Of a stretch of DNA of 61,541 nucleotides, positions 1-61,541 are shown piece by piece. Source of the stretch: Bacteroidales bacterium (GTDB lineage: Bacteria > Bacteroidota > Bacteroidia > Bacteroidales > P3). The position numbers and the translations under genes are program-made. The notes beneath the pieces are model-generated. The model was not told the DNA's origin and made no database searches. It worked only from the letters and a program-made list of their open reading frames with translations. The first letter of the stretch is position 1. Every line of letters starts with the position of its first letter. The DNA lies in contig JAFZTV010000031.1 in assembly GCA_017618625.1 (NCBI GenBank), positions 1 through 61,541 on the forward strand, read 5' to 3'.

Positions 1-377
1 CTTTTCACCAATCGGCGTGTCAGGTTGAAAAAACCACCCAGCGTGGTGTTTACCACACTGTCCCACTGCTCGTCCTGCATAAACACCAGCAGGTTGTCCT
101 GACGTATGCCGGCATTGTTCACCAGCACCGATATGTAATCATCTGGATGCGACGCATCCCAAGCTTCAATGGCAGCTTCTACATTGCTTGCGTTCGACAC
201 GTCCAGTTTCATCAGCTCGGCTTTGCCGCCTGCTGCTACGATACTGTCAACTACTTCTTGTGCGGCTTTCTCGCTGTTGTTGTAATTCACAATCACCGGG
301 TATCCGTCCTTTGCCAGTCTCTCTGCAATAGCCCTGCCAAGACCTCTTGACGCCCCTGTTACCAATGCGTATTCCAT
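1..377 (-). CDS. fabG: 3-oxoacyl-ACP reductase FabG-like SDR (partial, C-terminus outside window)
   Basis: The reverse strand from the ATG at 377 reads MEYALVTGASRGLGRAIAER, a short-chain dehydrogenase. It has the NAD(P)-binding TGASRGLG motif at residues 7-14 and the NNAG motif near residue 88. The window edge cuts it after about 125 of an expected ~245 residues, before the catalytic Tyr/Lys. FabG-type enzymes reduce 3-oxoacyl-ACP in fatty acid or polyketide-like chain extension. It starts 3 bp after the stop of the ammonia-lyase gene, so the two are surely co-transcribed. That pairing suggests a specialised aryl-polyene or flexirubin reductase rather than the housekeeping FabG, but this is inference from context. 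Confidence 0.88.
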   Translation of the reverse strand, partial: MEYALVTGASRGLGRAIAERLAKDGYPVIVNYNNSEKAAQEVVDSIVAAGGKAELMKLDVSNASNVEAAIEAWDASHPDDYISVLVNNAGIRQDNLLVFMQDEQWDSVVNTTLGGFFNLTRRLVK

Positions 378-380
378 AAC

Positions 381-1901
381 TTAAAATTCTCTAAGATATT
401 TTTCCACCTCCGCGATCTCTTCATAGAACGGAGTGTCTTCAACAAATGTCGGGATTATAGCGCGTACAGCATCGTAATGTTTCTTCGAAGCCGCACACAG
501 CTTGTCGGCCTTCTTCAGGCAGTCGGTTGCCTGCGCCAAGGCAATGAAGTGTATTGCCATCACCTGATAGCAGTTGTCTATAACCTCTTTGCACAACAGC
601 GCCGTGTTTGTTCCCATGCTCACTATGTCTTGGTTGTCGTTGTTGTTCGGTATGCTGTGCACATAGTTCGGCATCGCCAGCGTCTGGCACTCTGCCGTGG
701 TGCTCGTGGCGGTGAACTGGCACGCCTGCATGCCGTAGTTCAGCCCTAGCACTCCCATGTTCAGGAATGGTGGCAGTATGCCGTTGATGCGGTCGTGGAA
801 CAGGTAGTTCAGCTGCCTCTCAGCCGTCATGGCCATCCTCACCACCGCAATCTTCACTTTGTCCTCCTCCAGCGAGATATAGTCGCCGTGGAAGTTGCCT
901 CCGTGATACACGTTCTTAGTTTCGGGGTCAACAATCGGGTTGTCGCTCGCCGACTGCAGTTCCTCTTCCAGCACGCGTGCTGTGTTGTGCAGTGTCTCGT
1001 AAATAGGTCCCATTATCTGCGGTGTGCAGCGCAGCGAATAGTACGGCTGTACCTTGTGGCCGAAAGTGGTGTCTTCGGTATGGCCTCCGTTGTACAGTTC
1101 GTGTTCGCGGTTGAGCAGACATTTGCTGTCGGCCGACAACTCACGCATCATGCGTGCCACTTCTATCTGTCCCTCATGACGGCGGCATTCGTTCAACGGT
1201 GCAGCCATCAAGTCGTTATAGCTTGCCGCAATCTCGTTCATCCACACACTTGCCAGCACCGACAGGTCGAGTAATCGCTCTGCATAGTGTTGGTTCACGC
1301 AGGCTATGCCTGTCATCACCGATGTGCCGTTGGTGATCGAGAGACCTTCGCGGATATGTATTCCTATGGGTTTCAGGCCGAGCTCTTCCATCACGCCCTC
1401 TGTCTCGCGCCATTCGCCTTTGTAGTGCACCTTTCCCTCTCCGATAAGTGTCAACGCAATGTGGGCCAGCTGCACAAGGTCGCCGCTTGCTCCCACGCTT
1501 CCGTGACGGGGGATGAATGGGCATACGCCCTCGTTGATGAACGACACCAGCAGCTCCGCCACCTCGCGGTGTACGCCCGAGCGGCACTGCAGTATTGAGC
1601 CGAGACGGGCAATCATCGCAGCCTTCACATAGATGTCGTCCAGCGGTTCTCCCGCACCGGTTGAGTGGCTACGTATGATGTTGTACTGCAAATTCGACAG
1701 GAACTTGTCGTCCACTCTCCACTGTGCCATCGGCCCGAATCCCGTGTTGATGCCGTAAATAACCTTGTCCGACGAGAATTCCTTCAAAAAAGCATGGCAA
1801 TCGTCGATGCCTTGCAGAACTTTGTCGTTAATGGTGATACGCTCTCCTCCAAAAAGGATTTTTTCTACGATAGGAAGCGTGAAATTGGTTACGTTTATCA
1901 T
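381..1901 (-). CDS. Aromatic amino acid ammonia-lyase, flexirubin-type tyrosine ammonia-lyase (HAL/PAL/TAL family)
   Basis: A 506-aa MIO-dependent ammonia-lyase that removes ammonia from an aromatic amino acid. The MIO-forming Ala-Ser-Gly triad is at residues 138-140 (GSVGASGDL), and the substrate-region motif RSHSTG is at 77-82. NGTSVMTG, YHGGNFHGDY and SIPNNNDNQD are also present. The RSHSxG and GNFHGDYISLE segments resemble, from memory, the Flavobacterium johnsoniae tyrosine ammonia-lyase, which supplies 4-coumarate for flexirubin. I therefore favour TAL over HutH. A urocanate hydratase lies 31 kb away, so histidine ammonia-lyase is not excluded. I chose the ATG at 1901; the in-frame TTG at 1919 is less likely. 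It is co-transcribed with the FabG-like gene. Confidence 0.82.
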   Translation of the reverse strand: MINVTNFTLPIVEKILFGGERITINDKVLQGIDDCHAFLKEFSSDKVIYGINTGFGPMAQWRVDDKFLSNLQYNIIRSHSTGAGEPLDDIYVKAAMIARLGSILQCRSGVHREVAELLVSFINEGVCPFIPRHGSVGASGDLVQLAHIALTLIGEGKVHYKGEWRETEGVMEELGLKPIGIHIREGLSITNGTSVMTGIACVNQHYAERLLDLSVLASVWMNEIAASYNDLMAAPLNECRRHEGQIEVARMMRELSADSKCLLNREHELYNGGHTEDTTFGHKVQPYYSLRCTPQIMGPIYETLHNTARVLEEELQSASDNPIVDPETKNVYHGGNFHGDYISLEEDKVKIAVVRMAMTAERQLNYLFHDRINGILPPFLNMGVLGLNYGMQACQFTATSTTAECQTLAMPNYVHSIPNNNDNQDIVSMGTNTALLCKEVIDNCYQVMAIHFIALAQATDCLKKADKLCAASKKHYDAVRAIIPTFVEDTPFYEEIAEVEKYLREF

Positions 1902-1978
1902 TGTATGTGTGTGTTGCAAAACGTATATTTATATGGTTTCTAATATATTAATATTAACCATACGATATAAATAAATAG

Positions 1979-2009
1979 CAAAGTTACACATTTTCTGCAA
2001 ATAAACAAC
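1979..2009 (-). promoter_or_regulatory. Bacteroidota-type promoter for the ammonia-lyase/FabG unit
   Basis: On the reverse strand, TAACTTTG (plus-strand 1979-1986) matches the -7 consensus TAnnTTTG. GTTG (2006-2009) lies 19 bp upstream at the -33 position. The leader to the ATG at 1901 is about 70 nt and AT-rich. Confidence 0.5.
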
Positions 2010-2013
2010 AGAA

Positions 2014-2046
2014 AAGACGGGCAACCCTCATTGGGCTGCCCGTCTT
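2014..2046 (-). terminator. Rho-independent terminator of the 2-oxoacid oxidoreductase operon
   Basis: Perfect 10-bp stem AAGACGGGCA / TGCCCGTCTT (2014-2023 with 2037-2046). An inner CCC/GGG pair follows an A-C mismatch, and a U-rich tract follows on the minus strand. It sits just after the stop of the gamma-subunit gene. Confidence 0.85.
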
Positions 2047-2067
2047 GATTAAGTAGCGTGGCTTCTC

Positions 2068-2619
2068 TTACAGAACCTGGACGGGTTCGATGAGGCCTTT
2101 ACCTATCTCGATTGCCTCTTCGTTCTGCGGGATGAGTCCCCAGTGACGCTGCGGCAGTGAGTGCTCCAGTCCTTCGTGGATGTACTGTTTATCGACGATG
2201 GGTTTCAGTTTCAGGAAACCACCGAGGACCACCATGTTGAACACCTTCGAGATGCCCATCTCCTGAGCCTTCGCGGTGGCAGCAATCTTGTAGATGCTGA
2301 TGTCCTTGCGGGTGGGCTCGTGGGTGATGCCGTTCGGGTCGTAGATCAACAGGCCGCCAGGCTTCACGCTGCTCTCGAACTTGTCGAGCGACTGCTGGTT
2401 GAGGATGATGGCGGTGTCGAACTGGTTGATGATGGGCGAGCTGATACGCTCGTCGCTGATAATCACCGACACGTTGGCGGTACCACCGCGCATTTCGGGA
2501 CCGTAGCTGGGCATCCAGCTCACTTCCTTGTCTTGCATTACTCCGGAATAGGCCAAAATCTTACCCATAGAGAGAACACCCTGTCCTCCGAATCCGGCTA
2601 TGATTATTTCTTCTGTCAT
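2068..2619 (-). CDS. 2-oxoacid:ferredoxin oxidoreductase, gamma subunit
   Basis: A 183-aa protein starting MTEEIIIAGFGGQGVLSMGK. GFGGQG near residues 8-13 is the hallmark of the gamma subunit of pyruvate/2-oxoacid:ferredoxin oxidoreductases. It is the last gene of a four-gene operon (ferredoxin, alpha, beta, gamma) that converts 2-oxoacids to acyl-CoA and reduces ferredoxin in the cytoplasm. I start at the ATG at 2619, since the open frame upstream to 2670 runs through a 7-bp repeat. A ~115-bp repeat-rich spacer separates it from the beta gene, and the terminator at 2014-2046 follows it. Confidence 0.9.
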   Translation of the reverse strand: MTEEIIIAGFGGQGVLSMGKILAYSGVMQDKEVSWMPSYGPEMRGGTANVSVIISDERISSPIINQFDTAIILNQQSLDKFESSVKPGGLLIYDPNGITHEPTRKDISIYKIAATAKAQEMGISKVFNMVVLGGFLKLKPIVDKQYIHEGLEHSLPQRHWGLIPQNEEAIEIGKGLIEPVQVL

Positions 2620-2636
2620 GTTTCTTGTTGTTTTTA

Positions 2637-2722
2637 GGTGATTAGTGATTGGTGATTGGTGATGAGACAATTGAACTCTACCGTTACATTTGACTATTCA
2701 CTCATCACTATTCACTCGTCAC
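2637..2722. repeat. 7-bp tandem repeats forming an imperfect hairpin in an operon spacer
   Basis: The spacer between the gamma and beta subunit genes holds GTGATTAG/GTGATTGG-type units (about 7 bp) at 2637-2666. Two 14-bp copies of ACTATTCACTC(A/G)TC lie at 2693-2720. Arms 2645-2666 and 2701-2722 pair at 17 of 22 positions. The GTGATTAGTGAAT-like motif recurs in leaders near 7470 and 18560. Confidence 0.6.
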
Positions 2723-2734
2723 TGATTATTAATT

Positions 2735-3583
2735 TTACTGCATAACGCTCAGCGGGTGGTCAACTGCGAGACGTGCCACATCGACGTTCTCGACGAGTTT
2801 GCCGTCAACCTTGATGTCTCCCACAGGGTAGTTGGGCATCATGTTGTCTTCCATCCACTTGTTGGCCTGTACCGGAGTCATCTTCCAACCGGAGTTGCAG
2901 TTGGAGAGGATCTCGACGAAGCTGAGACCTTTCTTCAGTTTCTGGTTTTCGAAAGCTTTGCGGATAGCGGCTTTGGCTTTGCGTACAGCTGCGGGGGTCT
3001 GCACACTCTGACGGGTCACATAGTAGGTGCCGGGCAGGGTGGAGATAAGCTCGGTGATACGCAGCGGGTAGCCGTTGATATCGACGCGACGGCCGTAAGG
3101 CGTGGTGGCGCTCTTCATGCCGATCAGCGTGGTGGGAGCCATCTGTCCGCCGGTCATACCGTAGATACCGTTGTTCACGAAAATCATGGTGATGTTCTCG
3201 CCGCGGTTGCAAGCGTGGATGGTCTCGGCGGTACCGATAGCTGCGAGGTCGCCGTCGCCCTGGTAGGTGAACACGAAGGTGTCGGGGTTAAGACGTTTCA
3301 CAGCGGTAGCCAGCGCGGGAGCACGACCGTGGGCGGCCTCCTGGAAATCGATGTCGAAATAGTTGTAGGCCAACACGGAGCATCCTACGGGCGATACTCC
3401 TACTACATTGTCCTGAATGCCCATCTCGTCGATAACTTCGGCGACGAGGCGGTGGGTGGTGCCGTGTCCGCAACCCGGGCAATAGTGCATGACCGCGTCG
3501 GTGAGCACTTTAGTTTTGGTGTAAACCTCGGTGTAACCCTGGTTCAACAGCTCTTGTTTGCGAGCTTCTATATCTTGATTCAT
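2735..3583 (-). CDS. 2-oxoacid:ferredoxin oxidoreductase, beta subunit (thiamine diphosphate binding)
   Basis: A 282-aa protein starting MNQDIEARKQ. CPGCGHG near residues 35-41 is typical of the TPP-binding beta subunit. The TPP/Mg2+ segment runs from YQGDGDL to FVNNGIYGMTGGQ. With the alpha subunit it decarboxylates a 2-oxoacid and passes electrons to the small ferredoxin. The ATG at 3583 is preferred over an in-frame TTG at 3592. It lies in the middle of the operon, with repeat-built spacers on both sides. The exact substrate (branched-chain 2-oxoacid or 2-oxoglutarate) cannot be read from the sequence. Confidence 0.92.
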   Translation of the reverse strand: MNQDIEARKQELLNQGYTEVYTKTKVLTDAVMHYCPGCGHGTTHRLVAEVIDEMGIQDNVVGVSPVGCSVLAYNYFDIDFQEAAHGRAPALATAVKRLNPDTFVFTYQGDGDLAAIGTAETIHACNRGENITMIFVNNGIYGMTGGQMAPTTLIGMKSATTPYGRRVDINGYPLRITELISTLPGTYYVTRQSVQTPAAVRKAKAAIRKAFENQKLKKGLSFVEILSNCNSGWKMTPVQANKWMEDNMMPNYPVGDIKVDGKLVENVDVARLAVDHPLSVMQ

Positions 3584-3600
3584 ATTCTTCAAATTATTTT

Positions 3601-3684
3601 GTTGATACGTTGATATGCTGATATGTTGATATGTTTTTTCGCGTCGGATTTCTTATCAACGGATAAACCTATCAACTTATCAAC
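3601..3684. repeat. 8-bp tandem repeats in inverted arms (operon spacer hairpin)
   Basis: Arm 1 (3601-3633) is four copies of an 8-mer close to GTTGATAT. Arm 2 (3652-3684) is four copies of the complementary 8-mer, TTATCAAC-like. The arms pair at 26 of 33 positions around an 18-nt loop. On the transcript this hairpin begins a few bases after the alpha-subunit stop codon. Confidence 0.7.
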
Positions 3685-3687
3685 GAT

Positions 3688-4770
3688 TTACTTTATAATC
3701 TTGTTCTCAAGTGCCTCGAGTACCTCGGTCGGGGTGGGGATGATACCGCCGAAACGGCCGAAGTGTTCGGTCTTCACGTTGCACTCGGTTGCGAGACGCA
3801 CGTCCTCGATCATCTGACCGGCGCTCATCTCCACGCAGAGGATACCCTTCACGTGTTTGGCGACCTCGGCCAGCTGTTTGGTCGGGAACGGGAACAGGGT
3901 GATGAGGCGGAACAGACCGACCTTGATGCCCTTCTCGCGAGCCATCTGCATAGCCTTCATGGCGATGCGGCTTGACGAACCGTAAGCAACGAAGATATAG
4001 TCGGCGTCGTCGCAGTTGAGCATTTCGTAGCGGACTTCTTTCTCTTTCATCTCGGCATACTTGGCCTGGAGTTTGTGGTTGAACACCTCCTGACGGGCCG
4101 AGTCGAGTTCGAGCGAGGTGATGATGTTGTGAGGACGGTTGGCGGGTTTGCCCCAGGTGCCCCACGGAGCGTTCTTGCGGCGCTCTTCTTCTGTCCAGCG
4201 CGGCACATAGTCGCGGGTGTAGAGCTTCTCCATGCACTGTCCAATAGCACCGTCGGAGAGGATGAGGACAGGGTTGCGATATTTGAAAGCGATGTCCCAG
4301 GCGTCGAAGACGAAATCGTACATCTCCTGGACGCTTGCGGGAGCGAGGGTGTAGAGCTGGTAGTCACCGTGTCCACCGCCCTTCACGCTCTGGAAGTAGT
4401 CGCTCTGCGAAGGCTGGATGGTGCCCAATCCGGGACCGCCGCGCATCACGTTGACCACCAAGCAGGGGATTTCGGCGCCGGCGAGGTAGGTGAGACCTTC
4501 CTGCATCAGCGAGATTCCGGGAGATGAGCTGGAGGTGGCGACCTTCTTGCCGGTAGCGGCACCGCCATAGACCATATTGATTGACGCCATCTCGCTCTCG
4601 GCCTGGAGAACTACCATTCCGGTCTCCTCCCAAGGTTTTTCGGCCATAAGGGTTTCCATAACTTCGGATTGCGGGGTAATAGGATAGCCGAAGTAGCCAT
4701 CAGTACCGCTGGCAATCATTGCTCGGGCAATAGCCTCGTTGCCCTTCATCAGTTTCAGTTCTTTTGCCAT
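3688..4770 (-). CDS. vorB: 2-oxoacid:ferredoxin oxidoreductase, alpha subunit (VorB/KorA-like)
   Basis: A 360-aa alpha subunit starting MAKELKLMKGNEAIARA. It has the pyrimidine-binding-domain motif GYPITPQSEVMETL near residues 28-41, SSSSPGISLMQEG, and the C-terminal transketolase-like domain with ITLFPFPTKQL. Its length and motifs fit the VorB type (2-ketoisovalerate:ferredoxin oxidoreductase) common in Bacteroidales; the KorA (2-oxoglutarate) type is close and not excluded. The gamma domain is a separate gene here. It follows the ferredoxin gene by 21 bp. Confidence 0.9.
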   Translation of the reverse strand: MAKELKLMKGNEAIARAMIASGTDGYFGYPITPQSEVMETLMAEKPWEETGMVVLQAESEMASINMVYGGAATGKKVATSSSSPGISLMQEGLTYLAGAEIPCLVVNVMRGGPGLGTIQPSQSDYFQSVKGGGHGDYQLYTLAPASVQEMYDFVFDAWDIAFKYRNPVLILSDGAIGQCMEKLYTRDYVPRWTEEERRKNAPWGTWGKPANRPHNIITSLELDSARQEVFNHKLQAKYAEMKEKEVRYEMLNCDDADYIFVAYGSSSRIAMKAMQMAREKGIKVGLFRLITLFPFPTKQLAEVAKHVKGILCVEMSAGQMIEDVRLATECNVKTEHFGRFGGIIPTPTEVLEALENKIIK

Positions 4771-4791
4771 TGTATTTTTTTGTTTTTCTGT

Positions 4792-5010
4792 TTAACACTT
4801 GATTTTGTAAACCGAGATAACGCCGTCTGGGCATACCATTGCGCAGCTGGCGCATCCGATGCATTTGTCATTCACGGTCTCGGTGTAGTTGTAACCCTTG
4901 CCGTTTACATTTTTCGACAATGCGATGCATTGCACCGGGCATGCGGCGAGGCATACTGCGCAACCCTTGCAACGTTCCGTGTCGATTACGATTTGTCCTT
5001 TAAATGCCAT
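4792..5010 (-). CDS. 4Fe-4S ferredoxin-like delta subunit of the 2-oxoacid oxidoreductase
   Basis: A 72-aa protein with two 4Fe-4S cluster motifs, CKGCAVCLAACP near residues 14-25 and CIGCASCAMVCP near residues 51-62. It is the electron-carrying delta subunit and the first gene of the operon. A promoter with TAACTTTG lies about 55 bp upstream. Confidence 0.93.
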   Translation of the reverse strand: MAFKGQIVIDTERCKGCAVCLAACPVQCIALSKNVNGKGYNYTETVNDKCIGCASCAMVCPDGVISVYKIKC

Positions 5011-5065
5011 AGTTTTAGATTTATGTGATTAATAAAATTTGATACTTTCTTTCAAAGTCGGACTG

Positions 5066-5073
5066 CAAAGTTA
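5066..5073 (-). promoter_or_regulatory. -7 element for the 2-oxoacid oxidoreductase operon
   Basis: Reverse-strand TAACTTTG matches the Bacteroidota -7 consensus. A GTTG at plus-strand 5094-5097 is a possible -33 element with a gap of about 20 bp. Confidence 0.5.
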
Positions 5074-5297
5074 CGAAATTTTCTTTCTATATACAACTAT
5101 AATTTTTTTACCTCATCTGCCATCTCTGTTTAATCTCTAAAAATCAATCTACTATGAATCCCATGCCCTCCACATCCCTATTGTCATATAGCAAACCCCG
5201 CAAACACACTAAGGCTTCACCTGCATACAATACAGTCCCCCCATGCTCTCAACCCCAACAGTACCTCCCCCCCATCTTGTCTATCAGTCAAACCACA

Positions 5298-5584
5298 GTA
5301 GGTCCAGAATAGGCGCAGAATAGGCGCAAAGTAGGCTCTGTATAGGCTCTGTATAGGGTCTGTACAGGGTCTGTAAACACCTGATGTGGGTCTGAAGTAG
5401 GTCTAAAGTAGGACAAAAGTAAATGCAAAGTCGGAGCAAAGTAAAACAAAAGTAAAAGCAAAATAGACCAAAAAGTAGGAGAAAGGTAGGCCAAAAGTAG
5501 GAGAAAAGTAGGCAAAAAGTAGGCCAAAAGTAAAACAAAAGTAGGAGAAAAGTAAAACAAAAGTAGGTGAAAACTAGGCGCCAA
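5298..5584. repeat. 11-bp period tandem array, about 26 units
   Basis: The stretch splits into 26 consecutive units. All are 11 bp except one 12-bp unit at 5463-5474. Typical units are GTAGGCCAAAA, GTAGGAGAAAA, GTAAAACAAAA and ATAGGCTCTGT. Neighbouring units are most alike, as expected from slippage or local duplication. It fills the 690-bp gap between the ferredoxin gene and the lipoprotein at 5704. The rest of that gap (5100-5297 and 5585-5703) is C-rich or unremarkable. Open frames across the array are only periodic peptides and are not called. Confidence 0.92.
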
Positions 5585-5703
5585 TTTCTTCTTTGTGGGA
5601 TGGATCTAAAACAAATCGGGGACGAAAAAAGTCCAATTGGACCCCCTTAGCCCAATTGGACATCTTAAACCTATTAGCCCTACAGCCCTCTTAAGTCAAA
5701 AAA

Positions 5704-6138
5704 TCATTTTTTCCCTCCGCGGCCGTTGGGCATTGGTGCCGACGTGCGTCTTTTTATCAAGTCGTATGCCTGCCACTTTCCGTTGCGCTTTCTCAACTCA
5801 ATCTCTCTCGAGTTGCGCTTCCTCGGTGTCTTCTTGTGCCACACCGCTGTCGCCGTTGTGTCGCTCGTCAGTTTCACATTCGTTATCCTCACCTTCGCTG
5901 GCAGGTCCTGTTCTATCACTTTCCTGTCAGTCTGTGCCAGGAGCGTACGGGCTGTCCCCAGCGTCTCTTTCTTTGTTTCCTCCGAGGCGTATTTCTCTGC
6001 CCTGTTCACATCGAAGTTCGCCAGCGACCACACATATTCGTATGCCACCTTCTTCACCGCCTTCTTCTCGGCCGATTTCTCGCATGCGCAGCTGCAGAAA
6101 AGCATCAGCGCGCATATTGAATAAACTGTTAGTTTCAT
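5704..6138 (-). CDS. Small lipoprotein, NTF2/DUF4878-like
   Basis: A 144-aa protein starting MKLTVYSICALMLFCSCACEK, a lipoprotein signal peptide with a cysteine cluster at residues 15-19, so it is probably anchored in a membrane. The mature part has a helical region (KVAYEYVWSLANFDVNRAEKYAS), then strand-rich sequence ending NGKWQAYDLIKR. This resembles small SnoaL/NTF2-fold (DUF4878-type) lipoproteins common in Bacteroidales. No enzymatic residues are evident and the function is unknown. It begins just 17 bp after the terminator hairpin of the upstream gene. Confidence 0.72.
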   Translation of the reverse strand: MKLTVYSICALMLFCSCACEKSAEKKAVKKVAYEYVWSLANFDVNRAEKYASEETKKETLGTARTLLAQTDRKVIEQDLPAKVRITNVKLTSDTTATAVWHKKTPRKRNSREIELRKRNGKWQAYDLIKRRTSAPMPNGRGGKK

Positions 6139-6154
6139 AGTATTCTTTTCAAAA

Positions 6155-6186
6155 CAAAAGCGACTACACTAATGTAGTCGCTTTTG
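6155..6186 (-). terminator. Rho-independent terminator after the two R-tailed lipoproteins
   Basis: Perfect 14-bp stem (6155-6168 with 6173-6186) around a 4-nt loop CTAA. The outer pairs are CAAAAG/CTTTTG, and a U-rich tail follows on the minus strand. Confidence 0.88.
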
Positions 6187-6215
6187 CATGTTTATTTAAG
6201 ACCTTTCAATGTCTA

Positions 6216-6563
6216 TTAGCGACGACGTCTTGCAGTACCAGAAACAGTACCATCCTCGTTGGTCTTAACCTCGATTTTACCGCTGTTGACCTCAACTTTG
6301 GTATCACCAGCCTCAACTGATACACCACCGTCGTTGTTCTTAACCTCTACCTTAGGAGTAGATTTCTTAGCGGGAGCGGCCTGTGCGGGAGTCTCCTGAA
6401 CGGCCTCGGCGACCTCTACGGGAGCCTCTTCTACGGTCTCCTCAACAACCTCCTCAACGGGAGTGCTGTCGATAGGTTCCTCAGCGGGTTTGTTGTTGTG
6501 GCAAGCCACGGTCAGACCCATAACTGCAACTGCAAGAGCGATGTTTCTTACGATAGTTTTCAT
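6216..6563 (-). CDS. Acidic small lipoprotein with C-terminal polyarginine tail
   Basis: A 115-aa protein with a lipoprotein signal (lipobox LTVAC near residues 17-21). A low-complexity Glu/Val/Pro/Ala region rich in VEE and APVE repeats follows, then a strand-rich VEVKNNDGGVSVEAGDTKVEV segment. It ends in GTARRRR. It forms a unit with the gene at 6599, 35 bp upstream, which also ends in a run of arginines. Function unknown; the composition suggests a periplasmic or surface structural role. Confidence 0.72.
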   Translation of the reverse strand: MKTIVRNIALAVAVMGLTVACHNNKPAEEPIDSTPVEEVVEETVEEAPVEVAEAVQETPAQAAPAKKSTPKVEVKNNDGGVSVEAGDTKVEVNSGKIEVKTNEDGTVSGTARRRR

Positions 6564-6598
6564 GTTTTTTCTTTTTTAGAGTTATTTTTGTGAATTGA

Positions 6599-7093
6599 TT
6601 ATCTTCTTCTAGCTTTACCTTTTGCCTCGACGAGAGTAGTATCGACTGTCCAAGAAGCGTTGTTCATGGTAATCTTCAGGTCAGCGTTCTCTTCACCAGC
6701 CTTCAAAGTCTCAACAACTTCGGCGTCAATAGTGTGAGCCACCAAGTCGATAGCGGTGATTTCCTGACTTTTGGAATCGACATTCCATCTGGAAGCTCCA
6801 TTAGCTGCTGTGTCAGCTTCGCCATTCTGATAGAAGAAGTAATAGTTGTTGTAGTTTCCAGCCGCGGTTCCAGTTTCACCATACACGAATGCACAGTTCA
6901 GGTCGTTGATATTGGTCTCGTAAGCTTCCATCAGAAGTTTCTGGTTCTGTTGGTTGCCAAGAACCTCACCTGCAGTCCACTGCTCTTTGTTGAACTTAAC
7001 GGTCAGAGCGTCCTTCTCGGTTTTTCCTCCGCAAGAGACGAACATGGCGGCAGCAACACATGCTACAGCGCAGAATGCAAAAATCTTTTTCAT
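6599..7093 (-). CDS. Small lipoprotein of unknown function, C-terminal ARRR tail
   Basis: A 164-aa protein starting MKKIFAFCAVACVAAAMFVSCGGK with a clear lipobox (FVSC, Cys about 21). The mature part is rich in Asn, Thr and Tyr (NYNNYYFFYQNGEADT) and looks like a single beta-rich domain. It ends KGKARRR, which parallels the ARRRR end of the next gene although the codons differ. I do not recognise a family. It is the first gene of the two-lipoprotein unit driven by the promoter at 7150-7179. Confidence 0.72.
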   Translation of the reverse strand: MKKIFAFCAVACVAAAMFVSCGGKTEKDALTVKFNKEQWTAGEVLGNQQNQKLLMEAYETNINDLNCAFVYGETGTAAGNYNNYYFFYQNGEADTAANGASRWNVDSKSQEITAIDLVAHTIDAEVVETLKAGEENADLKITMNNASWTVDTTLVEAKGKARRR

Positions 7094-7149
7094 TGTTTTG
7101 AAATTTTTAGTTAATAATGATTGATTAAAGATTCACGTTTTTTGTACTG

Positions 7150-7179
7150 CAAAGGTACAACTTATTTCGTTTTAACAAA
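7150..7179 (-). promoter_or_regulatory. Promoter for the lipoprotein pair
   Basis: Reverse-strand -7 TACCTTTG (plus 7150-7157) and -33 TTTG (7176-7179) are separated by 18 bp. It lies 57 bp upstream of the ATG at 7093. Confidence 0.65.
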
Positions 7180-7437
7180 TTTTCACGCTTTAAATTTGTG
7201 TTAAGAAATATTAAAATTATCTTAAAATATTGATTTTCAATACTGTTTTTTCCTGTTCCAAAAACCACCCAAAACTGCCCAACCGCCCTATTATCACATA
7301 TCTACGCCCTCACCTAAACCCGGTTTAAGCATCATTTTTGTCTTTTTCTTATATTTTTTGCAATCTCTCTCCCCCTGGTCAAAAAGAATTTTAGTCCTTT
7401 TCTAAATCCCCCGTCACCCTCTCCGGAAAAAATATAG

Positions 7438-7445
7438 TATCTTTG
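7438..7445 (+). promoter_or_regulatory. -7 element for the nitroreductase gene
   Basis: TATCTTTG matches the -7 consensus about 70 bp before the ATG. The leader carries repeated AATCACTA/TTCACCA-type units (7470-7515). The rest of the divergent gap 7180-7437 is AT-rich then C-rich, with no other feature seen. Confidence 0.5.
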
Positions 7446-7515
7446 CAAAATCACATATTAATACATTTGTCTAATCACTATTCACCAATAACTAATCACT
7501 AATCACCAAACACCA

Positions 7516-8043
7516 ATGAACCAAGTAATCGATTGCCTCTGCTCTCGCCGTAGTGTCCGCAGCTACACCTCTCGCCAAGTTAACCCCGACGACCTGCAGG
7601 CCGTCCTACGTGCCGGCACCTTCGCCGCAACTGCCCATGGCCGTCAAGACCCATGGATTGTCGCCGTTCAGAACCCCGACATCATCAAGCGCCTCGTTGC
7701 CATGAATGCCGCCGTAATGGGCACCACCGACAACCCCTACTATGGCGCCCCCACCATCATACTCGTCTTCGCCTCCGACCCTGCCGTCTGGCCCAACAGC
7801 CTCTACGACGGTGCGCTCGTCCTCGGCAACATGATGAACGCCGCCCACTCCCTCGGCCTTGCCTCCTGCTGGATTAACCGCGAGCGTGAAATGTTCGCCA
7901 CCGACGAGGGTCGCGACCTTATGCGTAAATTGGGACTCCCCGACGGTCTTATTGGCATTGGCGCTCTCTCCCTCGGCTATGCCGACGGCGAACCTAAAGC
8001 TCCGAAAGAGCGCAAAGCGGGCTATTCCCGTGTCATTGCTTGA
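7516..8043 (+). CDS. Nitroreductase family protein
   Basis: A 175-aa single-domain FMN-dependent nitroreductase. The N-terminal SRRSVRSYTSRQV is the classic FMN-phosphate binding start. HGRQDPWIVAVQN and the C-terminal GLPDGLIGIGALSLGY segment are also typical. Such enzymes use NAD(P)H to reduce nitro compounds, quinones or flavins; the natural substrate is unknown. It is monocistronic. Its 3' end overlaps the convergent BatA-like gene by 22 bp, so the two transcripts are antisense there. Confidence 0.88.
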   Translation: MNQVIDCLCSRRSVRSYTSRQVNPDDLQAVLRAGTFAATAHGRQDPWIVAVQNPDIIKRLVAMNAAVMGTTDNPYYGAPTIILVFASDPAVWPNSLYDGALVLGNMMNAAHSLGLASCWINREREMFATDEGRDLMRKLGLPDGLIGIGALSLGYADGEPKAPKERKAGYSRVIA

Positions 8044-10103
8044 TTGTGCCGCTTCCTGAAGGGGATGCGTAGCAGCAGCGTCTCAGCCGCCAGCATTGCC
8101 AGTGCTCCCAGCAGGAACCACCTCGTCAGAGACCGTCCTCCCGTCCGCTGGCGTATTAGCTCGTCCATAGGTTTCGCGCTGTTGTCGAACACCTCTACGT
8201 CCTTCGCCTCCAGTTCCTTTATGGTTGCCTTCAGCTCTTTCGCACTGCAGAATTCCATCTGCGACTCGCTGCGGCTGTAGTTGAACGAAAGACCCTGTTC
8301 CGCCTTCCCGTTGCTTAGGCGGTAGTTTCCCGCCTCCAGCTGCATCCCGTCGGCCATCAGGTACGAATGTTTCCCTGTGTGCCTTATCTCTGCCACCGTG
8401 GTGCCTTCCTCCCCCTCTTTTGCAAGGCTTGTCTGACCCTCTGTCGCAGCCGACCCAACCTCCACCGTCGCACCCTCCGCAAGCGTATAGTAAAGCATCG
8501 GTGTCGGACGGCTGTACAGCGCCATATTGTATATTGTGGGCACAAAGAGTGCCTGCTGCATGAAGTCGCCGTTAGTCGTTTCCAATGGTGCGGTGAACAG
8601 ATAAACCACTCCTTCGCCGCATGGCACCGCCGCCAAATAGACCGCCCCGTTAGCCATCGTCAGTATCTCCTCGCACGACGCCCCGGCTGTGTTCCTCAGC
8701 GTGAAGTAACCTTTCACCGTCGGCAGCTCCACGTTTTCCTCCACCCGTCTGAACACCTGGTGGAACAGTGCCGCCTCGGTGTTGAGCCTCGTGCAGCTCG
8801 AAGTGTTGGTGTCGTACCCTTCAATCTGCGGCGCCCCGACGGCTGTCAGCAGGGTGTTGTACGACTCTATGTCGCAGTCGGCCGGAGGCGCAATCAGCAG
8901 TGTGCCGCCATCCTCCACATAGTTCCCCAGTGTCTGCGCCACTCCCGAGGTGATTGACTTCACCGATGTCAGCGTTATGAGTTCAATCTCATCGCTCTGG
9001 CTCAGGTCTGCCGACGCAAGTGTCGATTCGGCATATTCCGTTATCGAGTCGCCGTCAAACAGCCGTCTTATATATGTGTTGGCCGTACCGCCGTGAAGTG
9101 CCAGCACCCGCTGCCTATCCCTCACGTTCACGGAGAAATAAAGTCTGTCGTCAAAGGTTATCGGATAGTCCGTTAGCTCGACATATCCGTTCATCACACC
9201 CACCCCCCTCACTGTAAAGCTTAGTCTCGCCTCGGTCTGCGACTTCCCGTCCACATCCACGCTCGCCAGTCCTTTCTGTTCGCCGTTCACGTATAGCTTC
9301 ACAGGCAGGCTCTCCACCCGTTTTTCTCCAGTGTTGCGCACCACCGCCGTAAGCCTTACCTCGCTGCCCTCGCTGGCCAGCGGCTCGTCGAGCCACACCG
9401 TGTCTATATATAGGTTTCCCTGTCCGGTAGCTCCCAGCGGCACCAGTGAATATCTGCATCCGCTCTCACTGTCTGCCGTTTGCTGCCTGCTGTCCGCCAA
9501 ATCCCACGCTGACCGCTGGAAGTCCGAGATTACGTAAGCATGTACGCCCGACGACACTCCCGTCGCAAAGGCCGCCTGTTTCTGCATGGCGTCGCCTATG
9601 GCCATGCTCTGTGCCGACAGCTGTACTTCATCTACCGTCGCGAGGAATTCCTCTCGCGTCATCGACCTCCGCCGTTGTCCGCCGTTGTCGTTCGTGACTA
9701 TTTGGAATCTTGTCTCCGCCGGATATGCCGCCGCTATCTCTCTCGCCTTCTTCTTAGCCTGTTCCAGCAGTATTCCCTCGGAGCCCTCGTCGCCCATGCT
9801 GTACGAGTTGTCGATATACACCGACACGCATGTCCCGCCGATGAGTGCCTGCTCCGACTGCTTCCTCACCTTCGGCTGTGCAAACGCCAGCACCAGCAGG
9901 GTTATCGCCAGTACCCTTGCCGCCAACACCAGCCATTCCCTCAGCCGTGAGCTGTTACGCTGTTCCGACTGCAGCTCCGAGAGCATCTCCGTATTGCTGA
10001 AGTACACCTTCTTGTAGCGACGCAGCTTCACCAGGTGTATTATTATAGGTATCAGCACCGCTACGAGCGCTATCAGCATCAAAGGATTGGCAAAATAAAG
10101 CAT
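8022..10103 (-). CDS. BatA-like double-transmembrane protein with von Willebrand factor A-like domain
   Basis: A 693-aa protein. The N-terminus (MLYFANPLMLIALVAVLIP...LVKLRRYKKVYFSNTEML, second TM near residues 56-76) matches the BatA/aerotolerance double-TM domain. A VWA-like fold follows with a degenerate MIDAS (VYIDNSYSMGDEG near 92-104). A long extracytoplasmic region contains a DUF4159-like/GATase-fold segment, and a final TM lies near residues 665-683. The family is linked to envelope stability; the exact role is unknown. A 7-bp repeat-like stretch encodes QQTADSES near residue 208. Its own nth neighbour lies 38 bp upstream. Confidence 0.82.
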   Translation of the reverse strand: MLYFANPLMLIALVAVLIPIIIHLVKLRRYKKVYFSNTEMLSELQSEQRNSSRLREWLVLAARVLAITLLVLAFAQPKVRKQSEQALIGGTCVSVYIDNSYSMGDEGSEGILLEQAKKKAREIAAAYPAETRFQIVTNDNGGQRRRSMTREEFLATVDEVQLSAQSMAIGDAMQKQAAFATGVSSGVHAYVISDFQRSAWDLADSRQQTADSESGCRYSLVPLGATGQGNLYIDTVWLDEPLASEGSEVRLTAVVRNTGEKRVESLPVKLYVNGEQKGLASVDVDGKSQTEARLSFTVRGVGVMNGYVELTDYPITFDDRLYFSVNVRDRQRVLALHGGTANTYIRRLFDGDSITEYAESTLASADLSQSDEIELITLTSVKSITSGVAQTLGNYVEDGGTLLIAPPADCDIESYNTLLTAVGAPQIEGYDTNTSSCTRLNTEAALFHQVFRRVEENVELPTVKGYFTLRNTAGASCEEILTMANGAVYLAAVPCGEGVVYLFTAPLETTNGDFMQQALFVPTIYNMALYSRPTPMLYYTLAEGATVEVGSAATEGQTSLAKEGEEGTTVAEIRHTGKHSYLMADGMQLEAGNYRLSNGKAEQGLSFNYSRSESQMEFCSAKELKATIKELEAKDVEVFDNSAKPMDELIRQRTGGRSLTRWFLLGALAMLAAETLLLRIPFRKRHNQAMTRE

Positions 10104-10141
10104 CTCAGTCTTATCGTTTCAAGATTACATACATTCACCCC

Positions 10142-10783
10142 TCACTGGTCACCATTCATATAAAATCGACAAACCTCCGTCAATCCGCACTCATCGCATT
10201 TAGGCTTCCGCGCTGTGCACACATACCGTCCGTGCAGAATCAGCCAGTGGTGCGCTAGGTTTGCCAGTTTCTTGGGTATGTGTTTTTCCAGTGTCAGCTC
10301 CGTCTCCAGCGGTGTCTTGCTGTCGTTGGTCAGGCCTATGCGGTTGGCCACCCTGAACACATGCGTGTCCACCGCAATATAAGGCATACCGAACATCACC
10401 GACGCTATCACGTTCGCTGTTTTGCGCCCCACGCCCGGCAGCCGTTCCAGCGACTCCCTTTCCGACGGTATCTCGCCGCCGAACTCGCTGCACAGCGCCT
10501 GCGCCATCCCCACCAGGTGGTGGCTCTTGCTGTTTGGGTACGACACCGACTTTATCATCTCATACACCTCCCGCTCGCCGGCCTTCGCCATCTTCTCCGC
10601 CGTGGGATATTTCTTGAAGAGTGCAGGCGTCACCATGTTCACACGCTTGTCCGTGCACTGTGCCGAGAGAATCACTGCCACCAGCAGCTCGAAGGCGTTG
10701 CTGTATTTCAGCTCCGGCCCTGCGTCAGGCCGCGTAGCCATGAAATATTCAATCACACGCGAATATCGCTCCTTAGTGGTCAT
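10142..10783 (-). CDS. nth: Endonuclease III
   Basis: A 213-aa DNA glycosylase/AP lyase for oxidised pyrimidines in base excision repair. The helix-hairpin-helix LPGVGRKTAN (115-124) contains the catalytic Lys121. The catalytic Asp139 is in AVDTHVFR. The C-terminal 4Fe-4S cluster motif C-x6-C-x2-C-x5-C is intact (CTARKPKCDECGLTEVC). Length is normal for the family. It lies between the EEP hydrolase (upstream) and the BatA-like gene, all on the minus strand. Confidence 0.96.
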   Translation of the reverse strand: MTTKERYSRVIEYFMATRPDAGPELKYSNAFELLVAVILSAQCTDKRVNMVTPALFKKYPTAEKMAKAGEREVYEMIKSVSYPNSKSHHLVGMAQALCSEFGGEIPSERESLERLPGVGRKTANVIASVMFGMPYIAVDTHVFRVANRIGLTNDSKTPLETELTLEKHIPKKLANLAHHWLILHGRYVCTARKPKCDECGLTEVCRFYMNGDQ

Positions 10784-10822
10784 AGTTCATCAAAATCGTT
10801 TGTTGCTTCTCTAATCCACTCG

Positions 10823-11911
10823 TCACAGGTCGCTTTTCACCATCACCGCCACAACTCCGTTATGGTCTGACAGGTCGCTATCCAGCCGTTTGTAGGCCAG
10901 GGTCTTCAGCTCCTTCGAATGAAAGATATAGTCTATGCGGTATTTCGGGAACGCTCCGTTGTAGGTTATCCCGAAACCGCTTCCCTGCTCCACATACGAG
11001 TCTTTCAGTTTCTTGCTTACCTTATAATATAGGTGTGACGCTGGGGTATCGTTGAAGTCGCCCGCTACAATTATTGCATGCGGAGCCTCCGACACCACTT
11101 CCGACAAGTCTTCTTTCCATTCCTCTTCATGGTTCAGCACGTTCCGCTTTACTTTCGAGAACAGTTTCTTCGTCTTTGCGGTGTCAATGTCGTTGTGTCT
11201 TATCTCTTGCAGCACCTCTTTTTCTTCCATCCCCAGCGAGTACGAACTCATGTGTACGCACACCACCCTAACCTTGAAGTCGTCTTTCGTGATGTCGGCG
11301 TATATCTTGCGTCCGCTCTTGTCTATCTTGTGTACATAATCTATCTTGCAGCGCGAGTATATCGAAGCGCCGTAAGGCCGTCCTCGCCCATCGGTTTTTG
11401 CGCTGTACTGGTGCGTGTAACCCATCGCTTTCAGGCTGTCCGACACCGAGAACTTGTTTCCGTCCAACACCTCCTGCGCACATATCACGTCCGGCTCTGT
11501 CAGCCGCACTACGTCCACAAACCGTGCCGCGTTCTCCGCTTCTTTGCCATATTCTTCCGTCTTTCCGTGAAATCCGTGCAGGTTGTACGACATTACCTTC
11601 AGCTCGTCGGCCTTCGACCTTGTCTCCGACACTGGCGGCTCCGATGTCCCGCCTATCTGCACAAACAGAGGTATCATACCGCAACGTAGCAGTATCGCAA
11701 CCAGTGAAATCAAGAACTCCCACCGTTTGAAAAACAACCACAATAGCACACACAATGCGTTCAACATTACCAATGGAAAGAACCCGTAGCTCATCAGCGA
11801 AAACCACACACACTTCGACGGAGCAATCCATCCAGCAATGCTTGACATCAACAACGCAATGACTAACAGTGCATTGATAACAATAAAGAATATCCTGATA
11901 ACTTTCCGCAT
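10823..11911 (-). CDS. Endonuclease/exonuclease/phosphatase family protein, membrane anchored
   Basis: A 362-aa protein with three N-terminal TM segments (about residues 5-25, 38-58 and 64-84). An EEP-fold domain follows: MSYNLHGF near 117, AQEVLDG (catalytic Glu), IIVAGDFNDTP (Asp/Asn pair) and a C-terminal SDHNGVVAVM with the catalytic His. These enzymes hydrolyse phosphodiester bonds; the substrate (nucleic acid, phospholipid or nucleotide) is not known. The ATG at 11911 is chosen because the alternative TTG at 11920 falls inside the promoter -7 box. Confidence 0.85.
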   Translation of the reverse strand: MRKVIRIFFIVINALLVIALLMSSIAGWIAPSKCVWFSLMSYGFFPLVMLNALCVLLWLFFKRWEFLISLVAILLRCGMIPLFVQIGGTSEPPVSETRSKADELKVMSYNLHGFHGKTEEYGKEAENAARFVDVVRLTEPDVICAQEVLDGNKFSVSDSLKAMGYTHQYSAKTDGRGRPYGASIYSRCKIDYVHKIDKSGRKIYADITKDDFKVRVVCVHMSSYSLGMEEKEVLQEIRHNDIDTAKTKKLFSKVKRNVLNHEEEWKEDLSEVVSEAPHAIIVAGDFNDTPASHLYYKVSKKLKDSYVEQGSGFGITYNGAFPKYRIDYIFHSKELKTLAYKRLDSDLSDHNGVVAVMVKSDL

Positions 11912-11917
11912 GGCCTG

Positions 11918-11951
11918 CAAAGGTACTCAAAATTTACCATACAGCCCCAAA
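11918..11951 (-). promoter_or_regulatory. Promoter abutting the EEP gene start (possible leaderless mRNA)
   Basis: Reverse-strand -7 TACCTTTG lies at plus 11918-11925, and a TTTG-like -33 lies at 11948-11951. Transcription would begin within a few bases of the ATG at 11911. Confidence 0.5.
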
Positions 11952-12083
11952 TATAGTAAATATGCTTCGGAATATCATGATTTTTCATTGATTCAAACCA
12001 TTCCAGTCAGCTTTAATGATTCTCGATAATTGTCTAATAATCATTAGTTATCTTTAGTTGTGTTGAAATAAAATCACATTTTT

Positions 12084-12114
12084 TTTGTCAGTATAAAAAA
12101 ACTTTGTACTTTTG
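12084..12114 (+). promoter_or_regulatory. Promoter for tRNA-Asp and probably tmRNA
   Basis: -33 TTTG (12084-12087), a 19-bp gap and -7 TACTTTTG (12107-12114) give a full match to the Bacteroidota consensus, 50 bp before the tRNA. Confidence 0.75.
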
Positions 12115-12163
12115 CAACCGCATTTGGCAAGAAAAAGAGTTCTTTTACATCGTCAAGCAAAAC

Positions 12164-12241
12164 GGTTCGGTAGTTCAGTTTGGTTAGAATACATGCCTGT
12201 CACGCATGGGGTCGCGAGTTCGAGTCTCGTCCGGACCGCCA
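12164..12241 (+). tRNA. tRNA-Asp (anticodon GTC)
   Basis: Cloverleaf with acceptor stem GGTTCGG / CCGGACC (one G-U pair), anticodon loop CTGTCAC with GTC, T-arm GAGTTCGAGTCTC and an encoded CCA at 12239-12241. Length 78 nt. Confidence 0.97.
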
Positions 12242-12247
12242 AACAAG

Positions 12248-12270
12248 GCTCTCTTACGAGAGCTTTTTTT
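12248..12270 (+). terminator. Terminator-like hairpin between tRNA-Asp and tmRNA
   Basis: Perfect stem GCTCTC / GAGAGC with loop TTAC, followed by seven T residues. It lies only 14 bp before the tmRNA 5' end. Confidence 0.8.
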
Positions 12271-12283
12271 ATGCCCAGACCCT

Positions 12284-12673
12284 GGGGCTGACCGGTTTTG
12301 ACAGCAGCGTGAGGGGACGGTAAGCATGCAGGCTCACGCATCAGAAGCCTTGAAAACCGATGCATAACAATAATTGGCGAAAATAACTACGCTCTTGCTG
12401 CATAACCGAAGCACAGTAGGTTAGCTTAATCCCCGCGACAGTCGCAGGGACAAGACATCTCCCGGAGGCCCTGCCCTCTGGCGTCCGACAAGGAGGTGCT
12501 CAGAAAAGAGGGATAACCGAAGACCCGCCTCGTGTCAACGGCGAAATTCTAGAGGCTAAGGCTGGCGTTGGGTGCCGATGTCCATCACCCGCTCGAAAAC
12601 CAATCACCGGATAAGCATGTAGAAAGCTTTTCTGTCAACTGTTTGGACGAGGGTTCGACTCCCTCCAGCTCCA
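12284..12673 (+). ncRNA. ssrA: tmRNA (transfer-messenger RNA)
   Basis: A 390-nt one-piece tmRNA that rescues stalled ribosomes. The acceptor stem GGGGCTG (12284-12290) pairs with CAGCTCC (12666-12672), and the T-arm GAGGGTTCGACTCCCTC is intact. CCA is not encoded (ACAA follows). The tag frame at 12376-12405 encodes GENNYALAA and then TAA, the tag typical of Bacteroidota. Pseudoknot-like pairings fill the middle, such as the GACATCTCCCGGAGGC region. Confidence 0.97.
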
Positions 12674-12681
12674 CAAAGAAT

Positions 12682-12720
12682 GAGGCCGCCTGATTTCCCA
12701 AGCGGCCTCTTCCTTTTCTC
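12682..12720 (+). terminator. Terminator after tmRNA
   Basis: Stem GAGGCCGC (12682-12689) / GCGGCCTC (12702-12709) with a 12-nt loop, followed by a T/C-rich tract. It may act on both strands, since the convergent AlkD gene ends at 12721. Confidence 0.75.
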
Positions 12721-13419
12721 TTAGCCAAGGTCTTTTCGGAGTTTTCGGAGCAGCTCTTTGTGTTCTGGCGTCACGCGGTAGCTCTCTAGGGCTTTCTGGA
12801 TGCTTTTGCGCTTCACCCAGTCGTCGGTGACGTTGTTTCGAAGGCATTCTACCGCCGCATCCCACTGCTTGGCGAGGGCGGTGGCGAAATACCACGCCTG
12901 CATCATCTTGATGTAATACTCCTCACGCCGGATTGTTGCCACCTGCTTTAGCTGAGACGCTTCGAAGCGTTTGTCGAGGAAGTGCCGCATCAGCATGGAG
13001 ATGCCGAAGCGCACGGTGTATTCGTGCTCGGCGGATGTCCATTGCCCAATGTTGGGCAGCAGGCGTTCGGCCTGACGGGCGAAGGCTTTGGGAGAGAGCG
13101 AGTCGCAGACGGCCCAATTGGTCACATGGGGCAGGAAACGCTCGGTTTCAGAGAGAGCTTGGGCGAAGTCTTTCATGCCGCAGAGAAGGTAGGCGTGCAG
13201 CATGTTCTCCTCGTGCCAACGGTGGGGCAGCGTGCGTAGGAACCATTCGGCATCGCCGGACAGCTCTTTAGCCAATCGCTTCAAGTCGGGCGCTCGCACC
13301 CCGAGGATGCTCTCCCGTTCGATGTTGGGGATAAGTTTTGCGCCAAATTCGGCGTATTGCTCGTCGCAAAGGCCTTTCAGCTGTTCGTCAAGCTTCTTGG
13401 CTTTCCCAGAAGTCCGCAT
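12721..13419 (-). CDS. DNA alkylation repair protein (AlkD-like HEAT repeat)
   Basis: A 232-aa all-helical protein of the DNA alkylation repair family, which removes bulky or cationic alkylated bases by cradling DNA with HEAT-like repeats. Typical segments are ILGVRAPDLKRLAKEL (39-54), HEENMLHAYLL (69-79), VTNWAVCDSLSPK (98-110) and IRREEYYIKMMQAWYFA (163-179). The WAVCDS segment carries the expected Trp/Asp. Its start overlaps the end of the upstream symporter gene by 32 bp, so the two are translationally linked, an unexpected pairing of functions. Confidence 0.88.
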   Translation of the reverse strand: MRTSGKAKKLDEQLKGLCDEQYAEFGAKLIPNIERESILGVRAPDLKRLAKELSGDAEWFLRTLPHRWHEENMLHAYLLCGMKDFAQALSETERFLPHVTNWAVCDSLSPKAFARQAERLLPNIGQWTSAEHEYTVRFGISMLMRHFLDKRFEASQLKQVATIRREEYYIKMMQAWYFATALAKQWDAAVECLRNNVTDDWVKRKSIQKALESYRVTPEHKELLRKLRKDLG

Positions 13420-14992
13420 GTTTTATATTGAGTTTCTTTGAATCGAACACGGGCTCCTCGCCACGTTTCTTCGACTGTTCGTATTCCTTCAGGGCTCGTA
13501 GTGCTTTGGGCGAAAGCAGCAGTATGGCTACTAAGTTTATCCACGCCATCGCACCCACTCCGATGTCGCCCAGCGTCCACGCTATCCCGCTTCCTGTCAC
13601 CGAACCGAGAAAGACGGCGGTGATGGTTAGGGAGCGCAACACCCAGATTGCGGCTTTCTCGCTGCGGTCGTCTCCAAAATGAAGCTCGGCTGCTTCTAAT
13701 GCGGCTTCCGCATGTCGCTTCTCGGTGTCGTCCATGTGCTTTGCTTTGCGCTGCAGTCGGCGGCGACGCAGACGGCTGAAGAGATAGACGAGGTTCGTCT
13801 CGGCATAGTAGTAATAGGCCATGATGGTGGTGAAGGCAAAGAAGAAAAGTGCGATGCTTATAACGACGTCAGCTGGCTTGGCTCCGATGACGGTGGCTAG
13901 CGCTCCCGATGTGTAGAATACTCCAGGTTCGCCTTCGGGTGCGTCGGGGTTATGTACCAGGTAGGACACATTGGTCTCGCCTCCTGGAAGCATCTGCACT
14001 TGGTCGATGATGTTGTAGGTCTGGCAGGCGAGAATCATCATGGCTGTGGCGGTACATACTAGAAGGGTGTCGATATATACCGAGAAGGCTTGTACGAGAC
14101 CTTGCTTCACAGGGTGGCTCACCTTGGCGGCAGCCGCCACGATAGGGCCTGTTCCCTGTCCGGCTTCGTTGGAATAGATGCCTCGTTTCACTCCCCAGGC
14201 GATGGTGCTGCCAAGAATGGCGGCTCCCACCTGACTCGCACCCACAGCGCCTCGCAGCATCTCCATAAAGACTGTAGGCACCATATCGTAGTGAACGGCA
14301 AGTACCACTATGGAGAGGATGATATAGATGATGGCCATGAATGGAGCTATAATCTGTGCCACGTTGGCTATGCGCTTCACGCCGCCGATGATGACTAAGG
14401 CTATAAGCAGCGCCACCGCGATGCCTACAATCCAAGGTGCAAGGTCGAAGGTTCTCGACATTGACATGGCGATGCCGTTGCACTGAACAGGCGGCATGAA
14501 GAACCCGCAGCCGATGGCCGAGATGATGGCGAATATGCTGCCGAAGAAGGGGCTTCGGAGTCCTTTCTCGATGTAGTAGGCGGGACCGCCTCGGAACTGC
14601 CCATGGTGGTTCTCCTTGTATATCTGTGCCAGCGTTGCCTCGACAAAGGCGCTTCCCGCTCCGAAGAAGGCTATCACCCACATCCACACTATCGCACCAG
14701 GGCCGCCGAAACCGATGGCTGTGGCAACTCCCACGATATTGCCTGTGCCCACACGTCCAGATAGCGCCATAGCGAAGGCTTGGAATGACGAGATACCCGT
14801 CTTCTGAGTCTTGTCGGTGTTGAAAAGCAGGCGGCACATCTCTCCAAAGCGGCGGACCTGAACAAAGCGTGTGCGTATGGAGAAGTACAACGCCGTCAGC
14901 AGACACAATCCCACCAACGCCGGACTCCACACCCAGCTATAGATCGTCTGTATGGCCGACGTGAGCCATGTAATGGAAAGTATATCACACAT
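13388..14992 (-). CDS. Alanine/glycine:cation symporter family protein (AGCS)
   Basis: A 534-aa inner-membrane protein with about 10-11 hydrophobic segments. It has AGCS signatures: FQAFAMALSGRVGTGNIVGVATAIGFGGPGAIVWMW near residues 70-105, and AWGVKRGIYSNEAGQGTGPIVAAAAKVSHPVKQG near 265-300. It imports alanine or glycine with Na+ or H+. A charged cytoplasmic insert (RLRRRRLQRKAKHMDD...) lies near residues 410-450. Length is slightly above the usual 450-500 because of that insert and a charged C-terminal tail. Confidence 0.92.
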   Translation of the reverse strand: MCDILSITWLTSAIQTIYSWVWSPALVGLCLLTALYFSIRTRFVQVRRFGEMCRLLFNTDKTQKTGISSFQAFAMALSGRVGTGNIVGVATAIGFGGPGAIVWMWVIAFFGAGSAFVEATLAQIYKENHHGQFRGGPAYYIEKGLRSPFFGSIFAIISAIGCGFFMPPVQCNGIAMSMSRTFDLAPWIVGIAVALLIALVIIGGVKRIANVAQIIAPFMAIIYIILSIVVLAVHYDMVPTVFMEMLRGAVGASQVGAAILGSTIAWGVKRGIYSNEAGQGTGPIVAAAAKVSHPVKQGLVQAFSVYIDTLLVCTATAMMILACQTYNIIDQVQMLPGGETNVSYLVHNPDAPEGEPGVFYTSGALATVIGAKPADVVISIALFFFAFTTIMAYYYYAETNLVYLFSRLRRRRLQRKAKHMDDTEKRHAEAALEAAELHFGDDRSEKAAIWVLRSLTITAVFLGSVTGSGIAWTLGDIGVGAMAWINLVAILLLSPKALRALKEYEQSKKRGEEPVFDSKKLNIKHADFWESQEA

Positions 14993-15039
14993 GTATAGTA
15001 AACGACAAAGCGACTGGTTTATTGTTTCGCAAAGATTCG

Positions 15040-15047
15040 TATTTTTG
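15040..15047 (+). promoter_or_regulatory. -7 element for the flavin reductase-like gene
   Basis: TATTTTTG matches TAnnTTTG, 47 bp before the ATG at 15094, in the divergent gap with the symporter. Confidence 0.5.
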
Positions 15048-15093
15048 CATTCCGATTGCGCAGTAAGCGCTGATGTATTTAGTTGAAAAATAG

Positions 15094-15729
15094 ATGAAAA
15101 ATATAGTTATAATTGACGGAGGTCCGAGAAAAAACATGAACACGGCGGCTATGGCCGAGGCATTTGCAGAGGGTGTGCGCGAAGGCGGAGGCGAGGTGCA
15201 GACGTTCCGTCTGTACGACATCGACTACAAAGGATGCCGAAGCTGCCTGGTGTGCAAGCTGAAGGATAGGCTTTACAGCGATGTGTGTGCGTGGAAAGAC
15301 GGGCTCACCGAGGTGTTGAAAGCCGCCACCTATGCCGACGGGGTGCTTTTTGCTTCGCCTGTCTATTTCGGACGTGTGACAGGCCAGATGGAGTGTTTTG
15401 TGGAGAGGCTCACTTTCCCGTGGCTGAGCTACGACGACTACCGTCTGCTGCCGCCTAAACGCATACCGTCGGCGGTTATATACACTATGAACGACATCTC
15501 GGACAACCGTCGGGGGCTGCGCTCGTTCGAGCTGCTGGTGGGCGGGTTCTACGGCGAGCTGCCGGAGAAGGCGGTGGCGTACAATACCTATCAGGTCGAA
15601 GACTACGACCGCTACGCGATGGCGGCGCACCCGAAGGATGTGAAAGAGCAGTGGCGCAGAGAACACTGGCAGGAAGACCTGGAAACCGCCTGTGCCCTGG
15701 GAAGGCGGATGATGGAAAGGGTCGGTTGA
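15094..15729 (+). CDS. Flavodoxin-fold NAD(P)H:FMN reductase-like protein
   Basis: A 211-aa protein of the flavodoxin-like/NADPH-dependent FMN reductase family. The FMN-phosphate loop GGPRKNMNTAAMAEAF is at residues 9-24. The GCRSCLVCK cluster (47-55) is typical of iron-sulfur flavoproteins and related reductases. ASPVYFGRVTGQMECFVER (87-105) is the second flavin loop. The substrate is unknown. It precedes the radical SAM gene by 134 bp with a promoter between, so it may or may not belong to that pathway. Confidence 0.85.
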   Translation: MKNIVIIDGGPRKNMNTAAMAEAFAEGVREGGGEVQTFRLYDIDYKGCRSCLVCKLKDRLYSDVCAWKDGLTEVLKAATYADGVLFASPVYFGRVTGQMECFVERLTFPWLSYDDYRLLPPKRIPSAVIYTMNDISDNRRGLRSFELLVGGFYGELPEKAVAYNTYQVEDYDRYAMAAHPKDVKEQWRREHWQEDLETACALGRRMMERVG

Positions 15730-15781
15730 GACCGATTTATATATATTTTAATAAATTGTTCGCAAGTGCGTATTTTTTTCG

Positions 15782-15789
15782 TACCTTTG
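15782..15789 (+). promoter_or_regulatory. -7 element for the radical SAM / envelope-lipid operon
   Basis: TACCTTTG matches the -7 consensus, 75 bp before the ATG at 15864. ATTG at 15755-15758 is a loose -33 element. No other promoter as good is seen between here and 26 kb. Confidence 0.55.
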
Positions 15790-15863
15790 CATTCTATATC
15801 TGTTGTGCTTTCAGGCGTAGCAGATGGATTGATAATGAGTTTAACATATTTATTCCCAAAGAG

Positions 15864-17159
15864 ATGGAAACGATTAAGATGAAGTTGATCTACCCGAAAT
15901 GGCAGAAATTGCGCGGGCAGACGACGTTTAACCTGCCTCCCCACGGGCCTGTGGCGTATGCTGCCACACTGCCGGAGTATGTGGATATTTCGTTTACGGA
16001 CGAAAACGTGGAGGCGATTGATTTTGACGAAGAGTGCGACGTGGTGTCGCTGTCGGTGATGTTGAGCACGCAGGTGAAGCGTGCGTGGGAGATTGCCGAC
16101 GAATACCACAAGCGCGGCAAGAAGGTGCTGGCGGGCGGTATCTCGGCGATGCTGCACGCAGAGGAGTTTGTGAACCATGTGGACAGCCTCTTCCTGGGCG
16201 AGTCGGAGGGTCGGTCGGAGTTGCAGCTGCAGGACTGGAAGAACGGCTGCCTGAAGAAGGTGTACAACTTCATGGGTAACCAGCCTCCGATTGAGTCGGT
16301 GGGTCCGTGCCGCAGGGACTTGTACAAGCGCGACCTGTATAACCATAAGGGTGTGCAGATGGTGGATCTGTTCCACGCTTCGCGCGGATGCCGTTTCAGC
16401 TGCTACCCCTGCGCGGTGTCTTACCTGGGCGGCAGAAAGTTCCGTCCGCGTCCGATTGACAAGGTGGTGGAAGATATGGCGGGCATAGACAACAACCGTT
16501 TGTTTATAGTCGATAACTCGCTGGCACAGGACAAAGAGTGGGAGAAGGAGCTGTTCAGAGCCATCGCTCCGCTGAAGAAGAAATGGATAAGCCACACCAT
16601 AGAGGACGACCTGGAGGTGCTGGACCTGGCGGCAAAGGCGGGTGCGTGGTATGTGTATCAGGCGGTGTATGACACGTCGGACTATATCAAGGAGCGTGTG
16701 AAACGCTACCACGACTACGGCATAGGCGTGGAGGGCACCATACTGCTGGGATTGGATAACCAGTCGGTCGATGACTGCAAACGGCTGGTGGATTTCCTAG
16801 GCGAGATAGATCTCGACCTGGCAGAGTTCACAGTGATGACGCCGTTCCCGCACACGAAGGGATATGACGACCTGCTGAGACAAGGACGTATATTCGACTT
16901 CGACTGGAACCACTACAACGCCGGTCAGGTGGTGTTCCAGCCTGCCAAGATGACTCCCGATGAGTTGCAGGATGTCTATGAATATGCGTGGAAGAGCTTC
17001 TACGCTTCGGAGACGCAAGAGTCGAAGATGTTCCGCCTGTTCTGCAACGTGGCGCTGCGCGAGATGGAAGAGGGCACCTACGTGCCTCGCAACCGCGCGC
17101 TGGCGAACAAGTCGTTCGGCAAGGATGTCGATAGGACGGCACCGCATCAGAATGTGTAG
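15864..17159 (+). CDS. B12-binding-domain radical SAM protein
   Basis: A 431-aa protein with an N-terminal cobalamin-binding-like Rossmann region (residues ~1-130; CDVVSLSVMLSTQVKRAWEIAD, VLAGGISAMLHAEEF). It lacks an obvious DxHxxG base. A radical SAM core follows with the cluster motif C-x3-C-x2-C (CRFSCYPC) near residues 175-182. The role is probably a methylation or rearrangement on a lipid- or polyene-type substrate; this is inference from its operon with LolA, GT2, exporter, ligase and acyltransferase genes. The ATG at 15864 is used; MKLIYPKW at 15879 is an equally plausible start. First gene of the long plus-strand operon. Confidence 0.85.
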   Translation: METIKMKLIYPKWQKLRGQTTFNLPPHGPVAYAATLPEYVDISFTDENVEAIDFDEECDVVSLSVMLSTQVKRAWEIADEYHKRGKKVLAGGISAMLHAEEFVNHVDSLFLGESEGRSELQLQDWKNGCLKKVYNFMGNQPPIESVGPCRRDLYKRDLYNHKGVQMVDLFHASRGCRFSCYPCAVSYLGGRKFRPRPIDKVVEDMAGIDNNRLFIVDNSLAQDKEWEKELFRAIAPLKKKWISHTIEDDLEVLDLAAKAGAWYVYQAVYDTSDYIKERVKRYHDYGIGVEGTILLGLDNQSVDDCKRLVDFLGEIDLDLAEFTVMTPFPHTKGYDDLLRQGRIFDFDWNHYNAGQVVFQPAKMTPDELQDVYEYAWKSFYASETQESKMFRLFCNVALREMEEGTYVPRNRALANKSFGKDVDRTAPHQNV

Positions 17160-17194
17160 TTTTTAGTTTCAAGTTAGAGTTCCGATAAATAGCT

Positions 17195-17569
17195 ATGAAA
17201 GTATCAGAAAGATATTACGACGAGATATTCGAGTTCAAGGGGCAGTGGGACATGCCTTCGACGTGCGGGTTGAAGATACGCACGGTGGACGGGAAGAAAT
17301 ATGTTATAGTGACCGAGCTGTACCAGGACAACCCGGGTACGTCGGTGACCTACGCAGGACGCTCGCTGGCGGATCAGATATGCGAAGCCAAGGGCTTCAA
17401 GCTCGACGAGATAGTGTATCTGGAATGCAACCCTAACACTAACTCGAAGCTGTCGTTCTACGACGAGGAGTATTTCGAAGTGGACTTCAACGCCGACAAG
17501 CAGCACATGTACCGCCGCCTGTCGGCTGAGGAGGTGAAAGCAATATTGGGCGACGAGGCTGAGGTATGA
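17195..17569 (+). CDS. Conserved hypothetical protein, operon member
   Basis: A 124-aa soluble, acidic protein starting MKVSERYYDEIFEFKGQWDM with no signal peptide or TM. Alternating strand pattern (LKIRTVDGKKYVIVTELYQDNPGTSVTY, IVYLECNPNTNSKLSFYDEEYFEVDF) suggests a small beta-rich or alpha/beta domain. I do not recognise a family. Its stop overlaps the start of the transporter gene (ATGA), so it is translationally coupled and likely functions in the same pathway. Confidence 0.75.
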   Translation: MKVSERYYDEIFEFKGQWDMPSTCGLKIRTVDGKKYVIVTELYQDNPGTSVTYAGRSLADQICEAKGFKLDEIVYLECNPNTNSKLSFYDEEYFEVDFNADKQHMYRRLSAEEVKAILGDEAEV

Positions 17570-17931
17570 CTGCGGAGGTGATAAAGATGGGAGCCCTGGT
17601 GTGCCTGCAGAGCGGACTGCTCGCGGGCGGTCAGGTGCTGTTGAAAATCGCCATGAAGGCGTTGCCTAAGTTCAGCTGGTCGTGGGCTTATTTCAAGGCT
17701 GTGGTCACCGACTGGTGGCTGGCGGCGATGGGTGTGTGCTTCGGTCTTGCGACGGTGCTGTGGCTCTACATACTGAGGCACTATCCGTTCAGCCAGGCTT
17801 ACCCGCTGACGGCTATGGGATACATCTTCGGGATGGTGGCGGCAATACTGGTGTTCGGCGAGGATGTGCCTGCGGTGCGCTGGATTGGCGTGGTGCTGAT
17901 TGTGGCGGGTTGTTTCTTTATCATGAAATAG
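17566..17931 (+). CDS. Small DMT/EamA-type transporter (ArnE/SMR-like)
   Basis: A 121-aa protein with four hydrophobic segments (about residues 7-25, 40-65, 73-92 and 99-119). It resembles half-size DMT proteins such as ArnE/EmrE: GGQVLLKIAMK near 21-31, and LRHYPFSQAYPLTAMGYIFGMVAAILVFGE near 69-98. ArnE-like proteins flip undecaprenyl-linked sugars, and SMR proteins export cations. Next to a GT2 and LolA, a lipid-carrier or intermediate flippase is the better guess. It overlaps the upstream gene by 4 bp. Confidence 0.78.
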   Translation: MTAEVIKMGALVCLQSGLLAGGQVLLKIAMKALPKFSWSWAYFKAVVTDWWLAAMGVCFGLATVLWLYILRHYPFSQAYPLTAMGYIFGMVAAILVFGEDVPAVRWIGVVLIVAGCFFIMK

Positions 17932-17960
17932 TTTCAACTTTTAAGTTTATAGTTTCAAGT

Positions 17961-18560
17961 ATGAGAAGAAATGGTTTTGGTTTGTTGATGTTGTTGGTGA
18001 CGGTTTGGGGCAGTGTGTGTGCGCAGGCGCCGCGTGAGCTTACGGGCAAGGAGCGCACGGCTGCGGTGGCGGAGCTGGAGACAAAGACCAAGGCGATAAA
18101 GTCGTTCACGGGACAGTTTAGGCAGACTCGCGAGACCACGATGCTGAAAGAGAGCGTGGAGTCGAGCGGACGCATAAGCTTCAAACGCGGCGGGGCGATA
18201 AAATGGGAATATTTGAAGCCACAGGCCAAGGTGATTGAAATCAAGGGCGAGACGCTGGCGGTCGATGGTGTGAGCAGCGGCAGGGGAAACCGCATGGCAA
18301 AGGGCATAGCTGGTATGATGAGCGACATGCTGCAGGGAGGCAAGGTGGCGGACGAGAAGGTGTTTGACTTCAAGTTGTATGACGAGGGGAAGAGCTACAA
18401 GCTGGCGGCCAAGCCGAAACGCCGCGACATGCAGAGGATGATGTCGGCGGTGGACATCACATTCGCCAAAGGCGACGGCTCGGTGAGGAAGATGATACTG
18501 ACCGAGAAGGACGGCAACCGCACGACGATAGAGTTTGACGATTTGAAAATAGAAAAATAG
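17961..18560 (+). CDS. LolA-like outer-membrane lipoprotein/lipid carrier
   Basis: A 199-aa protein with a Sec signal peptide (MRRNGFGLLMLLVTVWGSVCAQ, cleavage near residue 22). A LolA-fold body follows: KSFTGQFRQTRETTMLKESVESSGRISFKRGGAIKWEYLKP, then the C-terminal ILTEKDGNRTTIEFDDLKIEK. LolA carries lipoproteins from inner to outer membrane. LolA paralogs in aryl-polyene clusters are thought to carry the polyene lipid. Between a transporter and a GT2/exporter pair, a pathway-specific carrier is likely. A TAGTTTCAAG-type motif in the spacer also occurs before the 124-aa gene. Confidence 0.85.
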   Translation: MRRNGFGLLMLLVTVWGSVCAQAPRELTGKERTAAVAELETKTKAIKSFTGQFRQTRETTMLKESVESSGRISFKRGGAIKWEYLKPQAKVIEIKGETLAVDGVSSGRGNRMAKGIAGMMSDMLQGGKVADEKVFDFKLYDEGKSYKLAAKPKRRDMQRMMSAVDITFAKGDGSVRKMILTEKDGNRTTIEFDDLKIEK

Positions 18561-18606
18561 AGATTGGTGATTAGTGAATAGGCAATAGTAACATCGAGGA
18601 CTTAGA

Positions 18607-19350
18607 ATGAGGTTTTGTTCAATCATAGCTACTTACAACAACCAGGGGACCTTGGCGGGGGTGATAGAGCGCACGCTGGAGGCTATAGAGGGGCATGTGA
18701 TAGTGGTGAACGACGGATGCACCGACAGCACGGCCGAGATACTGGCGGGATATGCCGACAACGAGCGTGTGAGGGTGGTGTCGTATGAGAAGAACAGGGG
18801 CAAGGGATATGCGCTGTGCGAGGGTTTCGAGGAGGCGCGCAAGATGGGTTATGAATATGCGGTGACGCTCGACAGCGACGGGCAGCACTACCCTGAGGAT
18901 ATATGCAAACTGACCGCAGAGGCGGAAAAACTGATGGCTGCGGACAGCAGGAAATTCATAGTGGTGGGCAGCCGCAACCTCTCGGCCGACGGAATGCCGA
19001 AAGGCAACCGCTTTGCCAACCGTTTCGGAAATTTCTGGTTCCACGTGCAGACGATGCAACCGCTCAGCGACACGCAGACGGGTTTCCGTCTCTATACCCT
19101 CTCATGCCTGCCCAACCGCAGGTGTATAACCAACCGCTACGAAGCGGAATTGGAGATGCTGGTGTTCTCGGCATGGCGCGGAGTAAGGCTGTGCGAGGCT
19201 CCTGTGAGGGTATATTATGCACCGAAAGGGGAGAGGGTGAGCCATTTCAGACCGTTTGCCGACTTTATGAGGATTTTTGCGCTCAACACATTCCTTTTCT
19301 TCGCCGCACTGTTTTACGGCTACCCCTCAATGTTGATTAGAAAGAAATGA
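18607..19350 (+). CDS. Family 2 glycosyltransferase
   Basis: A 247-aa GT-A fold protein starting MRFCSIIATYNNQGTLAGVIERTL. Motifs are VVNDGCTDST (35-44) and the DxD-like TLDSDGQHYPED near 89-100. GSRN and a DTQTGFRLY acceptor-site motif follow near 150. The C-terminal hydrophobic segment LNTFLFFAALFYGYPSML may anchor it to the membrane. The family includes dolichol-phosphate mannosyltransferase-like enzymes acting on lipid acceptors. The stop overlaps the start of the exporter fusion (ATGA), so the two are coupled. Confidence 0.9.
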   Translation: MRFCSIIATYNNQGTLAGVIERTLEAIEGHVIVVNDGCTDSTAEILAGYADNERVRVVSYEKNRGKGYALCEGFEEARKMGYEYAVTLDSDGQHYPEDICKLTAEAEKLMAADSRKFIVVGSRNLSADGMPKGNRFANRFGNFWFHVQTMQPLSDTQTGFRLYTLSCLPNRRCITNRYEAELEMLVFSAWRGVRLCEAPVRVYYAPKGERVSHFRPFADFMRIFALNTFLFFAALFYGYPSMLIRKK

Positions 19351-22300
19351 CGAAAGCAATACTTGCCATATACGACTATTTTGAACGTCACCGCTGGGTG
19401 GCGGCATTGGTGTTGGCGGTCGCTGTGGTGGCGTGCGTGCTGCTCAGCTTGAGGCTGAAATATGGCGAGAACATAGCCGACTTCCTGCCGCAGAGCGAGG
19501 AGAACGGACGCTATACTAAGGTCTATAACCAGCTCGGCGACCAAGGCAACGTGACGGTTTTGTTTAAGCCGTCAGGTGCGTGCCAGCACGGGGAGATAAA
19601 TAGCAGTCAGCTGTCAGCGGTCAACGGTCAGCAGTCGGTGGTGGAAGCCATGGAACTGTTTGACGAGGTTTGGCAGTCGGAGGTGTGCCCGCAAGGGTCG
19701 ATAAATGGCGATCAGGATGAGGTGGTTTTAGAATGCCGTATGGATGAGAGCCGGGTGCTGGACGCAATGGACGCCATTGGCGAGAACATCGCGACACAGC
19801 TCACCAGGGAGGACTATGACAGGATAGACTCGCTGCTGGAGCAACCTGGATATATTGACACCTGCCTGAGGAACATAAAACAGATGCTGGCGTTCCCGAT
19901 GTCGGCGATGGCGCTACAGGCTATAGCATCTGATCCGCTGAACCTTTTCTCGCCGGCATTGCAACGTCTTACGGCACTTGGCTTCGGCGAGAAATACAGC
20001 GTAGAGGATGGCTTCGTGATGGATACCGCGGGTAACGGCTATGCGTTCATACATGTTCCATACGCTTCGTCGGACACACGGGCATACGGAAGGTTGGCAA
20101 AACAGATAGAGTGGGTGGCCGACTCGGTGGAGAGAGAGGTGGAGGGCGTGGAGATAAGCGCCGTGGGAGCAGGGCTCATAGCCGCCACCAACGCCAGCCA
20201 GATAAAGAAGGACAGCTTCATAGGACTTGCCATCGCCGCGGTGCTCATCATGGCGATACTGATTTTCACTATGGGGCGCAAGCGGAATATCGTGTGGCTG
20301 GCGGCGAGTGTGGCCATAGGATGGCTTTTCGCGTTAGGCGTTATAGCGCTGTTGAAGCCGAGCCTCTCGGTGATAGTGATAGGCATCGGGTCGGTGCTGA
20401 TAGGCATAGCGGTGAACTATCCGCTGCACTACCTCGACCACATACGCGACCACACGGACAAGAGGGAGTCGCTGAAAGAGATGGTGGAGCCGTTGGTGAC
20501 GGGCAACATAACTACGGTGAGTGCATTTGCCTGCCTGATGTTTGTGAAGGCGGAAGCTATGCGCGACTTGGGACTTTTCGGCGCCTTGATGCTGGTTGGA
20601 ACCATCGTCGTGGTGATGATATGGTTGCCGCATGTGGCGGTAAGCGGTGCGAGCCCGCACAGGACGATAAAGCAGTCTGGTGCGTGTTTGCACGGGGAGA
20701 TAAATAGTGGTCATCGGTCGGTTTGGAGAGTTGTTCTGTTTGTGGCGGTGGTGCTGCTGACGGTGGTGTTCGGCTGGCTGAGCACGCGGACGCAGTTCGA
20801 CGCCGACCTGCACAACATAAACTACATGACGGTGCAGCAGCGCGAGGATTTGAAACTGCTGAGCGGCGAAGGGGAGAAACGCACGGACAAGGGCGTGATA
20901 TACGTGGTTTCGGAAGGCGAAAGCATGGACTCGGCGCTGGCGGCCAACGAGAGGCTTATGGAGCCTCTCAAAGGCTTCAGGGTAAGCGGTGTGGAAGGTC
21001 TGCTGCCTTCGACCGAGAGACAGGAGGAGTCGTGGGAACGCTGGAACGGTTTCTGCGAGAAAAACAGCGGACTGGCCGAGACCGTGAGACGCAAGGCAGC
21101 GGCGATGGGATTTTCCGACGGTGCGTTTGAACCGTTCTATGAGCGGATGGAGCTTCCATACGAGGTGTGTGACATCGACAAGAAGGCACCCGAGATAGTG
21201 GAGCTATGCGCAGGGCATATCATAAAGAGTGACAATGGTGTGTCGATAGTGAGTTTTGTGGAGGTGGATAGCAGCGAGGTGCAGGCCACCAAGGCCATGA
21301 TACGCGAGGCTGCGGGCGAGGGGAACTTCGCCTTCGACGTGTCGGACGTGGGGTCGAACCTGGTGAACGACTTGCAGGACGACTTTAACTACATACTCTA
21401 CGTCTGCGGGTTTGTGGTGTTCTTCTTCCTGTGGCTGTCACTGGGACGCATAGAGCTGGCCATACTTTCGTTCATACCGCTGACGGTGGGTTGGCTCTGG
21501 ATTCTGGGCATGATGGACATAGCGGGGGTGAAGTTCAACATAGTGAATATAATACTCGCTACGTTCATTTTCGGACAGGGCGACGACTACACGATATTCA
21601 TCACCGAGGGTTTGATGTATGAATATGCCTACGGCAAAAAACGGCTGAAGAGCTATAGGCGCAGCGTGATAATCTCGGCGGCGCTGATGTTTGCGGGCAT
21701 AGGAGTGCTGGTGTTTGCCAAGCACCCGGCCATGCGCTCGCTGGGCGAGGTGGCGGTGATAGGCATGTTCACGGTGATATTGATGGCGTGCTACCTGCCG
21801 CCGCTGATATTCCGTTGGCTGACGATGCGGAAAGGGGTGCGCAGGGAGGTGCCTGTAACGCTTGCGAGACTGGTATATACGGTATATGCTTTGGGTGTGA
21901 TGGGGGTAGTGTCGATGTTGATAGTCTCGCCACTGACGTGGCTCTACAGGCTTTTCGCCGGCAAAGGCGAGCGGGCGCAGCTTTGCTATCATCGATTCCT
22001 GCAGTTTATGATGAAGGTGGGCTTGAAAATGCTGCCGAAGGTTAAAACCACGGTGGAGAACCCGCACGGCGAGTGTTTCGACAAGCCGGCTGTGATAGTT
22101 GCCAACCACCGCTCGCATCTTGACTTGGAGGCGGTGCTGATGCTGCACCCGAAGATAGTGGTGCTGACGAACGACTGGGTTTGGAAGGACCCGCTGTACG
22201 GGGTGGTGATAAGATATGCGCAGTTCTATCCTGTGAGCAAGGGCTACGAGCAGCTGGTGCCGAAGCTGCGGAACCTGATAGAGAGAGGCTATTCGGTGAT

Positions 22301-22862
22301 GGTGTTCCCAGAGGGTACGCGCTCGGTTGACGGCAGGATAGGGCGTATGCACAAGGGAGCGTTCCTGCTGGCCAAGGAACTCGGGGTAGATATACTGCCG
22401 CTGTATATACACGGTGCGGGCGATGTGATGCCGAAGAACGACATACTGTTGAGAGAGGGCAAAATAACGATGGAGATAGGGCAAAGGATAGAGTACGAAA
22501 GCTTCCGCGACACGGATGCGCAGACGATAGCGTCGAATATGAGGGTGCACTACGAGGAACAGATGGCGCGGATGGCGGAACGGATAGAGGACGAGCGGTA
22601 TTTTATTCCATACGTGCGATACCAATACCTATACAAAGGTCGCGACATCTACCGTCGCTGCCGCAAGGCTATGAAGGATATCGAAGGGCAGTCAGCGGGT
22701 CAGGGCGAAGTGGCGTTGCTGCGGGCGTTGGCACATAGGAACGAAGAATATCATGTAGCGTTTGACAACGAGGACGACTACCTGGTGGCCTGCAACGTGA
22801 ACAGGCTGCCCGAGAATCTGCACTACGAATTGAGAAGCGAAAGTGGAACAAATCAAGAGTGA
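19347..22862 (+). CDS. MMPL exporter / lysophospholipid acyltransferase / methyltransferase-like fusion protein
   Basis: A 1171-aa fusion. Residues ~1-860 are an RND/MMPL exporter with two six-helix halves (TM1 near 17-37; GMMDIAGVKFNIVNIILATFIFGQGDDYTIFITEG near 722-756 is the conserved proton-relay helix region). Residues ~890-1090 are a PlsC-type acyltransferase with NHRSHLD (HX4D) near 915-921 and FPEGTRS near 990. The last ~80 residues (GQGEVALLRALAH...VAFDNEDDYLVAC) resemble the start of a class I SAM methyltransferase. This matches a 'trifunctional MMPL/LPLAT/methyltransferase' family but the methyltransferase part is short. Likely roles are export and acylation of an outer-membrane lipid. 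A 33-36-bp repeat is inserted in frame four times. Confidence 0.87.
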   Translation: MTKAILAIYDYFERHRWVAALVLAVAVVACVLLSLRLKYGENIADFLPQSEENGRYTKVYNQLGDQGNVTVLFKPSGACQHGEINSSQLSAVNGQQSVVEAMELFDEVWQSEVCPQGSINGDQDEVVLECRMDESRVLDAMDAIGENIATQLTREDYDRIDSLLEQPGYIDTCLRNIKQMLAFPMSAMALQAIASDPLNLFSPALQRLTALGFGEKYSVEDGFVMDTAGNGYAFIHVPYASSDTRAYGRLAKQIEWVADSVEREVEGVEISAVGAGLIAATNASQIKKDSFIGLAIAAVLIMAILIFTMGRKRNIVWLAASVAIGWLFALGVIALLKPSLSVIVIGIGSVLIGIAVNYPLHYLDHIRDHTDKRESLKEMVEPLVTGNITTVSAFACLMFVKAEAMRDLGLFGALMLVGTIVVVMIWLPHVAVSGASPHRTIKQSGACLHGEINSGHRSVWRVVLFVAVVLLTVVFGWLSTRTQFDADLHNINYMTVQQREDLKLLSGEGEKRTDKGVIYVVSEGESMDSALAANERLMEPLKGFRVSGVEGLLPSTERQEESWERWNGFCEKNSGLAETVRRKAAAMGFSDGAFEPFYERMELPYEVCDIDKKAPEIVELCAGHIIKSDNGVSIVSFVEVDSSEVQATKAMIREAAGEGNFAFDVSDVGSNLVNDLQDDFNYILYVCGFVVFFFLWLSLGRIELAILSFIPLTVGWLWILGMMDIAGVKFNIVNIILATFIFGQGDDYTIFITEGLMYEYAYGKKRLKSYRRSVIISAALMFAGIGVLVFAKHPAMRSLGEVAVIGMFTVILMACYLPPLIFRWLTMRKGVRREVPVTLARLVYTVYALGVMGVVSMLIVSPLTWLYRLFAGKGERAQLCYHRFLQFMMKVGLKMLPKVKTTVENPHGECFDKPAVIVANHRSHLDLEAVLMLHPKIVVLTNDWVWKDPLYGVVIRYAQFYPVSKGYEQLVPKLRNLIERGYSVMVFPEGTRSVDGRIGRMHKGAFLLAKELGVDILPLYIHGAGDVMPKNDILLREGKITMEIGQRIEYESFRDTDAQTIASNMRVHYEEQMARMAERIEDERYFIPYVRYQYLYKGRDIYRRCRKAMKDIEGQSAGQGEVALLRALAHRNEEYHVAFDNEDDYLVACNVNRLPENLHYELRSESGTNQE
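19575..19715. repeat. In-frame ~36-bp element, copies A and B, plus five 7-bp repeats
   Basis: Copy A (19575-19610, core GGGGAGATAAATAG) and copy B (19680-19715, core GGGTCGATAAATGG) match at 26 of 36 positions. Directly after A, five 7-bp units (CAGTCAG, CTGTCAG, CGGTCAA, CGGTCAG, CAGTCGG) run to 19638. They encode Ser/Gln/Asn-rich sequence in the loop after the first TM of the exporter. Confidence 0.7.
20646..20714. repeat. In-frame ~33-36-bp element, tandem copies D and C
   Basis: Copy D (20646-20676) and copy C (20679-20714) lie head to tail, 33 bp apart. C matches copy A at 30 of 36 positions. D matches A at 27 positions with a 2-bp gap. They encode the near-repeats SGASPHRTIKQ and SGACLHGEINS, in the linker joining the two halves of the exporter. 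Confidence 0.7.
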
Positions 22863-22871
22863 TTTTATAAA

Positions 22872-23816
22872 ATGAACATATCAAAGTCATATCAAAGTCA
22901 TATCAAAGTCATATCAAAGTCATATCAAAGTCACTGCAAAGCCGCTGCAAAGCCGCTGCAAAGTCGCTGGAAGGTCTGTCTTTGTATTTGGCTGTTGGTT
23001 TTCGTTGCTGCGGGACCGAGTGTGACGGCGCAGAAGATAGTGCACCTGTATCCCGACTCGAAGAACAAATCGGAGAGGAAGGTGACGCTGGAGTGCTATC
23101 CAGTCGAGAACCCGATAGCCACAGTGGTGGTGTGCCCAGGAGGCAGCTACTGCTGGCTTGACTACGAAGGCGAGGGACAGGAGGTGGCGCAGTGGCTTCA
23201 GAGCCAGGGTTTCAGCGCTTTCGTACTGCGCTATAGAGTGGCAGGATGGTGGGCTTGGGCGTTCCACTACCGCACCATTTGTCGCGGACGTCAGCAGCCG
23301 GACATGTTTAACGACGCACATGCCGCGCTGCGGTGGCTGAACGACCATGCAAAGGAATATAACATAGATACCAAGCGTATAGGTATGATGGGATTTTCGG
23401 CAGGAGGCCATCTGGTGATGACGATGGGATGTTTTGAGAGGGAGTTTAAGCCGCTGTTTGTGGCACCGATATACCCAGTGGTGACTATGACTGAGGATTG
23501 TGTGCACCGCCGTTCACGTCGCGGGCTGCTCGGCGACAAGGGCTGGCGCGACGAGAGACTGAGAGATTCGCTGTCGCTTGAAAGGCATGTGCCGAAGGAT
23601 TGCCCGCCCGTGTTTGTGGTCAACTGTGTGGATGACCCTGTGGTGGACTACCACAACAGCATGTTGCTCGACTCGGCGCTTACGGCGCAGGGCGTAAAAC
23701 ACAAATATATACAGTACAAGACTGGCGGCCACGGTTTCGGAGTGAATGAGAAGAAAGGGTCGGAGGAGTGCCGTCCGTGGAAATGGGAGTTTTTGAAATG
23801 GTATAAGCAGTTATGA
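22872..23816 (+). CDS. Secreted alpha/beta hydrolase (esterase/acetylxylan esterase-like)
   Basis: A 314-aa alpha/beta hydrolase starting at 22872. VVVCPGGSYCWLDYEGEG supplies the oxyanion-hole region (HGG-like CPGGSY) near residues 78-94. The nucleophile elbow GFSAGGH is near 176-182, VDDPVVDYHNS carries the acid, and GGHGFGV the catalytic His. A signal peptide is present (KVCLCIWLLVFVAAGPSVTAQ). Its N-region is encoded by an 11-bp tandem array, so residues 3-35 are repeat-derived and the true start is uncertain. Likely periplasmic esterase, possibly for the exported lipid or a glycan. Confidence 0.82.
   Translation: MNISKSYQSHIKVISKSYQSHCKAAAKPLQSRWKVCLCIWLLVFVAAGPSVTAQKIVHLYPDSKNKSERKVTLECYPVENPIATVVVCPGGSYCWLDYEGEGQEVAQWLQSQGFSAFVLRYRVAGWWAWAFHYRTICRGRQQPDMFNDAHAALRWLNDHAKEYNIDTKRIGMMGFSAGGHLVMTMGCFEREFKPLFVAPIYPVVTMTEDCVHRRSRRGLLGDKGWRDERLRDSLSLERHVPKDCPPVFVVNCVDDPVVDYHNSMLLDSALTAQGVKHKYIQYKTGGHGFGVNEKKGSEECRPWKWEFLKWYKQL
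22878..22976. repeat. 11-bp tandem array, nine units, at the 5' end of the hydrolase gene
   Basis: Five identical units ATATCAAAGTC (22878-22932) are followed by ACTGCAAAGCC, GCTGCAAAGCC, GCTGCAAAGTC and GCTGGAAGGTC. All are exactly 11 bp. Because 33 bp is in frame, the array encodes an 11-residue periodic peptide at the protein N-terminus. Confidence 0.93.
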
Positions 23817-23870
23817 TTGCGAGAGTGGATGGCGACGTGAGAATAAAAGGTGTAATACAATAGTTTAGAT

Positions 23871-25163
23871 ATGAACGATATAGAATATAAATCAGTAGCG
23901 GAGATAAAGGCTTTTCAGGAAGGGTTGCTTGCGCAGGCGCTGAGGTATCTACAGGGACATTCGCCGTACTATGGCCGCATGTTTGCTGAAAGGTCCATAG
24001 ATATCACAAAGATAACCAAGCTGGAGGACCTGCAGGCCATCCCGTTCACAGAGAAGAAAGACTTGCAGCTCTATAATGACGATTTCCGTTGCTGCCCGAA
24101 AGAGAAGATAATCGACTATATAACTACATCGGGCACTTTGGGCGACCCCGTGACTTTCGGATGTACGGAGAAAGACCTGCAGCGATTGGCCTACAACGAG
24201 CGCAAGTCGTTTCAGTGCGCAGGACTTGCTCCAGGAAACATAGTGCAACTCATGACCACGCTGGACAAGCGGTTCATGGCTGGGTTAGCCTACTTCCTCG
24301 GTATCCGCGAGCTTGGAGCCTCGGTGATACGTGTGGGCAACGGCATACCGGAACTGCAGTGGGATACAATCCGCAGGCTGCAGCCAGACACACTTATGTG
24401 TGTGCCGTCGTTCATACTGAAACTGCTGCAATACGCCGAGGAACACAGTATCGACTATCGCAGTAGCAGTGTACGTCGCATTATCGGAATAGGGGAGGGG
24501 CTTCGTGAGCAGGATTTCAGCCTAAACCTGCTGGGACGTCGCATAAAGGAGAAATGGGATGTGGATTTGTTTGCGACATATTCCTCAACCGAGATGGGGG
24601 CAACCTTCTCGGAATGTGAGTATGGTTTGGGCGGACATGTGCATCCAGAACTGATTATCGTAGAGATTATAGGAGAGGATAACAAACCTGTGGCCGACGG
24701 CGAAGTGGGCGAGATTGTTGTGACCACGCTCGGAGTGGAGGCGATGCCGCTGCTGCGCTTCCGCACAGGCGACATGGCATCCAAGCATGTGGAGCAGTGC
24801 CGCTGCGGTCGCAACTCGTACCGCCTGTCGCCGCTGGTGGGGCGCAAGAACAATATGATTAAGCTCAAGGGCACCACGCTTTATCCTCCTGCAATAAACG
24901 ATGTACTCGACAACTGCGGCTATGTGGAGAACTACTGTGTGGAGGTGCGAACGAGCGATGCCGGTACCGACGATGTGGTGGTGAAGATAAGTCTGCGCGG
25001 AGAGCAGGATTTCGACCCCGTGAAGGAGTTGAAAGACAGCTTCCGTTCGCGCATCAGGGTGGCACCGAACATCGAGGTGATGGCCGACGACGAGTTGCGC
25101 CGCATAATATTCCCGCCGAAGAGCCGCAAACCTGTGAAATTTATCGATACACGCAAACACTGA
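23871..25163 (+). CDS. Phenylacetate-CoA ligase-like AMP-forming enzyme (PaaK family)
   Basis: A 430-aa adenylate-forming ligase. Motifs are YITTSGTLGDPVTFG (P-loop-like, 85-99), YSSTEMGATFSECE (A5-like, near 238-251), LLRFRTGDMA (A7/A8-like, near 297-306) and GRKNNMIKLKGTTLYPPAI (near 324-342). PaaK enzymes activate aryl acids as CoA thioesters. Here it could activate a coumarate-type starter from the ammonia-lyase, or a fatty acid, for transfer to a carrier protein. Located 54 bp after the hydrolase and 28 bp before an acyltransferase, which supports a lipid role. Confidence 0.88.
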   Translation: MNDIEYKSVAEIKAFQEGLLAQALRYLQGHSPYYGRMFAERSIDITKITKLEDLQAIPFTEKKDLQLYNDDFRCCPKEKIIDYITTSGTLGDPVTFGCTEKDLQRLAYNERKSFQCAGLAPGNIVQLMTTLDKRFMAGLAYFLGIRELGASVIRVGNGIPELQWDTIRRLQPDTLMCVPSFILKLLQYAEEHSIDYRSSSVRRIIGIGEGLREQDFSLNLLGRRIKEKWDVDLFATYSSTEMGATFSECEYGLGGHVHPELIIVEIIGEDNKPVADGEVGEIVVTTLGVEAMPLLRFRTGDMASKHVEQCRCGRNSYRLSPLVGRKNNMIKLKGTTLYPPAINDVLDNCGYVENYCVEVRTSDAGTDDVVVKISLRGEQDFDPVKELKDSFRSRIRVAPNIEVMADDELRRIIFPPKSRKPVKFIDTRKH

Positions 25164-25191
25164 TTTCCATTTTTAACCTTTAATTTGTTCA

Positions 25192-26307
25192 ATGACCCGT
25201 TTCGACGACATACGACACTATACAGACGACGAGATGCTACAGGCACTGAAACGCATTGAGCGTTTTCAGGAACTCAAGCCTGTGGCTGCTTACGCCTTTC
25301 CCGATTTATCATACGAGCAGTTTATCGAGCTTCTCGACAGCATCACGAATACGCCTGACTTGCAGCATAGGGTGATGGTGAAAGGCATGGAAAACGTCAT
25401 AGCCAAGACTATGACCTCGTTCACCTTCTCGGGACTTGAGAATATACAGCCGGACAAGTCGTATCTCTATATCTCAAACCACCGCGACATCGTGTTGGAC
25501 GCATACCTACTTCAGTGCATACTCGACACGCATGGGATGTCAACCACCCGCATCACCTTCGGTGCGAATCTTATGAAGAACGAGTTTCTGCGTGAACTGG
25601 GTCTCTGCAACAAGATGTTCCGTACTGAGCGCGGTGGTACGGCAAAGGGATTCTATGCAGCGCTCGCGCACCTTTCGGACTATATCAATAACTCTATATT
25701 GAACGATAACGAGTCTGTCTGGATTGCCCAGCGAGGCGGTCGCACAAAGGACGGCTTCGATGTTACCGACCCTGCACTGATCAAGATGCTCGGCATGGCG
25801 TCGCCATATAGTGATCTTGTGGCGGCATACGGCAGCCTGAACATTGTGCCGCTCTCCATATCGTACGAGTGGGAGCCATGCGACAGCCTGAAGGCCATAG
25901 AGCGTTGCAAGACCGTTGACGGGAAATATGTGAAAGCCGAGAACGAAGACCTCATCAGTGTCGTGACGGGTATCACACAGCCCAAAGGTGCTGTGCATCT
26001 TTCCATCGGAAAACCTATAACTATAGAGGATTTGGTTGAGCTGCCTTCGGTGCGTAACGACTTCTGCGATGCCTTGGCTGCTATGCTCGACACCAAAATC
26101 AACGCGGGATACCATATTTCGCCGAACAACTATATCGCCTGCGACATAATGAACGGCAATGACTGTCATTCGGAAAAATATACATCGGAACAGTTCGCCG
26201 CTTTCAAAAGCCGTATGGACAGCGTTTTGAACGAAACTCCGCAGGTGGACGTAGAAAAACTGCGCAGGTATTTCCTTGAGATATACGCCTGCGCAGTGAG
26301 AAACTGA
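25192..26307 (+). CDS. Glycerol-3-phosphate/1-acylglycerol-3-phosphate O-acyltransferase-like protein
   Basis: A 371-aa PlsC/PlsB-type acyltransferase. The catalytic HX4D motif NHRDIVLD is near residues 102-109, GANLMKNEFLRELG near 122-135, and a substrate-binding FRTERGG near 142-148. WIAQRGGRTKDG corresponds to the FPEGxR block. No signal peptide; likely at the cytoplasmic face of the membrane. As last gene of the operon it probably acylates the pathway product. It is convergent with glmS, leaving 16 bp between stops. Confidence 0.85.
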   Translation: MTRFDDIRHYTDDEMLQALKRIERFQELKPVAAYAFPDLSYEQFIELLDSITNTPDLQHRVMVKGMENVIAKTMTSFTFSGLENIQPDKSYLYISNHRDIVLDAYLLQCILDTHGMSTTRITFGANLMKNEFLRELGLCNKMFRTERGGTAKGFYAALAHLSDYINNSILNDNESVWIAQRGGRTKDGFDVTDPALIKMLGMASPYSDLVAAYGSLNIVPLSISYEWEPCDSLKAIERCKTVDGKYVKAENEDLISVVTGITQPKGAVHLSIGKPITIEDLVELPSVRNDFCDALAAMLDTKINAGYHISPNNYIACDIMNGNDCHSEKYTSEQFAAFKSRMDSVLNETPQVDVEKLRRYFLEIYACAVRN

Positions 26308-26323
26308 TTCTTTTCGGGGGCTC

Positions 26324-28186
26324 TTATTCCACTGTCACGCTCTTGGCGAGATTGCGTGGTTGGTCCACATTACGCCCTTTGGCTACTGCTACATAGTACG
26401 ACAGCAGTTGCAACGGCAGAACGGCCAGCAAGGGAACGAAGCAGTCGCGTGTGTCGGGTATCACAAAACAGTAGTCGCTAAGTTCGCGTACGGTCTTGTC
26501 GCCGTCGGTGACAATGGAGATAATCTTGCCATGACGCGATTTGATTTCCTGTATGTTGCTCACTATCTTGTCGTACATTCCGCGCTTTGGGGCAATTACC
26601 ACCACGGGCATCTCCTCGTCAACGAGCGCGATGGGGCCATGTTTCATCTCGGCCGCAGGGTAGCCTTCGGCGTGGATGTAGCTTATCTCTTTCAGCTTTA
26701 GAGCTCCCTCCAATGCTACGGGAAAGTTGTAGCCGCGGCCGAGGTAGATGAAGTTCTTGCAGTAGGTGAACATCTGTGCAAAGTTGTCTATGCCTTTGTT
26801 GTTGTCCAGCGTCCACTGCATTTTTTCCGGGATGTTGTTCAGTTCATCGACCAGCATGGTGTAAATCTCGTCGCTCAGGGTCTTCTTCTCCTTGGCGATG
26901 GCGAGACCTATGAGCGACAGGGTAATCACCTGACCTGTGAAGGCTTTGGTTGATGCCACACCTATCTCGGGACCCACGTGGATGTATGTGCCGCTTTCTG
27001 CCGCCCTCGCTATCGACGAGCCGATAACGTTGCAGACTCCGTAGATGAACGCGCCGCTGTCTTTGGCGAGCTGTATTGCAGCCAGGGTGTCGGCGGTCTC
27101 GCCCGACTGCGACACGGCTATCATCACGTCGTCGGGGAATATCACGGGGTTGCGGTAGCGGAACTCCGAGGCATATTCCACCTCTACTGGTATGTGTGCC
27201 GCTTCCTCGATGAAATATTTGCCTATGAGTGCGGCGTGCCACGACGTTCCACAGGCACAGATAATGATTCGGCGGGCTTTGAGGAACTTGTCCTTGTGGT
27301 CGATTATGCCGCTTAGGATGACGTCCTTGTGGCGTTTGTCGATACGGCTGCCGATGCAGGTGCGCATGGCTTTTGGCTGCTCGAAAATCTCTTTGAGCAT
27401 GAAGTGCGGGTAGCCGCCTTTCTCCAGCTGGTCAAGACTCACTTGCAGGGTATGCAGCTGAGGCGTCTGCTGCACATTGTTCAGGTTCGTTATCTCGTAG
27501 CTTCCGTCGCGGTTCAGCACGACAATCTCTTCGTCTTTCAGATATACCACCTGGTCGGTGTATTCGATAATCGGCGTGGCGTCGCTGCCTAGGAAGAACT
27601 CTGGCGTTTCGCCGTCTTTTGTCCCTCCGATGCCCACTATCAGCGGGCTGCCCTTGCGTGCCGCTATGATACGGTTTGGATTGTTCTTGTCGAGTATCGC
27701 TATGGCGTATGCTCCCACCACGTTCTTCAGCGCCAGGTGTACGGCTCTCACGAGGTCGCATCCGTGCGATTCCTTCATGTATTCAATCAGCTCCACTAGC
27801 ACCTCCGTGTCGGTCTCGCTGTCAAACTTGTAACCGTGTTTTATCAGGACTTCCCTCAGGGTCTTGTAGTTCTCGATGATGCCGTTGTGTACCAGTGCCA
27901 GCGTCCTCGACTGCGAGTAATGCGGGTGTGCGTTCACCACGTTCGGCTCTCCATGCGTTGCCCAACGGGTGTGAGCTATGCCTATCGTTCCCGTCGTGTC
28001 CTTCTCAGCTACCGTGTCCTCCAGTGCTGAAACCTTTCCCTTCGACTTATATACCGACAGTTCGCGCTCGCCGTTTATCAGTGCGATTCCCGCGCTGTCA
28101 TATCCGCGATACTCCAATCTATGGAGTCCTTTTATCAGAATCTCGTATGCCTCTTTCGGCCCGATATATCCAACTATTCCGCACAT
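26324..28186 (-). CDS. glmS: Glutamine--fructose-6-phosphate aminotransferase (isomerizing)
   Basis: A 620-aa protein that makes glucosamine-6-phosphate, the entry step to peptidoglycan and LPS amino sugars. MCGIVGYIG places the nucleophilic Cys at position 2, exposed after Met removal. The glutaminase half (~1-250) has HTRWATHG and HNGIIENY. Two SIS domains follow (CGTSWHAALIGKYF, SQSGETADTLAAI, SYIHAEGYPAAEMKHGPIALV). The C-terminus PRNLAKSVTVE is typical. It is last in a unit with GT2, DPP and riboflavin synthase. No glmS ribozyme is expected or seen. Confidence 0.97.
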   Translation of the reverse strand: MCGIVGYIGPKEAYEILIKGLHRLEYRGYDSAGIALINGERELSVYKSKGKVSALEDTVAEKDTTGTIGIAHTRWATHGEPNVVNAHPHYSQSRTLALVHNGIIENYKTLREVLIKHGYKFDSETDTEVLVELIEYMKESHGCDLVRAVHLALKNVVGAYAIAILDKNNPNRIIAARKGSPLIVGIGGTKDGETPEFFLGSDATPIIEYTDQVVYLKDEEIVVLNRDGSYEITNLNNVQQTPQLHTLQVSLDQLEKGGYPHFMLKEIFEQPKAMRTCIGSRIDKRHKDVILSGIIDHKDKFLKARRIIICACGTSWHAALIGKYFIEEAAHIPVEVEYASEFRYRNPVIFPDDVMIAVSQSGETADTLAAIQLAKDSGAFIYGVCNVIGSSIARAAESGTYIHVGPEIGVASTKAFTGQVITLSLIGLAIAKEKKTLSDEIYTMLVDELNNIPEKMQWTLDNNKGIDNFAQMFTYCKNFIYLGRGYNFPVALEGALKLKEISYIHAEGYPAAEMKHGPIALVDEEMPVVVIAPKRGMYDKIVSNIQEIKSRHGKIISIVTDGDKTVRELSDYCFVIPDTRDCFVPLLAVLPLQLLSYYVAVAKGRNVDQPRNLAKSVTVE

Positions 28187-28216
28187 AATTTTGATGGTTG
28201 ATATTTTTGTTTGTTT

Positions 28217-28840
28217 CTATTTGCCGTTTACGACTCCCTGTTTGATATACTCCTCCAGCAATCTCTGCACATACTTTCCGAACACATCAAACTCGATGTT
28301 TACCACTGTTCCAGGCTTGAAGTTGTGGAAGTTTGTCACCTTGTAGGTGTAGGGAATTATGGCCACCGAGAACATGCCTTTCTCGCTATCGACCACCGTC
28401 AGGCTCACCCCGTTTATCGAGATGCTTCCTTTGGGCACCGTTATCGAAGGGGCGTTCTTGGCGTCGTATTCAAAGTAGAACCGCCAGCTTCCGTTGTCGT
28501 CCACCACCTTGGTGCACGTCGCCGTTTGGTCCACATGCCCTTGCACGATGTGTCCGTCAAAGCGGCCGTCCATGCGCATCGAACGTTCTACGTTCACCTC
28601 CGTACCTACCTGCCACGTGCCGAGGTTGGTCTTCAGCATGGTTTCGTCCATTGCGGTCACCACGTACTGCTTTTTCTCTTTGTCGACTTTCACCACCGTC
28701 AGGCAGCATCCGTCGTGCGCCATGCTCTGGTCTATAGCCAGCTCGTCGCCGAAAGGCACCTCCAATGTGAAGTGGTAGTTAGTGTTTTCTTTTTCTATTT
28801 TCACCACCCGCGCGGTGGTCTCTATTATTCCTGTGAACAT
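28217..28840 (-). CDS. ribE: Riboflavin synthase alpha chain
   Basis: A 207-aa riboflavin synthase with the family start MFTGIIE. Two lumazine-binding beta-barrel repeats follow (residues 1-~98 and ~99-195), with DGCCLTVV and INGVSLTVVD marking the equivalent positions of each repeat. It converts two 6,7-dimethyl-8-ribityllumazine to riboflavin. It lies 30 bp from both neighbours in a minus-strand unit. Other riboflavin genes are not in the window. Confidence 0.96.
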   Translation of the reverse strand: MFTGIIETTARVVKIEKENTNYHFTLEVPFGDELAIDQSMAHDGCCLTVVKVDKEKKQYVVTAMDETMLKTNLGTWQVGTEVNVERSMRMDGRFDGHIVQGHVDQTATCTKVVDDNGSWRFYFEYDAKNAPSITVPKGSISINGVSLTVVDSEKGMFSVAIIPYTYKVTNFHNFKPGTVVNIEFDVFGKYVQRLLEEYIKQGVVNGK

Positions 28841-28870
28841 TATTTTTTTTATTGTTGGAATTGATTGCCT

Positions 28871-30859
28871 CTATTTCAAATAATCCTCGTAGTAGTCGAA
28901 CATCTTCTTGTACAGATGAACCCTCTCTTTGCCCCTTACGTTGTGTTCGTGGTGGGGATACACGAAGTAGTCAACCTGTTTATAGTTGTTTATGCAACGC
29001 TCGATGAACTCAAGTGAGTGCTGCCACACCACCGTGTTGTCTTCGCAGCCGTGTATTATCAGCAGCTTGCCGTCGAGGTCTTTGGCTTTGTTCAGAAGCG
29101 ATGCCCGCTCATATCCCGCGGGGTTCTCCTGTGGTGTGTCCATGTAGCGTTCGCCATACATGATTTCGTACCATTTCCAATCTATAACAGGCCCGCCGGC
29201 GCATGCCACCTTGAATATCTCGGGATGGGCCAGTTTCATCTTTATAGTCATGAATCCGCCAAAGCTCCAGCCTTCCACGCCTATGCGTTCCGAATCGACG
29301 TAAGGCAGCGACTTGAGGAAATTCACTCCCTCCATCTGGTCGGCCATCTCCACCTCTCCGACCTGTCTGTGGATGCAGCTCTCAAACTCGAAACCGCGAT
29401 TGTCGGTTCCTCTGTTGTCGAGGGTGAAAACCACATATCCGTGTTGTGCCAGGAATGTGAAGTACAGGTTTGCTCCCGCCATCCAGCTGTCGGTGACAAG
29501 CTGCGAGTGGGGGCCGCCATACACATACACTATCGCCGGGTATTTCTTTCCAGCCTTCTTTCCCGGAGGCGTTATAAGTCTGTAGTACAGATCTGTCTTG
29601 CCGTCTGCGGCCTTGATGGTTCCGATGTCGAATGACGGCATGTCGTATTTTTCCAGCGGGTTCTCCGAGGTGTGCAGGGTTTTGACCGGGCCGTTGGTGC
29701 CCACGATGCGGTAGTCTGCGCGGGTGGGCATTTCCACGCTGCTCCACAAATCGACATAGTGTACGCAGTCGCTGCTCATCACTATCGTGTGCGTGCCGTA
29801 TGGTTTGTCGTTGCGGGGTTTGGTGAGGCACTCCATCTTCCCGTTTTTCAGGTTCACCTTATAGGCGTCGCGTCCTGTCGGGTTGTCTTTGTTCGCATAT
29901 ACAAAGATATTTTCTCCGTTTTTGTCGAATCCGATGAATCCCTCAACCTCAAAATTTCCCTTAGTTACCTGACGAATCACGTCTCCTTCGGTGTTGTAAA
30001 GATACAGGTGTTTATACCCGTCTCTCATCGAGAACCATAGGAACTGGTCGCCTTTCGGCGTGAATATCATTGCGTCAACGGGTTCAACGTATCTCTCGTT
30101 CTTTTCCTCAAACAGCACTTTGTCCAGCTTGCCGGTTGTCGCATCGTACCGCTCCATCCACATGCGGTTCTGCTCTCTGTTTATTTTCGCCACATATATG
30201 TATCTCTCGTCTGGGCTCCACGCTATGTTGGTCAGGTACATCTCTTTTTCCTTGACGCTCTCGTTTCGGCGTGTCTCCAGATAGATTTTCTTCAACGTTA
30301 AAGCGTTATACACTCCAATCGTGACCTCGTGGCTTTTCATTCCGGCCATGGGGTATTTTATCGGTTTTGCCTCTGCTTCGCGTGCGCTGGTGTTCACAAG
30401 CGGGTAGTCCTTCACCATGCTCTGGTCCATACGGTAGAACGCCACCCGCGTCTTTCTGGGCGACCAGAATATTCCACCGTTGATGCCGAACTCGTTGCGG
30501 TGTACGCTCTCGCCAAGCACAATGTTGTAGCCGTCGCCGTTCTCCACCAGCTTGTTATCCACATACAGGTTGCCGTCCTTTATCTCCACCCGCTTGTCCT
30601 CTTCGGGTTTCAGCATTTCCTGGTAATCTCCCAGCTGTTCCGGGGCGAGCACCTTTGTCGTCTTTCCGTCAAACACGTAGGTCTCGTTACCTCTTGTGTA
30701 CAGCACCCTCTCCGATTCGGGCTCGAATACAATGCCGTGTATCTGTCTCTGCGGATACAGGTTGTAGTCCATCAACTGTTTCCAGTCCAATACATTGCTC
30801 TGTGCTATCGCCGACGCAGCGCATAGGGTCAACGATAATATGACAAATAACTTTTTCAT
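28871..30859 (-). CDS. S9 family serine peptidase, dipeptidyl peptidase IV-like
   Basis: A 662-aa secreted peptidase with a signal peptide (MKKLFVILSLTLCAASAIAQ). A beta-propeller region (~30-410; WSPRKTRVAFYRMD, FVYANKDNPTGRDAY) precedes an alpha/beta hydrolase domain. The nucleophile is Ser532 in GWSFGGFMT. The acid is in HGCEDNTVVW and the His in YPHHEHNVRG near the C-terminus. DPP-IV enzymes remove X-Pro dipeptides in the periplasm, often to feed peptide catabolism. It is slightly shorter than the usual ~720 aa. It sits 16 bp after the GT2 gene. Confidence 0.92.
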   Translation of the reverse strand: MKKLFVILSLTLCAASAIAQSNVLDWKQLMDYNLYPQRQIHGIVFEPESERVLYTRGNETYVFDGKTTKVLAPEQLGDYQEMLKPEEDKRVEIKDGNLYVDNKLVENGDGYNIVLGESVHRNEFGINGGIFWSPRKTRVAFYRMDQSMVKDYPLVNTSAREAEAKPIKYPMAGMKSHEVTIGVYNALTLKKIYLETRRNESVKEKEMYLTNIAWSPDERYIYVAKINREQNRMWMERYDATTGKLDKVLFEEKNERYVEPVDAMIFTPKGDQFLWFSMRDGYKHLYLYNTEGDVIRQVTKGNFEVEGFIGFDKNGENIFVYANKDNPTGRDAYKVNLKNGKMECLTKPRNDKPYGTHTIVMSSDCVHYVDLWSSVEMPTRADYRIVGTNGPVKTLHTSENPLEKYDMPSFDIGTIKAADGKTDLYYRLITPPGKKAGKKYPAIVYVYGGPHSQLVTDSWMAGANLYFTFLAQHGYVVFTLDNRGTDNRGFEFESCIHRQVGEVEMADQMEGVNFLKSLPYVDSERIGVEGWSFGGFMTIKMKLAHPEIFKVACAGGPVIDWKWYEIMYGERYMDTPQENPAGYERASLLNKAKDLDGKLLIIHGCEDNTVVWQHSLEFIERCINNYKQVDYFVYPHHEHNVRGKERVHLYKKMFDYYEDYLK

Positions 30860-30875
30860 GGTTTATTTTACTTTC

Positions 30876-31601
30876 TCAATAGTTTTTCCAATTCCTGAAT
30901 CTTAGTGAGAAGACTCCGAAGAAAGCCTCCTTGAATATTTTCATGCTCATCTTGCTCTCTCCCAGCACGCGGTCGGTGAACACAATCGGTATCTCGTGTA
31001 TTTTGTACCCGAGTTTTGTGGCCGTGTATTTCATCTCAATCTGGAAGGCGTAGCCCACGAATTTCACTTTGTCGAATTTCATGCTTTCGAGCACCTTGCG
31101 GCTGTAGCACACAAAGCCTGCCGTCGCGTCATACACGTGCATCCCCGTCACCAGCCTCACATACACCGATGCGTAGTACGACATCAGCAGCCGTCCTATC
31201 GGCCAGTTGACCACGCTTATCTTTCCGTCAACATAGCGCGACCCTATTATCACGTCGCCCTTCCCCGTTTCGCAGGCCTCGAACATCCTCGGCAGGTCGT
31301 CGGGGTTGTGTGAGAAGTCCGCGTCCATCTCGCACACGTAGTCATAGCCATGCTCCAGCGCCCATTTGAATCCCGCAAGATAGGCTGTCCCGAGCCCCAT
31401 TTTCCCTTTTCGCTCCATGATGAACAGTCGCTCGCCGAACTCTCCCATCAGCCTCTTCACTATCTCGGCGGTCCCGTCGGGCGAGTTGTCTTCCACTATC
31501 AGCATGTGCGCGCCGATAGGCAGCGAGAACACCTTGCGTATGATGTTCTCGATGTTCTCTTTTTCGTTGTATGTTGGTGTAACGACTAGATATTTAGACA
31601 T
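30876..31601 (-). CDS. Polyprenol-phosphate mannosyltransferase-like GT2
   Basis: A 241-aa soluble GT-A glycosyltransferase of the dolichol/polyprenol monophosphomannose synthase group. VVTPTYNEKENIENIIRKVF is at residues 6-25, VEDNSPDGT near 36-44, and the DxD metal motif CEMDADFSHNPDDLP near 90-104. GSRYVDG and VYDATAGFVCYSRKVLE follow. It transfers a sugar from a nucleotide to a lipid carrier phosphate at the inner membrane. First gene of the GT2-DPP-ribE-glmS unit, under the well-formed promoter at 31657-31686. Confidence 0.92.
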   Translation of the reverse strand: MSKYLVVTPTYNEKENIENIIRKVFSLPIGAHMLIVEDNSPDGTAEIVKRLMGEFGERLFIMERKGKMGLGTAYLAGFKWALEHGYDYVCEMDADFSHNPDDLPRMFEACETGKGDVIIGSRYVDGKISVVNWPIGRLLMSYYASVYVRLVTGMHVYDATAGFVCYSRKVLESMKFDKVKFVGYAFQIEMKYTATKLGYKIHEIPIVFTDRVLGESKMSMKIFKEAFFGVFSLRFRNWKNY

Positions 31602-31656
31602 CTATCTCCTTTTTTTGTTGCTGTTATGCTTTGTAACGGAATCCGTATTAAGACTA

Positions 31657-31686
31657 CAAAGATACACAAAAAGTGTGAATTGCAAA
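31657..31686 (-). promoter_or_regulatory. Promoter of the GT2-DPP-ribE-glmS unit
   Basis: Reverse-strand -33 TTTG (31683-31686), an 18-bp gap and -7 TATCTTTG (31657-31664), about 55 bp before the ATG at 31601. A full consensus match. Confidence 0.75.
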
Positions 31687-31693
31687 GACCTCG

Positions 31694-32569
31694 CTATTGA
31701 CAACCTCCTTTTTTCCGGCTCAAACTCAGCGCTCCGACCAGCACCATCCAACCCAGCGTCACGCCGATGGCGTTGGCCAGCAGGTCGTTCACGTCGAATG
31801 ACCGGTACGGCAGCAAACGTTGGACAAACTCCGTCACCACGCCTGTCGCCAGGCTCCCCAGCCATATCAGCCCCAGCCTCCATGCCTTCATCGGCTTCCT
31901 GCCGCACAGCAGCCACATGAAGTAGGCGCAAAAGCAGTATATCGAGGCGTGGAACAGGTGGTCGGGACGAAGGCCGAATATCAGGTTGTCCATCGCTATT
32001 CCGCCCAGCGGCAGCCACATCGTAATCAGCAGCACCGCGAAGTAGGCCGCAGCCACATAACGCCCGCGTTTGCCCTCAAACAGCGACTTGAACCCGTTGA
32101 TGGCTCTCTGTTGTCTCATCGCCTTGACCGACCGCCTCACCCATGCGTCGCTGTTGCACATGATTCGGCTTCCGTCGGGGTGCTCCACTTCCTCCAGTAT
32201 GCCCTCGATGGCCTCCCGTCCTATACGTTCCTCTTCGCGACACGAATCGCCCCTCACCACATACATCGTCCCCTCTCTGCGTATGAAGCGCCTGAATTGG
32301 CACCGCCCATCTATCCCCACCGCCAGCACATCGAGTTGTCTCGGCTCGTAATCCGCTGTCATTGGCTTCACGCACACCCTGTCTCTGCCGCCTTTCAGCA
32401 GCGGCTCCATGCCGCTTCCTCCGTAGCGGGCAAACAGCGGCGCGCCCTCTTTGGCACACGCTCGCAGCTCTACCAGCATGACCCTGTCGTACCCTTCGGG
32501 CAGTGTCGTGAGTTCCTCGTTATGCTTCCTGCGCTTCATCTCACTTGTCTTCAATGGCGTTTCAGCCAT
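31694..32569 (-). CDS. Degenerate S24/S26 signal-peptidase-like domain fused to VanZ-like membrane domain
   Basis: A 291-aa protein. Residues ~20-135 resemble the small Bacteroidota S24/S26 peptidases: YGGSGMEPLLKGGRDRVCV, then CQFRRFIRREGTMYVVRGDSC. The catalytic Ser of the usual SM motif is Gly here (SGMEP), and the position that normally carries Lys or His in the second motif reads RRF, so it is probably not a peptidase. Residues ~165-290 have four TM segments and the VanZ-type ATGVVTEFVQRLLPYRSFDVNDLLANAIGVTLG signature. Function unknown. A start at MKRRKHNEE (32539) is possible and would avoid overlap with the 34-aa ORF. Confidence 0.75.
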   Translation of the reverse strand: MAETPLKTSEMKRRKHNEELTTLPEGYDRVMLVELRACAKEGAPLFARYGGSGMEPLLKGGRDRVCVKPMTADYEPRQLDVLAVGIDGRCQFRRFIRREGTMYVVRGDSCREEERIGREAIEGILEEVEHPDGSRIMCNSDAWVRRSVKAMRQQRAINGFKSLFEGKRGRYVAAAYFAVLLITMWLPLGGIAMDNLIFGLRPDHLFHASIYCFCAYFMWLLCGRKPMKAWRLGLIWLGSLATGVVTEFVQRLLPYRSFDVNDLLANAIGVTLGWMVLVGALSLSRKKGGCQ

Positions 32570-32655
32570 TCAATGATGGCCTGCACCAATTGATAGGCAA
32601 GCCATAGGAGAAAACCTATGGCTGCCCATTGTAATATAAACTGAACGATATACAT
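32551..32655 (-). CDS. 34-aa membrane micro-ORF downstream of hutU
   Basis: Starting 12 bp after the urocanate hydratase stop, the minus strand encodes a 34-residue peptide: MYIVQFILQW, then AAIGFLLWLAYQLVQAIIEW, ending LKRH. One predicted TM helix (about residues 4-28) is rich in Trp/Leu/Ile with a basic C-terminus, like known single-pass small membrane proteins. The ribosome binding site is weak (ATTGAAAA). It ends inside or just before the VanZ-fusion gene, suggesting translational coupling. No family recognised. Confidence 0.45.
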   Translation of the reverse strand: MYIVQFILQWAAIGFLLWLAYQLVQAIIEWLKRH

Positions 32656-32667
32656 TTTTCAATTTGC

Positions 32668-34668
32668 TTAGAACAAACCTTCAAGCACGTCGTCGTCCAC
32701 CAGGTTCGGCATCGTCACCTTCAACTCGGGGCATATCTCCATCGCTCGTTTGATGGCGAACATCGCTCCCTCGTTTCTTGCCCAGCTGCGGCGGCTTATG
32801 CCGTTGTTCACGTCCCAGTGCAGCATCATGCGCAGGCGGTGGTCGCAAGCCTCGCTGCCGTCCAGCACCATGCCGAATCCGCCGTTCATCACCTCGCCCC
32901 AGCCAACGCCGCCGCCGTTATGGATGGATACCCATGTGGCGCCGCGGAACGAGTCGCCTATGACGTTCTGCACGGCCATGTCGGCGCAACGGTTCGAGCC
33001 GTCGTATATGTTCGAGGTCTCGCGGAACGGGCTGTCCGTGCCGCTCACGTCGTGGTGGTCGCGGCCCAGCACTATCGGGGCGCTTATCTCGCCCTTCTTG
33101 ATGGCTTCGTTAAAGCGGGCGGCTATCTTGGTGCGTCCTTCGCAGTCGGCATAGAGGATGCGTGCCTGCGAGCCCACCACCAGGTGGTTCTCCTTGGCGC
33201 CCTTTATCCACTGTATGTTGTCGTGCATCTGCTGCTGTATCTCCTTCGGTGCGGTGGCCGCAATCTCGCCCAGCACCTCCATGGCTATGTGGTCGCTCTT
33301 GTCCAGGTCTTCTGGCTTGCCGCTCGTACACACCCAGCGGAACGGGCCGAAGCCGTAGTCGAAGCACATCGGGCCCATGATGTCCTGCACATACGAGGGG
33401 TAGCGGAAAGCCGTCTTGTCGGCGTTCCAGATGTCCGCTCCAGCGCGCGAGCTCTCCAGCAGGAACGCGTTGCCGTAGTCGAAGAAATACATGCCTTTTG
33501 CCGTAAGCTTGTTCACGGCTGCCACATGGCGACGCAGGCTCTCCTGCACCTTCTCTTTGAACAGTTCGGGCTTCTCGGCCATCATCACCTTGGCCTCCTC
33601 GAAGCTGACTCCTACGGGGTAGTATCCGCCTGCCCACGGGTTGTGCAGCGAGGTCTGGTCCGACCCGAGGTCCACCTGTATGCCCTTCTCGGCGCAGTAT
33701 TCCCACAGGTCCACCACGTTGCCCTGATAAGCGAAACTCTTGGCGATTTTCTCGCTGCGGGCTTTGTTCACCGCCACGAACAGCTCGTCTAAGTTATCGT
33801 GCACCTCGTCCACCCAGCCCTGCGTGTAGCGCTTCTGTGTGGCCGATGGATTGATTTCCGCCGTAATCGACACCACTCCGGCTATGTCGCCGGCTTTGGG
33901 CTGTGCGCCGCTCATGCCGCCGAGGCCGGCGGTGATAAACAGCTTGCCTGCCGTGCCGCCGCCAAGCTTACGCGCAGCGTTCAGCACCGTGATAGTCGTG
34001 CCGTGCACTATGCCCTGCGGGCCGATATACATATACGAGCCAGCCGTCATCTGGCCGTACTGCGTCACTCCCAGCGCGTTGTATCTCTCCCAGTCGTCGG
34101 GTTTCGAGTAGTTCGGTATCATCATGCCGTTCGTCACCACCACCCTCGGGGCGTCCTTATGGCTCGGGTACAATCCCATCGGGTGGCCGCTGTACATCAC
34201 CAGCGTCTGCTCGTCGGTCATCTCGCTGAGGTATTTCATGACGAGGCGGTACTGAGCCCAGTTCTGAAACACCGCTCCGTTGCCGCCGTAGGTTATCAGC
34301 TCGTGCGGGTGCTGCGCCACCGCCGGGTCGAGGTTGTTCTGTATCATCAGCATGATGGCCGCAGCCTGACGGCATTTCGCCGGATATTCCTCTATCGGTC
34401 GGGCATACATCTTGTAGGTCGGACGCAGACGGTACATGTATATGCGGCCGTATTTCTTCAACTCCTCTGCAAACTCCTTCGCCAGCATCTTGTGGTGCTT
34501 TGCTGGGAAGTAACGCAGGGCGTTGCGGATTGCCAGTTTCTTCTCTGCCGGCGTCAGTATGTCCTTGCGCTTCGGCGCGTGGTTCACCGTTGTGTCATAG
34601 GCCTGTGGTTCTGGCAGCGGGTCGGGAATGCCCATCCGCAGTTCGTTCTGAAATTCTTCGAGTGTCAT
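32668..34668 (-). CDS. hutU: Urocanate hydratase
   Basis: A 666-aa NAD+-dependent urocanase, which converts urocanate to imidazolonepropionate in histidine breakdown. Family marks are SGHPMGLYPSHKDAPRVVVTNGMMIPNY near residues 160-187, the Gly-rich ITAGLGGMSGAQPKAGDIAG near 246-265, and the active-site Cys region MCFDYGFGPFRWVCTSG near 436-452. GRDHHDVSGTDSPFRET and a C-terminal HNGGGVGWGEVMNGGFGMVLDGS follow. Length matches the longer Bacteroidales/eukaryote-like form. No hutI, ftcD or fchA is adjacent. It has its own promoter. Confidence 0.95.
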   Translation of the reverse strand: MTLEEFQNELRMGIPDPLPEPQAYDTTVNHAPKRKDILTPAEKKLAIRNALRYFPAKHHKMLAKEFAEELKKYGRIYMYRLRPTYKMYARPIEEYPAKCRQAAAIMLMIQNNLDPAVAQHPHELITYGGNGAVFQNWAQYRLVMKYLSEMTDEQTLVMYSGHPMGLYPSHKDAPRVVVTNGMMIPNYSKPDDWERYNALGVTQYGQMTAGSYMYIGPQGIVHGTTITVLNAARKLGGGTAGKLFITAGLGGMSGAQPKAGDIAGVVSITAEINPSATQKRYTQGWVDEVHDNLDELFVAVNKARSEKIAKSFAYQGNVVDLWEYCAEKGIQVDLGSDQTSLHNPWAGGYYPVGVSFEEAKVMMAEKPELFKEKVQESLRRHVAAVNKLTAKGMYFFDYGNAFLLESSRAGADIWNADKTAFRYPSYVQDIMGPMCFDYGFGPFRWVCTSGKPEDLDKSDHIAMEVLGEIAATAPKEIQQQMHDNIQWIKGAKENHLVVGSQARILYADCEGRTKIAARFNEAIKKGEISAPIVLGRDHHDVSGTDSPFRETSNIYDGSNRCADMAVQNVIGDSFRGATWVSIHNGGGVGWGEVMNGGFGMVLDGSEACDHRLRMMLHWDVNNGISRRSWARNEGAMFAIKRAMEICPELKVTMPNLVDDDVLEGLF

Positions 34669-34705
34669 AGTTTTATTGTTATTTATTGTTTTCTGTTTGA
34701 GATTG

Positions 34706-34713
34706 CAAAGTTA
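34706..34713 (-). promoter_or_regulatory. -7 element for hutU
   Basis: Reverse-strand TAACTTTG matches the consensus, 38 bp before the ATG at 34668. A clear -33 element is not visible. Confidence 0.5.
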
Positions 34714-34826
34714 CGAAAATCCCACGATTATTGACACATCCGCCCCATTATATTTATTATATTTGCTTCCCTCCGCTCTCCCTCCGCCTTTCCACCGCTC
34801 CCCACTCACCCTCTAACCACCCAATC

Positions 34827-35113
34827 CCAACCCCAACCGTCGCCCTCCCCAACCCCACGGTTGCCGCCATCCAACCCCATCGTCACCCTCCCCAACCCCA
34901 ACCGTTGCCGCCACCCAACCCCAACCGTTGCCGTTCCCAACCCCAACAGTCGCCCTCACCAACCCCCACGGTTGCCGCAATCCATCCCCGCCGTTGCCGC
35001 ACACTATCCCCGCCGTTGCCGTTCCCAACCCCAACAGTCGCCCTCATCAACCCCCACGGTTGCCGCAATCCATCCCCACGGTTGCCGCAATCCATCCCCA
35101 CGGTTGCCGTCGG
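34827..35113. repeat. 22-bp period tandem array, about 13 units
   Basis: Units such as CCATCCCCACGGTTGCCGCAAT and CCAACCCCAACAGTCGCCCTCA repeat every 22 bp (21-23 in a few). This is twice the 11-bp period of the other arrays. It is strongly C-rich on the plus strand. It occupies the 744-bp gap between hutU and recO. Proline-rich or glycine-rich open frames through it are repeat artefacts. Confidence 0.9.
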
Positions 35114-35163
35114 TATGCCCGAGACCGTTTTTACACTGTCCCGCCGTTGGCCTTACATCGGCT

Positions 35164-35207
35164 TAACTCAAAAGGTGAGCAGAAGGTGAGCAGAAGGTGA
35201 GCAAAAC
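35164..35207. repeat. Short 11-bp array, three to four units
   Basis: GTGAGCAGAAG (35175-35185), the identical GTGAGCAGAAG (35186-35196) and GTGAGCAAAAC (35197-35207) follow a diverged unit at 35164-35174. The remaining gap to recO (35208-35413) is T/C-rich with weak 11-12-bp spacing of TTTGCACC-like motifs at 35350-35400; no gene is seen. Confidence 0.8.
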
Positions 35208-35413
35208 CTGTAACTATAAAAAGTTGAACTACAGCTCGTTATAAGCCCTAAAATGCCTGTTTTTTGCACACTTTTTAAGGCTTATTATCCGCATTCTCAG
35301 CTATATAGCTTTTCGATTTTCTCCGCCACTTTTACCGTTTTTTCGATGCTTTTGCACCTCTTTTTGCACCACTTTTCGCACCCCCTCTCGCAGCCTCTCT
35401 CTCCCCTCTCCTC

Positions 35414-36220
35414 TCACGACAAAACGGAGTGCAGAATTTCGTGCGACTTGAAGTTCCCGAAATAGCTGAGGTGATGCTTGTAGTAGTCGATAAGCACCGC
35501 TATGAGCCGTGTGCGAATCTGCGTGCTGTACATGGGTGTCGCTCCGTCTGAGTAAATTGCCGCAAGGTAGTTGTGAAGCGCAATGCTCAGGTCGTCCGAA
35601 ATCAGGTCCGACTCCACCGGCGTTGTCATATCCAGCACCGACCCGCTAACAAACCGCCCTTCCGATATGCTGAACGACGGCTCCCTGACGCTGTGGTTGT
35701 CCAGCGGCGCGATGCCTAGGTGTTTCGCTATTGTCACCAAAAACACTATCGGCAGCGATTGTACACTCGAATGTCCCTGTGATTCCGTACATTCCGATTC
35801 CGCCGAACACTCCGACTCCTCCGAGAACACCGTCCGCCGCCTATGGCTGTTCAGCCCCACAAACACCTCCACAACATACCTGAACAGCTCTGGCATCGGC
35901 TCTCCCTCGCGCAGCGTGCGGTAAAGCAGTTCGTCCATAAAAAAAAGCAATGCGTTCGACACCTGGTCGAAATCCACCGCTGGCGCCAGTGGTGTGTACT
36001 CTTTAATGTAGTTCAGCGACGTCCGCGGGTTGTCGTAAACCACCATGTCCAGCCACGAAAGCGGTTGCAGCAGTGCCTGCCTCACGCGGCTGCTGGGTTT
36101 CCGCACCCCTTTCACGATATATGACCGCACCCCTAGCCGTTCGGTGAAAACCTTCACTATAAGCGAGCTTTCGGAATATGGTGTTGTGTGCAGGACCAGT
36201 CCCTGTGTGGCGACAAGCAT
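35414..36220 (-). CDS. recO: DNA repair protein RecO
   Basis: A 268-aa RecO, starting MLVATQGLVLHTTPYSESSLIVKVFTE. The N-terminal OB fold (1-~80; YIVKGVRKPSSRVRQALLQPL) is followed by a helical domain (DELLYRTLREGEPMPELFRYV). RecO loads RecA onto SSB-coated gaps with RecR. The start at 36220 (not further upstream) places it 2 bp after the porZ stop. A two-copy hexapeptide insert, ESECSA/ESECTE, sits near residue 135, coded by an 18-bp duplication. Last gene of the gmk-mre-porZ operon. Confidence 0.9.
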   Translation of the reverse strand: MLVATQGLVLHTTPYSESSLIVKVFTERLGVRSYIVKGVRKPSSRVRQALLQPLSWLDMVVYDNPRTSLNYIKEYTPLAPAVDFDQVSNALLFFMDELLYRTLREGEPMPELFRYVVEVFVGLNSHRRRTVFSEESECSAESECTESQGHSSVQSLPIVFLVTIAKHLGIAPLDNHSVREPSFSISEGRFVSGSVLDMTTPVESDLISDDLSIALHNYLAAIYSDGATPMYSTQIRTRLIAVLIDYYKHHLSYFGNFKSHEILHSVLS

Positions 36221-36222
36221 GG

Positions 36223-38538
36223 TTATTTTATGACTAATATTTTGCCTACCGACTTGTTGTGCCCCTCTTCGTCCGACGCGAACACGAAATACACCCCTGT
36301 GCTCACGCGTTCCCCCGAGTTGCTGCGTATGTTCCATATCGCCTGGCCGCCGTCGGCGCGTGTGCTATATACCACATGTCCGGCCTCGTCGGTGATGTGC
36401 ACTATCGCGTTTCGCGTGAATCCGCGCATGGCCACAGGCCCGTCGTACTCGGGTCTCACGGGGTTGGGGAACACATGTATCTTCTTCTCCGGCTCCGCTT
36501 CGGCGTAGGTCGCCGTCGAGCGGTACGACTGCAATCCCATGTCCGTCCCTATGAACACCTCTCCCGTCACAGGATGAATCCCCAAGGCTATAATCTTGTT
36601 CGAGAACAACGGGCTGTTCACGGTGGTGAAGTTCTCAATCTGTTCCAATCCGTTCGACGAAAGCAGGTACAGGCCGCCTGCGGCGGTGCCTATCCATTTG
36701 CGGTTCGCCCCGTCCACCGCTATTGCCGTTATCGACTCATACGCCAGCAGATATTCCACCAGCTCCCCTTCCGAGAACAGTATGTTCGAGCAGGCCACCG
36801 TCGACAACTCTCCGTTTCCTCCGTTGTCAAACGCCTTGTAGCAGTCATATATCACCTTTATGCCCTTGTCCGTCCCTATCCATATATGCCCGTTCTGGTC
36901 TTGCACCATGCAGTTGACCATCTGGGTTTGAAGACGGCTTCCCTGGTTGGGGTCAACCCATGCAATCAGGTCGCCTCCGTTGTGCACGAATATTCTGTTG
37001 TTTCGACCCGAAAACCAAAGATAACCCGTCACCGTGTCGAATATGAGGTTGTTCGTCAGCGTGCCGTTCACCACGCTGGCGGTGTTGAAGGCTTGCCATG
37101 TGCCGTCCGAGTAGTGTGCCACCAGCCCGTTGTCCGATGTCGTGTTGAGCATCCACAGTGTGCCGTTCCAGTCGTACGCCACCGAGCCTATGCGCAGCGT
37201 GCTGAACCCTCCGCTCACGTACGCATCCAGCGTCCCGTCGCTGTTCGAGGTGTCATACACTTTTTTCACCGCATAGTTCTCTGTCTCCACGATGCCGCAG
37301 CCCCACGATGCCGCCGAGAGTATTCGCTTGTCGTTCGGGTTCTCCGCCACATCGACAATGTCGTAAATCCATGTTGTCCAGTTCGACTTGTCGAGCTGGT
37401 CCCACTTGTGGTCTTTGTATATGTATATGTTTGCGTCAAGATATAGGCTCGCATTCACGCCCGACTTGCCGCCGGGGCATACCGCAACTCCGCCCGTGAT
37501 GGGGCGTATCCGATATACATTGTCCGACACAGGCCCTTCGGGTGCCGTGCTGAACATCGACCCGTTTTCATCCACAACAACCATTCTTCCCCAGTCGTGT
37601 CCTATCCACAGACGCCCGTCCGATGTCACTATCGCGTCGTGCGCCAGCATGTCGCCATACATAAATTCTTTCTGCGTCCGCATCAGCTCTCCCTCCGCCG
37701 AATACACCGCCACCGAGTCCCACATCGACACCACCAGCATCGTGTCGCACGCCTTCATCGACATCACCTCGCCTCGTGTCACAACTTGCATCCCATCCTC
37801 CGTCTCCATGTAAACGGTCAGCATCGACGGGTCAGTCGTTATGGCTGTCGCCGCCAGCCGCCCTCCGACGGCCGCCAGCCGTTGTGCTTTCGCCGTGTCC
37901 CAGGGGGCTGCGGTGTTCGCCGTCCACGTGCCTTCGAGGTTGAGATATTTGGTGTTCTTCGGCGCATGCATAAGTCCTTTGGAGGTGGCTGCGTATATGA
38001 GCGAGTCGGTGACCGCCACGTCATACACGGCGCAGTTCGCCGAATACTCATCCGAGAAATAATAGGTGTCCTCTATCTCTTTTCGTGTGATGTTTATCAC
38101 CACAATACCGAATCCACAGGCAAGGTAGGCCTTGTTCCCGTTGAAGGCGATGGAGTTGATGCTCTTGTCGCCAGAATAGACCCACTGTTTGATGCCCGAT
38201 ATGTTGAAGGTGTTGTCGTTTTGCAGTATGTCAATGTTGCCGTTGCTGTAGGCCACGAATAGCGAGCGCGTGTGGCGGTCGTATGCAATGGTGCTTATCC
38301 CTACGTCGCTGAGCCCGTTCCCCTTGGCTATCGGGTTTACTGTCATGTCCTCTTTGTCGTAGTAGAAAAGCCCCCTGTCGCTGGCTCCGTATATGCGGGT
38401 TTGCGCGTCCACCACGTGCTTTATCTTGTTGTACGACAAGTACGATGTCCACTGCCCTATACGTTGGGCTGATGCCGTACTCCCCGTCATGAGCAGCACG
38501 GCCAGCACGAGAGGTGTTATTGCGCGGTAGTGTCTCAT
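36223..38538 (-). CDS. porZ: Type IX secretion system protein PorZ-like
   Basis: A 771-aa secreted protein with a signal peptide (MRHYRAITPLVLAVLLMTGSTASAQ). RIGQWTSYLSYNKIKHV begins two seven-bladed two-component-regulator-type propellers (YGASDRGLFYYDKED, IWIGTDKGIKVIYD, WIGTAAGGLYLLSSNGLEQI). The end is a beta-sandwich sorting-like domain (KIHVFPNPVRPEYDGPVAMRG...GVYFVFAS...KILVIK). PorZ is part of the T9SS attachment complex that anchors cargo to A-LPS. The ATG at 38538 overlaps the mreD stop by 4 bp. Confidence 0.88.
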   Translation of the reverse strand: MRHYRAITPLVLAVLLMTGSTASAQRIGQWTSYLSYNKIKHVVDAQTRIYGASDRGLFYYDKEDMTVNPIAKGNGLSDVGISTIAYDRHTRSLFVAYSNGNIDILQNDNTFNISGIKQWVYSGDKSINSIAFNGNKAYLACGFGIVVINITRKEIEDTYYFSDEYSANCAVYDVAVTDSLIYAATSKGLMHAPKNTKYLNLEGTWTANTAAPWDTAKAQRLAAVGGRLAATAITTDPSMLTVYMETEDGMQVVTRGEVMSMKACDTMLVVSMWDSVAVYSAEGELMRTQKEFMYGDMLAHDAIVTSDGRLWIGHDWGRMVVVDENGSMFSTAPEGPVSDNVYRIRPITGGVAVCPGGKSGVNASLYLDANIYIYKDHKWDQLDKSNWTTWIYDIVDVAENPNDKRILSAASWGCGIVETENYAVKKVYDTSNSDGTLDAYVSGGFSTLRIGSVAYDWNGTLWMLNTTSDNGLVAHYSDGTWQAFNTASVVNGTLTNNLIFDTVTGYLWFSGRNNRIFVHNGGDLIAWVDPNQGSRLQTQMVNCMVQDQNGHIWIGTDKGIKVIYDCYKAFDNGGNGELSTVACSNILFSEGELVEYLLAYESITAIAVDGANRKWIGTAAGGLYLLSSNGLEQIENFTTVNSPLFSNKIIALGIHPVTGEVFIGTDMGLQSYRSTATYAEAEPEKKIHVFPNPVRPEYDGPVAMRGFTRNAIVHITDEAGHVVYSTRADGGQAIWNIRSNSGERVSTGVYFVFASDEEGHNKSVGKILVIK

Positions 38539-39053
38539 TTTGTCCGTCTCTTGTGGTTGAACAGCATCTGCCATATTAAGACCAGCACCAGCGTGGCCAG
38601 CGTGGTGAGCACCGATGAGAGGAGTATTTTGAATATGTCGGCAAAGTTGAAATAGTCGAGCATGAAGAATACCAGCGAGTGGATGAACAGCAGCAGCGCG
38701 GAGTAGTAGATAAAAAACTGCGGCGCTACGCTGTATATGCTCGGTGTGTCGATTGATATGTCCTCGCCGCGTGTGATGATTTTCTCGGCAAACATGATGC
38801 GGCAGAACGCCATCACCGTGGTGGCGCAGGCATGGAATCCCAGCATGTTCGAGCACACGTCTATGCTAAGTCCCAGCACGAAGCCAATCAACAGCGTGGG
38901 TATGCGTCCCACTCGGTTCGGAAGCATCAGTATGAACATGGCATACAGCATAGGACTGATGTATCCGCCGAGATATATATTGTTCAAGACAAACAGTTGA
39001 ATGACTATCAGCGCTATGAAGCGTAGTATATTTCGTATAATTAGGCCTCGCAT
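38535..39053 (-). CDS. mreD: Rod shape-determining protein MreD
   Basis: A 172-aa inner-membrane protein with five to six TM helices. Typical content includes NNIYLGGYISPMLYAMFILMLPN and LIGFVLGLSIDVCSNMLGFHACATTVMAF. With MreC it links the MreB cytoskeleton to the elongasome. It lies 7 bp after mreC and overlaps porZ by 4 bp. Confidence 0.88.
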   Translation of the reverse strand: MRGLIIRNILRFIALIVIQLFVLNNIYLGGYISPMLYAMFILMLPNRVGRIPTLLIGFVLGLSIDVCSNMLGFHACATTVMAFCRIMFAEKIITRGEDISIDTPSIYSVAPQFFIYYSALLLFIHSLVFFMLDYFNFADIFKILLSSVLTTLATLVLVLIWQMLFNHKRRTK

Positions 39054-39060
39054 GGTCTTT

Positions 39061-39891
39061 TTATTTTTCGGGTAGTGCTTGTATCAGGGCGTCCTGCTCG
39101 CGACGGAATCGGTTTTCGACTATATACACGTGTCCGAGTTTGTTGAAGTCGGTCGAAAGCCTGATTTTTATCTCATAGAATCCGTTGTTTTTCTCTGAGT
39201 CGAACGACTCGACATATCCCACGGGTATCCCCTCTGGGAAATCGTTGGCCATGCCGGAGGTGACTATCGTGTCGTTCTTGAAAAGTTTGTATGTTGTGGG
39301 TATGTCTATGACTGTGGCGTATCGGTAGTCTTTTCCGTCCCACTGCAGCGTTCCGTTGGTCTTTGTGCGGCGCACGCTCACACTGTGCTGGCTTGACAAA
39401 TGTATCACAGGCATGACCGTCGCAAAGTTCTTGGTGCAGTTCAGCACCACGCCTACGACTCCTTGTGGCGAGATGACTGCCATGTCCGGGTGAACTCCGT
39501 GTGAACTGCCCTTGTTTATCATTAGGTAGTTGTTGCGTTTCGTCCACGTGTTTTTGATGACCTTGGCTTCGGTGTAGGTGTAGCGTTGGTTGTAAACGGT
39601 GTCGTCCACGACAAACGACGGTGTCGTGTATGAGAGGTACGACTCGCTTAGGTGGGCACGGAGTCTGGCGTTTTCCGCGGCAAGTTTTTCGTTTTCTGCT
39701 TTAAGGGAGAAATACTCTCCGAACGATGATATCTGCGACGACCACGACCCCACTACTGCCGTTGTCCACCCTAGCACCACCGAACGCTGGTAGTGGGTGT
39801 TCTGCACCATAAGTACTATGGATGCCGCCAGCAGGGCGAGAAACACGAGCATGTAGTCGAGACGTTTCAGCAGTTCGAGCAGGTGTCGCAT
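39061..39891 (-). CDS. mreC: Rod shape-determining protein MreC
   Basis: A 276-aa bitopic protein. A TM helix (residues ~12-30) is followed by a coiled coil (EYFSLKAENEKLAAENARLRAHL, 57-79). A two-lobe beta domain follows (NYLMINKGSSHGVHPDMAVISPQGVVGVV, SSQHSVSVRRTKTNGTLQWDG, TIVTSGMANDFPEGIPVGYV). MreC organises PBP2/RodA in the periplasm. Preceded by gmk (2-bp gap). mreB, mrdA and rodA are not nearby. Confidence 0.92.
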   Translation of the reverse strand: MRHLLELLKRLDYMLVFLALLAASIVLMVQNTHYQRSVVLGWTTAVVGSWSSQISSFGEYFSLKAENEKLAAENARLRAHLSESYLSYTTPSFVVDDTVYNQRYTYTEAKVIKNTWTKRNNYLMINKGSSHGVHPDMAVISPQGVVGVVLNCTKNFATVMPVIHLSSQHSVSVRRTKTNGTLQWDGKDYRYATVIDIPTTYKLFKNDTIVTSGMANDFPEGIPVGYVESFDSEKNNGFYEIKIRLSTDFNKLGHVYIVENRFRREQDALIQALPEK

Positions 39892-39893
39892 AG

Positions 39894-40463
39894 TTATTGA
39901 TTCAAAAATTTGTCAATCACTTTCACGGTCTCGTCGATTGCGGTCTGCAGGTCGTCGTTCACGATTGTCACGTCGAACGACGAGCCCTCTTTGAGTTCCA
40001 ACTCGGCACGGCCAAGACGTTTCTTGATGGCCTCTTCCGTCTCGGTGCCGCGATTGCGCAGGCGCTGCTCCAGCACCTCGATGCTTGGCGGCTTTACAAA
40101 TATCGATAGTGCCGCGTCGCCGAAATAGCGTTTCAGGTTCTGGCCACCCATCACATCCACGTCGAACACTATGACGTGCCCGTTGTCCCAGATGCGGTCG
40201 ATTTCCGACTTCAGAGTGCCGTAGCACAGCCCTTGGTAAACTTCTTCCCATTCCAGGAATTCGCCTTTGGCGGCACGCTCCTTGAAGTCGTCATACGAGA
40301 TGTAGTAATAGTCCACCCCGTCCTTCTCACCCTCTCTCGGACTCCGCGATGTGGCGGATATCGAGAATTCAAAGCAGTCGTAGCGTTTGCTCAGATGTTT
40401 GATGATTGTCGTCTTGCCCGAGCCCGACGGGGCTGAGAATAGAATGGCTTTGCGGTTGTCCAT
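39894..40463 (-). CDS. gmk: Guanylate kinase
   Basis: A 189-aa kinase converting GMP to GDP. The P-loop SAPSGSGKTT is at residues 9-18, the GMP-binding STR/SRSPREGEKDGVDYYY region at 40-54, and EWEEVYQGLCYGT at 71-83. Normal length. Second gene in the six-gene operon, 4 bp after the P/E-rich gene. Confidence 0.97.
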   Translation of the reverse strand: MDNRKAILFSAPSGSGKTTIIKHLSKRYDCFEFSISATSRSPREGEKDGVDYYYISYDDFKERAAKGEFLEWEEVYQGLCYGTLKSEIDRIWDNGHVIVFDVDVMGGQNLKRYFGDAALSIFVKPPSIEVLEQRLRNRGTETEEAIKKRLGRAELELKEGSSFDVTIVNDDLQTAIDETVKVIDKFLNQ

Positions 40464-40467
40464 GGTG

Positions 40468-41430
40468 TCAGAATTTGCGGTCGAGTATCTTGTTGAAGGT
40501 CTTCACCTCGATTGAGTCCATGTTCCAGCTGTATTGCTGGGCCACCTCGCTTATGTAGTTGATTGCTTCGTCTCGGTTGTCGATGGCGTTGAGGCGGAGG
40601 ATGAAGTCTGTATAGGCTCGCATGTTGTTGTGGAACAATGCGCCGACAAAACTGAATTTGTCGTTAATGTTGATGACCGTGCGTAGGTCGGTGACTTTGT
40701 GTGCAGACACCTGTTGCGACAGTTTGTCGCCCAGTCCTGAATGGTTCTGCTCGAATTTGTCGCCTATGGTCTGAGGATGCTTGCCATCCTGGTTCTTCGA
40801 CAGGTATTCAAACAGCGACAGCTCTTGATTGTTAGGCTTATCTTCGGTCTCTTTCTTCGGCTCTGCTGCCTCGGGCTTGGGTTCGGGCTCGCGCATCGTC
40901 TCGACTTTGGCTTCGGGCTGTGGTGCTGGCTCAGGTTGTGGTTCGAGTACTGGTTCAGGCTCTGGTTCAGGTTGAGTCTCCGGCTGTGCTTCTGCTATTG
41001 GTTCGGGTGTAGGCTCCGCTTCCACGGTTGGCTCGGGCTCGGGGACGGTGGCTTCTTCGACCACTTTCTCTTCCTCAACCTCGGGCTCGATTGCCGTCGT
41101 GTTTTCTGGTTCCGTTGCGGCTGGCTCATCGGAGAAAAGCGCGTCATAGCCGTCTTCTTGTACATCGTTCATTATCGGCTGGGCAACGCTCTCCACCTCC
41201 TCGCTCCTCTCTGCGGGTGCAAACATCGGCTCGGCAGCAGGATTTCCCTCTCTCACCATTGCCTCGACGGTTGTGGTTTGCAGCGTGCTCACATACGAAT
41301 ACATCTCCCGTAGGCGCTCCAAAATAATATCTTTCTCTATCAGCGGCAGGCCTTTTTCGTCTATAGACATGCCGTCAATCATTTTCTCCATTGCCGACAA
41401 ACGGCTTTTAAGCTCATTCCGATATTCCAT
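40468..41430 (-). CDS. Hypothetical protein with Pro/Glu repeat linker, gmk operon
   Basis: A 320-aa cytoplasmic protein without TM or signal. A short N-terminal helical part (1-~70) is followed by a long Pro/Glu/Ala low-complexity linker (~95-205, PEPEPV- and QPEPEP-type repeats). A conserved C-terminal domain follows (~205-320: [56 protein letters not shown]). The C-terminal domain recurs in Bacteroidota proteins of unknown function. First gene of the operon with gmk, mreC, mreD, porZ and recO, spaced 4 bp from gmk. Confidence 0.8.
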
Positions 41431-41463
41431 GGCGAACTATATTAAGAATGCGTTAATCAGATA

Positions 41464-41484
41464 ATTAGCATACTAAATGCTAAT
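41464..41484 (-). promoter_or_regulatory. Palindrome upstream of the gmk-mre-porZ operon
   Basis: ATTAGCAT and ATGCTAAT are separated by 5 bp, giving an 8-bp perfect inverted repeat 34 bp upstream of the first ATG (41430). It could be an operator; no known regulator site is recognised. Confidence 0.3.
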
Positions 41485-41508
41485 TGTTACAGGTTGTAAA
41501 AATAGCAA

Positions 41509-41539
41509 TTTAATACCACATTTTCAGCATGGTATTAAA
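41509..41539 (-). terminator. Terminator-like hairpin after the PHP phosphatase gene
   Basis: A 10-bp AT-rich stem (41509-41518 with 41530-41539) with an 11-nt loop. On the minus strand it is followed by AATTGCTATTTTT. Confidence 0.55.
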
Positions 41540-41572
41540 AGATTTAATCAACAGCCGTTGATAAGTCTTGTT

Positions 41573-42301
41573 TTAGCAGTTCGGGTGCTTGAGGTTTAGC
41601 AGTTTTCCTGCCGCATTTGACTTGATGCGCAGCGTTGCCAGCTCGCTCTTCTCTTCGGTCACGAAGCGCACGTTGTGGAGGTCGCTCCCGCATGCGTCAT
41701 ACATGTCGTTTTTCAGCAGCCAGGTGGCTTTCTTGAGAGCCTCTTTGCCGTAGAGGCCTGTAAGCGCCGTGTAGTTGAGTTGGAACTTGACCTTCTTCTC
41801 CTTCCACTTCCAGTAATCGCTCTTGTCCATGTAGATGTATCGCTCGGGATGGGTAAGAACGGGATAGAAGCCTTTAGAGAGTATGCGGTCGAAGAGGTTT
41901 TCCAGATTCTCGGGACCGTTGAAGAAGCTTGTCTCAACCAGCAGGTGGTCGTGGTCGTCGCCTATGGGCAGCAAATCGCCTGCTTCAAGGCGTGCTGCAA
42001 ACTCGTGGTCGAGCATATACTCTGACGCAAGCATCAGGCGCACCTTGCCTTTGTAGGCCTCTTTCAACTGCTCGAAGCGCTCTTTCAGAAAGTCGGTCTT
42101 GTTCGGTAAATCCTCATACACATGCGGTGTGCACCAAACGGTGGACACTCCCATACGCTCGTAGTAGTCGAGTACTTGCAGCGAGTGCTCAAGGAGCTTT
42201 ATTCCGTCATCGACACCAGGAAGTATATGGCTGTGGAAATCGACCAAACCGTCGAAAAAGCCGGCTTCTTTCAGCGTTTTATGTGGATTGAAAAGTGACA
42301 T
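41573..42301 (-). CDS. CpsB/CapC-family (PHP-type) tyrosine-protein phosphatase
   Basis: A 242-aa metal-dependent phosphatase. DFHSHILPGVDDG (21-33) gives the PHP HxH metal site. YDGIK-region SLQVLDYYERMGVSTVWCTPHVYEDLPN, HPERYIY (154-160) and a C-terminal SDLHNVRF supply further ligands. Such enzymes dephosphorylate the BY-kinase that controls capsule or exopolysaccharide export. It lies 5 bp after the kinase gene, its presumed substrate. Confidence 0.9.
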   Translation of the reverse strand: MSLFNPHKTLKEAGFFDGLVDFHSHILPGVDDGIKLLEHSLQVLDYYERMGVSTVWCTPHVYEDLPNKTDFLKERFEQLKEAYKGKVRLMLASEYMLDHEFAARLEAGDLLPIGDDHDHLLVETSFFNGPENLENLFDRILSKGFYPVLTHPERYIYMDKSDYWKWKEKKVKFQLNYTALTGLYGKEALKKATWLLKNDMYDACGSDLHNVRFVTEEKSELATLRIKSNAAGKLLNLKHPNC

Positions 42302-42306
42302 AAGTG

Positions 42307-44781
42307 TTACTCTGCGTTATAGTACCTGTTGCCATAGCCGTAGCCGTAACCATAGCTGTGGTAGTAGCTGCCGTAATAGTAGCCCTTGCGTCCGCCGTAG
42401 TAGCTGCCGCCTTGATACTTGGTGCCGTTAAGCACTATGACGGTGTTCTTCAGCTTGTCGGACTCGGCATATCTCTGCACCACGGGGAGGGCGCTCTTTT
42501 CCATAAGTCCGGCACGTATAACAAATATCGTGCGGTCAACCTCTTGTGCGAAAATCTGTGTGTCGGCCACAATCTCCACAGGCGGGCAGTCGATGAAGAT
42601 ATATTCGTATTCTTTGCGCAGTTGCTTTATCAAGTCGGGGAGCCGTCCGTTACCCACGAGCTCAGTTGGGTTGGGCGGCATCTTGCCTATTGGCAGCACG
42701 TCAAGTGTTTGGCATCCTTCGAATTTGTATATCACATCGTGGATGTTTTCCAATTCGACGTTGCCGTTAAGGTATTCGCTCAATCCGCAGTTGGGGCTGT
42801 TGACGCACACCGAAAGTGTTCCGCGGCGCAGGTCGCCGTCAATCATCAGTACTTTCTTTTTCTTTATGGCGATACAGATGCCGAGGTTGAGGCTGATGAA
42901 GCTCTTACCGCTTCCTGCGTTCAGGGAGGTCTGCTGGAAGACTGTGCACTCGCCTTTGTTGGACATGTACTCCAAGTTGGTGCGCAACACACGGAACGCC
43001 TCATTCAGCACGTCTCGTTTGCCCTCTTTCACAATCACGGGCGAGGTGCTCGGGTTGGAGTTGGAACTCTTCTTTTTGCGGAAATGCTTGAAGAACTCCA
43101 GGCGTTTCTTGAGCCGGTTGATAAACTTTCTGTCCTCGTGCGACAGACGCTCGGGTATCTCGCCCATGAACGACAGATTCAAGCTGCTCAGGTCGTCTCG
43201 GCCTCGTATTTTTGTGTTCATCGACTCCTGGATGAATATGATTGCTGCGGGGATGGCTAAACCTATGACAATGGACACCAGGAGTATCATGTTTCTGCGC
43301 GGCGATTTGGGATACTGTGAACCTGTGGGGCTCTCGATGATGCGAGTGTTGTATGCGGTGAAGGCTTGCGACAGCTCGTTCTCCTCACGTTTCTGCAGCA
43401 GGTAGAGGTACAGAGCCTCTTTGACCGACTGTTGACGCTCGACCGACAGCAGGTTCTTTGCCTGTGCAGGGTTGGCCGATATCCTGGCGTTGATTCTCGC
43501 CTCGTTCTGTTTCAGGTTCTGCAGCTGTGACTTCAACGCGAGGATGTTGTTGTCCATCGACGATATTATCGACTGGCGCAGGGTTTCGAGGGCGCGGTCG
43601 GCGCTTACGACGAGCGAGTTCCGCTCGCTGCTCTGCGCCACCAGGTTGTTCCTACGCAGTATCTGCTCGTTGTATTCGGTAATCTGACGGTCAACCGAGC
43701 TGTTCGTGATGCCCGATATGGACGGTATGGGGCTTGTGATGTTGGATTTGTCAACGAGGTAGTTGCGGATGTACTGTGCCATATACAACTGGTTGTTCAC
43801 GTCCATTATCTGCGTGTTCAGCTGGCTTCCCTCGTTCAGATACAGGTTTGCTGCGGCTTTGACGTCGGGCACCATGTTCGAGCTCTTGTAGCTCGAGATG
43901 TTGGCATCGACTCCCGACAGTTCCTCTTCAATCACCTTCAACCTCTCGTTGATGAAGTCGGAGGTGCTGACCGCTATCTGGTTCTTGTCTTTTACCCATT
44001 GCTCGTTATAGACGGAGATCAGAGAGTCGAGGATGTCGTCTGCGCGTTGCTTGGACTTGTCCACCACCGCAAGGCGGATGACGTCGGCCTGTTTGTCAAC
44101 CTTGGCGGCGGTGAGCCTTGACTTGTAGCTCTTGATTGCTTTGAGCAGGGGATATTTGGTTATGCTGATTGACAGTTGGGACTCGTAGTAAGGCGCTGTT
44201 TGATAGACCTTGATGCGACCCAGAGGGGTTTTCACCACCACGGTGTCTGTTACATTGCCTTTTAGGGAGCCTTTCAGTGATTCGTCGTTCAGGTCGAAGT
44301 CGCTCAGGGTGAAGCTCCCGTTGTTGTCGATTGTGATGTGCATGTGGGCGACGTCGTCCATCTTCAGATCCATAAACTGGACGTGTATCGGCAGCTTCTC
44401 ACCATAGAGCACATTGTCGTGAAAGAGTCCGTGCTCCTCGTACTCTACGTCGAGATGCATGCGGTTGACGACCTGTGCTATGAGGTCGTTGGACATGAAA
44501 GCCTGTATTTCGTTGGCGGTGGTCACGTTGCCGCCGAAGTTGCCGAAAGTGCCGAACTCGGTGATGTTGCCCATGACGCTGCCTGCGCCTTGAGCGTCGG
44601 ACTTGATGAGCACCTGCATTCCGCGCTCATATTGCGGGGTTGTCGAGAGATAAACAAACAGACCTACCACAAAAGCCAGAAACACCGATGCTGCAAACCA
44701 ATACCACTTGCTTAGGCAAATGAAGATTAGCGATTTGATGTCGATGCCGGAGTCTTGTGTTTCCTTTATCTGTTCTTCCAT
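42307..44781 (-). CDS. Polysaccharide co-polymerase with BY-kinase domain (Wzc-like)
   Basis: An 824-aa inner-membrane protein. TM1 is near residues 27-48 (WYWFAASVFLAFVVGLFVYLS). A Wzz/GNVR periplasmic region with long coiled coils follows, and TM2 near 505-525 (NMILLVSIVIGLAIPAAIIFI). The cytoplasmic tyrosine kinase has Walker A GSGKSFISLN near 640, Walker A' VLMIDGDLRRG and Walker B YIFIDCPPVEI. The C-terminus is a Tyr cluster (YYGGRKGYYYGSYYHSYGYG), the autophosphorylation tail. It controls polymer length and export with the Wza-like protein. Confidence 0.94.
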   Translation of the reverse strand: MEEQIKETQDSGIDIKSLIFICLSKWYWFAASVFLAFVVGLFVYLSTTPQYERGMQVLIKSDAQGAGSVMGNITEFGTFGNFGGNVTTANEIQAFMSNDLIAQVVNRMHLDVEYEEHGLFHDNVLYGEKLPIHVQFMDLKMDDVAHMHITIDNNGSFTLSDFDLNDESLKGSLKGNVTDTVVVKTPLGRIKVYQTAPYYESQLSISITKYPLLKAIKSYKSRLTAAKVDKQADVIRLAVVDKSKQRADDILDSLISVYNEQWVKDKNQIAVSTSDFINERLKVIEEELSGVDANISSYKSSNMVPDVKAAANLYLNEGSQLNTQIMDVNNQLYMAQYIRNYLVDKSNITSPIPSISGITNSSVDRQITEYNEQILRRNNLVAQSSERNSLVVSADRALETLRQSIISSMDNNILALKSQLQNLKQNEARINARISANPAQAKNLLSVERQQSVKEALYLYLLQKREENELSQAFTAYNTRIIESPTGSQYPKSPRRNMILLVSIVIGLAIPAAIIFIQESMNTKIRGRDDLSSLNLSFMGEIPERLSHEDRKFINRLKKRLEFFKHFRKKKSSNSNPSTSPVIVKEGKRDVLNEAFRVLRTNLEYMSNKGECTVFQQTSLNAGSGKSFISLNLGICIAIKKKKVLMIDGDLRRGTLSVCVNSPNCGLSEYLNGNVELENIHDVIYKFEGCQTLDVLPIGKMPPNPTELVGNGRLPDLIKQLRKEYEYIFIDCPPVEIVADTQIFAQEVDRTIFVIRAGLMEKSALPVVQRYAESDKLKNTVIVLNGTKYQGGSYYGGRKGYYYGSYYHSYGYGYGYGNRYYNAE

Positions 44782-44821
44782 TTCCTGTTGTTTTAGTTGT
44801 TATAGTTTTCAGAATGGTGAT

Positions 44822-45664
44822 TCATTTAGTACCCACGTTGCGCAACGCTATGCTCAAGACGGATGCTATGAGCGAGGCTATGCTCACCCAGAACGATGCG
44901 CTCAATACTGTATTTCCGTTTACGGTCGAGGTGCGAGCTTTCTTGGCCGTTGGAGCCGCATATATCACGTCGTTTTGGCTTAGGTAGAAGGCCGGCGACG
45001 AATAGACCTCTTTTTGGTTCCTCAAATCCACCATGTAGTTCTTCACGGTGTCGCCGACTATGCGAGTGATGGTGACGTCGCGGCGTGCGTCGATGGTCAG
45101 GTCGCCTGCGGCTGCCAGGGCGTCGAGGAGGGTGTAGCTGTCGCGGTTAATGTTGACGCGTCCAGGGGCTTTTACCTCACCAAGGACGGTTACGCCGAGG
45201 TCAACGAACTCGACCGATACGTTTGCGCCACGCGCCTGTCCTTGTTTCTCCAGCTCGTCCTTCACCATATTTGCAATCTCTTGGCGGGTCAGGCCTGCGA
45301 CGTGAAGCTTGCCCAGGACGGGGAAGTCGATGTTGCCTTCGGCGTCAACGGTATAGCCCACGATTCCGTTGCTTCCCGTGACGCTGACTCGCTGGGTGCT
45401 TCCCATAATCTGGTTCACGGTGAACTGGTTGAACAGCGAACTGGCTTCCATGTCCTCGCACTTCACGATGATGGCAATCTTGTCGGCCGGGCGCACGCGC
45501 ACGACTTTGAGCGTTTGCATCTGTATGGTTTCGTTTTCGCTCGAATCCTGGAAGTAAACGATTTTCTTTTCGCTGTGGCATGCTGTCAGCGTCATCAGTA
45601 GAGCGGCTGCGACCAGCATAGAGGCCTTTGACAGGCTGTTTTTCAAAAGATTGGTGTGACCCAT
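44822..45664 (-). CDS. Polysaccharide export outer-membrane lipoprotein (Wza-like)
   Basis: A 280-aa lipoprotein (signal MLVAAALLMTLTAC, lipobox Cys near 29). A poly-export domain (VVRVRPADKIAIIVKCEDMEASSLFNQF, VDAEGNIDFPVLGKLHVAGLTRQEIANMVKDEL) and an SLBB-type domain (VTVLGEVKAPGRVNINRDSYTLLDALAAAG) follow. A hydrophobic C-terminal helix (VLSASFWVSIASLIASVLSIAL) could cross the outer membrane. First gene of the export trio. Confidence 0.93.
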   Translation of the reverse strand: MGHTNLLKNSLSKASMLVAAALLMTLTACHSEKKIVYFQDSSENETIQMQTLKVVRVRPADKIAIIVKCEDMEASSLFNQFTVNQIMGSTQRVSVTGSNGIVGYTVDAEGNIDFPVLGKLHVAGLTRQEIANMVKDELEKQGQARGANVSVEFVDLGVTVLGEVKAPGRVNINRDSYTLLDALAAAGDLTIDARRDVTITRIVGDTVKNYMVDLRNQKEVYSSPAFYLSQNDVIYAAPTAKKARTSTVNGNTVLSASFWVSIASLIASVLSIALRNVGTK

Positions 45665-45692
45665 GGGTGATGTTGATTCTACAATGAAAGTG

Positions 45693-45700
45693 CAAAGATA
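45693..45700 (-). promoter_or_regulatory. -7 element for the exopolysaccharide trio
   Basis: Reverse-strand TATCTTTG, 29 bp before the ATG at 45664. The short leader leaves little room for regulation. Confidence 0.5.
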
Positions 45701-45773
45701 CTAAATTTTATTAAAAATATGTACTTAATTACAAATCTTTTTCGGGATGCGGGTATTTATTGAAATAGTTTGC

Positions 45774-45781
45774 TATATTTG
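45774..45781 (+). promoter_or_regulatory. Orphan -7 element upstream of a 35-aa ORF
   Basis: TATATTTG matches TAnnTTTG in the rpsO-wza gap, 22 bp before an ATG at 45804. No convincing -33 element. Confidence 0.35.
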
Positions 45782-45803
45782 TAGTGTCGAAACAATTTTT
45801 AAG

Positions 45804-45911
45804 ATGTTATACAATGGATTGTATATTAATTGTTTGGCCAGTATTGCGTCAATACTGCTGATTTGCACGGTTGGATTTTTGCCGCTGCAACATCTTGATA
45901 GACAGTTTTAA
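45804..45911 (+). CDS. Candidate 35-aa small hydrophobic protein
   Basis: An ATG at 45804 opens a 35-codon frame: MLYNGLYINC, then LASIASILLICTVGFLPLQ, ending HLDRQF and TAA. One predicted TM segment lies at about residues 9-27. A -7 promoter box lies 22 bp upstream, and an 11-bp repeat array begins 5-16 bp after the stop. No clear Shine-Dalgarno sequence, which is common in Bacteroidota. No family recognised; it could be a chance ORF. Confidence 0.3.
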   Translation: MLYNGLYINCLASIASILLICTVGFLPLQHLDRQF

Positions 45912-45915
45912 ATGA

Positions 45916-46025
45916 TGCTCACCTCCGTATCAACGCCGTATTAACACCGTATTAAAGCCGTATCACCCTCAGGATTCACTCGGTACTCACTCAGTACTCC
46001 TTCAGTACTCCTTCGGTACAAGGCT
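45916..46025. repeat. 11-bp tandem array, nine to ten units
   Basis: Consecutive 11-bp units: GTATCAACGCC, GTATTAACACC, GTATTAAAGCC, GTATCACCCTC, AGGATTCACTC, GGTACTCACTC, AGTACTCCTTC (twice) and GGTACAAGGCT. No gap or unit-length change from 45927 on. Confidence 0.9.
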
Positions 46026-46250
46026 ATGTTTTGGTCGGGGTTGGGTTTGAGGTTGGTCGGGTTGTATTTGTGATGGTTTTTGGGGTGAGGCGGGTTTTGC
46101 TGTGGGTTGCATTGTTTGGGGATTTGTGTGAAGGTTGTGTTCGGTTGCGTGGCGGTTTGTTTGGGAGGGTGTTTTGGTTGGTATTTAGGTTGTTAGTGGT
46201 GTGGGGAGTCTGGTGGTTTGTGGGTTGGTGAGGCGGTGTTACTTTCATTT
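46026..46250. other. C-poor, G/T-rich strand-asymmetric segment
   Basis: About 225 bp of almost only G and T on the plus strand, with repeated GGG/GGGG runs (GGTCGGGGTTGGG, GGTTGGTCGGG) that could form G-quadruplexes. A faint 11-bp spacing is possible. Open frames on both strands here are compositional artefacts. Confidence 0.7.
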
Positions 46251-46318
46251 TGGAGTGTTAAAAAGTCTTAAAATATATCTTTTTGCCGGGTTTTAACACA
46301 AAAACCAGGATAAAAGTG

Positions 46319-46326
46319 TAACTTTG
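46319..46326 (+). promoter_or_regulatory. -7 element for rpsO
   Basis: TAACTTTG matches the consensus, 48 bp before the ATG of rpsO. Confidence 0.5.
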
Positions 46327-46374
46327 CAAACCGTTAGTAATTCAAAAATAATCATAACTAAATAATTTACAACT

Positions 46375-46644
46375 ATGTATCTTACAAAAGAGAAAAAACA
46401 GGAAATCTACACCAAGTATGGTAAAAGCGCAACCAATTCGGGTTCGGCTGAATCGCAGATAGCCCTTTTCACCTATCGTATCCAGCACCTCACGGAGCTG
46501 ATGAAGAAGAACCGCAAGGACCAGGTGTCGGAGCGCGCGCTGGTGCGCTTGGTCGGTAAGCGTCGCCGCATGCTCGACTATTTGAAGGCAAACGACATCG
46601 AGCGTTACCGTGCTATCATTAAGGAACTCAACCTGAGAAAATAA
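46375..46644 (+). CDS. rpsO: 30S ribosomal protein S15
   Basis: An 89-aa S15 protein with the usual motifs NSGSAESQIALFTYRIQHLTEL (22-43) and LVGKRRRMLDYL (59-70). It binds 16S rRNA helices in the small-subunit platform. It precedes pnp, the widely conserved rpsO-pnp order, with a terminator between. Confidence 0.98.
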   Translation: MYLTKEKKQEIYTKYGKSATNSGSAESQIALFTYRIQHLTELMKKNRKDQVSERALVRLVGKRRRMLDYLKANDIERYRAIIKELNLRK

Positions 46645-46658
46645 AAGATGTTATGCGG

Positions 46659-46694
46659 CCCTCGGGCAATGATGCCCGAGGGTTTCGTTTTTTT
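46659..46694 (+). terminator. Terminator after rpsO
   Basis: Stem CCCTCGGGCA / TGCCCGAGGG (46659-46668 with 46673-46682) with a 4-nt loop, followed by TTTCG and eight T residues. Confidence 0.92.
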
Positions 46695-46712
46695 TACACG
46701 ACAATTCAATGT

Positions 46713-46736
46713 GTTGTCGTCAACGGTGGCGACAAC
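46713..46736 (+). promoter_or_regulatory. Hairpin in the pnp leader
   Basis: GTTGTCG / CGACAAC (46713-46719 with 46730-46736) with a 10-nt loop, 33 bp before the pnp ATG. In other bacteria the pnp leader hairpin is the site of autoregulation by RNase III and PNPase. Whether that holds here is unknown. Confidence 0.4.
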
Positions 46737-46768
46737 CGCAGTCAGTAAATAAATAAGGATACACGAAA

Positions 46769-49021
46769 ATGAACATTATCAACAAGAAATTCGACCTCGG
46801 CGACGGCCGTATGATCGAAATCGAAAGCGGCAAGCTGGCCAAACAGGCCGACGGTGCCGCCGTTGTACGTATGAACGACACCATGCTTCTCGCCACAGTG
46901 TGTGCGAAGAAGGAGGTGGGTGAGAACGTGGATTTCATGCCTCTCACCGTTGACTATCAGGAAAAATACGCTGCCATGGGACGTTTCCCTGGCGGTTTCT
47001 TCAAACGCGAGGCGCGTCCTTCGGAGCATGAGATTCTTATCGCCCGTCTGGTTGACCGCGCTCTGCGTCCGCTTTTCCCCGACAATTTCCACGCTGAGGT
47101 GCAGGTTCTGATAACCCTCATCTCGGGCGACAAGGAGACCATGCCCGACCAGCTGGCAGCTCTCGCAGCTGCTTCGGCTTTAGCCGTGAGCGACATTCCG
47201 TTCAACGGTCCTGTCTCGGAGGTGCGTGTTTCGTATCTCGACGGGAAATATGTCATCAACACGCCGCTGCAGGACATAGAGCGTGCCGAACTCGACCTTA
47301 TAGTCGCCGCCACCGAGGAGAACATCATGATGGTTGAAGGCGAGATGAAGGAGGTGAGCGAAGACATTATGCTCGGCGCCCTCAAGGCTGCCCACGAGGC
47401 TATCAAGATTCAGTGCCGAGCTATTGCGGAGCTGACCGTAGCAGCTGGAAAGACCGAGAAACGTGAATACTGCCACGAGGTGAACGACGAGGAACTGCGC
47501 CAGCGTGTGCGCGACGCCGTTTATCAGAAGTGCTACGACTTCTCGAAGCAGGGCATTGCCAACAAACACCAGCGCGAGGACGGTTTCGCTGCCATCAAGC
47601 AGGAGTTTATCGATGCCAACTATACTGAAGAGACCCTCACCGACGAGGTGAAATTCATGATAGACCGCTATTATCACGACGTGGAGCGCGAAGCTATGCG
47701 CGACATGGTGCTCAACGAGCGTACGCGTCTTGACGGCCGTCAGCTCGACCAGATTCGTCCGATATGGTGTGAGACCGACTACCTGCCTTCGGCACACGGT
47801 AGCGCCATCTTCACGCGCGGCGAGACGCAGTCGCTTTCGACCTGCACGCTCGGCACCAAGCTCGACGAGCAAAAAATCGACGGAGCCGTGATAGAAGGCA
47901 CCCGCCGTTTCCTTCTTCACTACAATTTCCCGGGCTTCGCAACGGGTGAGGTGAAACGTAGCGGCAGCACCAGCCGTCGCGAAGTGGGACACGGCCATCT
48001 TGCATGGCGCGCCCTCAAGGAGGTGCTCCCCAGCGAGACGGAATGCCCCTACACCATCCGTGTGGTCAGCGACATCCTCGAGTCGAACGGCTCATCGTCG
48101 ATGGCTACAGTGTGCGCCGGCTGCATGTCGTTGATGGACGCCGGTGTGAAGATTCGCAAGCCGGTTGCCGGTATCGCCATGGGACTTATCTCGAAGGGTG
48201 ACAAGTGGGCCGTCCTTTCCGATATTCTCGGTGACGAGGACCACCTGGGCGACATGGACTTCAAGGTCTGTGGAACACGCGACGGTATTACCGCATGCCA
48301 GATGGACATCAAGGTTGACGGACTCAGCTACGACGTGCTCGCCAAGGCTCTTGAGCAGGCTCGCCAGGGGCGTCTGTACATCCTTGACAAGATTTGCGAG
48401 ACCATACCGGAGCCTCGCGCCGACTATAAAGACTTCGTGCCCCGCATCGAGCAGATACAGATTCCGAAGGACTTCATCGGTGCCGTCATCGGCAAGGGCG
48501 GTGAGGTTATCCAGAAGATTCAGGCGGAGACCAACACCATCATCAACATCGAAGAGGTTGGCGATATGGGTATCGTCGATGTCGCTTCGCAGAACAAGGA
48601 CGACATCGCAGCCGCTATCAAGTGGATAAAGGATATCTGCACCGTTCCCGAGGTTGGCCAGGTTTACAACGCCAAGGTCGTTTCGATTGTCGAGTTCGGA
48701 GCTTTCCTCGAGTTCCTGCCCGGCAAAGAAGGATTGATGCACATCAGCGAATACCAGTGGGGTCGTACCGAAACCCTCGAAGGCCTCATCCAGGAGGGCG
48801 ACGAGTTTGAGGTCAAGATTATCGCCATAGACGAGAAGACCGGCAAGCTCAAGCTCAGCCGCAAGGCGCTTCTGCCCAAACCCGAAGGCTATGTCGAGGA
48901 GGAGAAACCCGCACGCGGTCCCCGTCGCGAAGGTCCCCGTGGAGACAACCACAACCGTCCTCCACGCCGCGAAGGCCACGGTGACGACCGCCGTCAGGGT
49001 GGCAACGGCCGCAGGCACTAG
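46769..49021 (+). CDS. pnp: Polyribonucleotide nucleotidyltransferase (PNPase)
   Basis: A 750-aa 3'-5' exoribonuclease. Two RNase PH domains: residues ~1-230 ([34 protein letters not shown]) and ~315-550 ([37 protein letters not shown]). A KH domain ([20 protein letters not shown] near 570-589) and an S1 domain ([27 protein letters not shown] near 636-662) follow. The C-terminal tail is Arg/Gly/Pro-rich (RRE, GNGRRH), a probable RNA-binding or disordered tail. It degrades mRNA in the cytoplasm. Confidence 0.98.
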
Positions 49022-49042
49022 TATCGCGACTGGATAATTAGA

Positions 49043-49078
49043 AAAAAAAGACCTCTGCTTTATGCGAGGTCTTTTTTT
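49043..49078. terminator. Bidirectional terminator between pnp and prfA
   Basis: A long stem: AAAAAAAGACCTC (49043-49055) pairs with GAGGTCTTTTTTT (49066-49078) around a 10-nt loop. It ends both convergent genes. Confidence 0.92.
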
Positions 49079-49104
49079 GTGTTTGTTCTTTCAGCCGCAG
49101 AGTG

Positions 49105-50175
49105 TCAACCTACCGCCTCTTTCAGTTTCTCGGCGTTTTCGGCGAGCTGTATGGCGTCAAGCAGGTCTTGGATGTCGCCGTCCATGAAAGCGGGGAGATT
49201 GTACATGGTGTAACCGATGCGGTGGTCGGTGACGCGCGATTGAGGATAGTTGTAGGTGCGCACCTTTTCGCTGCGGTCACCTGTGGCTACAAGCGTTTTG
49301 CGTTTGGATGACATCTCCTCCATATATTTGTTATACTCACGCTCGTACAGACGTGTGCGCAGCACCATGATGGCTTTCTCCTTGTTCTTTATCTGCGATT
49401 TCTGGTCTTGACAGCTTACCACGATGCCCGTTGGAATGTGGGTTAGGCGGACGGCCGAGTAGGTGGTGTTGACGCATTGGCCGCCAGGGCCTGAGGCACA
49501 GAAGGTGTCGATGCGCACGTCGGACATGTTCAAATCGACATCGAACTCCTCGGCTTCGGGCAGAACAACCACAGCGGCAGCCGAGGTGTGGACACGGCCT
49601 TGGGTTTCGGTAGCGGGCACACGCTGAACGCGATGCACGCCGCTTTCGTATTTCAATGTGCCATAGACTTTTTCGCCAGTAACATTGAAGGTGATATCCT
49701 TATAACCGCCAGCGGTGCCTTCGTTGAAATCGACAATTTCTATCTTCCAATGGCGTTTCTCGCAATAACGGGTGTACATACGGAACAGGTCGCCGGCAAA
49801 CAGGCAAGCCTCGTCACCGCCGGTGCCACCGCGAATTTCAACCACTGCATTCTTTGAATCCTGAGGGTCGGCAGGGATGAGCATGATGCGGATTTCCTCT
49901 TCCATTTTCTCTTTGCGCTCGGTTGAGGCGGTGAGTTCCTCCTTGGCCATCTCACGCAACTCTTCGTCTTTTTCAGAACTCAGGAGCTCCTTGCACTCGG
50001 TTATGGTGTCGAGTAGAGCTTTGTAGTCATGATAAGCCTTGACTACGGGTTGTAGGTCTTTGTAGTCCTTGCTAAGTTTGACGTAGCGTTTCATGTCCGA
50101 CGTGATGTCGGGATCGTTCATCTGCTGTTCGATTTCGAGGTAACGTGCGTTTATGGCTTCGAGTTTGTCTAGCAT
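49105..50175 (-). CDS. prfA: Peptide chain release factor 1
   Basis: A 356-aa RF1. The GGQ peptidyl-hydrolysis motif is in SGPGGQCVNTTYSAVRLTHIP. The N-terminal helical domain, the VHRVQRVPATETQGRVHTSAA segment and TGDRSEKVRTYNYPQSRVTDHRI are all typical. RF1 recognises UAA and UAG stop codons. Own promoter upstream (50231-50238). Confidence 0.97.
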   Translation of the reverse strand: MLDKLEAINARYLEIEQQMNDPDITSDMKRYVKLSKDYKDLQPVVKAYHDYKALLDTITECKELLSSEKDEELREMAKEELTASTERKEKMEEEIRIMLIPADPQDSKNAVVEIRGGTGGDEACLFAGDLFRMYTRYCEKRHWKIEIVDFNEGTAGGYKDITFNVTGEKVYGTLKYESGVHRVQRVPATETQGRVHTSAAAVVVLPEAEEFDVDLNMSDVRIDTFCASGPGGQCVNTTYSAVRLTHIPTGIVVSCQDQKSQIKNKEKAIMVLRTRLYEREYNKYMEEMSSKRKTLVATGDRSEKVRTYNYPQSRVTDHRIGYTMYNLPAFMDGDIQDLLDAIQLAENAEKLKEAVG

Positions 50176-50230
50176 AAGTTATTGTGAGATTGTTTGATTG
50201 CGTTATTGCGTAAGAGGCTGAATGAGGTTG

Positions 50231-50238
50231 CAAAAGTA
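50231..50238 (-). promoter_or_regulatory. -7 element for prfA
   Basis: Reverse-strand TACTTTTG, 56 bp before the ATG at 50175. Confidence 0.45.
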
Positions 50239-50266
50239 CGCATTTTTTGTTGATTATCATAAAAAG

Positions 50267-50304
50267 CAAAAGGGAATCCCGTTGCGTGGCGGGACTCCCT
50301 TTTG
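50267..50304 (-). terminator. Terminator after kbl
   Basis: CAAAAGGGA (50267-50275) pairs with TCCCTTTTG (50296-50304). After one mismatch, TCCCG pairs with CGGGA. The loop is 8 nt and a T-rich tail follows on the minus strand. Confidence 0.88.
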
Positions 50305-50320
50305 AAGTATTTGACCGAAG

Positions 50321-51502
50321 CTAGCCTTCGATTTCCTTGCGGACTTTCTTGAAGGCCTCGATGCATTTGTCGAGGTGTTCGTGTTCGTGTGCGGCACTGA
50401 TCTGCACACGTATGCGAGCTTGACCCTTCGGCACGACGGGATAGTAGAAACCGGTGACGAAGATGCCTTCTTCCTGCATCTTGGCAGCATATTTCTGGCT
50501 CTTGGCAGCGTCGTAAATCATAACAGCGCAGATGGCACTCTCCGACGGTTTGCAGTCGAATCCTTCTTCCTTCATGCGACGGAGGAAGTAGTCGGTGTTC
50601 TCGTGCAGTTTGTCCTGGAGTGCGTTGGTCTCGCTCATCATCTCGAACATGCGGATGCCTGCGGCCACGAGGCCGGGAGCCATCGAGTTGGAGAAGAGAT
50701 AAGGACGGCTGCGCTGACGGAGCATGTCGATAATCTCCTTGCGGCCAGTGGTGAAACCGCCCATGGCGCCGCCGAATGCTTTGCCCAAGGTGCCGGTGAG
50801 GATTTCAATCTTTCCGCGCAGGTTGTAGCGCTCGGTTACACCGCGACCAGTCTTTCCGACCACGCCGGCGGAGTGGCTTTCGTCAACCATCACCATGGCG
50901 TCGTATTTCTGTGCGAGTTCGTAGATTTTGTCAAGCGGACACACATTGCCGTCCATCGAGAACACGCCGTCGGTCACGATGACGCGGAAACGGTTCTTCT
51001 GTGCGGTCTTGAGCTGCTCTTCGAGGTCGGCCATGTCGGCGTTGGCATAACGGTAGCGCTGAGCTTTGCAGAGACGCACACCGTCGATGATGGAAGCGTG
51101 GTTAAGGGCGTCGCTGATGATAGCGTCCTCTTCGGTAAGCAGAGGCTCGAAGACACCGCCGTTGGCGTCGAAGCAGGCGGCATATAGGATTGTGTCTTCG
51201 GTGCCGAAGAACTCGGCTATTTTCTTTTCAAGCTGTTTGTGGAGGTCCTGGCAGCCGCAGATGAAGCGGACAGATGCCATGCCGAAGCCGCGAGCGTCCA
51301 TGCCTTTCTTGGCGGCGGCGATAAGTTCAGGGTTGTCGGCAAGGCCGAGGTAGTTGTTGGCGCAGAAGTTGAGGCACTTCTTGCCTTTTACCATGATTTC
51401 AGCACCCTGAGGGCTCTCTATGATACGTTCGTTTTTGTAAAGACCGGCGGCCTCGATGTCGGCCAGCTCTTTCTGCAGATGTTTTTGAAATTTGTCGTAC
51501 AT
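50321..51502 (-). CDS. kbl: Glycine C-acetyltransferase (2-amino-3-ketobutyrate CoA ligase)
   Basis: A 393-aa PLP enzyme of the alpha-oxoamine synthase family. The N-terminal GLYKNERIIESPQGAEI and NFCANNYLGLADNP match Kbl. VDESHSAGVVGKTGRGV and TLGKAFGGAMGGFTTG (PLP Lys in GTLGKAFGG, near 243) are the cofactor motifs. It splits 2-amino-3-ketobutyrate from threonine into glycine and acetyl-CoA. Serine palmitoyltransferase is a relative, but the motifs favour Kbl. Threonine dehydrogenase is not adjacent. Monocistronic with its own promoter and terminator. Confidence 0.94.
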   Translation of the reverse strand: MYDKFQKHLQKELADIEAAGLYKNERIIESPQGAEIMVKGKKCLNFCANNYLGLADNPELIAAAKKGMDARGFGMASVRFICGCQDLHKQLEKKIAEFFGTEDTILYAACFDANGGVFEPLLTEEDAIISDALNHASIIDGVRLCKAQRYRYANADMADLEEQLKTAQKNRFRVIVTDGVFSMDGNVCPLDKIYELAQKYDAMVMVDESHSAGVVGKTGRGVTERYNLRGKIEILTGTLGKAFGGAMGGFTTGRKEIIDMLRQRSRPYLFSNSMAPGLVAAGIRMFEMMSETNALQDKLHENTDYFLRRMKEEGFDCKPSESAICAVMIYDAAKSQKYAAKMQEEGIFVTGFYYPVVPKGQARIRVQISAAHEHEHLDKCIEAFKKVRKEIEG

Positions 51503-51590
51503 AACAGAATATTTTTGAATGTTTTAATGTTTGTCGTTGATAGGATGATGCTGAGGAAGAATAAACGAGACTTGTCAGTTAACTGAGGTG

Positions 51591-51598
51591 CAAAATTA
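51591..51598 (-). promoter_or_regulatory. -7 element for kbl
   Basis: Reverse-strand TAATTTTG matches TAnnTTTG, 88 bp before the ATG at 51502. Confidence 0.4.
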
Positions 51599-51660
51599 CT
51601 TAAATTTGTCCAACGATTTATAAAATTAACAGTTAATTTTTCAGGGTCGAACCATGCGTG

Positions 51661-52803
51661 TCATTTACTTTTGATGTCAAGTGCGTCGCGAATTCCGTTG
51701 CCGAGAAGCATGAAGGCGAGCACAATGATCATGATGGCGGCGCCGGGCAGGAGAGCGAGGTAGGCGTTGTCAAGCAGTATGTAGCCGTAGTTTTCTTTCA
51801 CCATGGCGCCCCACGAAGGGGTAGGGGGCTGAACTCCGATGCCAAGGAAAGAAAGGCCCGCTTCGAGCAGTATGGCGGAGGCGAAGTTGGAAGCGGCAAT
51901 CACAATCACGCTTCCCACAATGTTTGGCAGTATGTGGTGGAAGATGGTGCGGAAGGTGGAGAAGCCGAGGGCGCGTGTAGCTTCGACAAACTCCTTTTCT
52001 TTTATTGAAAACACCTGTCCGCGAACCACACGTGCGATGTCAACCCACATGGTTAGGCCGACAGCCACGAACACCTGCCAAAAGCCTTTGCCGAGGGCAA
52101 ATGTTATGGCGATGACAAGCAGTACGGTGGGGATTGACCACACGACGTTGATGAGCCACATGATGAGGTTGTCAACCCATCGCCCGTAGTAAGCCGCCAA
52201 TGCACCGAGAGTGATGCCTATAAGCAGTGCAATGGCTATGGCGATGAACCCGACGGAAAGGCTCACGCGGGAGCCGATCATTATCTGGCTCAGCAGGTCG
52301 CGGCCGTAGGCATCGGTGCCGAGTATGAAGGTGCGAGTCTTGATTTTGACCACCTGGCTCTGATGACATGTCTTTATTTCGCCGTCGTTTGGGGTTGATC
52401 CGGTGAAGGCCTCGTAGCGTACGCTGTCGCCCACAGTCTCGTGGCTGTAAATCGGGGTGGCGGAGTAGGGTAGAGGCTCGCCTTTGAACATCCGTTTGAA
52501 TAGATTCGGTCGCTTGGCAGACGTCTCATCGTTGCGAAGACAGATGAAGGTTGCCTTGGAAAAAGGCTTCATGGTGGCGAGTTCGAGATACTGCTGGTTG
52601 CAGTCGGGCGTGTGGTCGGGGGTGATGAGGTAGCCGAGTATGGCGACCAATGCAAACAACGCTATGACCACAAGGCTTGCCACAGCCAGTCGGTTGCGGA
52701 TGAACCGCTGCCACGCCATGCGTGAAGGGGATATCGGCTCGCCTTCGGCTCGCCGCTTTAGAAAACTCTTGTGTTTTCGGCTGAATATGTCGCGTAGCAG
52801 CAT
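51661..52803 (-). CDS. ABC transporter permease, OppC/DppC family
   Basis: A 380-aa inner-membrane permease. TM1 is near residues 40-60. An enlarged periplasmic loop of about 100 aa follows, then the conserved LGTDAYGRDLLSQIMIGSRVSLSVGF near 156-181. Four to five more TM segments contain the EAA-loop EFVEATRALGFSTFRTIFHHILPN near 262-285. GLSFLGIGVQPPTPSWGAMV is the C-terminal signature. OppC normally works with OppB and OppD/OppF, none of which is adjacent. It lies 1 bp after the DUF59 gene, hence co-expressed with Fe-S genes. Confidence 0.88.
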   Translation of the reverse strand: MLLRDIFSRKHKSFLKRRAEGEPISPSRMAWQRFIRNRLAVASLVVIALFALVAILGYLITPDHTPDCNQQYLELATMKPFSKATFICLRNDETSAKRPNLFKRMFKGEPLPYSATPIYSHETVGDSVRYEAFTGSTPNDGEIKTCHQSQVVKIKTRTFILGTDAYGRDLLSQIMIGSRVSLSVGFIAIAIALLIGITLGALAAYYGRWVDNLIMWLINVVWSIPTVLLVIAITFALGKGFWQVFVAVGLTMWVDIARVVRGQVFSIKEKEFVEATRALGFSTFRTIFHHILPNIVGSVIVIAASNFASAILLEAGLSFLGIGVQPPTPSWGAMVKENYGYILLDNAYLALLPGAAIMIIVLAFMLLGNGIRDALDIKSK

Positions 52804-52804
52804 C

Positions 52805-53131
52805 TTACATCAATCCTAATTCCAGTTTAACTTCGTCGGACAGGTTGTTGAAATCCCACGGTGGGTCGAAGGTGAGTTCGACGTTGACGGACTTTATACC
52901 GCTGATACACTCGGTCATCTGGCGCACTTCCAGAAACATATACTCTGCCTCCGGGCAGTCGGGTGCCGTCATGGTCATCAATATTTTCAGGTTGAAGTCG
53001 TCGTCGATGTCAATCTTATAAATTAGCCCCAGGTCATATATGTTGACTGGAATTTCCGGGTCATATATGTTCTTCAGCGCGTTGACAACGGCACTGTGCA
53101 GGGTTTCCTTGGTGGGTTTTATTTCTTCCAT
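52805..53131 (-). CDS. DUF59/MIP18 metal-sulfur cluster assembly factor (SufT-like)
   Basis: A 108-aa protein with ALKNIYDPEIPVNIYDLGLIYKIDID (17-42), MTMTAPDCPEAEYMFLEVRQ (51-70; the conserved Cys is at 58) and VNVELTFDPPWDFNNLSDE. The family helps Fe-S cluster delivery. Here it is 3 bp from sufE, which supports that role. Confidence 0.9.
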   Translation of the reverse strand: MEEIKPTKETLHSAVVNALKNIYDPEIPVNIYDLGLIYKIDIDDDFNLKILMTMTAPDCPEAEYMFLEVRQMTECISGIKSVNVELTFDPPWDFNNLSDEVKLELGLM

Positions 53132-53134
53132 CGT

Positions 53135-53557
53135 TCAGTCTTTTTTCAAAGAAAAGGCAAGCGCGTACATCTTCAGCTGTTTGAGCATAGAGGTGAGACC
53201 GTTTGACCGTGTTGGGGAGAGGTGTTCCTTCAAACCGATTTGGTCGATGAACACAGGCTCGTTGTTCAGTATATCCTGTGGAGTCTGTCCGCTATAGACG
53301 CGAATGAGCAGCGAAATGATGCCTTTGGTGATGACGGCGTCGCTGTCGGCTTTGAAAAACACTTTGCCGTCGTGGTACTCGCAACTCACCCACACGCGCG
53401 ACTGGCAGCCTTTTATCAGGTTGGCCTCGGTCTTGTCTTTCTCATCGATAACAGGGCATTCTTTGCCCAGGTCTATGATGTAGGCGTATTTGTCTATCCA
53501 TTCGTCAAAATTGGCGAATTCGTCGATTATCTGTTGTTCAATTTCTTGTATGGTCAT
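53135..53557 (-). CDS. sufE: Cysteine desulfuration protein SufE
   Basis: A 140-aa SufE. It begins MTIQEIEQQIIDEFANFDEWIDKYAYIIDLGKE. The sulfur-accepting Cys is in ANLIKGCQSRVWVSCEY near residue 51. It takes persulfide from SufS for Fe-S assembly. The rest of the suf operon is not in the window; its partner here is DUF59. Confidence 0.93.
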   Translation of the reverse strand: MTIQEIEQQIIDEFANFDEWIDKYAYIIDLGKECPVIDEKDKTEANLIKGCQSRVWVSCEYHDGKVFFKADSDAVITKGIISLLIRVYSGQTPQDILNNEPVFIDQIGLKEHLSPTRSNGLTSMLKQLKMYALAFSLKKD

Positions 53558-53593
53558 TATTACCTAAACAATAAAGTTAGCGTTGATATTATG

Positions 53594-54703
53594 TTATTTC
53601 GGTGCTTTTTTTACAAGATATGCGGCTGCTATGCCGAATACCAGCTGCGGCAGGAGAACTGCCCAGAATGGCGGCAGGTTGCCGTTTATGGCGAACACAG
53701 TGGTTATTTTCATAAAAACGATGAAGGCGAAGGCTATGCTGATGCCAATGGCCAGGTGTAGTCCGATGCCGCCACGTGTCTTGCGCGACGACACAGCCAC
53801 CCCGATAAATGTCATCACTATTACCGCCATGGGATTCAGTATGCGTTGCCACAGCTCTATCGACGAGGTCACCACGGTGGACGAGCCGCGCAGCCGTTCG
53901 CGTTGGATATATCTGTACAGTTGGGGTGTGTTCATCACTTGTATCTGCTGCGACGACAGTTTGAAATCATCCGGCGATAATTCGAGCGGTTGGGTGCATC
54001 TTGGTTGGTGGGTCAGCGTTTCTTTGCCGTCTTTCAGGTTCCTCGTATAATAATCTGTGCATTTCCACATGTTTGATGTCGAGTCAAAGATTATCCGTTC
54101 CGCAGTTATCCGTTGGCACAGCGCATTGCTGCTGTCCATTTTGTCAACACACAGGTTGAATGCCGTCATGTTTTCAGCATTGTAAGAGGTTGAATATACC
54201 AGCGTTTTTTCGTCGCTTTTGAAATGGACGCTGCCGAAATAACTCCGTTTCATCGGCCTGAAATAGTTGTTCTCGAACTCCATCAGGTACTGGTTGCTCC
54301 ATGGTATCACGAAGTTGCTCATGACTATTACCATCACCGCCACTATTATCGACCCGTGCAGATAGGGTTGCAGCAAACGTTTGTAGCTCAAACCGCTGCC
54401 AAGTATTGCGATTATCTCCGTGTTGCCCGCCATCTTCGACGTGAAAAATATCACCGAGATAAAGATGAACAGCGGGCTGTAGAGGTTTATGAATCCGGGG
54501 ATGAAGTTAAGGTAGTACTGGAACACAATCTTGCTCAGCGGGGCGTGGTTGCGCAGAAAATCGTCAAGTTTCTCTGAAATGTCGAAGGTGATGACAATGA
54601 CTATTATGAGCGCCATGGCCAACAGGAAGGTCTTCAGATATTTCTTCAAGATATATCCGTCAATCAGCTTGTAGCGTTCCAAATATCTTGCTCTGATGCC
54701 CAT
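53594..54703 (-). CDS. LptF/LptG family LPS export permease
   Basis: A 369-aa YjgP/YjgQ-family protein. The start KLIDGYILKKYLKTFLLAMALIIVIVITFDI contains TM1. Further TMs lie near 60-85 and 105-125, with a large periplasmic jellyroll domain (residues ~130-275), then three C-terminal TMs. It is one half of the LptB2FG complex that extracts LPS from the inner membrane. LptF versus LptG cannot be told apart here. It lies 36 bp upstream of sufE. Confidence 0.88.
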   Translation of the reverse strand: MGIRARYLERYKLIDGYILKKYLKTFLLAMALIIVIVITFDISEKLDDFLRNHAPLSKIVFQYYLNFIPGFINLYSPLFIFISVIFFTSKMAGNTEIIAILGSGLSYKRLLQPYLHGSIIVAVMVIVMSNFVIPWSNQYLMEFENNYFRPMKRSYFGSVHFKSDEKTLVYSTSYNAENMTAFNLCVDKMDSSNALCQRITAERIIFDSTSNMWKCTDYYTRNLKDGKETLTHQPRCTQPLELSPDDFKLSSQQIQVMNTPQLYRYIQRERLRGSSTVVTSSIELWQRILNPMAVIVMTFIGVAVSSRKTRGGIGLHLAIGISIAFAFIVFMKITTVFAINGNLPPFWAVLLPQLVFGIAAAYLVKKAPK

Positions 54704-54716
54704 CTGTTATCAAAAA

Positions 54717-54752
54717 ACAGGGACTCCTGCGCATCCGCCAGAGAGTCCCTGT
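54717..54752 (-). terminator. Terminator after the methylmalonyl-CoA mutase subunit gene
   Basis: ACAGGGACTC (54717-54726) pairs with GAGTCCCTGT (54743-54752) around a 16-nt loop. On the minus strand a run of T follows. The AGGGA(C/G)TC core resembles the kbl terminator. Confidence 0.85.
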
Positions 54753-54783
54753 CTTCATTATTGTGATTTAACTGACCTCTGAC

Positions 54784-56649
54784 TTATAAGTTAATTCCCA
54801 TCAGCTTCTGGAATGCCGTGAGCGACTCAAGCACGTTGGTCTTGACATGTATGAATTCGTCCACGCCCAAGCCCTTGTACATCTCAATCTGCTCTTTCGG
54901 GTATCCGGCCAGCACTATGCTCTTCACCTTGCCTTTAAGTCCGTTGCATACGGCCTCGGCGATTTCGGGATATTCATCGTCGCTTGAGCACATGACCACG
55001 ATGTCGGCTTGTGCCTCAAGTGCGGCTTTCACGCCTTCTTCGGCGCTCTTGAAGCCGGGGTTGTCTATAATCTGATAGCCTGCCACTCCGAAGAAATTGG
55101 TTGCAAAGCCTGAACGGGCCTTTCTCATGGCCAGGTTGCCGTAGGTCAGCAGGAACACCTTCGGTTTCTTGCCCGACTGCTCCGTGGCCAGTCTCAGATG
55201 CTCGAAAGCCTCTGCTCCGCGATACAGGCGCAGCGTCTTTATTGGACCTTCTGCCTTGTGGCAGCAGCAGCCACATTCCTTCTTCACAATCTTCTCGCCC
55301 ATGATCTCCAACAGGTTCGGGTACTGATTGGTGCCGAGTATGGTGGTTTTGCGAGTGGCGATGTCCATGTCGCGCTGGGCGGCTATGCGTTCCACCTCGG
55401 CTTGTACAAAGCCCTCTTTTATAGCCTGTGCGAATCCGCCTTTGCCTTCGGCCGTAACAAACAGCTCCCAAGCGTATTGAGCTATCGAGTTGGTCAGGTT
55501 CTCGATGTAGTAGCTGCCGGCGGCGGGATCGACAATCTTGTCCAGATACGACTCCTCTTTCAGCAGTATCTGCTGGTTGCGGGCAATGCGGTAGCCAAAT
55601 TCGTCGGCCTCCTTGTATGCCGTGTCAAACGGTGCCACGCTTATCGAGTCGGCACCGGCGATGGCTGCCGACATTGTCTCCGTGGTCGTTCTCAGCATGT
55701 TCACGTATGGGTCGTATATCGACTTGTTCCAGCGGCTCGACGTGGTGTGGATGAACACCTTGTATGCGCAGTCGCACTCGGGTTTGTATTGCTCCACAAT
55801 CTTGCTCCAAAGCAGGCGTGCAGCCCTGATTTTGGCAATCTCCATAAAGTAGGTGCTGCCCGTCGCAAACGAGAAGACTATTCGTTTCGCCACATCCTCC
55901 ACCTTGCAGCCCATGTCCGTCAGGTGTGCCATGAGGTCGTTGGCGGCCGCGAGCGTGAAGCCCAGTTCCTGTACTATGTTGCTGCCTGCGTTGTGAATCA
56001 CGTTGCCGTTGACGGTGAACACCTTGAATAGCGGCAGTTCCTCTTTGGCGTATGCCAGCAGTTCGGCAGCGGCCTTGTAGTCGCCCTCTTCGCCGCGGTG
56101 GAAGTCACCGTGCGTCAGCGCATAGCGGTACATGTCGAAATTGCAGCTTCCTTCCAGCTTCTTTGTGTCGAAGCCGTTCTTCTTCGCAACGGCTACATAC
56201 ATCTTCAGCACCGTCAGATAGTCCTCAGCACAGGTGAAGTTCACCTTTATCGCATCCACAAATATCCCCTTCAGCAGCGTCTCCATGTCCTGCTCCGTGG
56301 CAATGCCCTTTGTGCAGAACGCCAGCGATGTGGCGCCTCTCTTCAACGCATCCAGCGCTATGGCGTTGGCCTTCGATGGGTCTTTCTCCGTGATGTCCTG
56401 GCGTATGTCCCACACGTTGTTGTCCGTGTGTTTGCCGCGCGTGTAGGGCTTCTGTCCGGGGTTCGAGTCCAGATATTCAAGGTTCTGCAGGTCTTCGGCT
56501 CTGTAGTATGGTTTTACCTTGAATCCCTCGATGGTTTTCCATACGAGTTTCTTTTCGTAGTCAGCACCTTTCAGGTCTTTGTTGATGACTTCTTCCCATT
56601 TTTCCGTCGAAACTGGAGGGAATTCGCTGAACAATTTATTGTCTTCCAT
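54784..56649 (-). CDS. mutA: Methylmalonyl-CoA mutase small subunit
   Basis: A 621-aa small (beta) subunit. The N-terminal TIM-barrel region has KLVWKTIEGFKVKPYYRAEDL (34-54) and YTRGKHTDNNVWDIRQDI. TTSSRWNKSIYDPYVNMLRTTTETMSAAIAGADSISVAPFD near 304-344 and a VDPAAGSYYIENLT site follow. A C-terminal Rossmann domain (~480-621) lacks the DxHxxG cobalamin motif, as expected for the non-catalytic subunit. A cysteine cluster ECGCCCHK lies near residue 455. The large subunit MutB normally follows directly, but here a terminator and the LptF/G gene follow instead. Confidence 0.92.
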   Translation of the reverse strand: MEDNKLFSEFPPVSTEKWEEVINKDLKGADYEKKLVWKTIEGFKVKPYYRAEDLQNLEYLDSNPGQKPYTRGKHTDNNVWDIRQDITEKDPSKANAIALDALKRGATSLAFCTKGIATEQDMETLLKGIFVDAIKVNFTCAEDYLTVLKMYVAVAKKNGFDTKKLEGSCNFDMYRYALTHGDFHRGEEGDYKAAAELLAYAKEELPLFKVFTVNGNVIHNAGSNIVQELGFTLAAANDLMAHLTDMGCKVEDVAKRIVFSFATGSTYFMEIAKIRAARLLWSKIVEQYKPECDCAYKVFIHTTSSRWNKSIYDPYVNMLRTTTETMSAAIAGADSISVAPFDTAYKEADEFGYRIARNQQILLKEESYLDKIVDPAAGSYYIENLTNSIAQYAWELFVTAEGKGGFAQAIKEGFVQAEVERIAAQRDMDIATRKTTILGTNQYPNLLEIMGEKIVKKECGCCCHKAEGPIKTLRLYRGAEAFEHLRLATEQSGKKPKVFLLTYGNLAMRKARSGFATNFFGVAGYQIIDNPGFKSAEEGVKAALEAQADIVVMCSSDDEYPEIAEAVCNGLKGKVKSIVLAGYPKEQIEMYKGLGVDEFIHVKTNVLESLTAFQKLMGINL

Positions 56650-56687
56650 TAAGTTGTGTGTTTATGTTACGTGGTGTGTGTAAACCG

Positions 56688-56695
56688 CAAAGATA
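56688..56695 (-). promoter_or_regulatory. -7 element for mutA
   Basis: Reverse-strand TATCTTTG, 39 bp before the ATG at 56649. Confidence 0.5.
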
Positions 56696-56760
56696 GTAAA
56701 TAATTATTAATAATCCTAACCTCTACGAAAAACACTTTTCCATGTCGTATCTCTACACGT

Positions 56761-56793
56761 CTTTCACATGACTTTGATATGACTTTGGTCCAC
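56761..56793. repeat. 11-bp array, three units, opposite orientation
   Basis: On the minus strand this reads ATATCAAAGTC flanked by similar 11-mers (plus-strand units CTTTCACATGA, CTTTGATATGA, CTTTGGTCCAC). The unit is identical to that of the nine-unit array at 22878. It lies just after the stop of the AddA-type gene. Confidence 0.75.
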
Positions 56794-56800
56794 TCCATAC

Positions 56801-59800
56801 TTAGGCAACCTCCTCCACCTCGCAGCCATCCTCTTTCAAAAACAGCAGGAATCCCTTAACCGACGGATACCCCATCGCCTCCATCGCTGCGCAGTAGTCC
56901 CTTACCTGCTTCTTGTAACCTTTGTGTTCCGAGCCGGTCTTGAAGTCCACCACCCACGTTTCTCCGTCGGCAAACACAATCCTGTCTGGTCGCAGTTCCG
57001 TTCCGTTGAAAATCAGTGTCTGTTCTTGTTTCACCTTGAGCCCTTTTGCAAAGAATTTATGGCTCTCTTGTCCGTTCACCGCCTGCAGCGCTAGGCGTCT
57101 CACCCTCTCCGTCGTCTCGTTGTCCAACTTCAGCCGTTTTGCCTGTCTCTCCACTGCACGCTCCACATCGTCGGCGTCGTTAGTCATAGCCAGTGTCTCG
57201 TGCACCAGCGTTCCGAACTCCTGTTCCTGGCTTTTCGATTCCTCTTCGTTTGCGTGTTGTGCATACAGTATTCTCTCCGCGTAGCTCGGAAAACTTATTT
57301 CCTCGAGCGTCACCAGCTCCCGTTTTTCCTTGAGGTCATTCGGGTTTGTGTTCTTATGGTCTTCTCCAAAGCAGAATTGTTCGCCTCCTTCCGTAGTTCG
57401 CTGTGTTTTTTGAGCACCCGCTATTTCCATTGTTTTTGCTATGTTCCACAGCAGCTGTTGATGACTTTTCGTGTCCCCGTCGCTTTTCTTGCAGCTGGCA
57501 TACACTATCAGCTTCTCCTCTGGACGCGTAAGTGCTACATAAACCTTGTTCGTCATGTCCATCTCTTGCAGTTTCCGCTCCTCTTCAAACTGTTTGTCGA
57601 ACACCGTCTCTTCGCTCTTCGAGGTGTTCACCAACCCCACTTTCAGCTCCAGTTCCGGTTCCTCCACCTTTACCCATATAGGGTTGTTGCGACCTCCCGC
57701 GGTGGGCATGGCCACTATCGCCACCTTCCACTGCAGTCCTTTTGCCGTGTGTATCGTTCTCAGCGGCACCGCTTCGCTTCCGCCAGTGCAGGCCAGTCGC
57801 ATGTCTCCCAGGTGGTTGTCCATCCAATCCAGAAACTCCCTCAGATCCTGACGATGTGTCTGGGCGTATTCTGCTGTCACGTTCATCAGTTTTGCTGCGT
57901 AGGCGTTTTCTATGCCTTCGAGGTTGCATTTGCGTACAATCTCTTCGCAGCAGTCATATAGCGACATCTGTCTCATCGCCTTGAAGTTCATCTCTATCCC
58001 GGCTGCCGTCATCATCTCGTCCAGTCTCCTCCAGCTCCTGTTCTTCGCCATCTCTGCCACATAGCCTTTGTCTATCTTGCCCATGTATTCCAGTTCCATC
58101 AGTGCCGTCAACGCCGCTTTCTCGTTATCGGGATTCGCTATGCATTTCATTGTCGCAAGCGCCATCCTCACCAGATGGCTCTTCTCTAGTTTTTGCGACT
58201 CGTTTGACTCTATCTTTATTCCTCTTCTCGTCAGCACTTCCGCCACCTTCGTCAGCTGGTCGTTCTTCGCCGCCATCACGCATATATCGCCGTACTCAAA
58301 ACCCTTGCCATGCTGTGCCTCCACCTCGTCGCCTATCGCCTCCCACAGCTCGTCGCTGTTCTCCCTGAAGTCCAGTTTCACAAACCCGTCGAGTTTATCC
58401 CCTCTCTCATTCCAGCCCTGTATCATGTCGTCTTTGCCGTCTATCCGCTGGCCTATATACATCTCTGTCAGGTATTCGTTGTCGCCGAATCCAGTTCTTA
58501 TCGCTTTGCTGAAATAATTGTTGATGAACTCCACCAGCACTTTCCTCGACCGCCAGTTCTTCTTCTTCGGAAACGGCGTGTATATGCTGTCGTTCGACAT
58601 GTTCAGGTGTCCGTAGCCCTTCACCTTCGGCAACTCGATAAACTGTCTCACGTCTCCGCCTCTGAAACGGTATATCGCCTGCTTGGCATCTCCCACCACT
58701 AGCGATGTGTGCCCGTTGCCCACCGAGTTCTCCACCAGCGGCACCAGGTTGCGCCACTGCTGTCTCGAAGTGTCCTGAAATTCATCAATCAGTATGTTTT
58801 TGTATCGGTTTCCTATCCTTTCGTATATGAATGGTGCATCGTCAATCTCCACCACGTCTGCAATCCGCTCCGTTATCTTTGAAAGGTGCAGCACCCGGTT
58901 CTCCTTATAGTATTCCTCAACTAGTGTGTTAATACGCTTCAGCAGCCCTATCTCGTACAGTCGGGCCATCAATTTCTTTCTGCTGTTGTAAAGCGGCAGG
59001 CTCTCCTTCTTTTTCTCTATTATCTCGAACAGGTTCTTGAGTTGCGGCTTAATCGCCCGGATAGCCTCTCGTGTTGCCTCGTCGCATTTTGGCGAAGCAA
59101 TCTTGTTATCCTCGACATCCATGAATGCGAGTACATAGCTGTTCGGTTTGACGTATTTTTTTCTGACAAGGTTTTGGAAATATCCGGGCATTGATTTGGC
59201 ACCGTAATAGAACATATTCCAGTCAATGCCTTTCTCCTTAATCAGGTTCAGCCCTTCGTTGCCAAGCTTTGCCATCTCTTCATCGAACTTTGCGTTCGCT
59301 TCGCGGTATTTCCGCTTCAGCCTCAGATATTCCTCCAGGTTCCAATCGCCCAGTTCCTGTATGTGTTTCGGTGTCTCCTCGTCCAGCACCAGTTCCACCA
59401 TCTCCTTAAGCTCTTTCTCGACGTCGTATCGCTGCCCGTCTTTCATTCTTTCTTCGCTGTAGGTCTCCATCAGTTTCGTCAGTTCATCTTCCCCTGATGT
59501 CCCTATCAGCGCCATAAGGTTGTCCGTAACCCGCTCCACCAACTCGTCCTTATCTAGCGTTACCTCGAAGTCCTCGGGCAGGTCCAGGTCGTGGGCGAAC
59601 GTCTTCACTATCCTGTGGGCAAAACTGTCTATCGTACATACCGACAGGTCGCTGTAGTTGTGCAGCACCGACTCGTAAACCACCTTCGCCTTTCGTCTCA
59701 CCTCTTCCGCTGTCAGTCCCGTCGTCGCCATCAGACTCTCCTCTATATGCGGTCGTTTTTCCAGCTCGTCGTTACACAGGGCGTCCAACTCCTGCACTAT

Positions 59801-59986
59801 GCGCTGCTTCATTTCGTTCACGGCTGCGTTCGTGAATGTGATGGCCAGTATCCGCTTGAATCGTTCCCGCAGTCCTTCGTCGCTGTTTGCGTCAAACGCC
59901 AGTGTCAGATAGGTAAGCGCCAGCTGGTAGGTCTTTCCCGACCCCGCCGACGCCTTGCACACTATAAACCGTGCACGTTCGGGCAT
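56801..59986 (-). CDS. AddA/RecB-type UvrD helicase-nuclease
   Basis: A 1061-aa double-strand-break repair helicase-nuclease. Walker A CKASAGSGKTYQLALTYL is near residues 10-27, motif Ia LAITFTNAAVNEMKQRI near 50-66, and motif II ILIDEFQDTSRQQWRNLVPL near 402-421. VVGDAKQAIYRFRGGD and TIHTAKGLQWKVAIVAMP are motifs III and V; VYVALTRPEEKLIVYA is motif VI. The C-terminal PD-(D/E)XK nuclease has LRPDRIVFADGETWVVDFKTG. The ATG at 59986 has GGGAG 5 nt upstream and is preferred over the first Met. The AddB partner is not adjacent. Confidence 0.92.
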   Translation of the reverse strand: MPERARFIVCKASAGSGKTYQLALTYLTLAFDANSDEGLRERFKRILAITFTNAAVNEMKQRIVQELDALCNDELEKRPHIEESLMATTGLTAEEVRRKAKVVYESVLHNYSDLSVCTIDSFAHRIVKTFAHDLDLPEDFEVTLDKDELVERVTDNLMALIGTSGEDELTKLMETYSEERMKDGQRYDVEKELKEMVELVLDEETPKHIQELGDWNLEEYLRLKRKYREANAKFDEEMAKLGNEGLNLIKEKGIDWNMFYYGAKSMPGYFQNLVRKKYVKPNSYVLAFMDVEDNKIASPKCDEATREAIRAIKPQLKNLFEIIEKKKESLPLYNSRKKLMARLYEIGLLKRINTLVEEYYKENRVLHLSKITERIADVVEIDDAPFIYERIGNRYKNILIDEFQDTSRQQWRNLVPLVENSVGNGHTSLVVGDAKQAIYRFRGGDVRQFIELPKVKGYGHLNMSNDSIYTPFPKKKNWRSRKVLVEFINNYFSKAIRTGFGDNEYLTEMYIGQRIDGKDDMIQGWNERGDKLDGFVKLDFRENSDELWEAIGDEVEAQHGKGFEYGDICVMAAKNDQLTKVAEVLTRRGIKIESNESQKLEKSHLVRMALATMKCIANPDNEKAALTALMELEYMGKIDKGYVAEMAKNRSWRRLDEMMTAAGIEMNFKAMRQMSLYDCCEEIVRKCNLEGIENAYAAKLMNVTAEYAQTHRQDLREFLDWMDNHLGDMRLACTGGSEAVPLRTIHTAKGLQWKVAIVAMPTAGGRNNPIWVKVEEPELELKVGLVNTSKSEETVFDKQFEEERKLQEMDMTNKVYVALTRPEEKLIVYASCKKSDGDTKSHQQLLWNIAKTMEIAGAQKTQRTTEGGEQFCFGEDHKNTNPNDLKEKRELVTLEEISFPSYAERILYAQHANEEESKSQEQEFGTLVHETLAMTNDADDVERAVERQAKRLKLDNETTERVRRLALQAVNGQESHKFFAKGLKVKQEQTLIFNGTELRPDRIVFADGETWVVDFKTGSEHKGYKKQVRDYCAAMEAMGYPSVKGFLLFLKEDGCEVEEVA

Positions 59987-60068
59987 TCGGTCTCCCTCTT
60001 TCATTATATTTTGGTTCTGCATCTGCGGAAATATTTACATGTGTCGTTCTTCGGTTTTCTTTGACGAT

Positions 60069-60076
60069 GCAAAATT
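60069..60076 (-). promoter_or_regulatory. -7 element for the AddA-type gene
   Basis: Reverse-strand TAATTTTG, 83 bp before the ATG at 59986. Confidence 0.4.
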
Positions 60077-60139
60077 ACTAATTGTTTACGGATGTCGCGT
60101 ATATAGATAAGGTCTAGTTATGAAACTTTTTTACACCTT

Positions 60140-60173
60140 TTTGTTGATAATTCAAAAAAAAGTTTTATTTTAG
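60140..60173 (+). promoter_or_regulatory. Candidate promoter for the TonB-family gene
   Basis: TTTG (60140-60143) and the near-consensus TATTTTAG (60166-60173) are 22 bp apart, 62 bp before the ATG. Confidence 0.4.
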
Positions 60174-60235
60174 CCTCGGAAAAAGTAGTGGCATTAGCTA
60201 CTCTCTGAATTTAAAATAATCTAAAATTCAATATC

Positions 60236-60919
60236 ATGGAAGCAAAAAAATCACCCAAGGCTGACCTTGAAAATCGTAAAGGTCTCTTTTTGGAAATCGG
60301 ATTGGTGGTGATTCTTGCAGTCGCTCTGCTCGCTTTCAACATCAAGTCTTACGACCGCGAACAGGTTGAGGCTATAGAGCGCACCGTCCTCGACGAGGTT
60401 GAGGAAACCATCATCCAGACCGAGGAGCAGGAGAAACCGCCTGAGCCAGAACCTCCGCAGGAGCAGGTCCTCACCGAACTCGAAGTCGTTGAAAACGATG
60501 CCGAGATTGAAAACGAGGTGAAGATGGAAGACTTCAGCAAGGAGGTCCTGAACACCGAAGCTGTCGCTCCTATCGTTGAAACCAAGGATGAGGAGGTCGA
60601 AGAGGAAGTAGTTATTATCCCCGACGTCAACCCCGAGTTCGCTGGTGGCGAGGCTAAGCTTTACGAGTACCTCTCCGAGAACATCAAGTATCCCGACCTG
60701 GCTCGCGACGGCGGCATCACAGGTAAGGTATATGTGCAGTTTGTGGTCGAGAAGGACGGTTCCATCACCAACATTCAGGTCAAACGTGACATCGGCGGCG
60801 GTTGCGGCGAAGAGGCAAAGCGCGTCGTTCGCGGCATGCCCAAGTGGAAACCCGGTAAAGTCGGTGGCCGTACTGTCCGTTCGCAGTTCATCCTGCCCAT
60901 CAACTTCGTTCTGAAATAA
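60236..60919 (+). CDS. Energy transducer TonB family protein
   Basis: A 227-aa protein with one N-terminal TM (LFLEIGLVVILAVALLAFNI, 17-36). A Pro/Glu-rich periplasmic linker (EEQEKPPEPEPPQEQ) follows, then a C-terminal TonB domain (YLSENIKYPDLARDGGITGKVYVQFVVEKDGSITNIQVKRDIGGGCGEEAKRVVRGMPKWKPG). TonB proteins pass proton-motive energy to outer-membrane SusC/TonB-dependent transporters. exbB, exbD and a receptor are not adjacent. Monocistronic. Confidence 0.95.
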   Translation: MEAKKSPKADLENRKGLFLEIGLVVILAVALLAFNIKSYDREQVEAIERTVLDEVEETIIQTEEQEKPPEPEPPQEQVLTELEVVENDAEIENEVKMEDFSKEVLNTEAVAPIVETKDEEVEEEVVIIPDVNPEFAGGEAKLYEYLSENIKYPDLARDGGITGKVYVQFVVEKDGSITNIQVKRDIGGGCGEEAKRVVRGMPKWKPGKVGGRTVRSQFILPINFVLK

Positions 60920-60948
60920 CTTCATAAAATTGGCGAATTTAGGTAACG

Positions 60949-60980
60949 GGCTGCCCGACACGTTTGGGCAGCCTTTTTTT
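60949..60980 (+). terminator. Terminator after the TonB-family gene
   Basis: GGCTGCCC (60949-60956) pairs with GGGCAGCC (60966-60973), followed by seven T residues. The ABC-F ATG is only 6 bp further on. Confidence 0.9.
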
Positions 60981-60985
60981 GTAGC

Positions 60986-61541
60986 ATGATTTCAATCAAC
61001 AACCTCTCCGTCCAGTTTACAGGACAGAATCTCTTCTCCTCCGTCACCTTCAACATTGCCGACAACGACCGCATCGGCCTTGTCGGTAAGAACGGTGCTG
61101 GCAAATCCACTCTCCTCAAGATTCTCTGCGGACAGCAGGAACCCGAGAGCGGCACCATCGTCATCGCCTCGGGGCAGACCGTCGGCTACCTTCCTCAGGA
61201 GATGATTCCCGACCGCGAAGGCACCGTACTCGAAGGCGCGCTCAAGGCGTTCGACCATATCGACCTCCTCGAACAGCAGCTCCAGTCGCTCACCGACGAG
61301 ATTGCCAACCGCACCGACTACGAATCCGACTCCTACCTCCGCCTCATACAGCGTCACAACGACCTCTCCGAGCATATCACCCTTCTCGGTGGTAACAACC
61401 GCGGCGAGATGGCCGAAAAGATTCTTCTCGGTCTCGGCTTCCGCCACAGCGATTTCCAGCGTCCCATAGCTGAGTTCTCGGGAGGCTGGCAGATGCGCGT
61501 CCAACTCGCCAAACTCCTCCTTCAGCACCCCGACTTCCTCC
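60986..61541 (+). CDS. ABC-F family ATP-binding protein (partial, N-terminal part)
   Basis: The ATG at 60986 opens MISINNLSVQFTGQNLFSSV. Walker A GLVGKNGAGKSTLLKIL is near residues 32-48 and the signature FSGGWQMRVQLAKLLLQHPD near 164-183. The tandem-ABC, TM-less ABC-F family acts on ribosomes (EttA/Uup-like, or antibiotic resistance). The window ends after about 185 residues, before Walker B. The start lies 6 bp after the T-tract of the terminator, so the transcript either reads through or starts nearly leaderless. Confidence 0.93.
   Translation, partial: MISINNLSVQFTGQNLFSSVTFNIADNDRIGLVGKNGAGKSTLLKILCGQQEPESGTIVIASGQTVGYLPQEMIPDREGTVLEGALKAFDHIDLLEQQLQSLTDEIANRTDYESDSYLRLIQRHNDLSEHITLLGGNNRGEMAEKILLGLGFRHSDFQRPIAEFSGGWQMRVQLAKLLLQHPDFL

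What the first reader, a model, noticed from the sequence alone, without database searches (positions are those of the whole stretch)
5298..56793. Dispersed intergenic arrays with a strict 11-bp (or 22-bp) period
At least five arrays sit in separate intergenic or gene-edge sites: 5298-5584 (26 units), 22878-22976 (9), 35164-35207 (3-4), 45927-46025 (9) and 56761-56793 (3). A 22-bp version lies at 34827-35113. Sequences differ between arrays but the period holds, with only one unit-length change in the 26-unit array. Many units share a CAAAG(T/C)C-like core. 11 bp is close to one DNA turn, so the arrays may place a protein repeatedly on one DNA face, or arise from a slippage or templated process with a fixed step. 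I know of no described element with this behaviour.
Basis: partly seen in the sequence, partly recalled or inferred. Interest (0 to 1): 0.75.

Follow-up and report, generated by a model that had tools for sequence, protein, structure and literature searches.

The report
Eleven-base repeat tails on dispersed elements
In a group of gut bacteria, many spacers between genes carry short repeats with a fixed 11-base step, and at least one set of them forms the tail of an apparently undescribed, many-copy element that looks like a small RNA gene.

Summary
The arrays are real. The window comes from a rumen Bacteroidales (Colimorpha-like genus). In sampled stretches of the genus, intergenic arrays have discrete periods: 93 of period 11 against 9, 10, 2 and 0 of periods 9, 10, 12 and 13; but periods 7 (101) and 8 (49) are favoured too. 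The 108 period-11 arrays fall into 28 unit families. Between species, 7 of 19 array gaps are multiples of 11 as aligned, against 3 of 49 flank gaps.

Array 4 (45925-46022) is the tail of a dispersed element: promoter motif TAnnTTTG (30 of 30 copies examined), a body with a covarying hairpin, then the 11-nt tail (best lag 11 in 30 of 30). There are 19-20 hits in G055 and at least 25 in G027; no Rfam match was found. The tail meets a published Rho-site rule in 28 of 29 copies, against 399 of 1504 control windows.

I favour copying of composite elements with an inherited step, array 4 being the probably Rho-terminating tail of a multicopy small RNA. The Rho reading does not extend to the other arrays. 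Protein phasing on DNA is untested. No transcription data were available.

The parts
5298..5584 (-). array 1 (family A): composite 11-bp array, C/T-rich on the - strand (TTTTACTTTTC-like block, then TATACAGACCC-like block)
   Evidence: related composites at five sites of G055 (one of them the orthologue) and in G027; the G027 orthologue differs by 22 bp, the G055 one by gaps of 11, 12 and 22
22877..22976 (+). array 2: CATATCAAAGT / CGCTGCAAAGC units inside the predicted N-terminus (before the hydrophobic core of a likely signal peptide) of the alpha/beta hydrolase ORF 22872-23816
   Evidence: the G055 orthologue is 33 bp shorter and in frame, the G027 one (27 bp longer) is also in frame
34827..35113 (.). 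22-bp array, two alternating 11-mers, C-rich on +, with register slips
35166..35211 (-). array 3 (family D, GCTCACCTTCT / AGGTTTTGCTC on the - strand); flanking sequence shared with L139 and L148 of G055
45774..45781 (+). Bacteroidota -7 promoter motif TATATTTG of the family B element
   Evidence: the motif TAnnTTTG is at this place in 30 of 30 copies, a TT(T/G)G near -33 in 10 of 30 and not in this one
45782..45924 (+). body of the family B element: helix 1 45839-45845 / 45851-45857, a weaker second hairpin, and a 35-codon ORF (45804-45911) without codon-position bias
45925..46022 (+). array 4: 11-nt tail of the family B element (CCGTATCAACG block, then TTCAGTACTCC block)
56755..56790 (-). 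array 5: about 2.5 units of CAAAGTCATAT; the G055 orthologue has 22 bp more
7471..7517 (+). 7-bp array (CTAATCA) ending at the start codon of the nitroreductase-like ORF 7516-8043
3600..3684 (.). two 8-bp arrays with roughly complementary units (TGTTGATA / CTTATCAA); an imperfect inverted pair by eye, not counted as one at 19 of 22 matches
2637..2723 (.). two 7-bp arrays with roughly complementary units (GGTGATT / ACTATTCACTCATC); imperfect inverted pair by eye, not counted as one at 19 of 22 matches

Best explanation
The 11-bp arrays belong to a class of dispersed composite elements found mainly in this genus. Shown: arrays of different unit sequence keep one 11-bp step; blocks of different units follow one another in the same order at several sites; orthologues gain and lose whole units more often than flanking DNA shows gaps of that size. 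Array 4 is the 3' half of a discrete element of about 310 bp (promoter motif, RNA-like body with a covarying hairpin, then the 11-nt tail) that has been copied whole; there are 19-20 hits in G055 and at least 25 in G027. Inferred: the step is inherited when elements are copied, and arrays then grow and shrink by slippage or unequal recombination of whole units. Inferred for family B: it is transcribed as a small RNA, and its C-rich, G-poor tail with a cytosine every 11 nt acts as a Rho-utilisation ladder, one unit per Rho protomer, that ends the transcript. Not explained: how the elements move, and what the arrays without an RNA body do.
For: Discrete periods by two methods. 28 unit families among 108 arrays, with an excess of related units (55 pairs match at 9 of 11 or better against 4.3 in shuffled units). 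Composites in the same order at several sites. Four G055 copies 78-98% alike per 30-column block over about 310 bp, 26-47% outside. Promoter motif in 30 of 30 and best lag 11 in 30 of 30 copies, even where neighbouring units are only about 50% alike. Helix 1: 90.7% of 182 cells paired against at most 59.9% when slid; 17 cells changed on both sides against 4.4 in shuffles, 0 of 500 reaching it. Copy numbers. Rho-site rule met in 28 of 29 tails, all with C/G of 2 or more, against 399 of 1504 control windows (215 of 1504 at that ratio), 4 of 29 bodies and 3 of 29 stretches beyond the tail. Gaps that are multiples of 11: 7 of 19 in arrays, 3 of 49 in flanks.
Against: The Rho reading does not extend beyond family B: over all 11-bp arrays of the clade (family B included) the C-rich strand is the coding sense in 12 and the antisense in 9; for 37 array clusters without B, a promoter motif lies upstream on the C-rich strand in 8 and on the G-rich strand in 9, with a -33 motif in 1 and 5. 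The spacing part of the Rho rule is met almost automatically by any C-containing 11-nt repeat; only the C/G excess is independent. 12 of 19 array gaps are not multiples of 11 as aligned (four of these, at one place, sum to 22 and are one 22-bp gap in the MAFFT alignment; six are in the poorly alignable G027 array 4; the others are 12 and 27). Four recent copies (L139, L141, L142, L188) lack 12 nt of the helix 1 region. Helix 2 is weak (67.9% paired). The number of pairs changed on both sides is not beyond shuffles (4 v 2.6, 57 of 500 reach it; 8 v 6.4, 59 of 500). RNAalifold predicted no structure on the 15-copy alignment; I named the helices from these sequences, which favours them over slid versions. 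L174 carries a family B-like tail without a body that the model finds. No terminal repeat or target duplication was seen, and no expression data exist here.
Confidence: 0.5

Rival explanations
1. Neutral minisatellites: the arrays are slippage products without function, like the heptamer repeats of cyanobacteria, and the step merely reflects descent from a few founder repeats.
For: Whole-unit length changes; no bias to the coding strand; related units more often than shuffled ones; period 7 and 8 arrays alongside; heptamer arrays reported in five Bacteroidetes (PMC4679880, abstract and one section).
Against: 28 unit families of one length while 12 and 13 are almost absent and 10 occurs in one genome only; best lag still 11 in tails whose neighbouring units are only about 50% alike, where slippage should be inefficient; family B has a constant promoter motif and a covarying hairpin; C/G strand asymmetry above matched spacers (median 0.47 v 0.23).
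Confidence: 0.3
2. Phased DNA sites: each unit binds one protomer of a DNA-binding protein along one face of the helix, as CarH does on tandem 11-bp repeats.
For: CarH oligomers bind three or four tandem 11-bp direct repeats on one DNA face (PMC9304148, passages); the register runs on across blocks of different sequence in family B. One block of array 1 has the CarH core TnnACA.
Against: TnnACA is no commoner than in shuffled units (7 of 70 v 7.2; 12 of 107 v 10.4); no core shared by the unit families; 7- and 8-bp arrays in the same genomes do not fit one face. No candidate protein was sought.
Confidence: 0.08
3. RNA hairpins of whole A-form turns: arrays evolve as arms of long stem-loops, and unpaired arrays are relics that lost one arm.
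For: Inverted partner within 150 bp for 9 of 14 period-11 arrays in G007 and 11 of 23 in other genus members; weak family B-like hits in G042 and G052 have an array followed by a partly complementary stretch (by eye). That A-form RNA has 11 bp per turn is recalled.
Against: 0 of 71 in the window's own clade; the 10-bp arrays of G007 are paired as often (6 of 11).
Confidence: 0.07
4. Family B is a small-protein gene (about 36 codons) with a repeat 3' UTR.
For: An ORF with its stop at the same place (position 132) in 15 of 30 copies.
Against: Changes between six close pairs fall evenly on codon positions (31, 33, 31); the other 15 copies end elsewhere; the hairpin is kept while residues change. 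The peptide could not be searched for homologues (too short).
Confidence: 0.05

Closest known systems
Heptamer repeat arrays: STRR of cyanobacteria (name recalled and seen in listings) and TAACTGA repeats of Beggiatoaceae, cyanobacteria and five Bacteroidetes (PMC4679880)
   Same: Dispersed, mostly intergenic arrays of a fixed short unit length; this genus also carries many 7-bp arrays
   Different: Unit is 11 bp, in 28 unit families; one family is the tail of an element with a promoter motif and an RNA-like body
FopS, family of paralogous sRNAs of Bacteroides (PMC11697453, passages)
   Same: Multicopy (12-15 per genome) sRNA family of Bacteroidota with a canonical sigma-ABfr promoter
   Different: FopS ends in a Rho-independent terminator; family B has an 11-nt repeat tail and no Rfam match in the scans made
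CarH operators (PMC9304148, passages)
   Same: Tandem 11-bp direct repeats
   Different: Three or four repeats with a TnnACA core at carotenoid promoters; here dozens of arrays without that core beyond chance
Rho utilisation (rut) sites (PMC6407284, passages)
   Same: C>G stretch with a cytosine every 11-13 nt
   Different: The rule describes spaced cytosines, not tandem repeats; termination was not tested here, and arrays outside family B do not follow the sense strand

Membership tests
Heptamer (STRR / TAACTGA) repeat class | unit length of 7 bp | tested here: not met
   unit is 11 bp for the arrays in question; 7-bp arrays exist beside them
Heptamer (STRR / TAACTGA) repeat class | dispersed, intergenic arrays | tested here: met
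   some arrays overlap ORFs as called by a simple length rule
FopS sRNA | match to the Rfam model | tested here: inconclusive
   no match over family B at gathering score in the window, nor up to E 5 on L172, L144 and window 45600-46350 except a chance-level miRNA hit; whether this Rfam copy holds FopS was not checked
FopS sRNA | Rho-independent terminator at the 3' end | not tested
   no terminator scan was run; by eye no hairpin with a T-run at the end of the tails shown
CarH operator | TnnACA core in the repeats | tested here: not met
   1 of 7 window units, 7 of 70 in the clade against 7.2 shuffled, 12 of 107 against 10.4 in all
Rho utilisation site (family B tail) | 78-nt window with C/G above 1 and a C every 11-13 nt | tested here: met
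   28 of 29 tails, control 399 of 1504; my own version of the rule, without its pause-site step
Rho utilisation site (family B tail) | Rho-dependent termination in vivo | not testable with these tools
   needs transcript ends with and without Rho activity
Rho utilisation site (all 11-bp arrays) | C-rich strand is the transcribed sense | tested here: not met
   12 v 9; promoter motifs 8 v 9 of 37
MITE / insertion-sequence derivative | terminal inverted repeats and target-site duplication | tested here: inconclusive
   sharp ends in four copies, no such repeats seen by eye; no systematic search

The most novel reading that the evidence does not exclude
A new kind of bacterial RNA gene: a mobile, multicopy, promoter-driven small RNA with a built-in 11-nt-register tail in which each repeat docks one protomer of the Rho hexamer, so that the tail can change length and sequence freely as long as the 11-nt ladder is kept. 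Related arrays elsewhere in the genome would be detached or decayed tails.
Probability: 0.2. Interest if true: 0.8.

Novelty: new variant of a known kind. Interest (0 to 1): 0.6.

Why it matters
Short repeat arrays of one fixed unit length but varied sequence are known in cyanobacteria and others without an agreed mechanism. Here an 11-bp version occurs in a genus for which 120 genomes are held, so the origin of a fixed step can be tested by comparison. The family B element ties such an array to a transcript-like unit with a covarying hairpin, which gives a handle on function and suggests that a regular repeat can serve as a termination ladder. If true, it would be a natural, evolving test of how Rho reads spacing.

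Tried and rejected
General Rho reading of all arrays: rejected by strand and promoter tests. Small-protein reading of family B: no codon-position bias. Regulon reading: genes next downstream or second downstream of six family B copies are unrelated (gyrB-like, DUF6769, radical SAM, sorting-domain protein, dnaX-like, one without a Pfam match), and rpsO in the window. Promoters made by the repeats themselves (TACTTTTG fits TAnnTTTG): spacing to a -33 motif did not fit, by eye only. Phage or plasmid carriage: one family B copy (L172 8540-8880) gave no match. Family B in other genera: 6 of 190 genomes of the family match at E 0.001, all of them already in the genus set; only 15 candidates a genome were scored, with strict filters, so absence is weak. 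Rows left out: six weak model hits (L276-L280, L283) were left out, although four that I printed look like diverged relatives with arrays; L139, L141, L142 and L188 were left out but are; L181 was left out because its tail is cut by the end of the stretch. The 30 copies examined are the window's, 27 of the 44 hits in G055 and G027, and 2 of G092. Direction of family B between co-directional genes is neutral (6 v 5), with 16 of 28 between divergent genes.
Full report
Source. The window encodes ordinary genes (urocanase, RecO, PorZ-like, PNPase, methylmalonyl-CoA mutase, UvrD-like helicase) and a tRNA and a tmRNA. Its urocanase is 94-97% identical in protein to uncultured Bacteroidales, several of them rumen MAGs (L001-L008), and 90% to Candidatus Colimorpha pelethequi (L011). 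No genome is held for the window. In the genus of G004 (120 genomes searched, 106 with a match) the nearest by pnp DNA are G055 (90%) and G027 (89%). G027 contig C20 and G055 contigs C2 and C7 are largely collinear with the window.

Observation. All five 11-bp arrays and the 22-bp array are present; array 5 is marginal. In sampled stretches, intergenic arrays (19 of 22 matches at one lag) have period 11 in G055 36 times against 3, 0, 0, 0 for 9, 10, 12, 13; in G027 13 against 1, 0, 0, 0; in other genus members 19 against 2, 0, 1, 0; in G007 8, where period 10 has 10. In 12 loci of the next relatives (L012-L022, L046) there is no period 11 but 10 of period 7, and in 57 more distant Bacteroidota loci (1.06 Mb) 1 of period 11 (3 by TRF). 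Shuffled intergenic sequence gave none in the genus. Pooled over the genus after removing identical arrays within a genome: period 7 101, 8 49, 9 9, 10 10, 11 93, 12 2, 13 0, 22 21. So the excess of 11 is real, but 7 and 8 are special too. Gene boundaries came from a simple ORF-length rule, not from a gene finder.

Units. The 71 period-11 arrays of the window, G055 and G027 have 52 distinct units (up to rotation and strand). Pairs matching at 9 of 11 or better number 55 against 4.3 in letter-shuffled units, but most pairs are at the chance level. Single linkage at 9 of 11 gives 28 families among 108 arrays from 16 genomes. Several arrays are ordered composites: family A (window array 1) at L136, L150, L175, L271 and L137 in G055 and at sites in G027; family B (window array 4) at many sites.

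Change between species. In pairwise alignments of the orthologous regions of arrays 1, 2, 4 and 5, 7 of 19 array gaps are multiples of 11 as aligned; four more, at one place of array 1 in G055, sum to 22 and are one 22-bp gap in the MAFFT alignment; the rest are 12, 27 and six gaps in the poorly alignable G027 array 4. Of 49 flank gaps 3 are multiples of 11 and 39 are 1-5 bp. Array 2 lies inside the predicted start of an alpha/beta hydrolase gene, before the hydrophobic core of a likely signal peptide; it stays in frame in all three species, and the window and G055 differ by 33 bp, the smallest whole-unit change that keeps the frame. Upstream of rpsO, 10 other genus members gave an rpsO hit with sequence shown: 6 have no array, 4 (L123, L124, L129, L100) have arrays of other units, with inverted partners by eye; nine fetched loci gave no rpsO hit.

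Family B. Array 4 is preceded by a conserved body, seen at 12 flanks of 64 sampled array clusters. A covariance model (R1, 11 copies) finds 19 copies in G055 and 25 in G027, where all 25 scored candidates matched, so 25 is a lower bound; 6 further genomes of 119 have 1-2 weaker matches. A second model (R2, 26 copies) gives 20 and 25, and 12 of 119 genomes in all; in the family 6 of 190 genomes match at E 0.001, all known already. Of 30 copies examined, 30 have TAnnTTTG at the start, 10 also a TT(T/G)G near -33 (the window's copy does not), and in 30 the best lag of the next 110 nt is 11. TAnnTTTG with TTTG at about -33 is the consensus of the main Bacteroides sigma factor (PMC7366714, passages). 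Helix 1: 90.7% of 182 cells paired; slid versions 25-60%; 17 cells changed on both sides against 4.4 in shuffles; but the number of pairs so changed, 4, is reached by 57 of 500 shuffles (26 copies). With 15 copies, including four that lack part of the hairpin: 86.5% of 89 cells. Helix 2 is weaker, 67.9%. RNAalifold alone predicted nothing on the 15-copy alignment. The ORF has no codon-position bias: 31, 33 and 31 changes in six pairs; its stop is at position 132 in 15 of 30 copies. No Rfam family matched in the scans made. Four G055 copies are 78-98% alike per 30-column block over about 310 columns, from about 50 bp before the RNA start to the last repeat unit, and 26-47% alike outside. Copies lie between divergent genes in 16 of 28 cases; between co-directional genes they point with the genes in 6 and against them in 5.

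Mechanism. Shown: family B is a discrete, copied element with a promoter motif, a covarying hairpin and an 11-nt tail. Inferred: it is a small RNA gene. RhoTermPredict defines a rut site as 78 nt with C/G above 1 and a C every 11-13 nt (PMC6407284, passages). By my version of that rule 28 of 29 tails qualify, all with C/G of at least 2; so do 4 of 29 bodies, 3 of 29 stretches beyond the tail and 399 of 1504 control windows, of which 215 reach a ratio of 2. I therefore propose that the tail ends the transcript through Rho, one unit per protomer. This does not carry over to the remaining arrays: over all 11-bp arrays of the clade, family B included, the C-rich strand is the coding sense in 12 and the antisense in 9 informative cases, and among 37 clusters without B promoter motifs lie upstream on the C-rich strand in 8 and on the G-rich strand in 9. 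For these I propose only inheritance of the step by copying, and growth and loss of whole units. Arrays are more C/G-asymmetric than matched spacer DNA (median 0.47 v 0.23). In other species many arrays have an inverted partner (9 of 14 in G007, 11 of 23 elsewhere, 0 of 71 in the window's clade), so hairpin formation is a live alternative there. The CarH core TnnACA is at the shuffled level (7 of 70 v 7.2).

What is known. Heptamer arrays are described in Beggiatoaceae, cyanobacteria and five Bacteroidetes (PMC4679880: abstract and the Bacteroidetes section). CarH operators are tandem 11-bp repeats (PMC9304148, passages). FopS is a multicopy sRNA family of Bacteroides with 12-15 copies and a Rho-independent terminator (PMC11697453, passages). 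Searches for 11-bp arrays found no description in Bacteroidota (listings, which show only part of the papers found). The library lacks most subscription journals, so this is weak evidence of absence.

Verdict. Real, unusual, found mainly in one genus, and partly explained. The strongest new item is the family B element with its 11-nt tail.

Noticed in passing
window 3688-5018: This stretch is 96-98% identical to G055 and G027 while most other aligned blocks are 75-93%, which suggests recent exchange; both relatives carry about 100 bp more at window 4793.
   Followed up: partly
L092-L111 (G007): This relative has long 7-bp (AAAGCGG), 8-bp (TTAACACA) and 10-bp (AAGTTAAGGG) arrays, and 24 of 68 of its period 7, 8, 10 and 11 arrays have an inverted partner.
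   Followed up: partly
7-bp arrays of the window, G055 and G027: A TAnnTTTG motif lies upstream on the C-rich strand in 11 and on the G-rich strand in 2 of 52 clusters, a bias that the 11-bp arrays lack.
   Followed up: no
G036, G055, G091, G019, G076, G095 (genus): Some species have 20-64 matches to a two-unit CCGTATCA pattern while 91 of 119 genomes have none, so copy number differs sharply between species.
   Followed up: no
window 46025-46250; L273, L281, L285 after the tail: A G- and T-rich stretch follows the C-rich tail in many of the family B copies shown (by eye).
   Followed up: no
L137 2286-6902: A Cas9-like gene (RuvC_III, HNH_4) lies directly downstream of a family A array in G055.
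   Followed up: no
G027 C20:75047-78894, window 14993-15778: G027 has about 3.8 kb here, with a family B copy at 75256-75411, where the window has 0.8 kb and no copy.
   Followed up: partly
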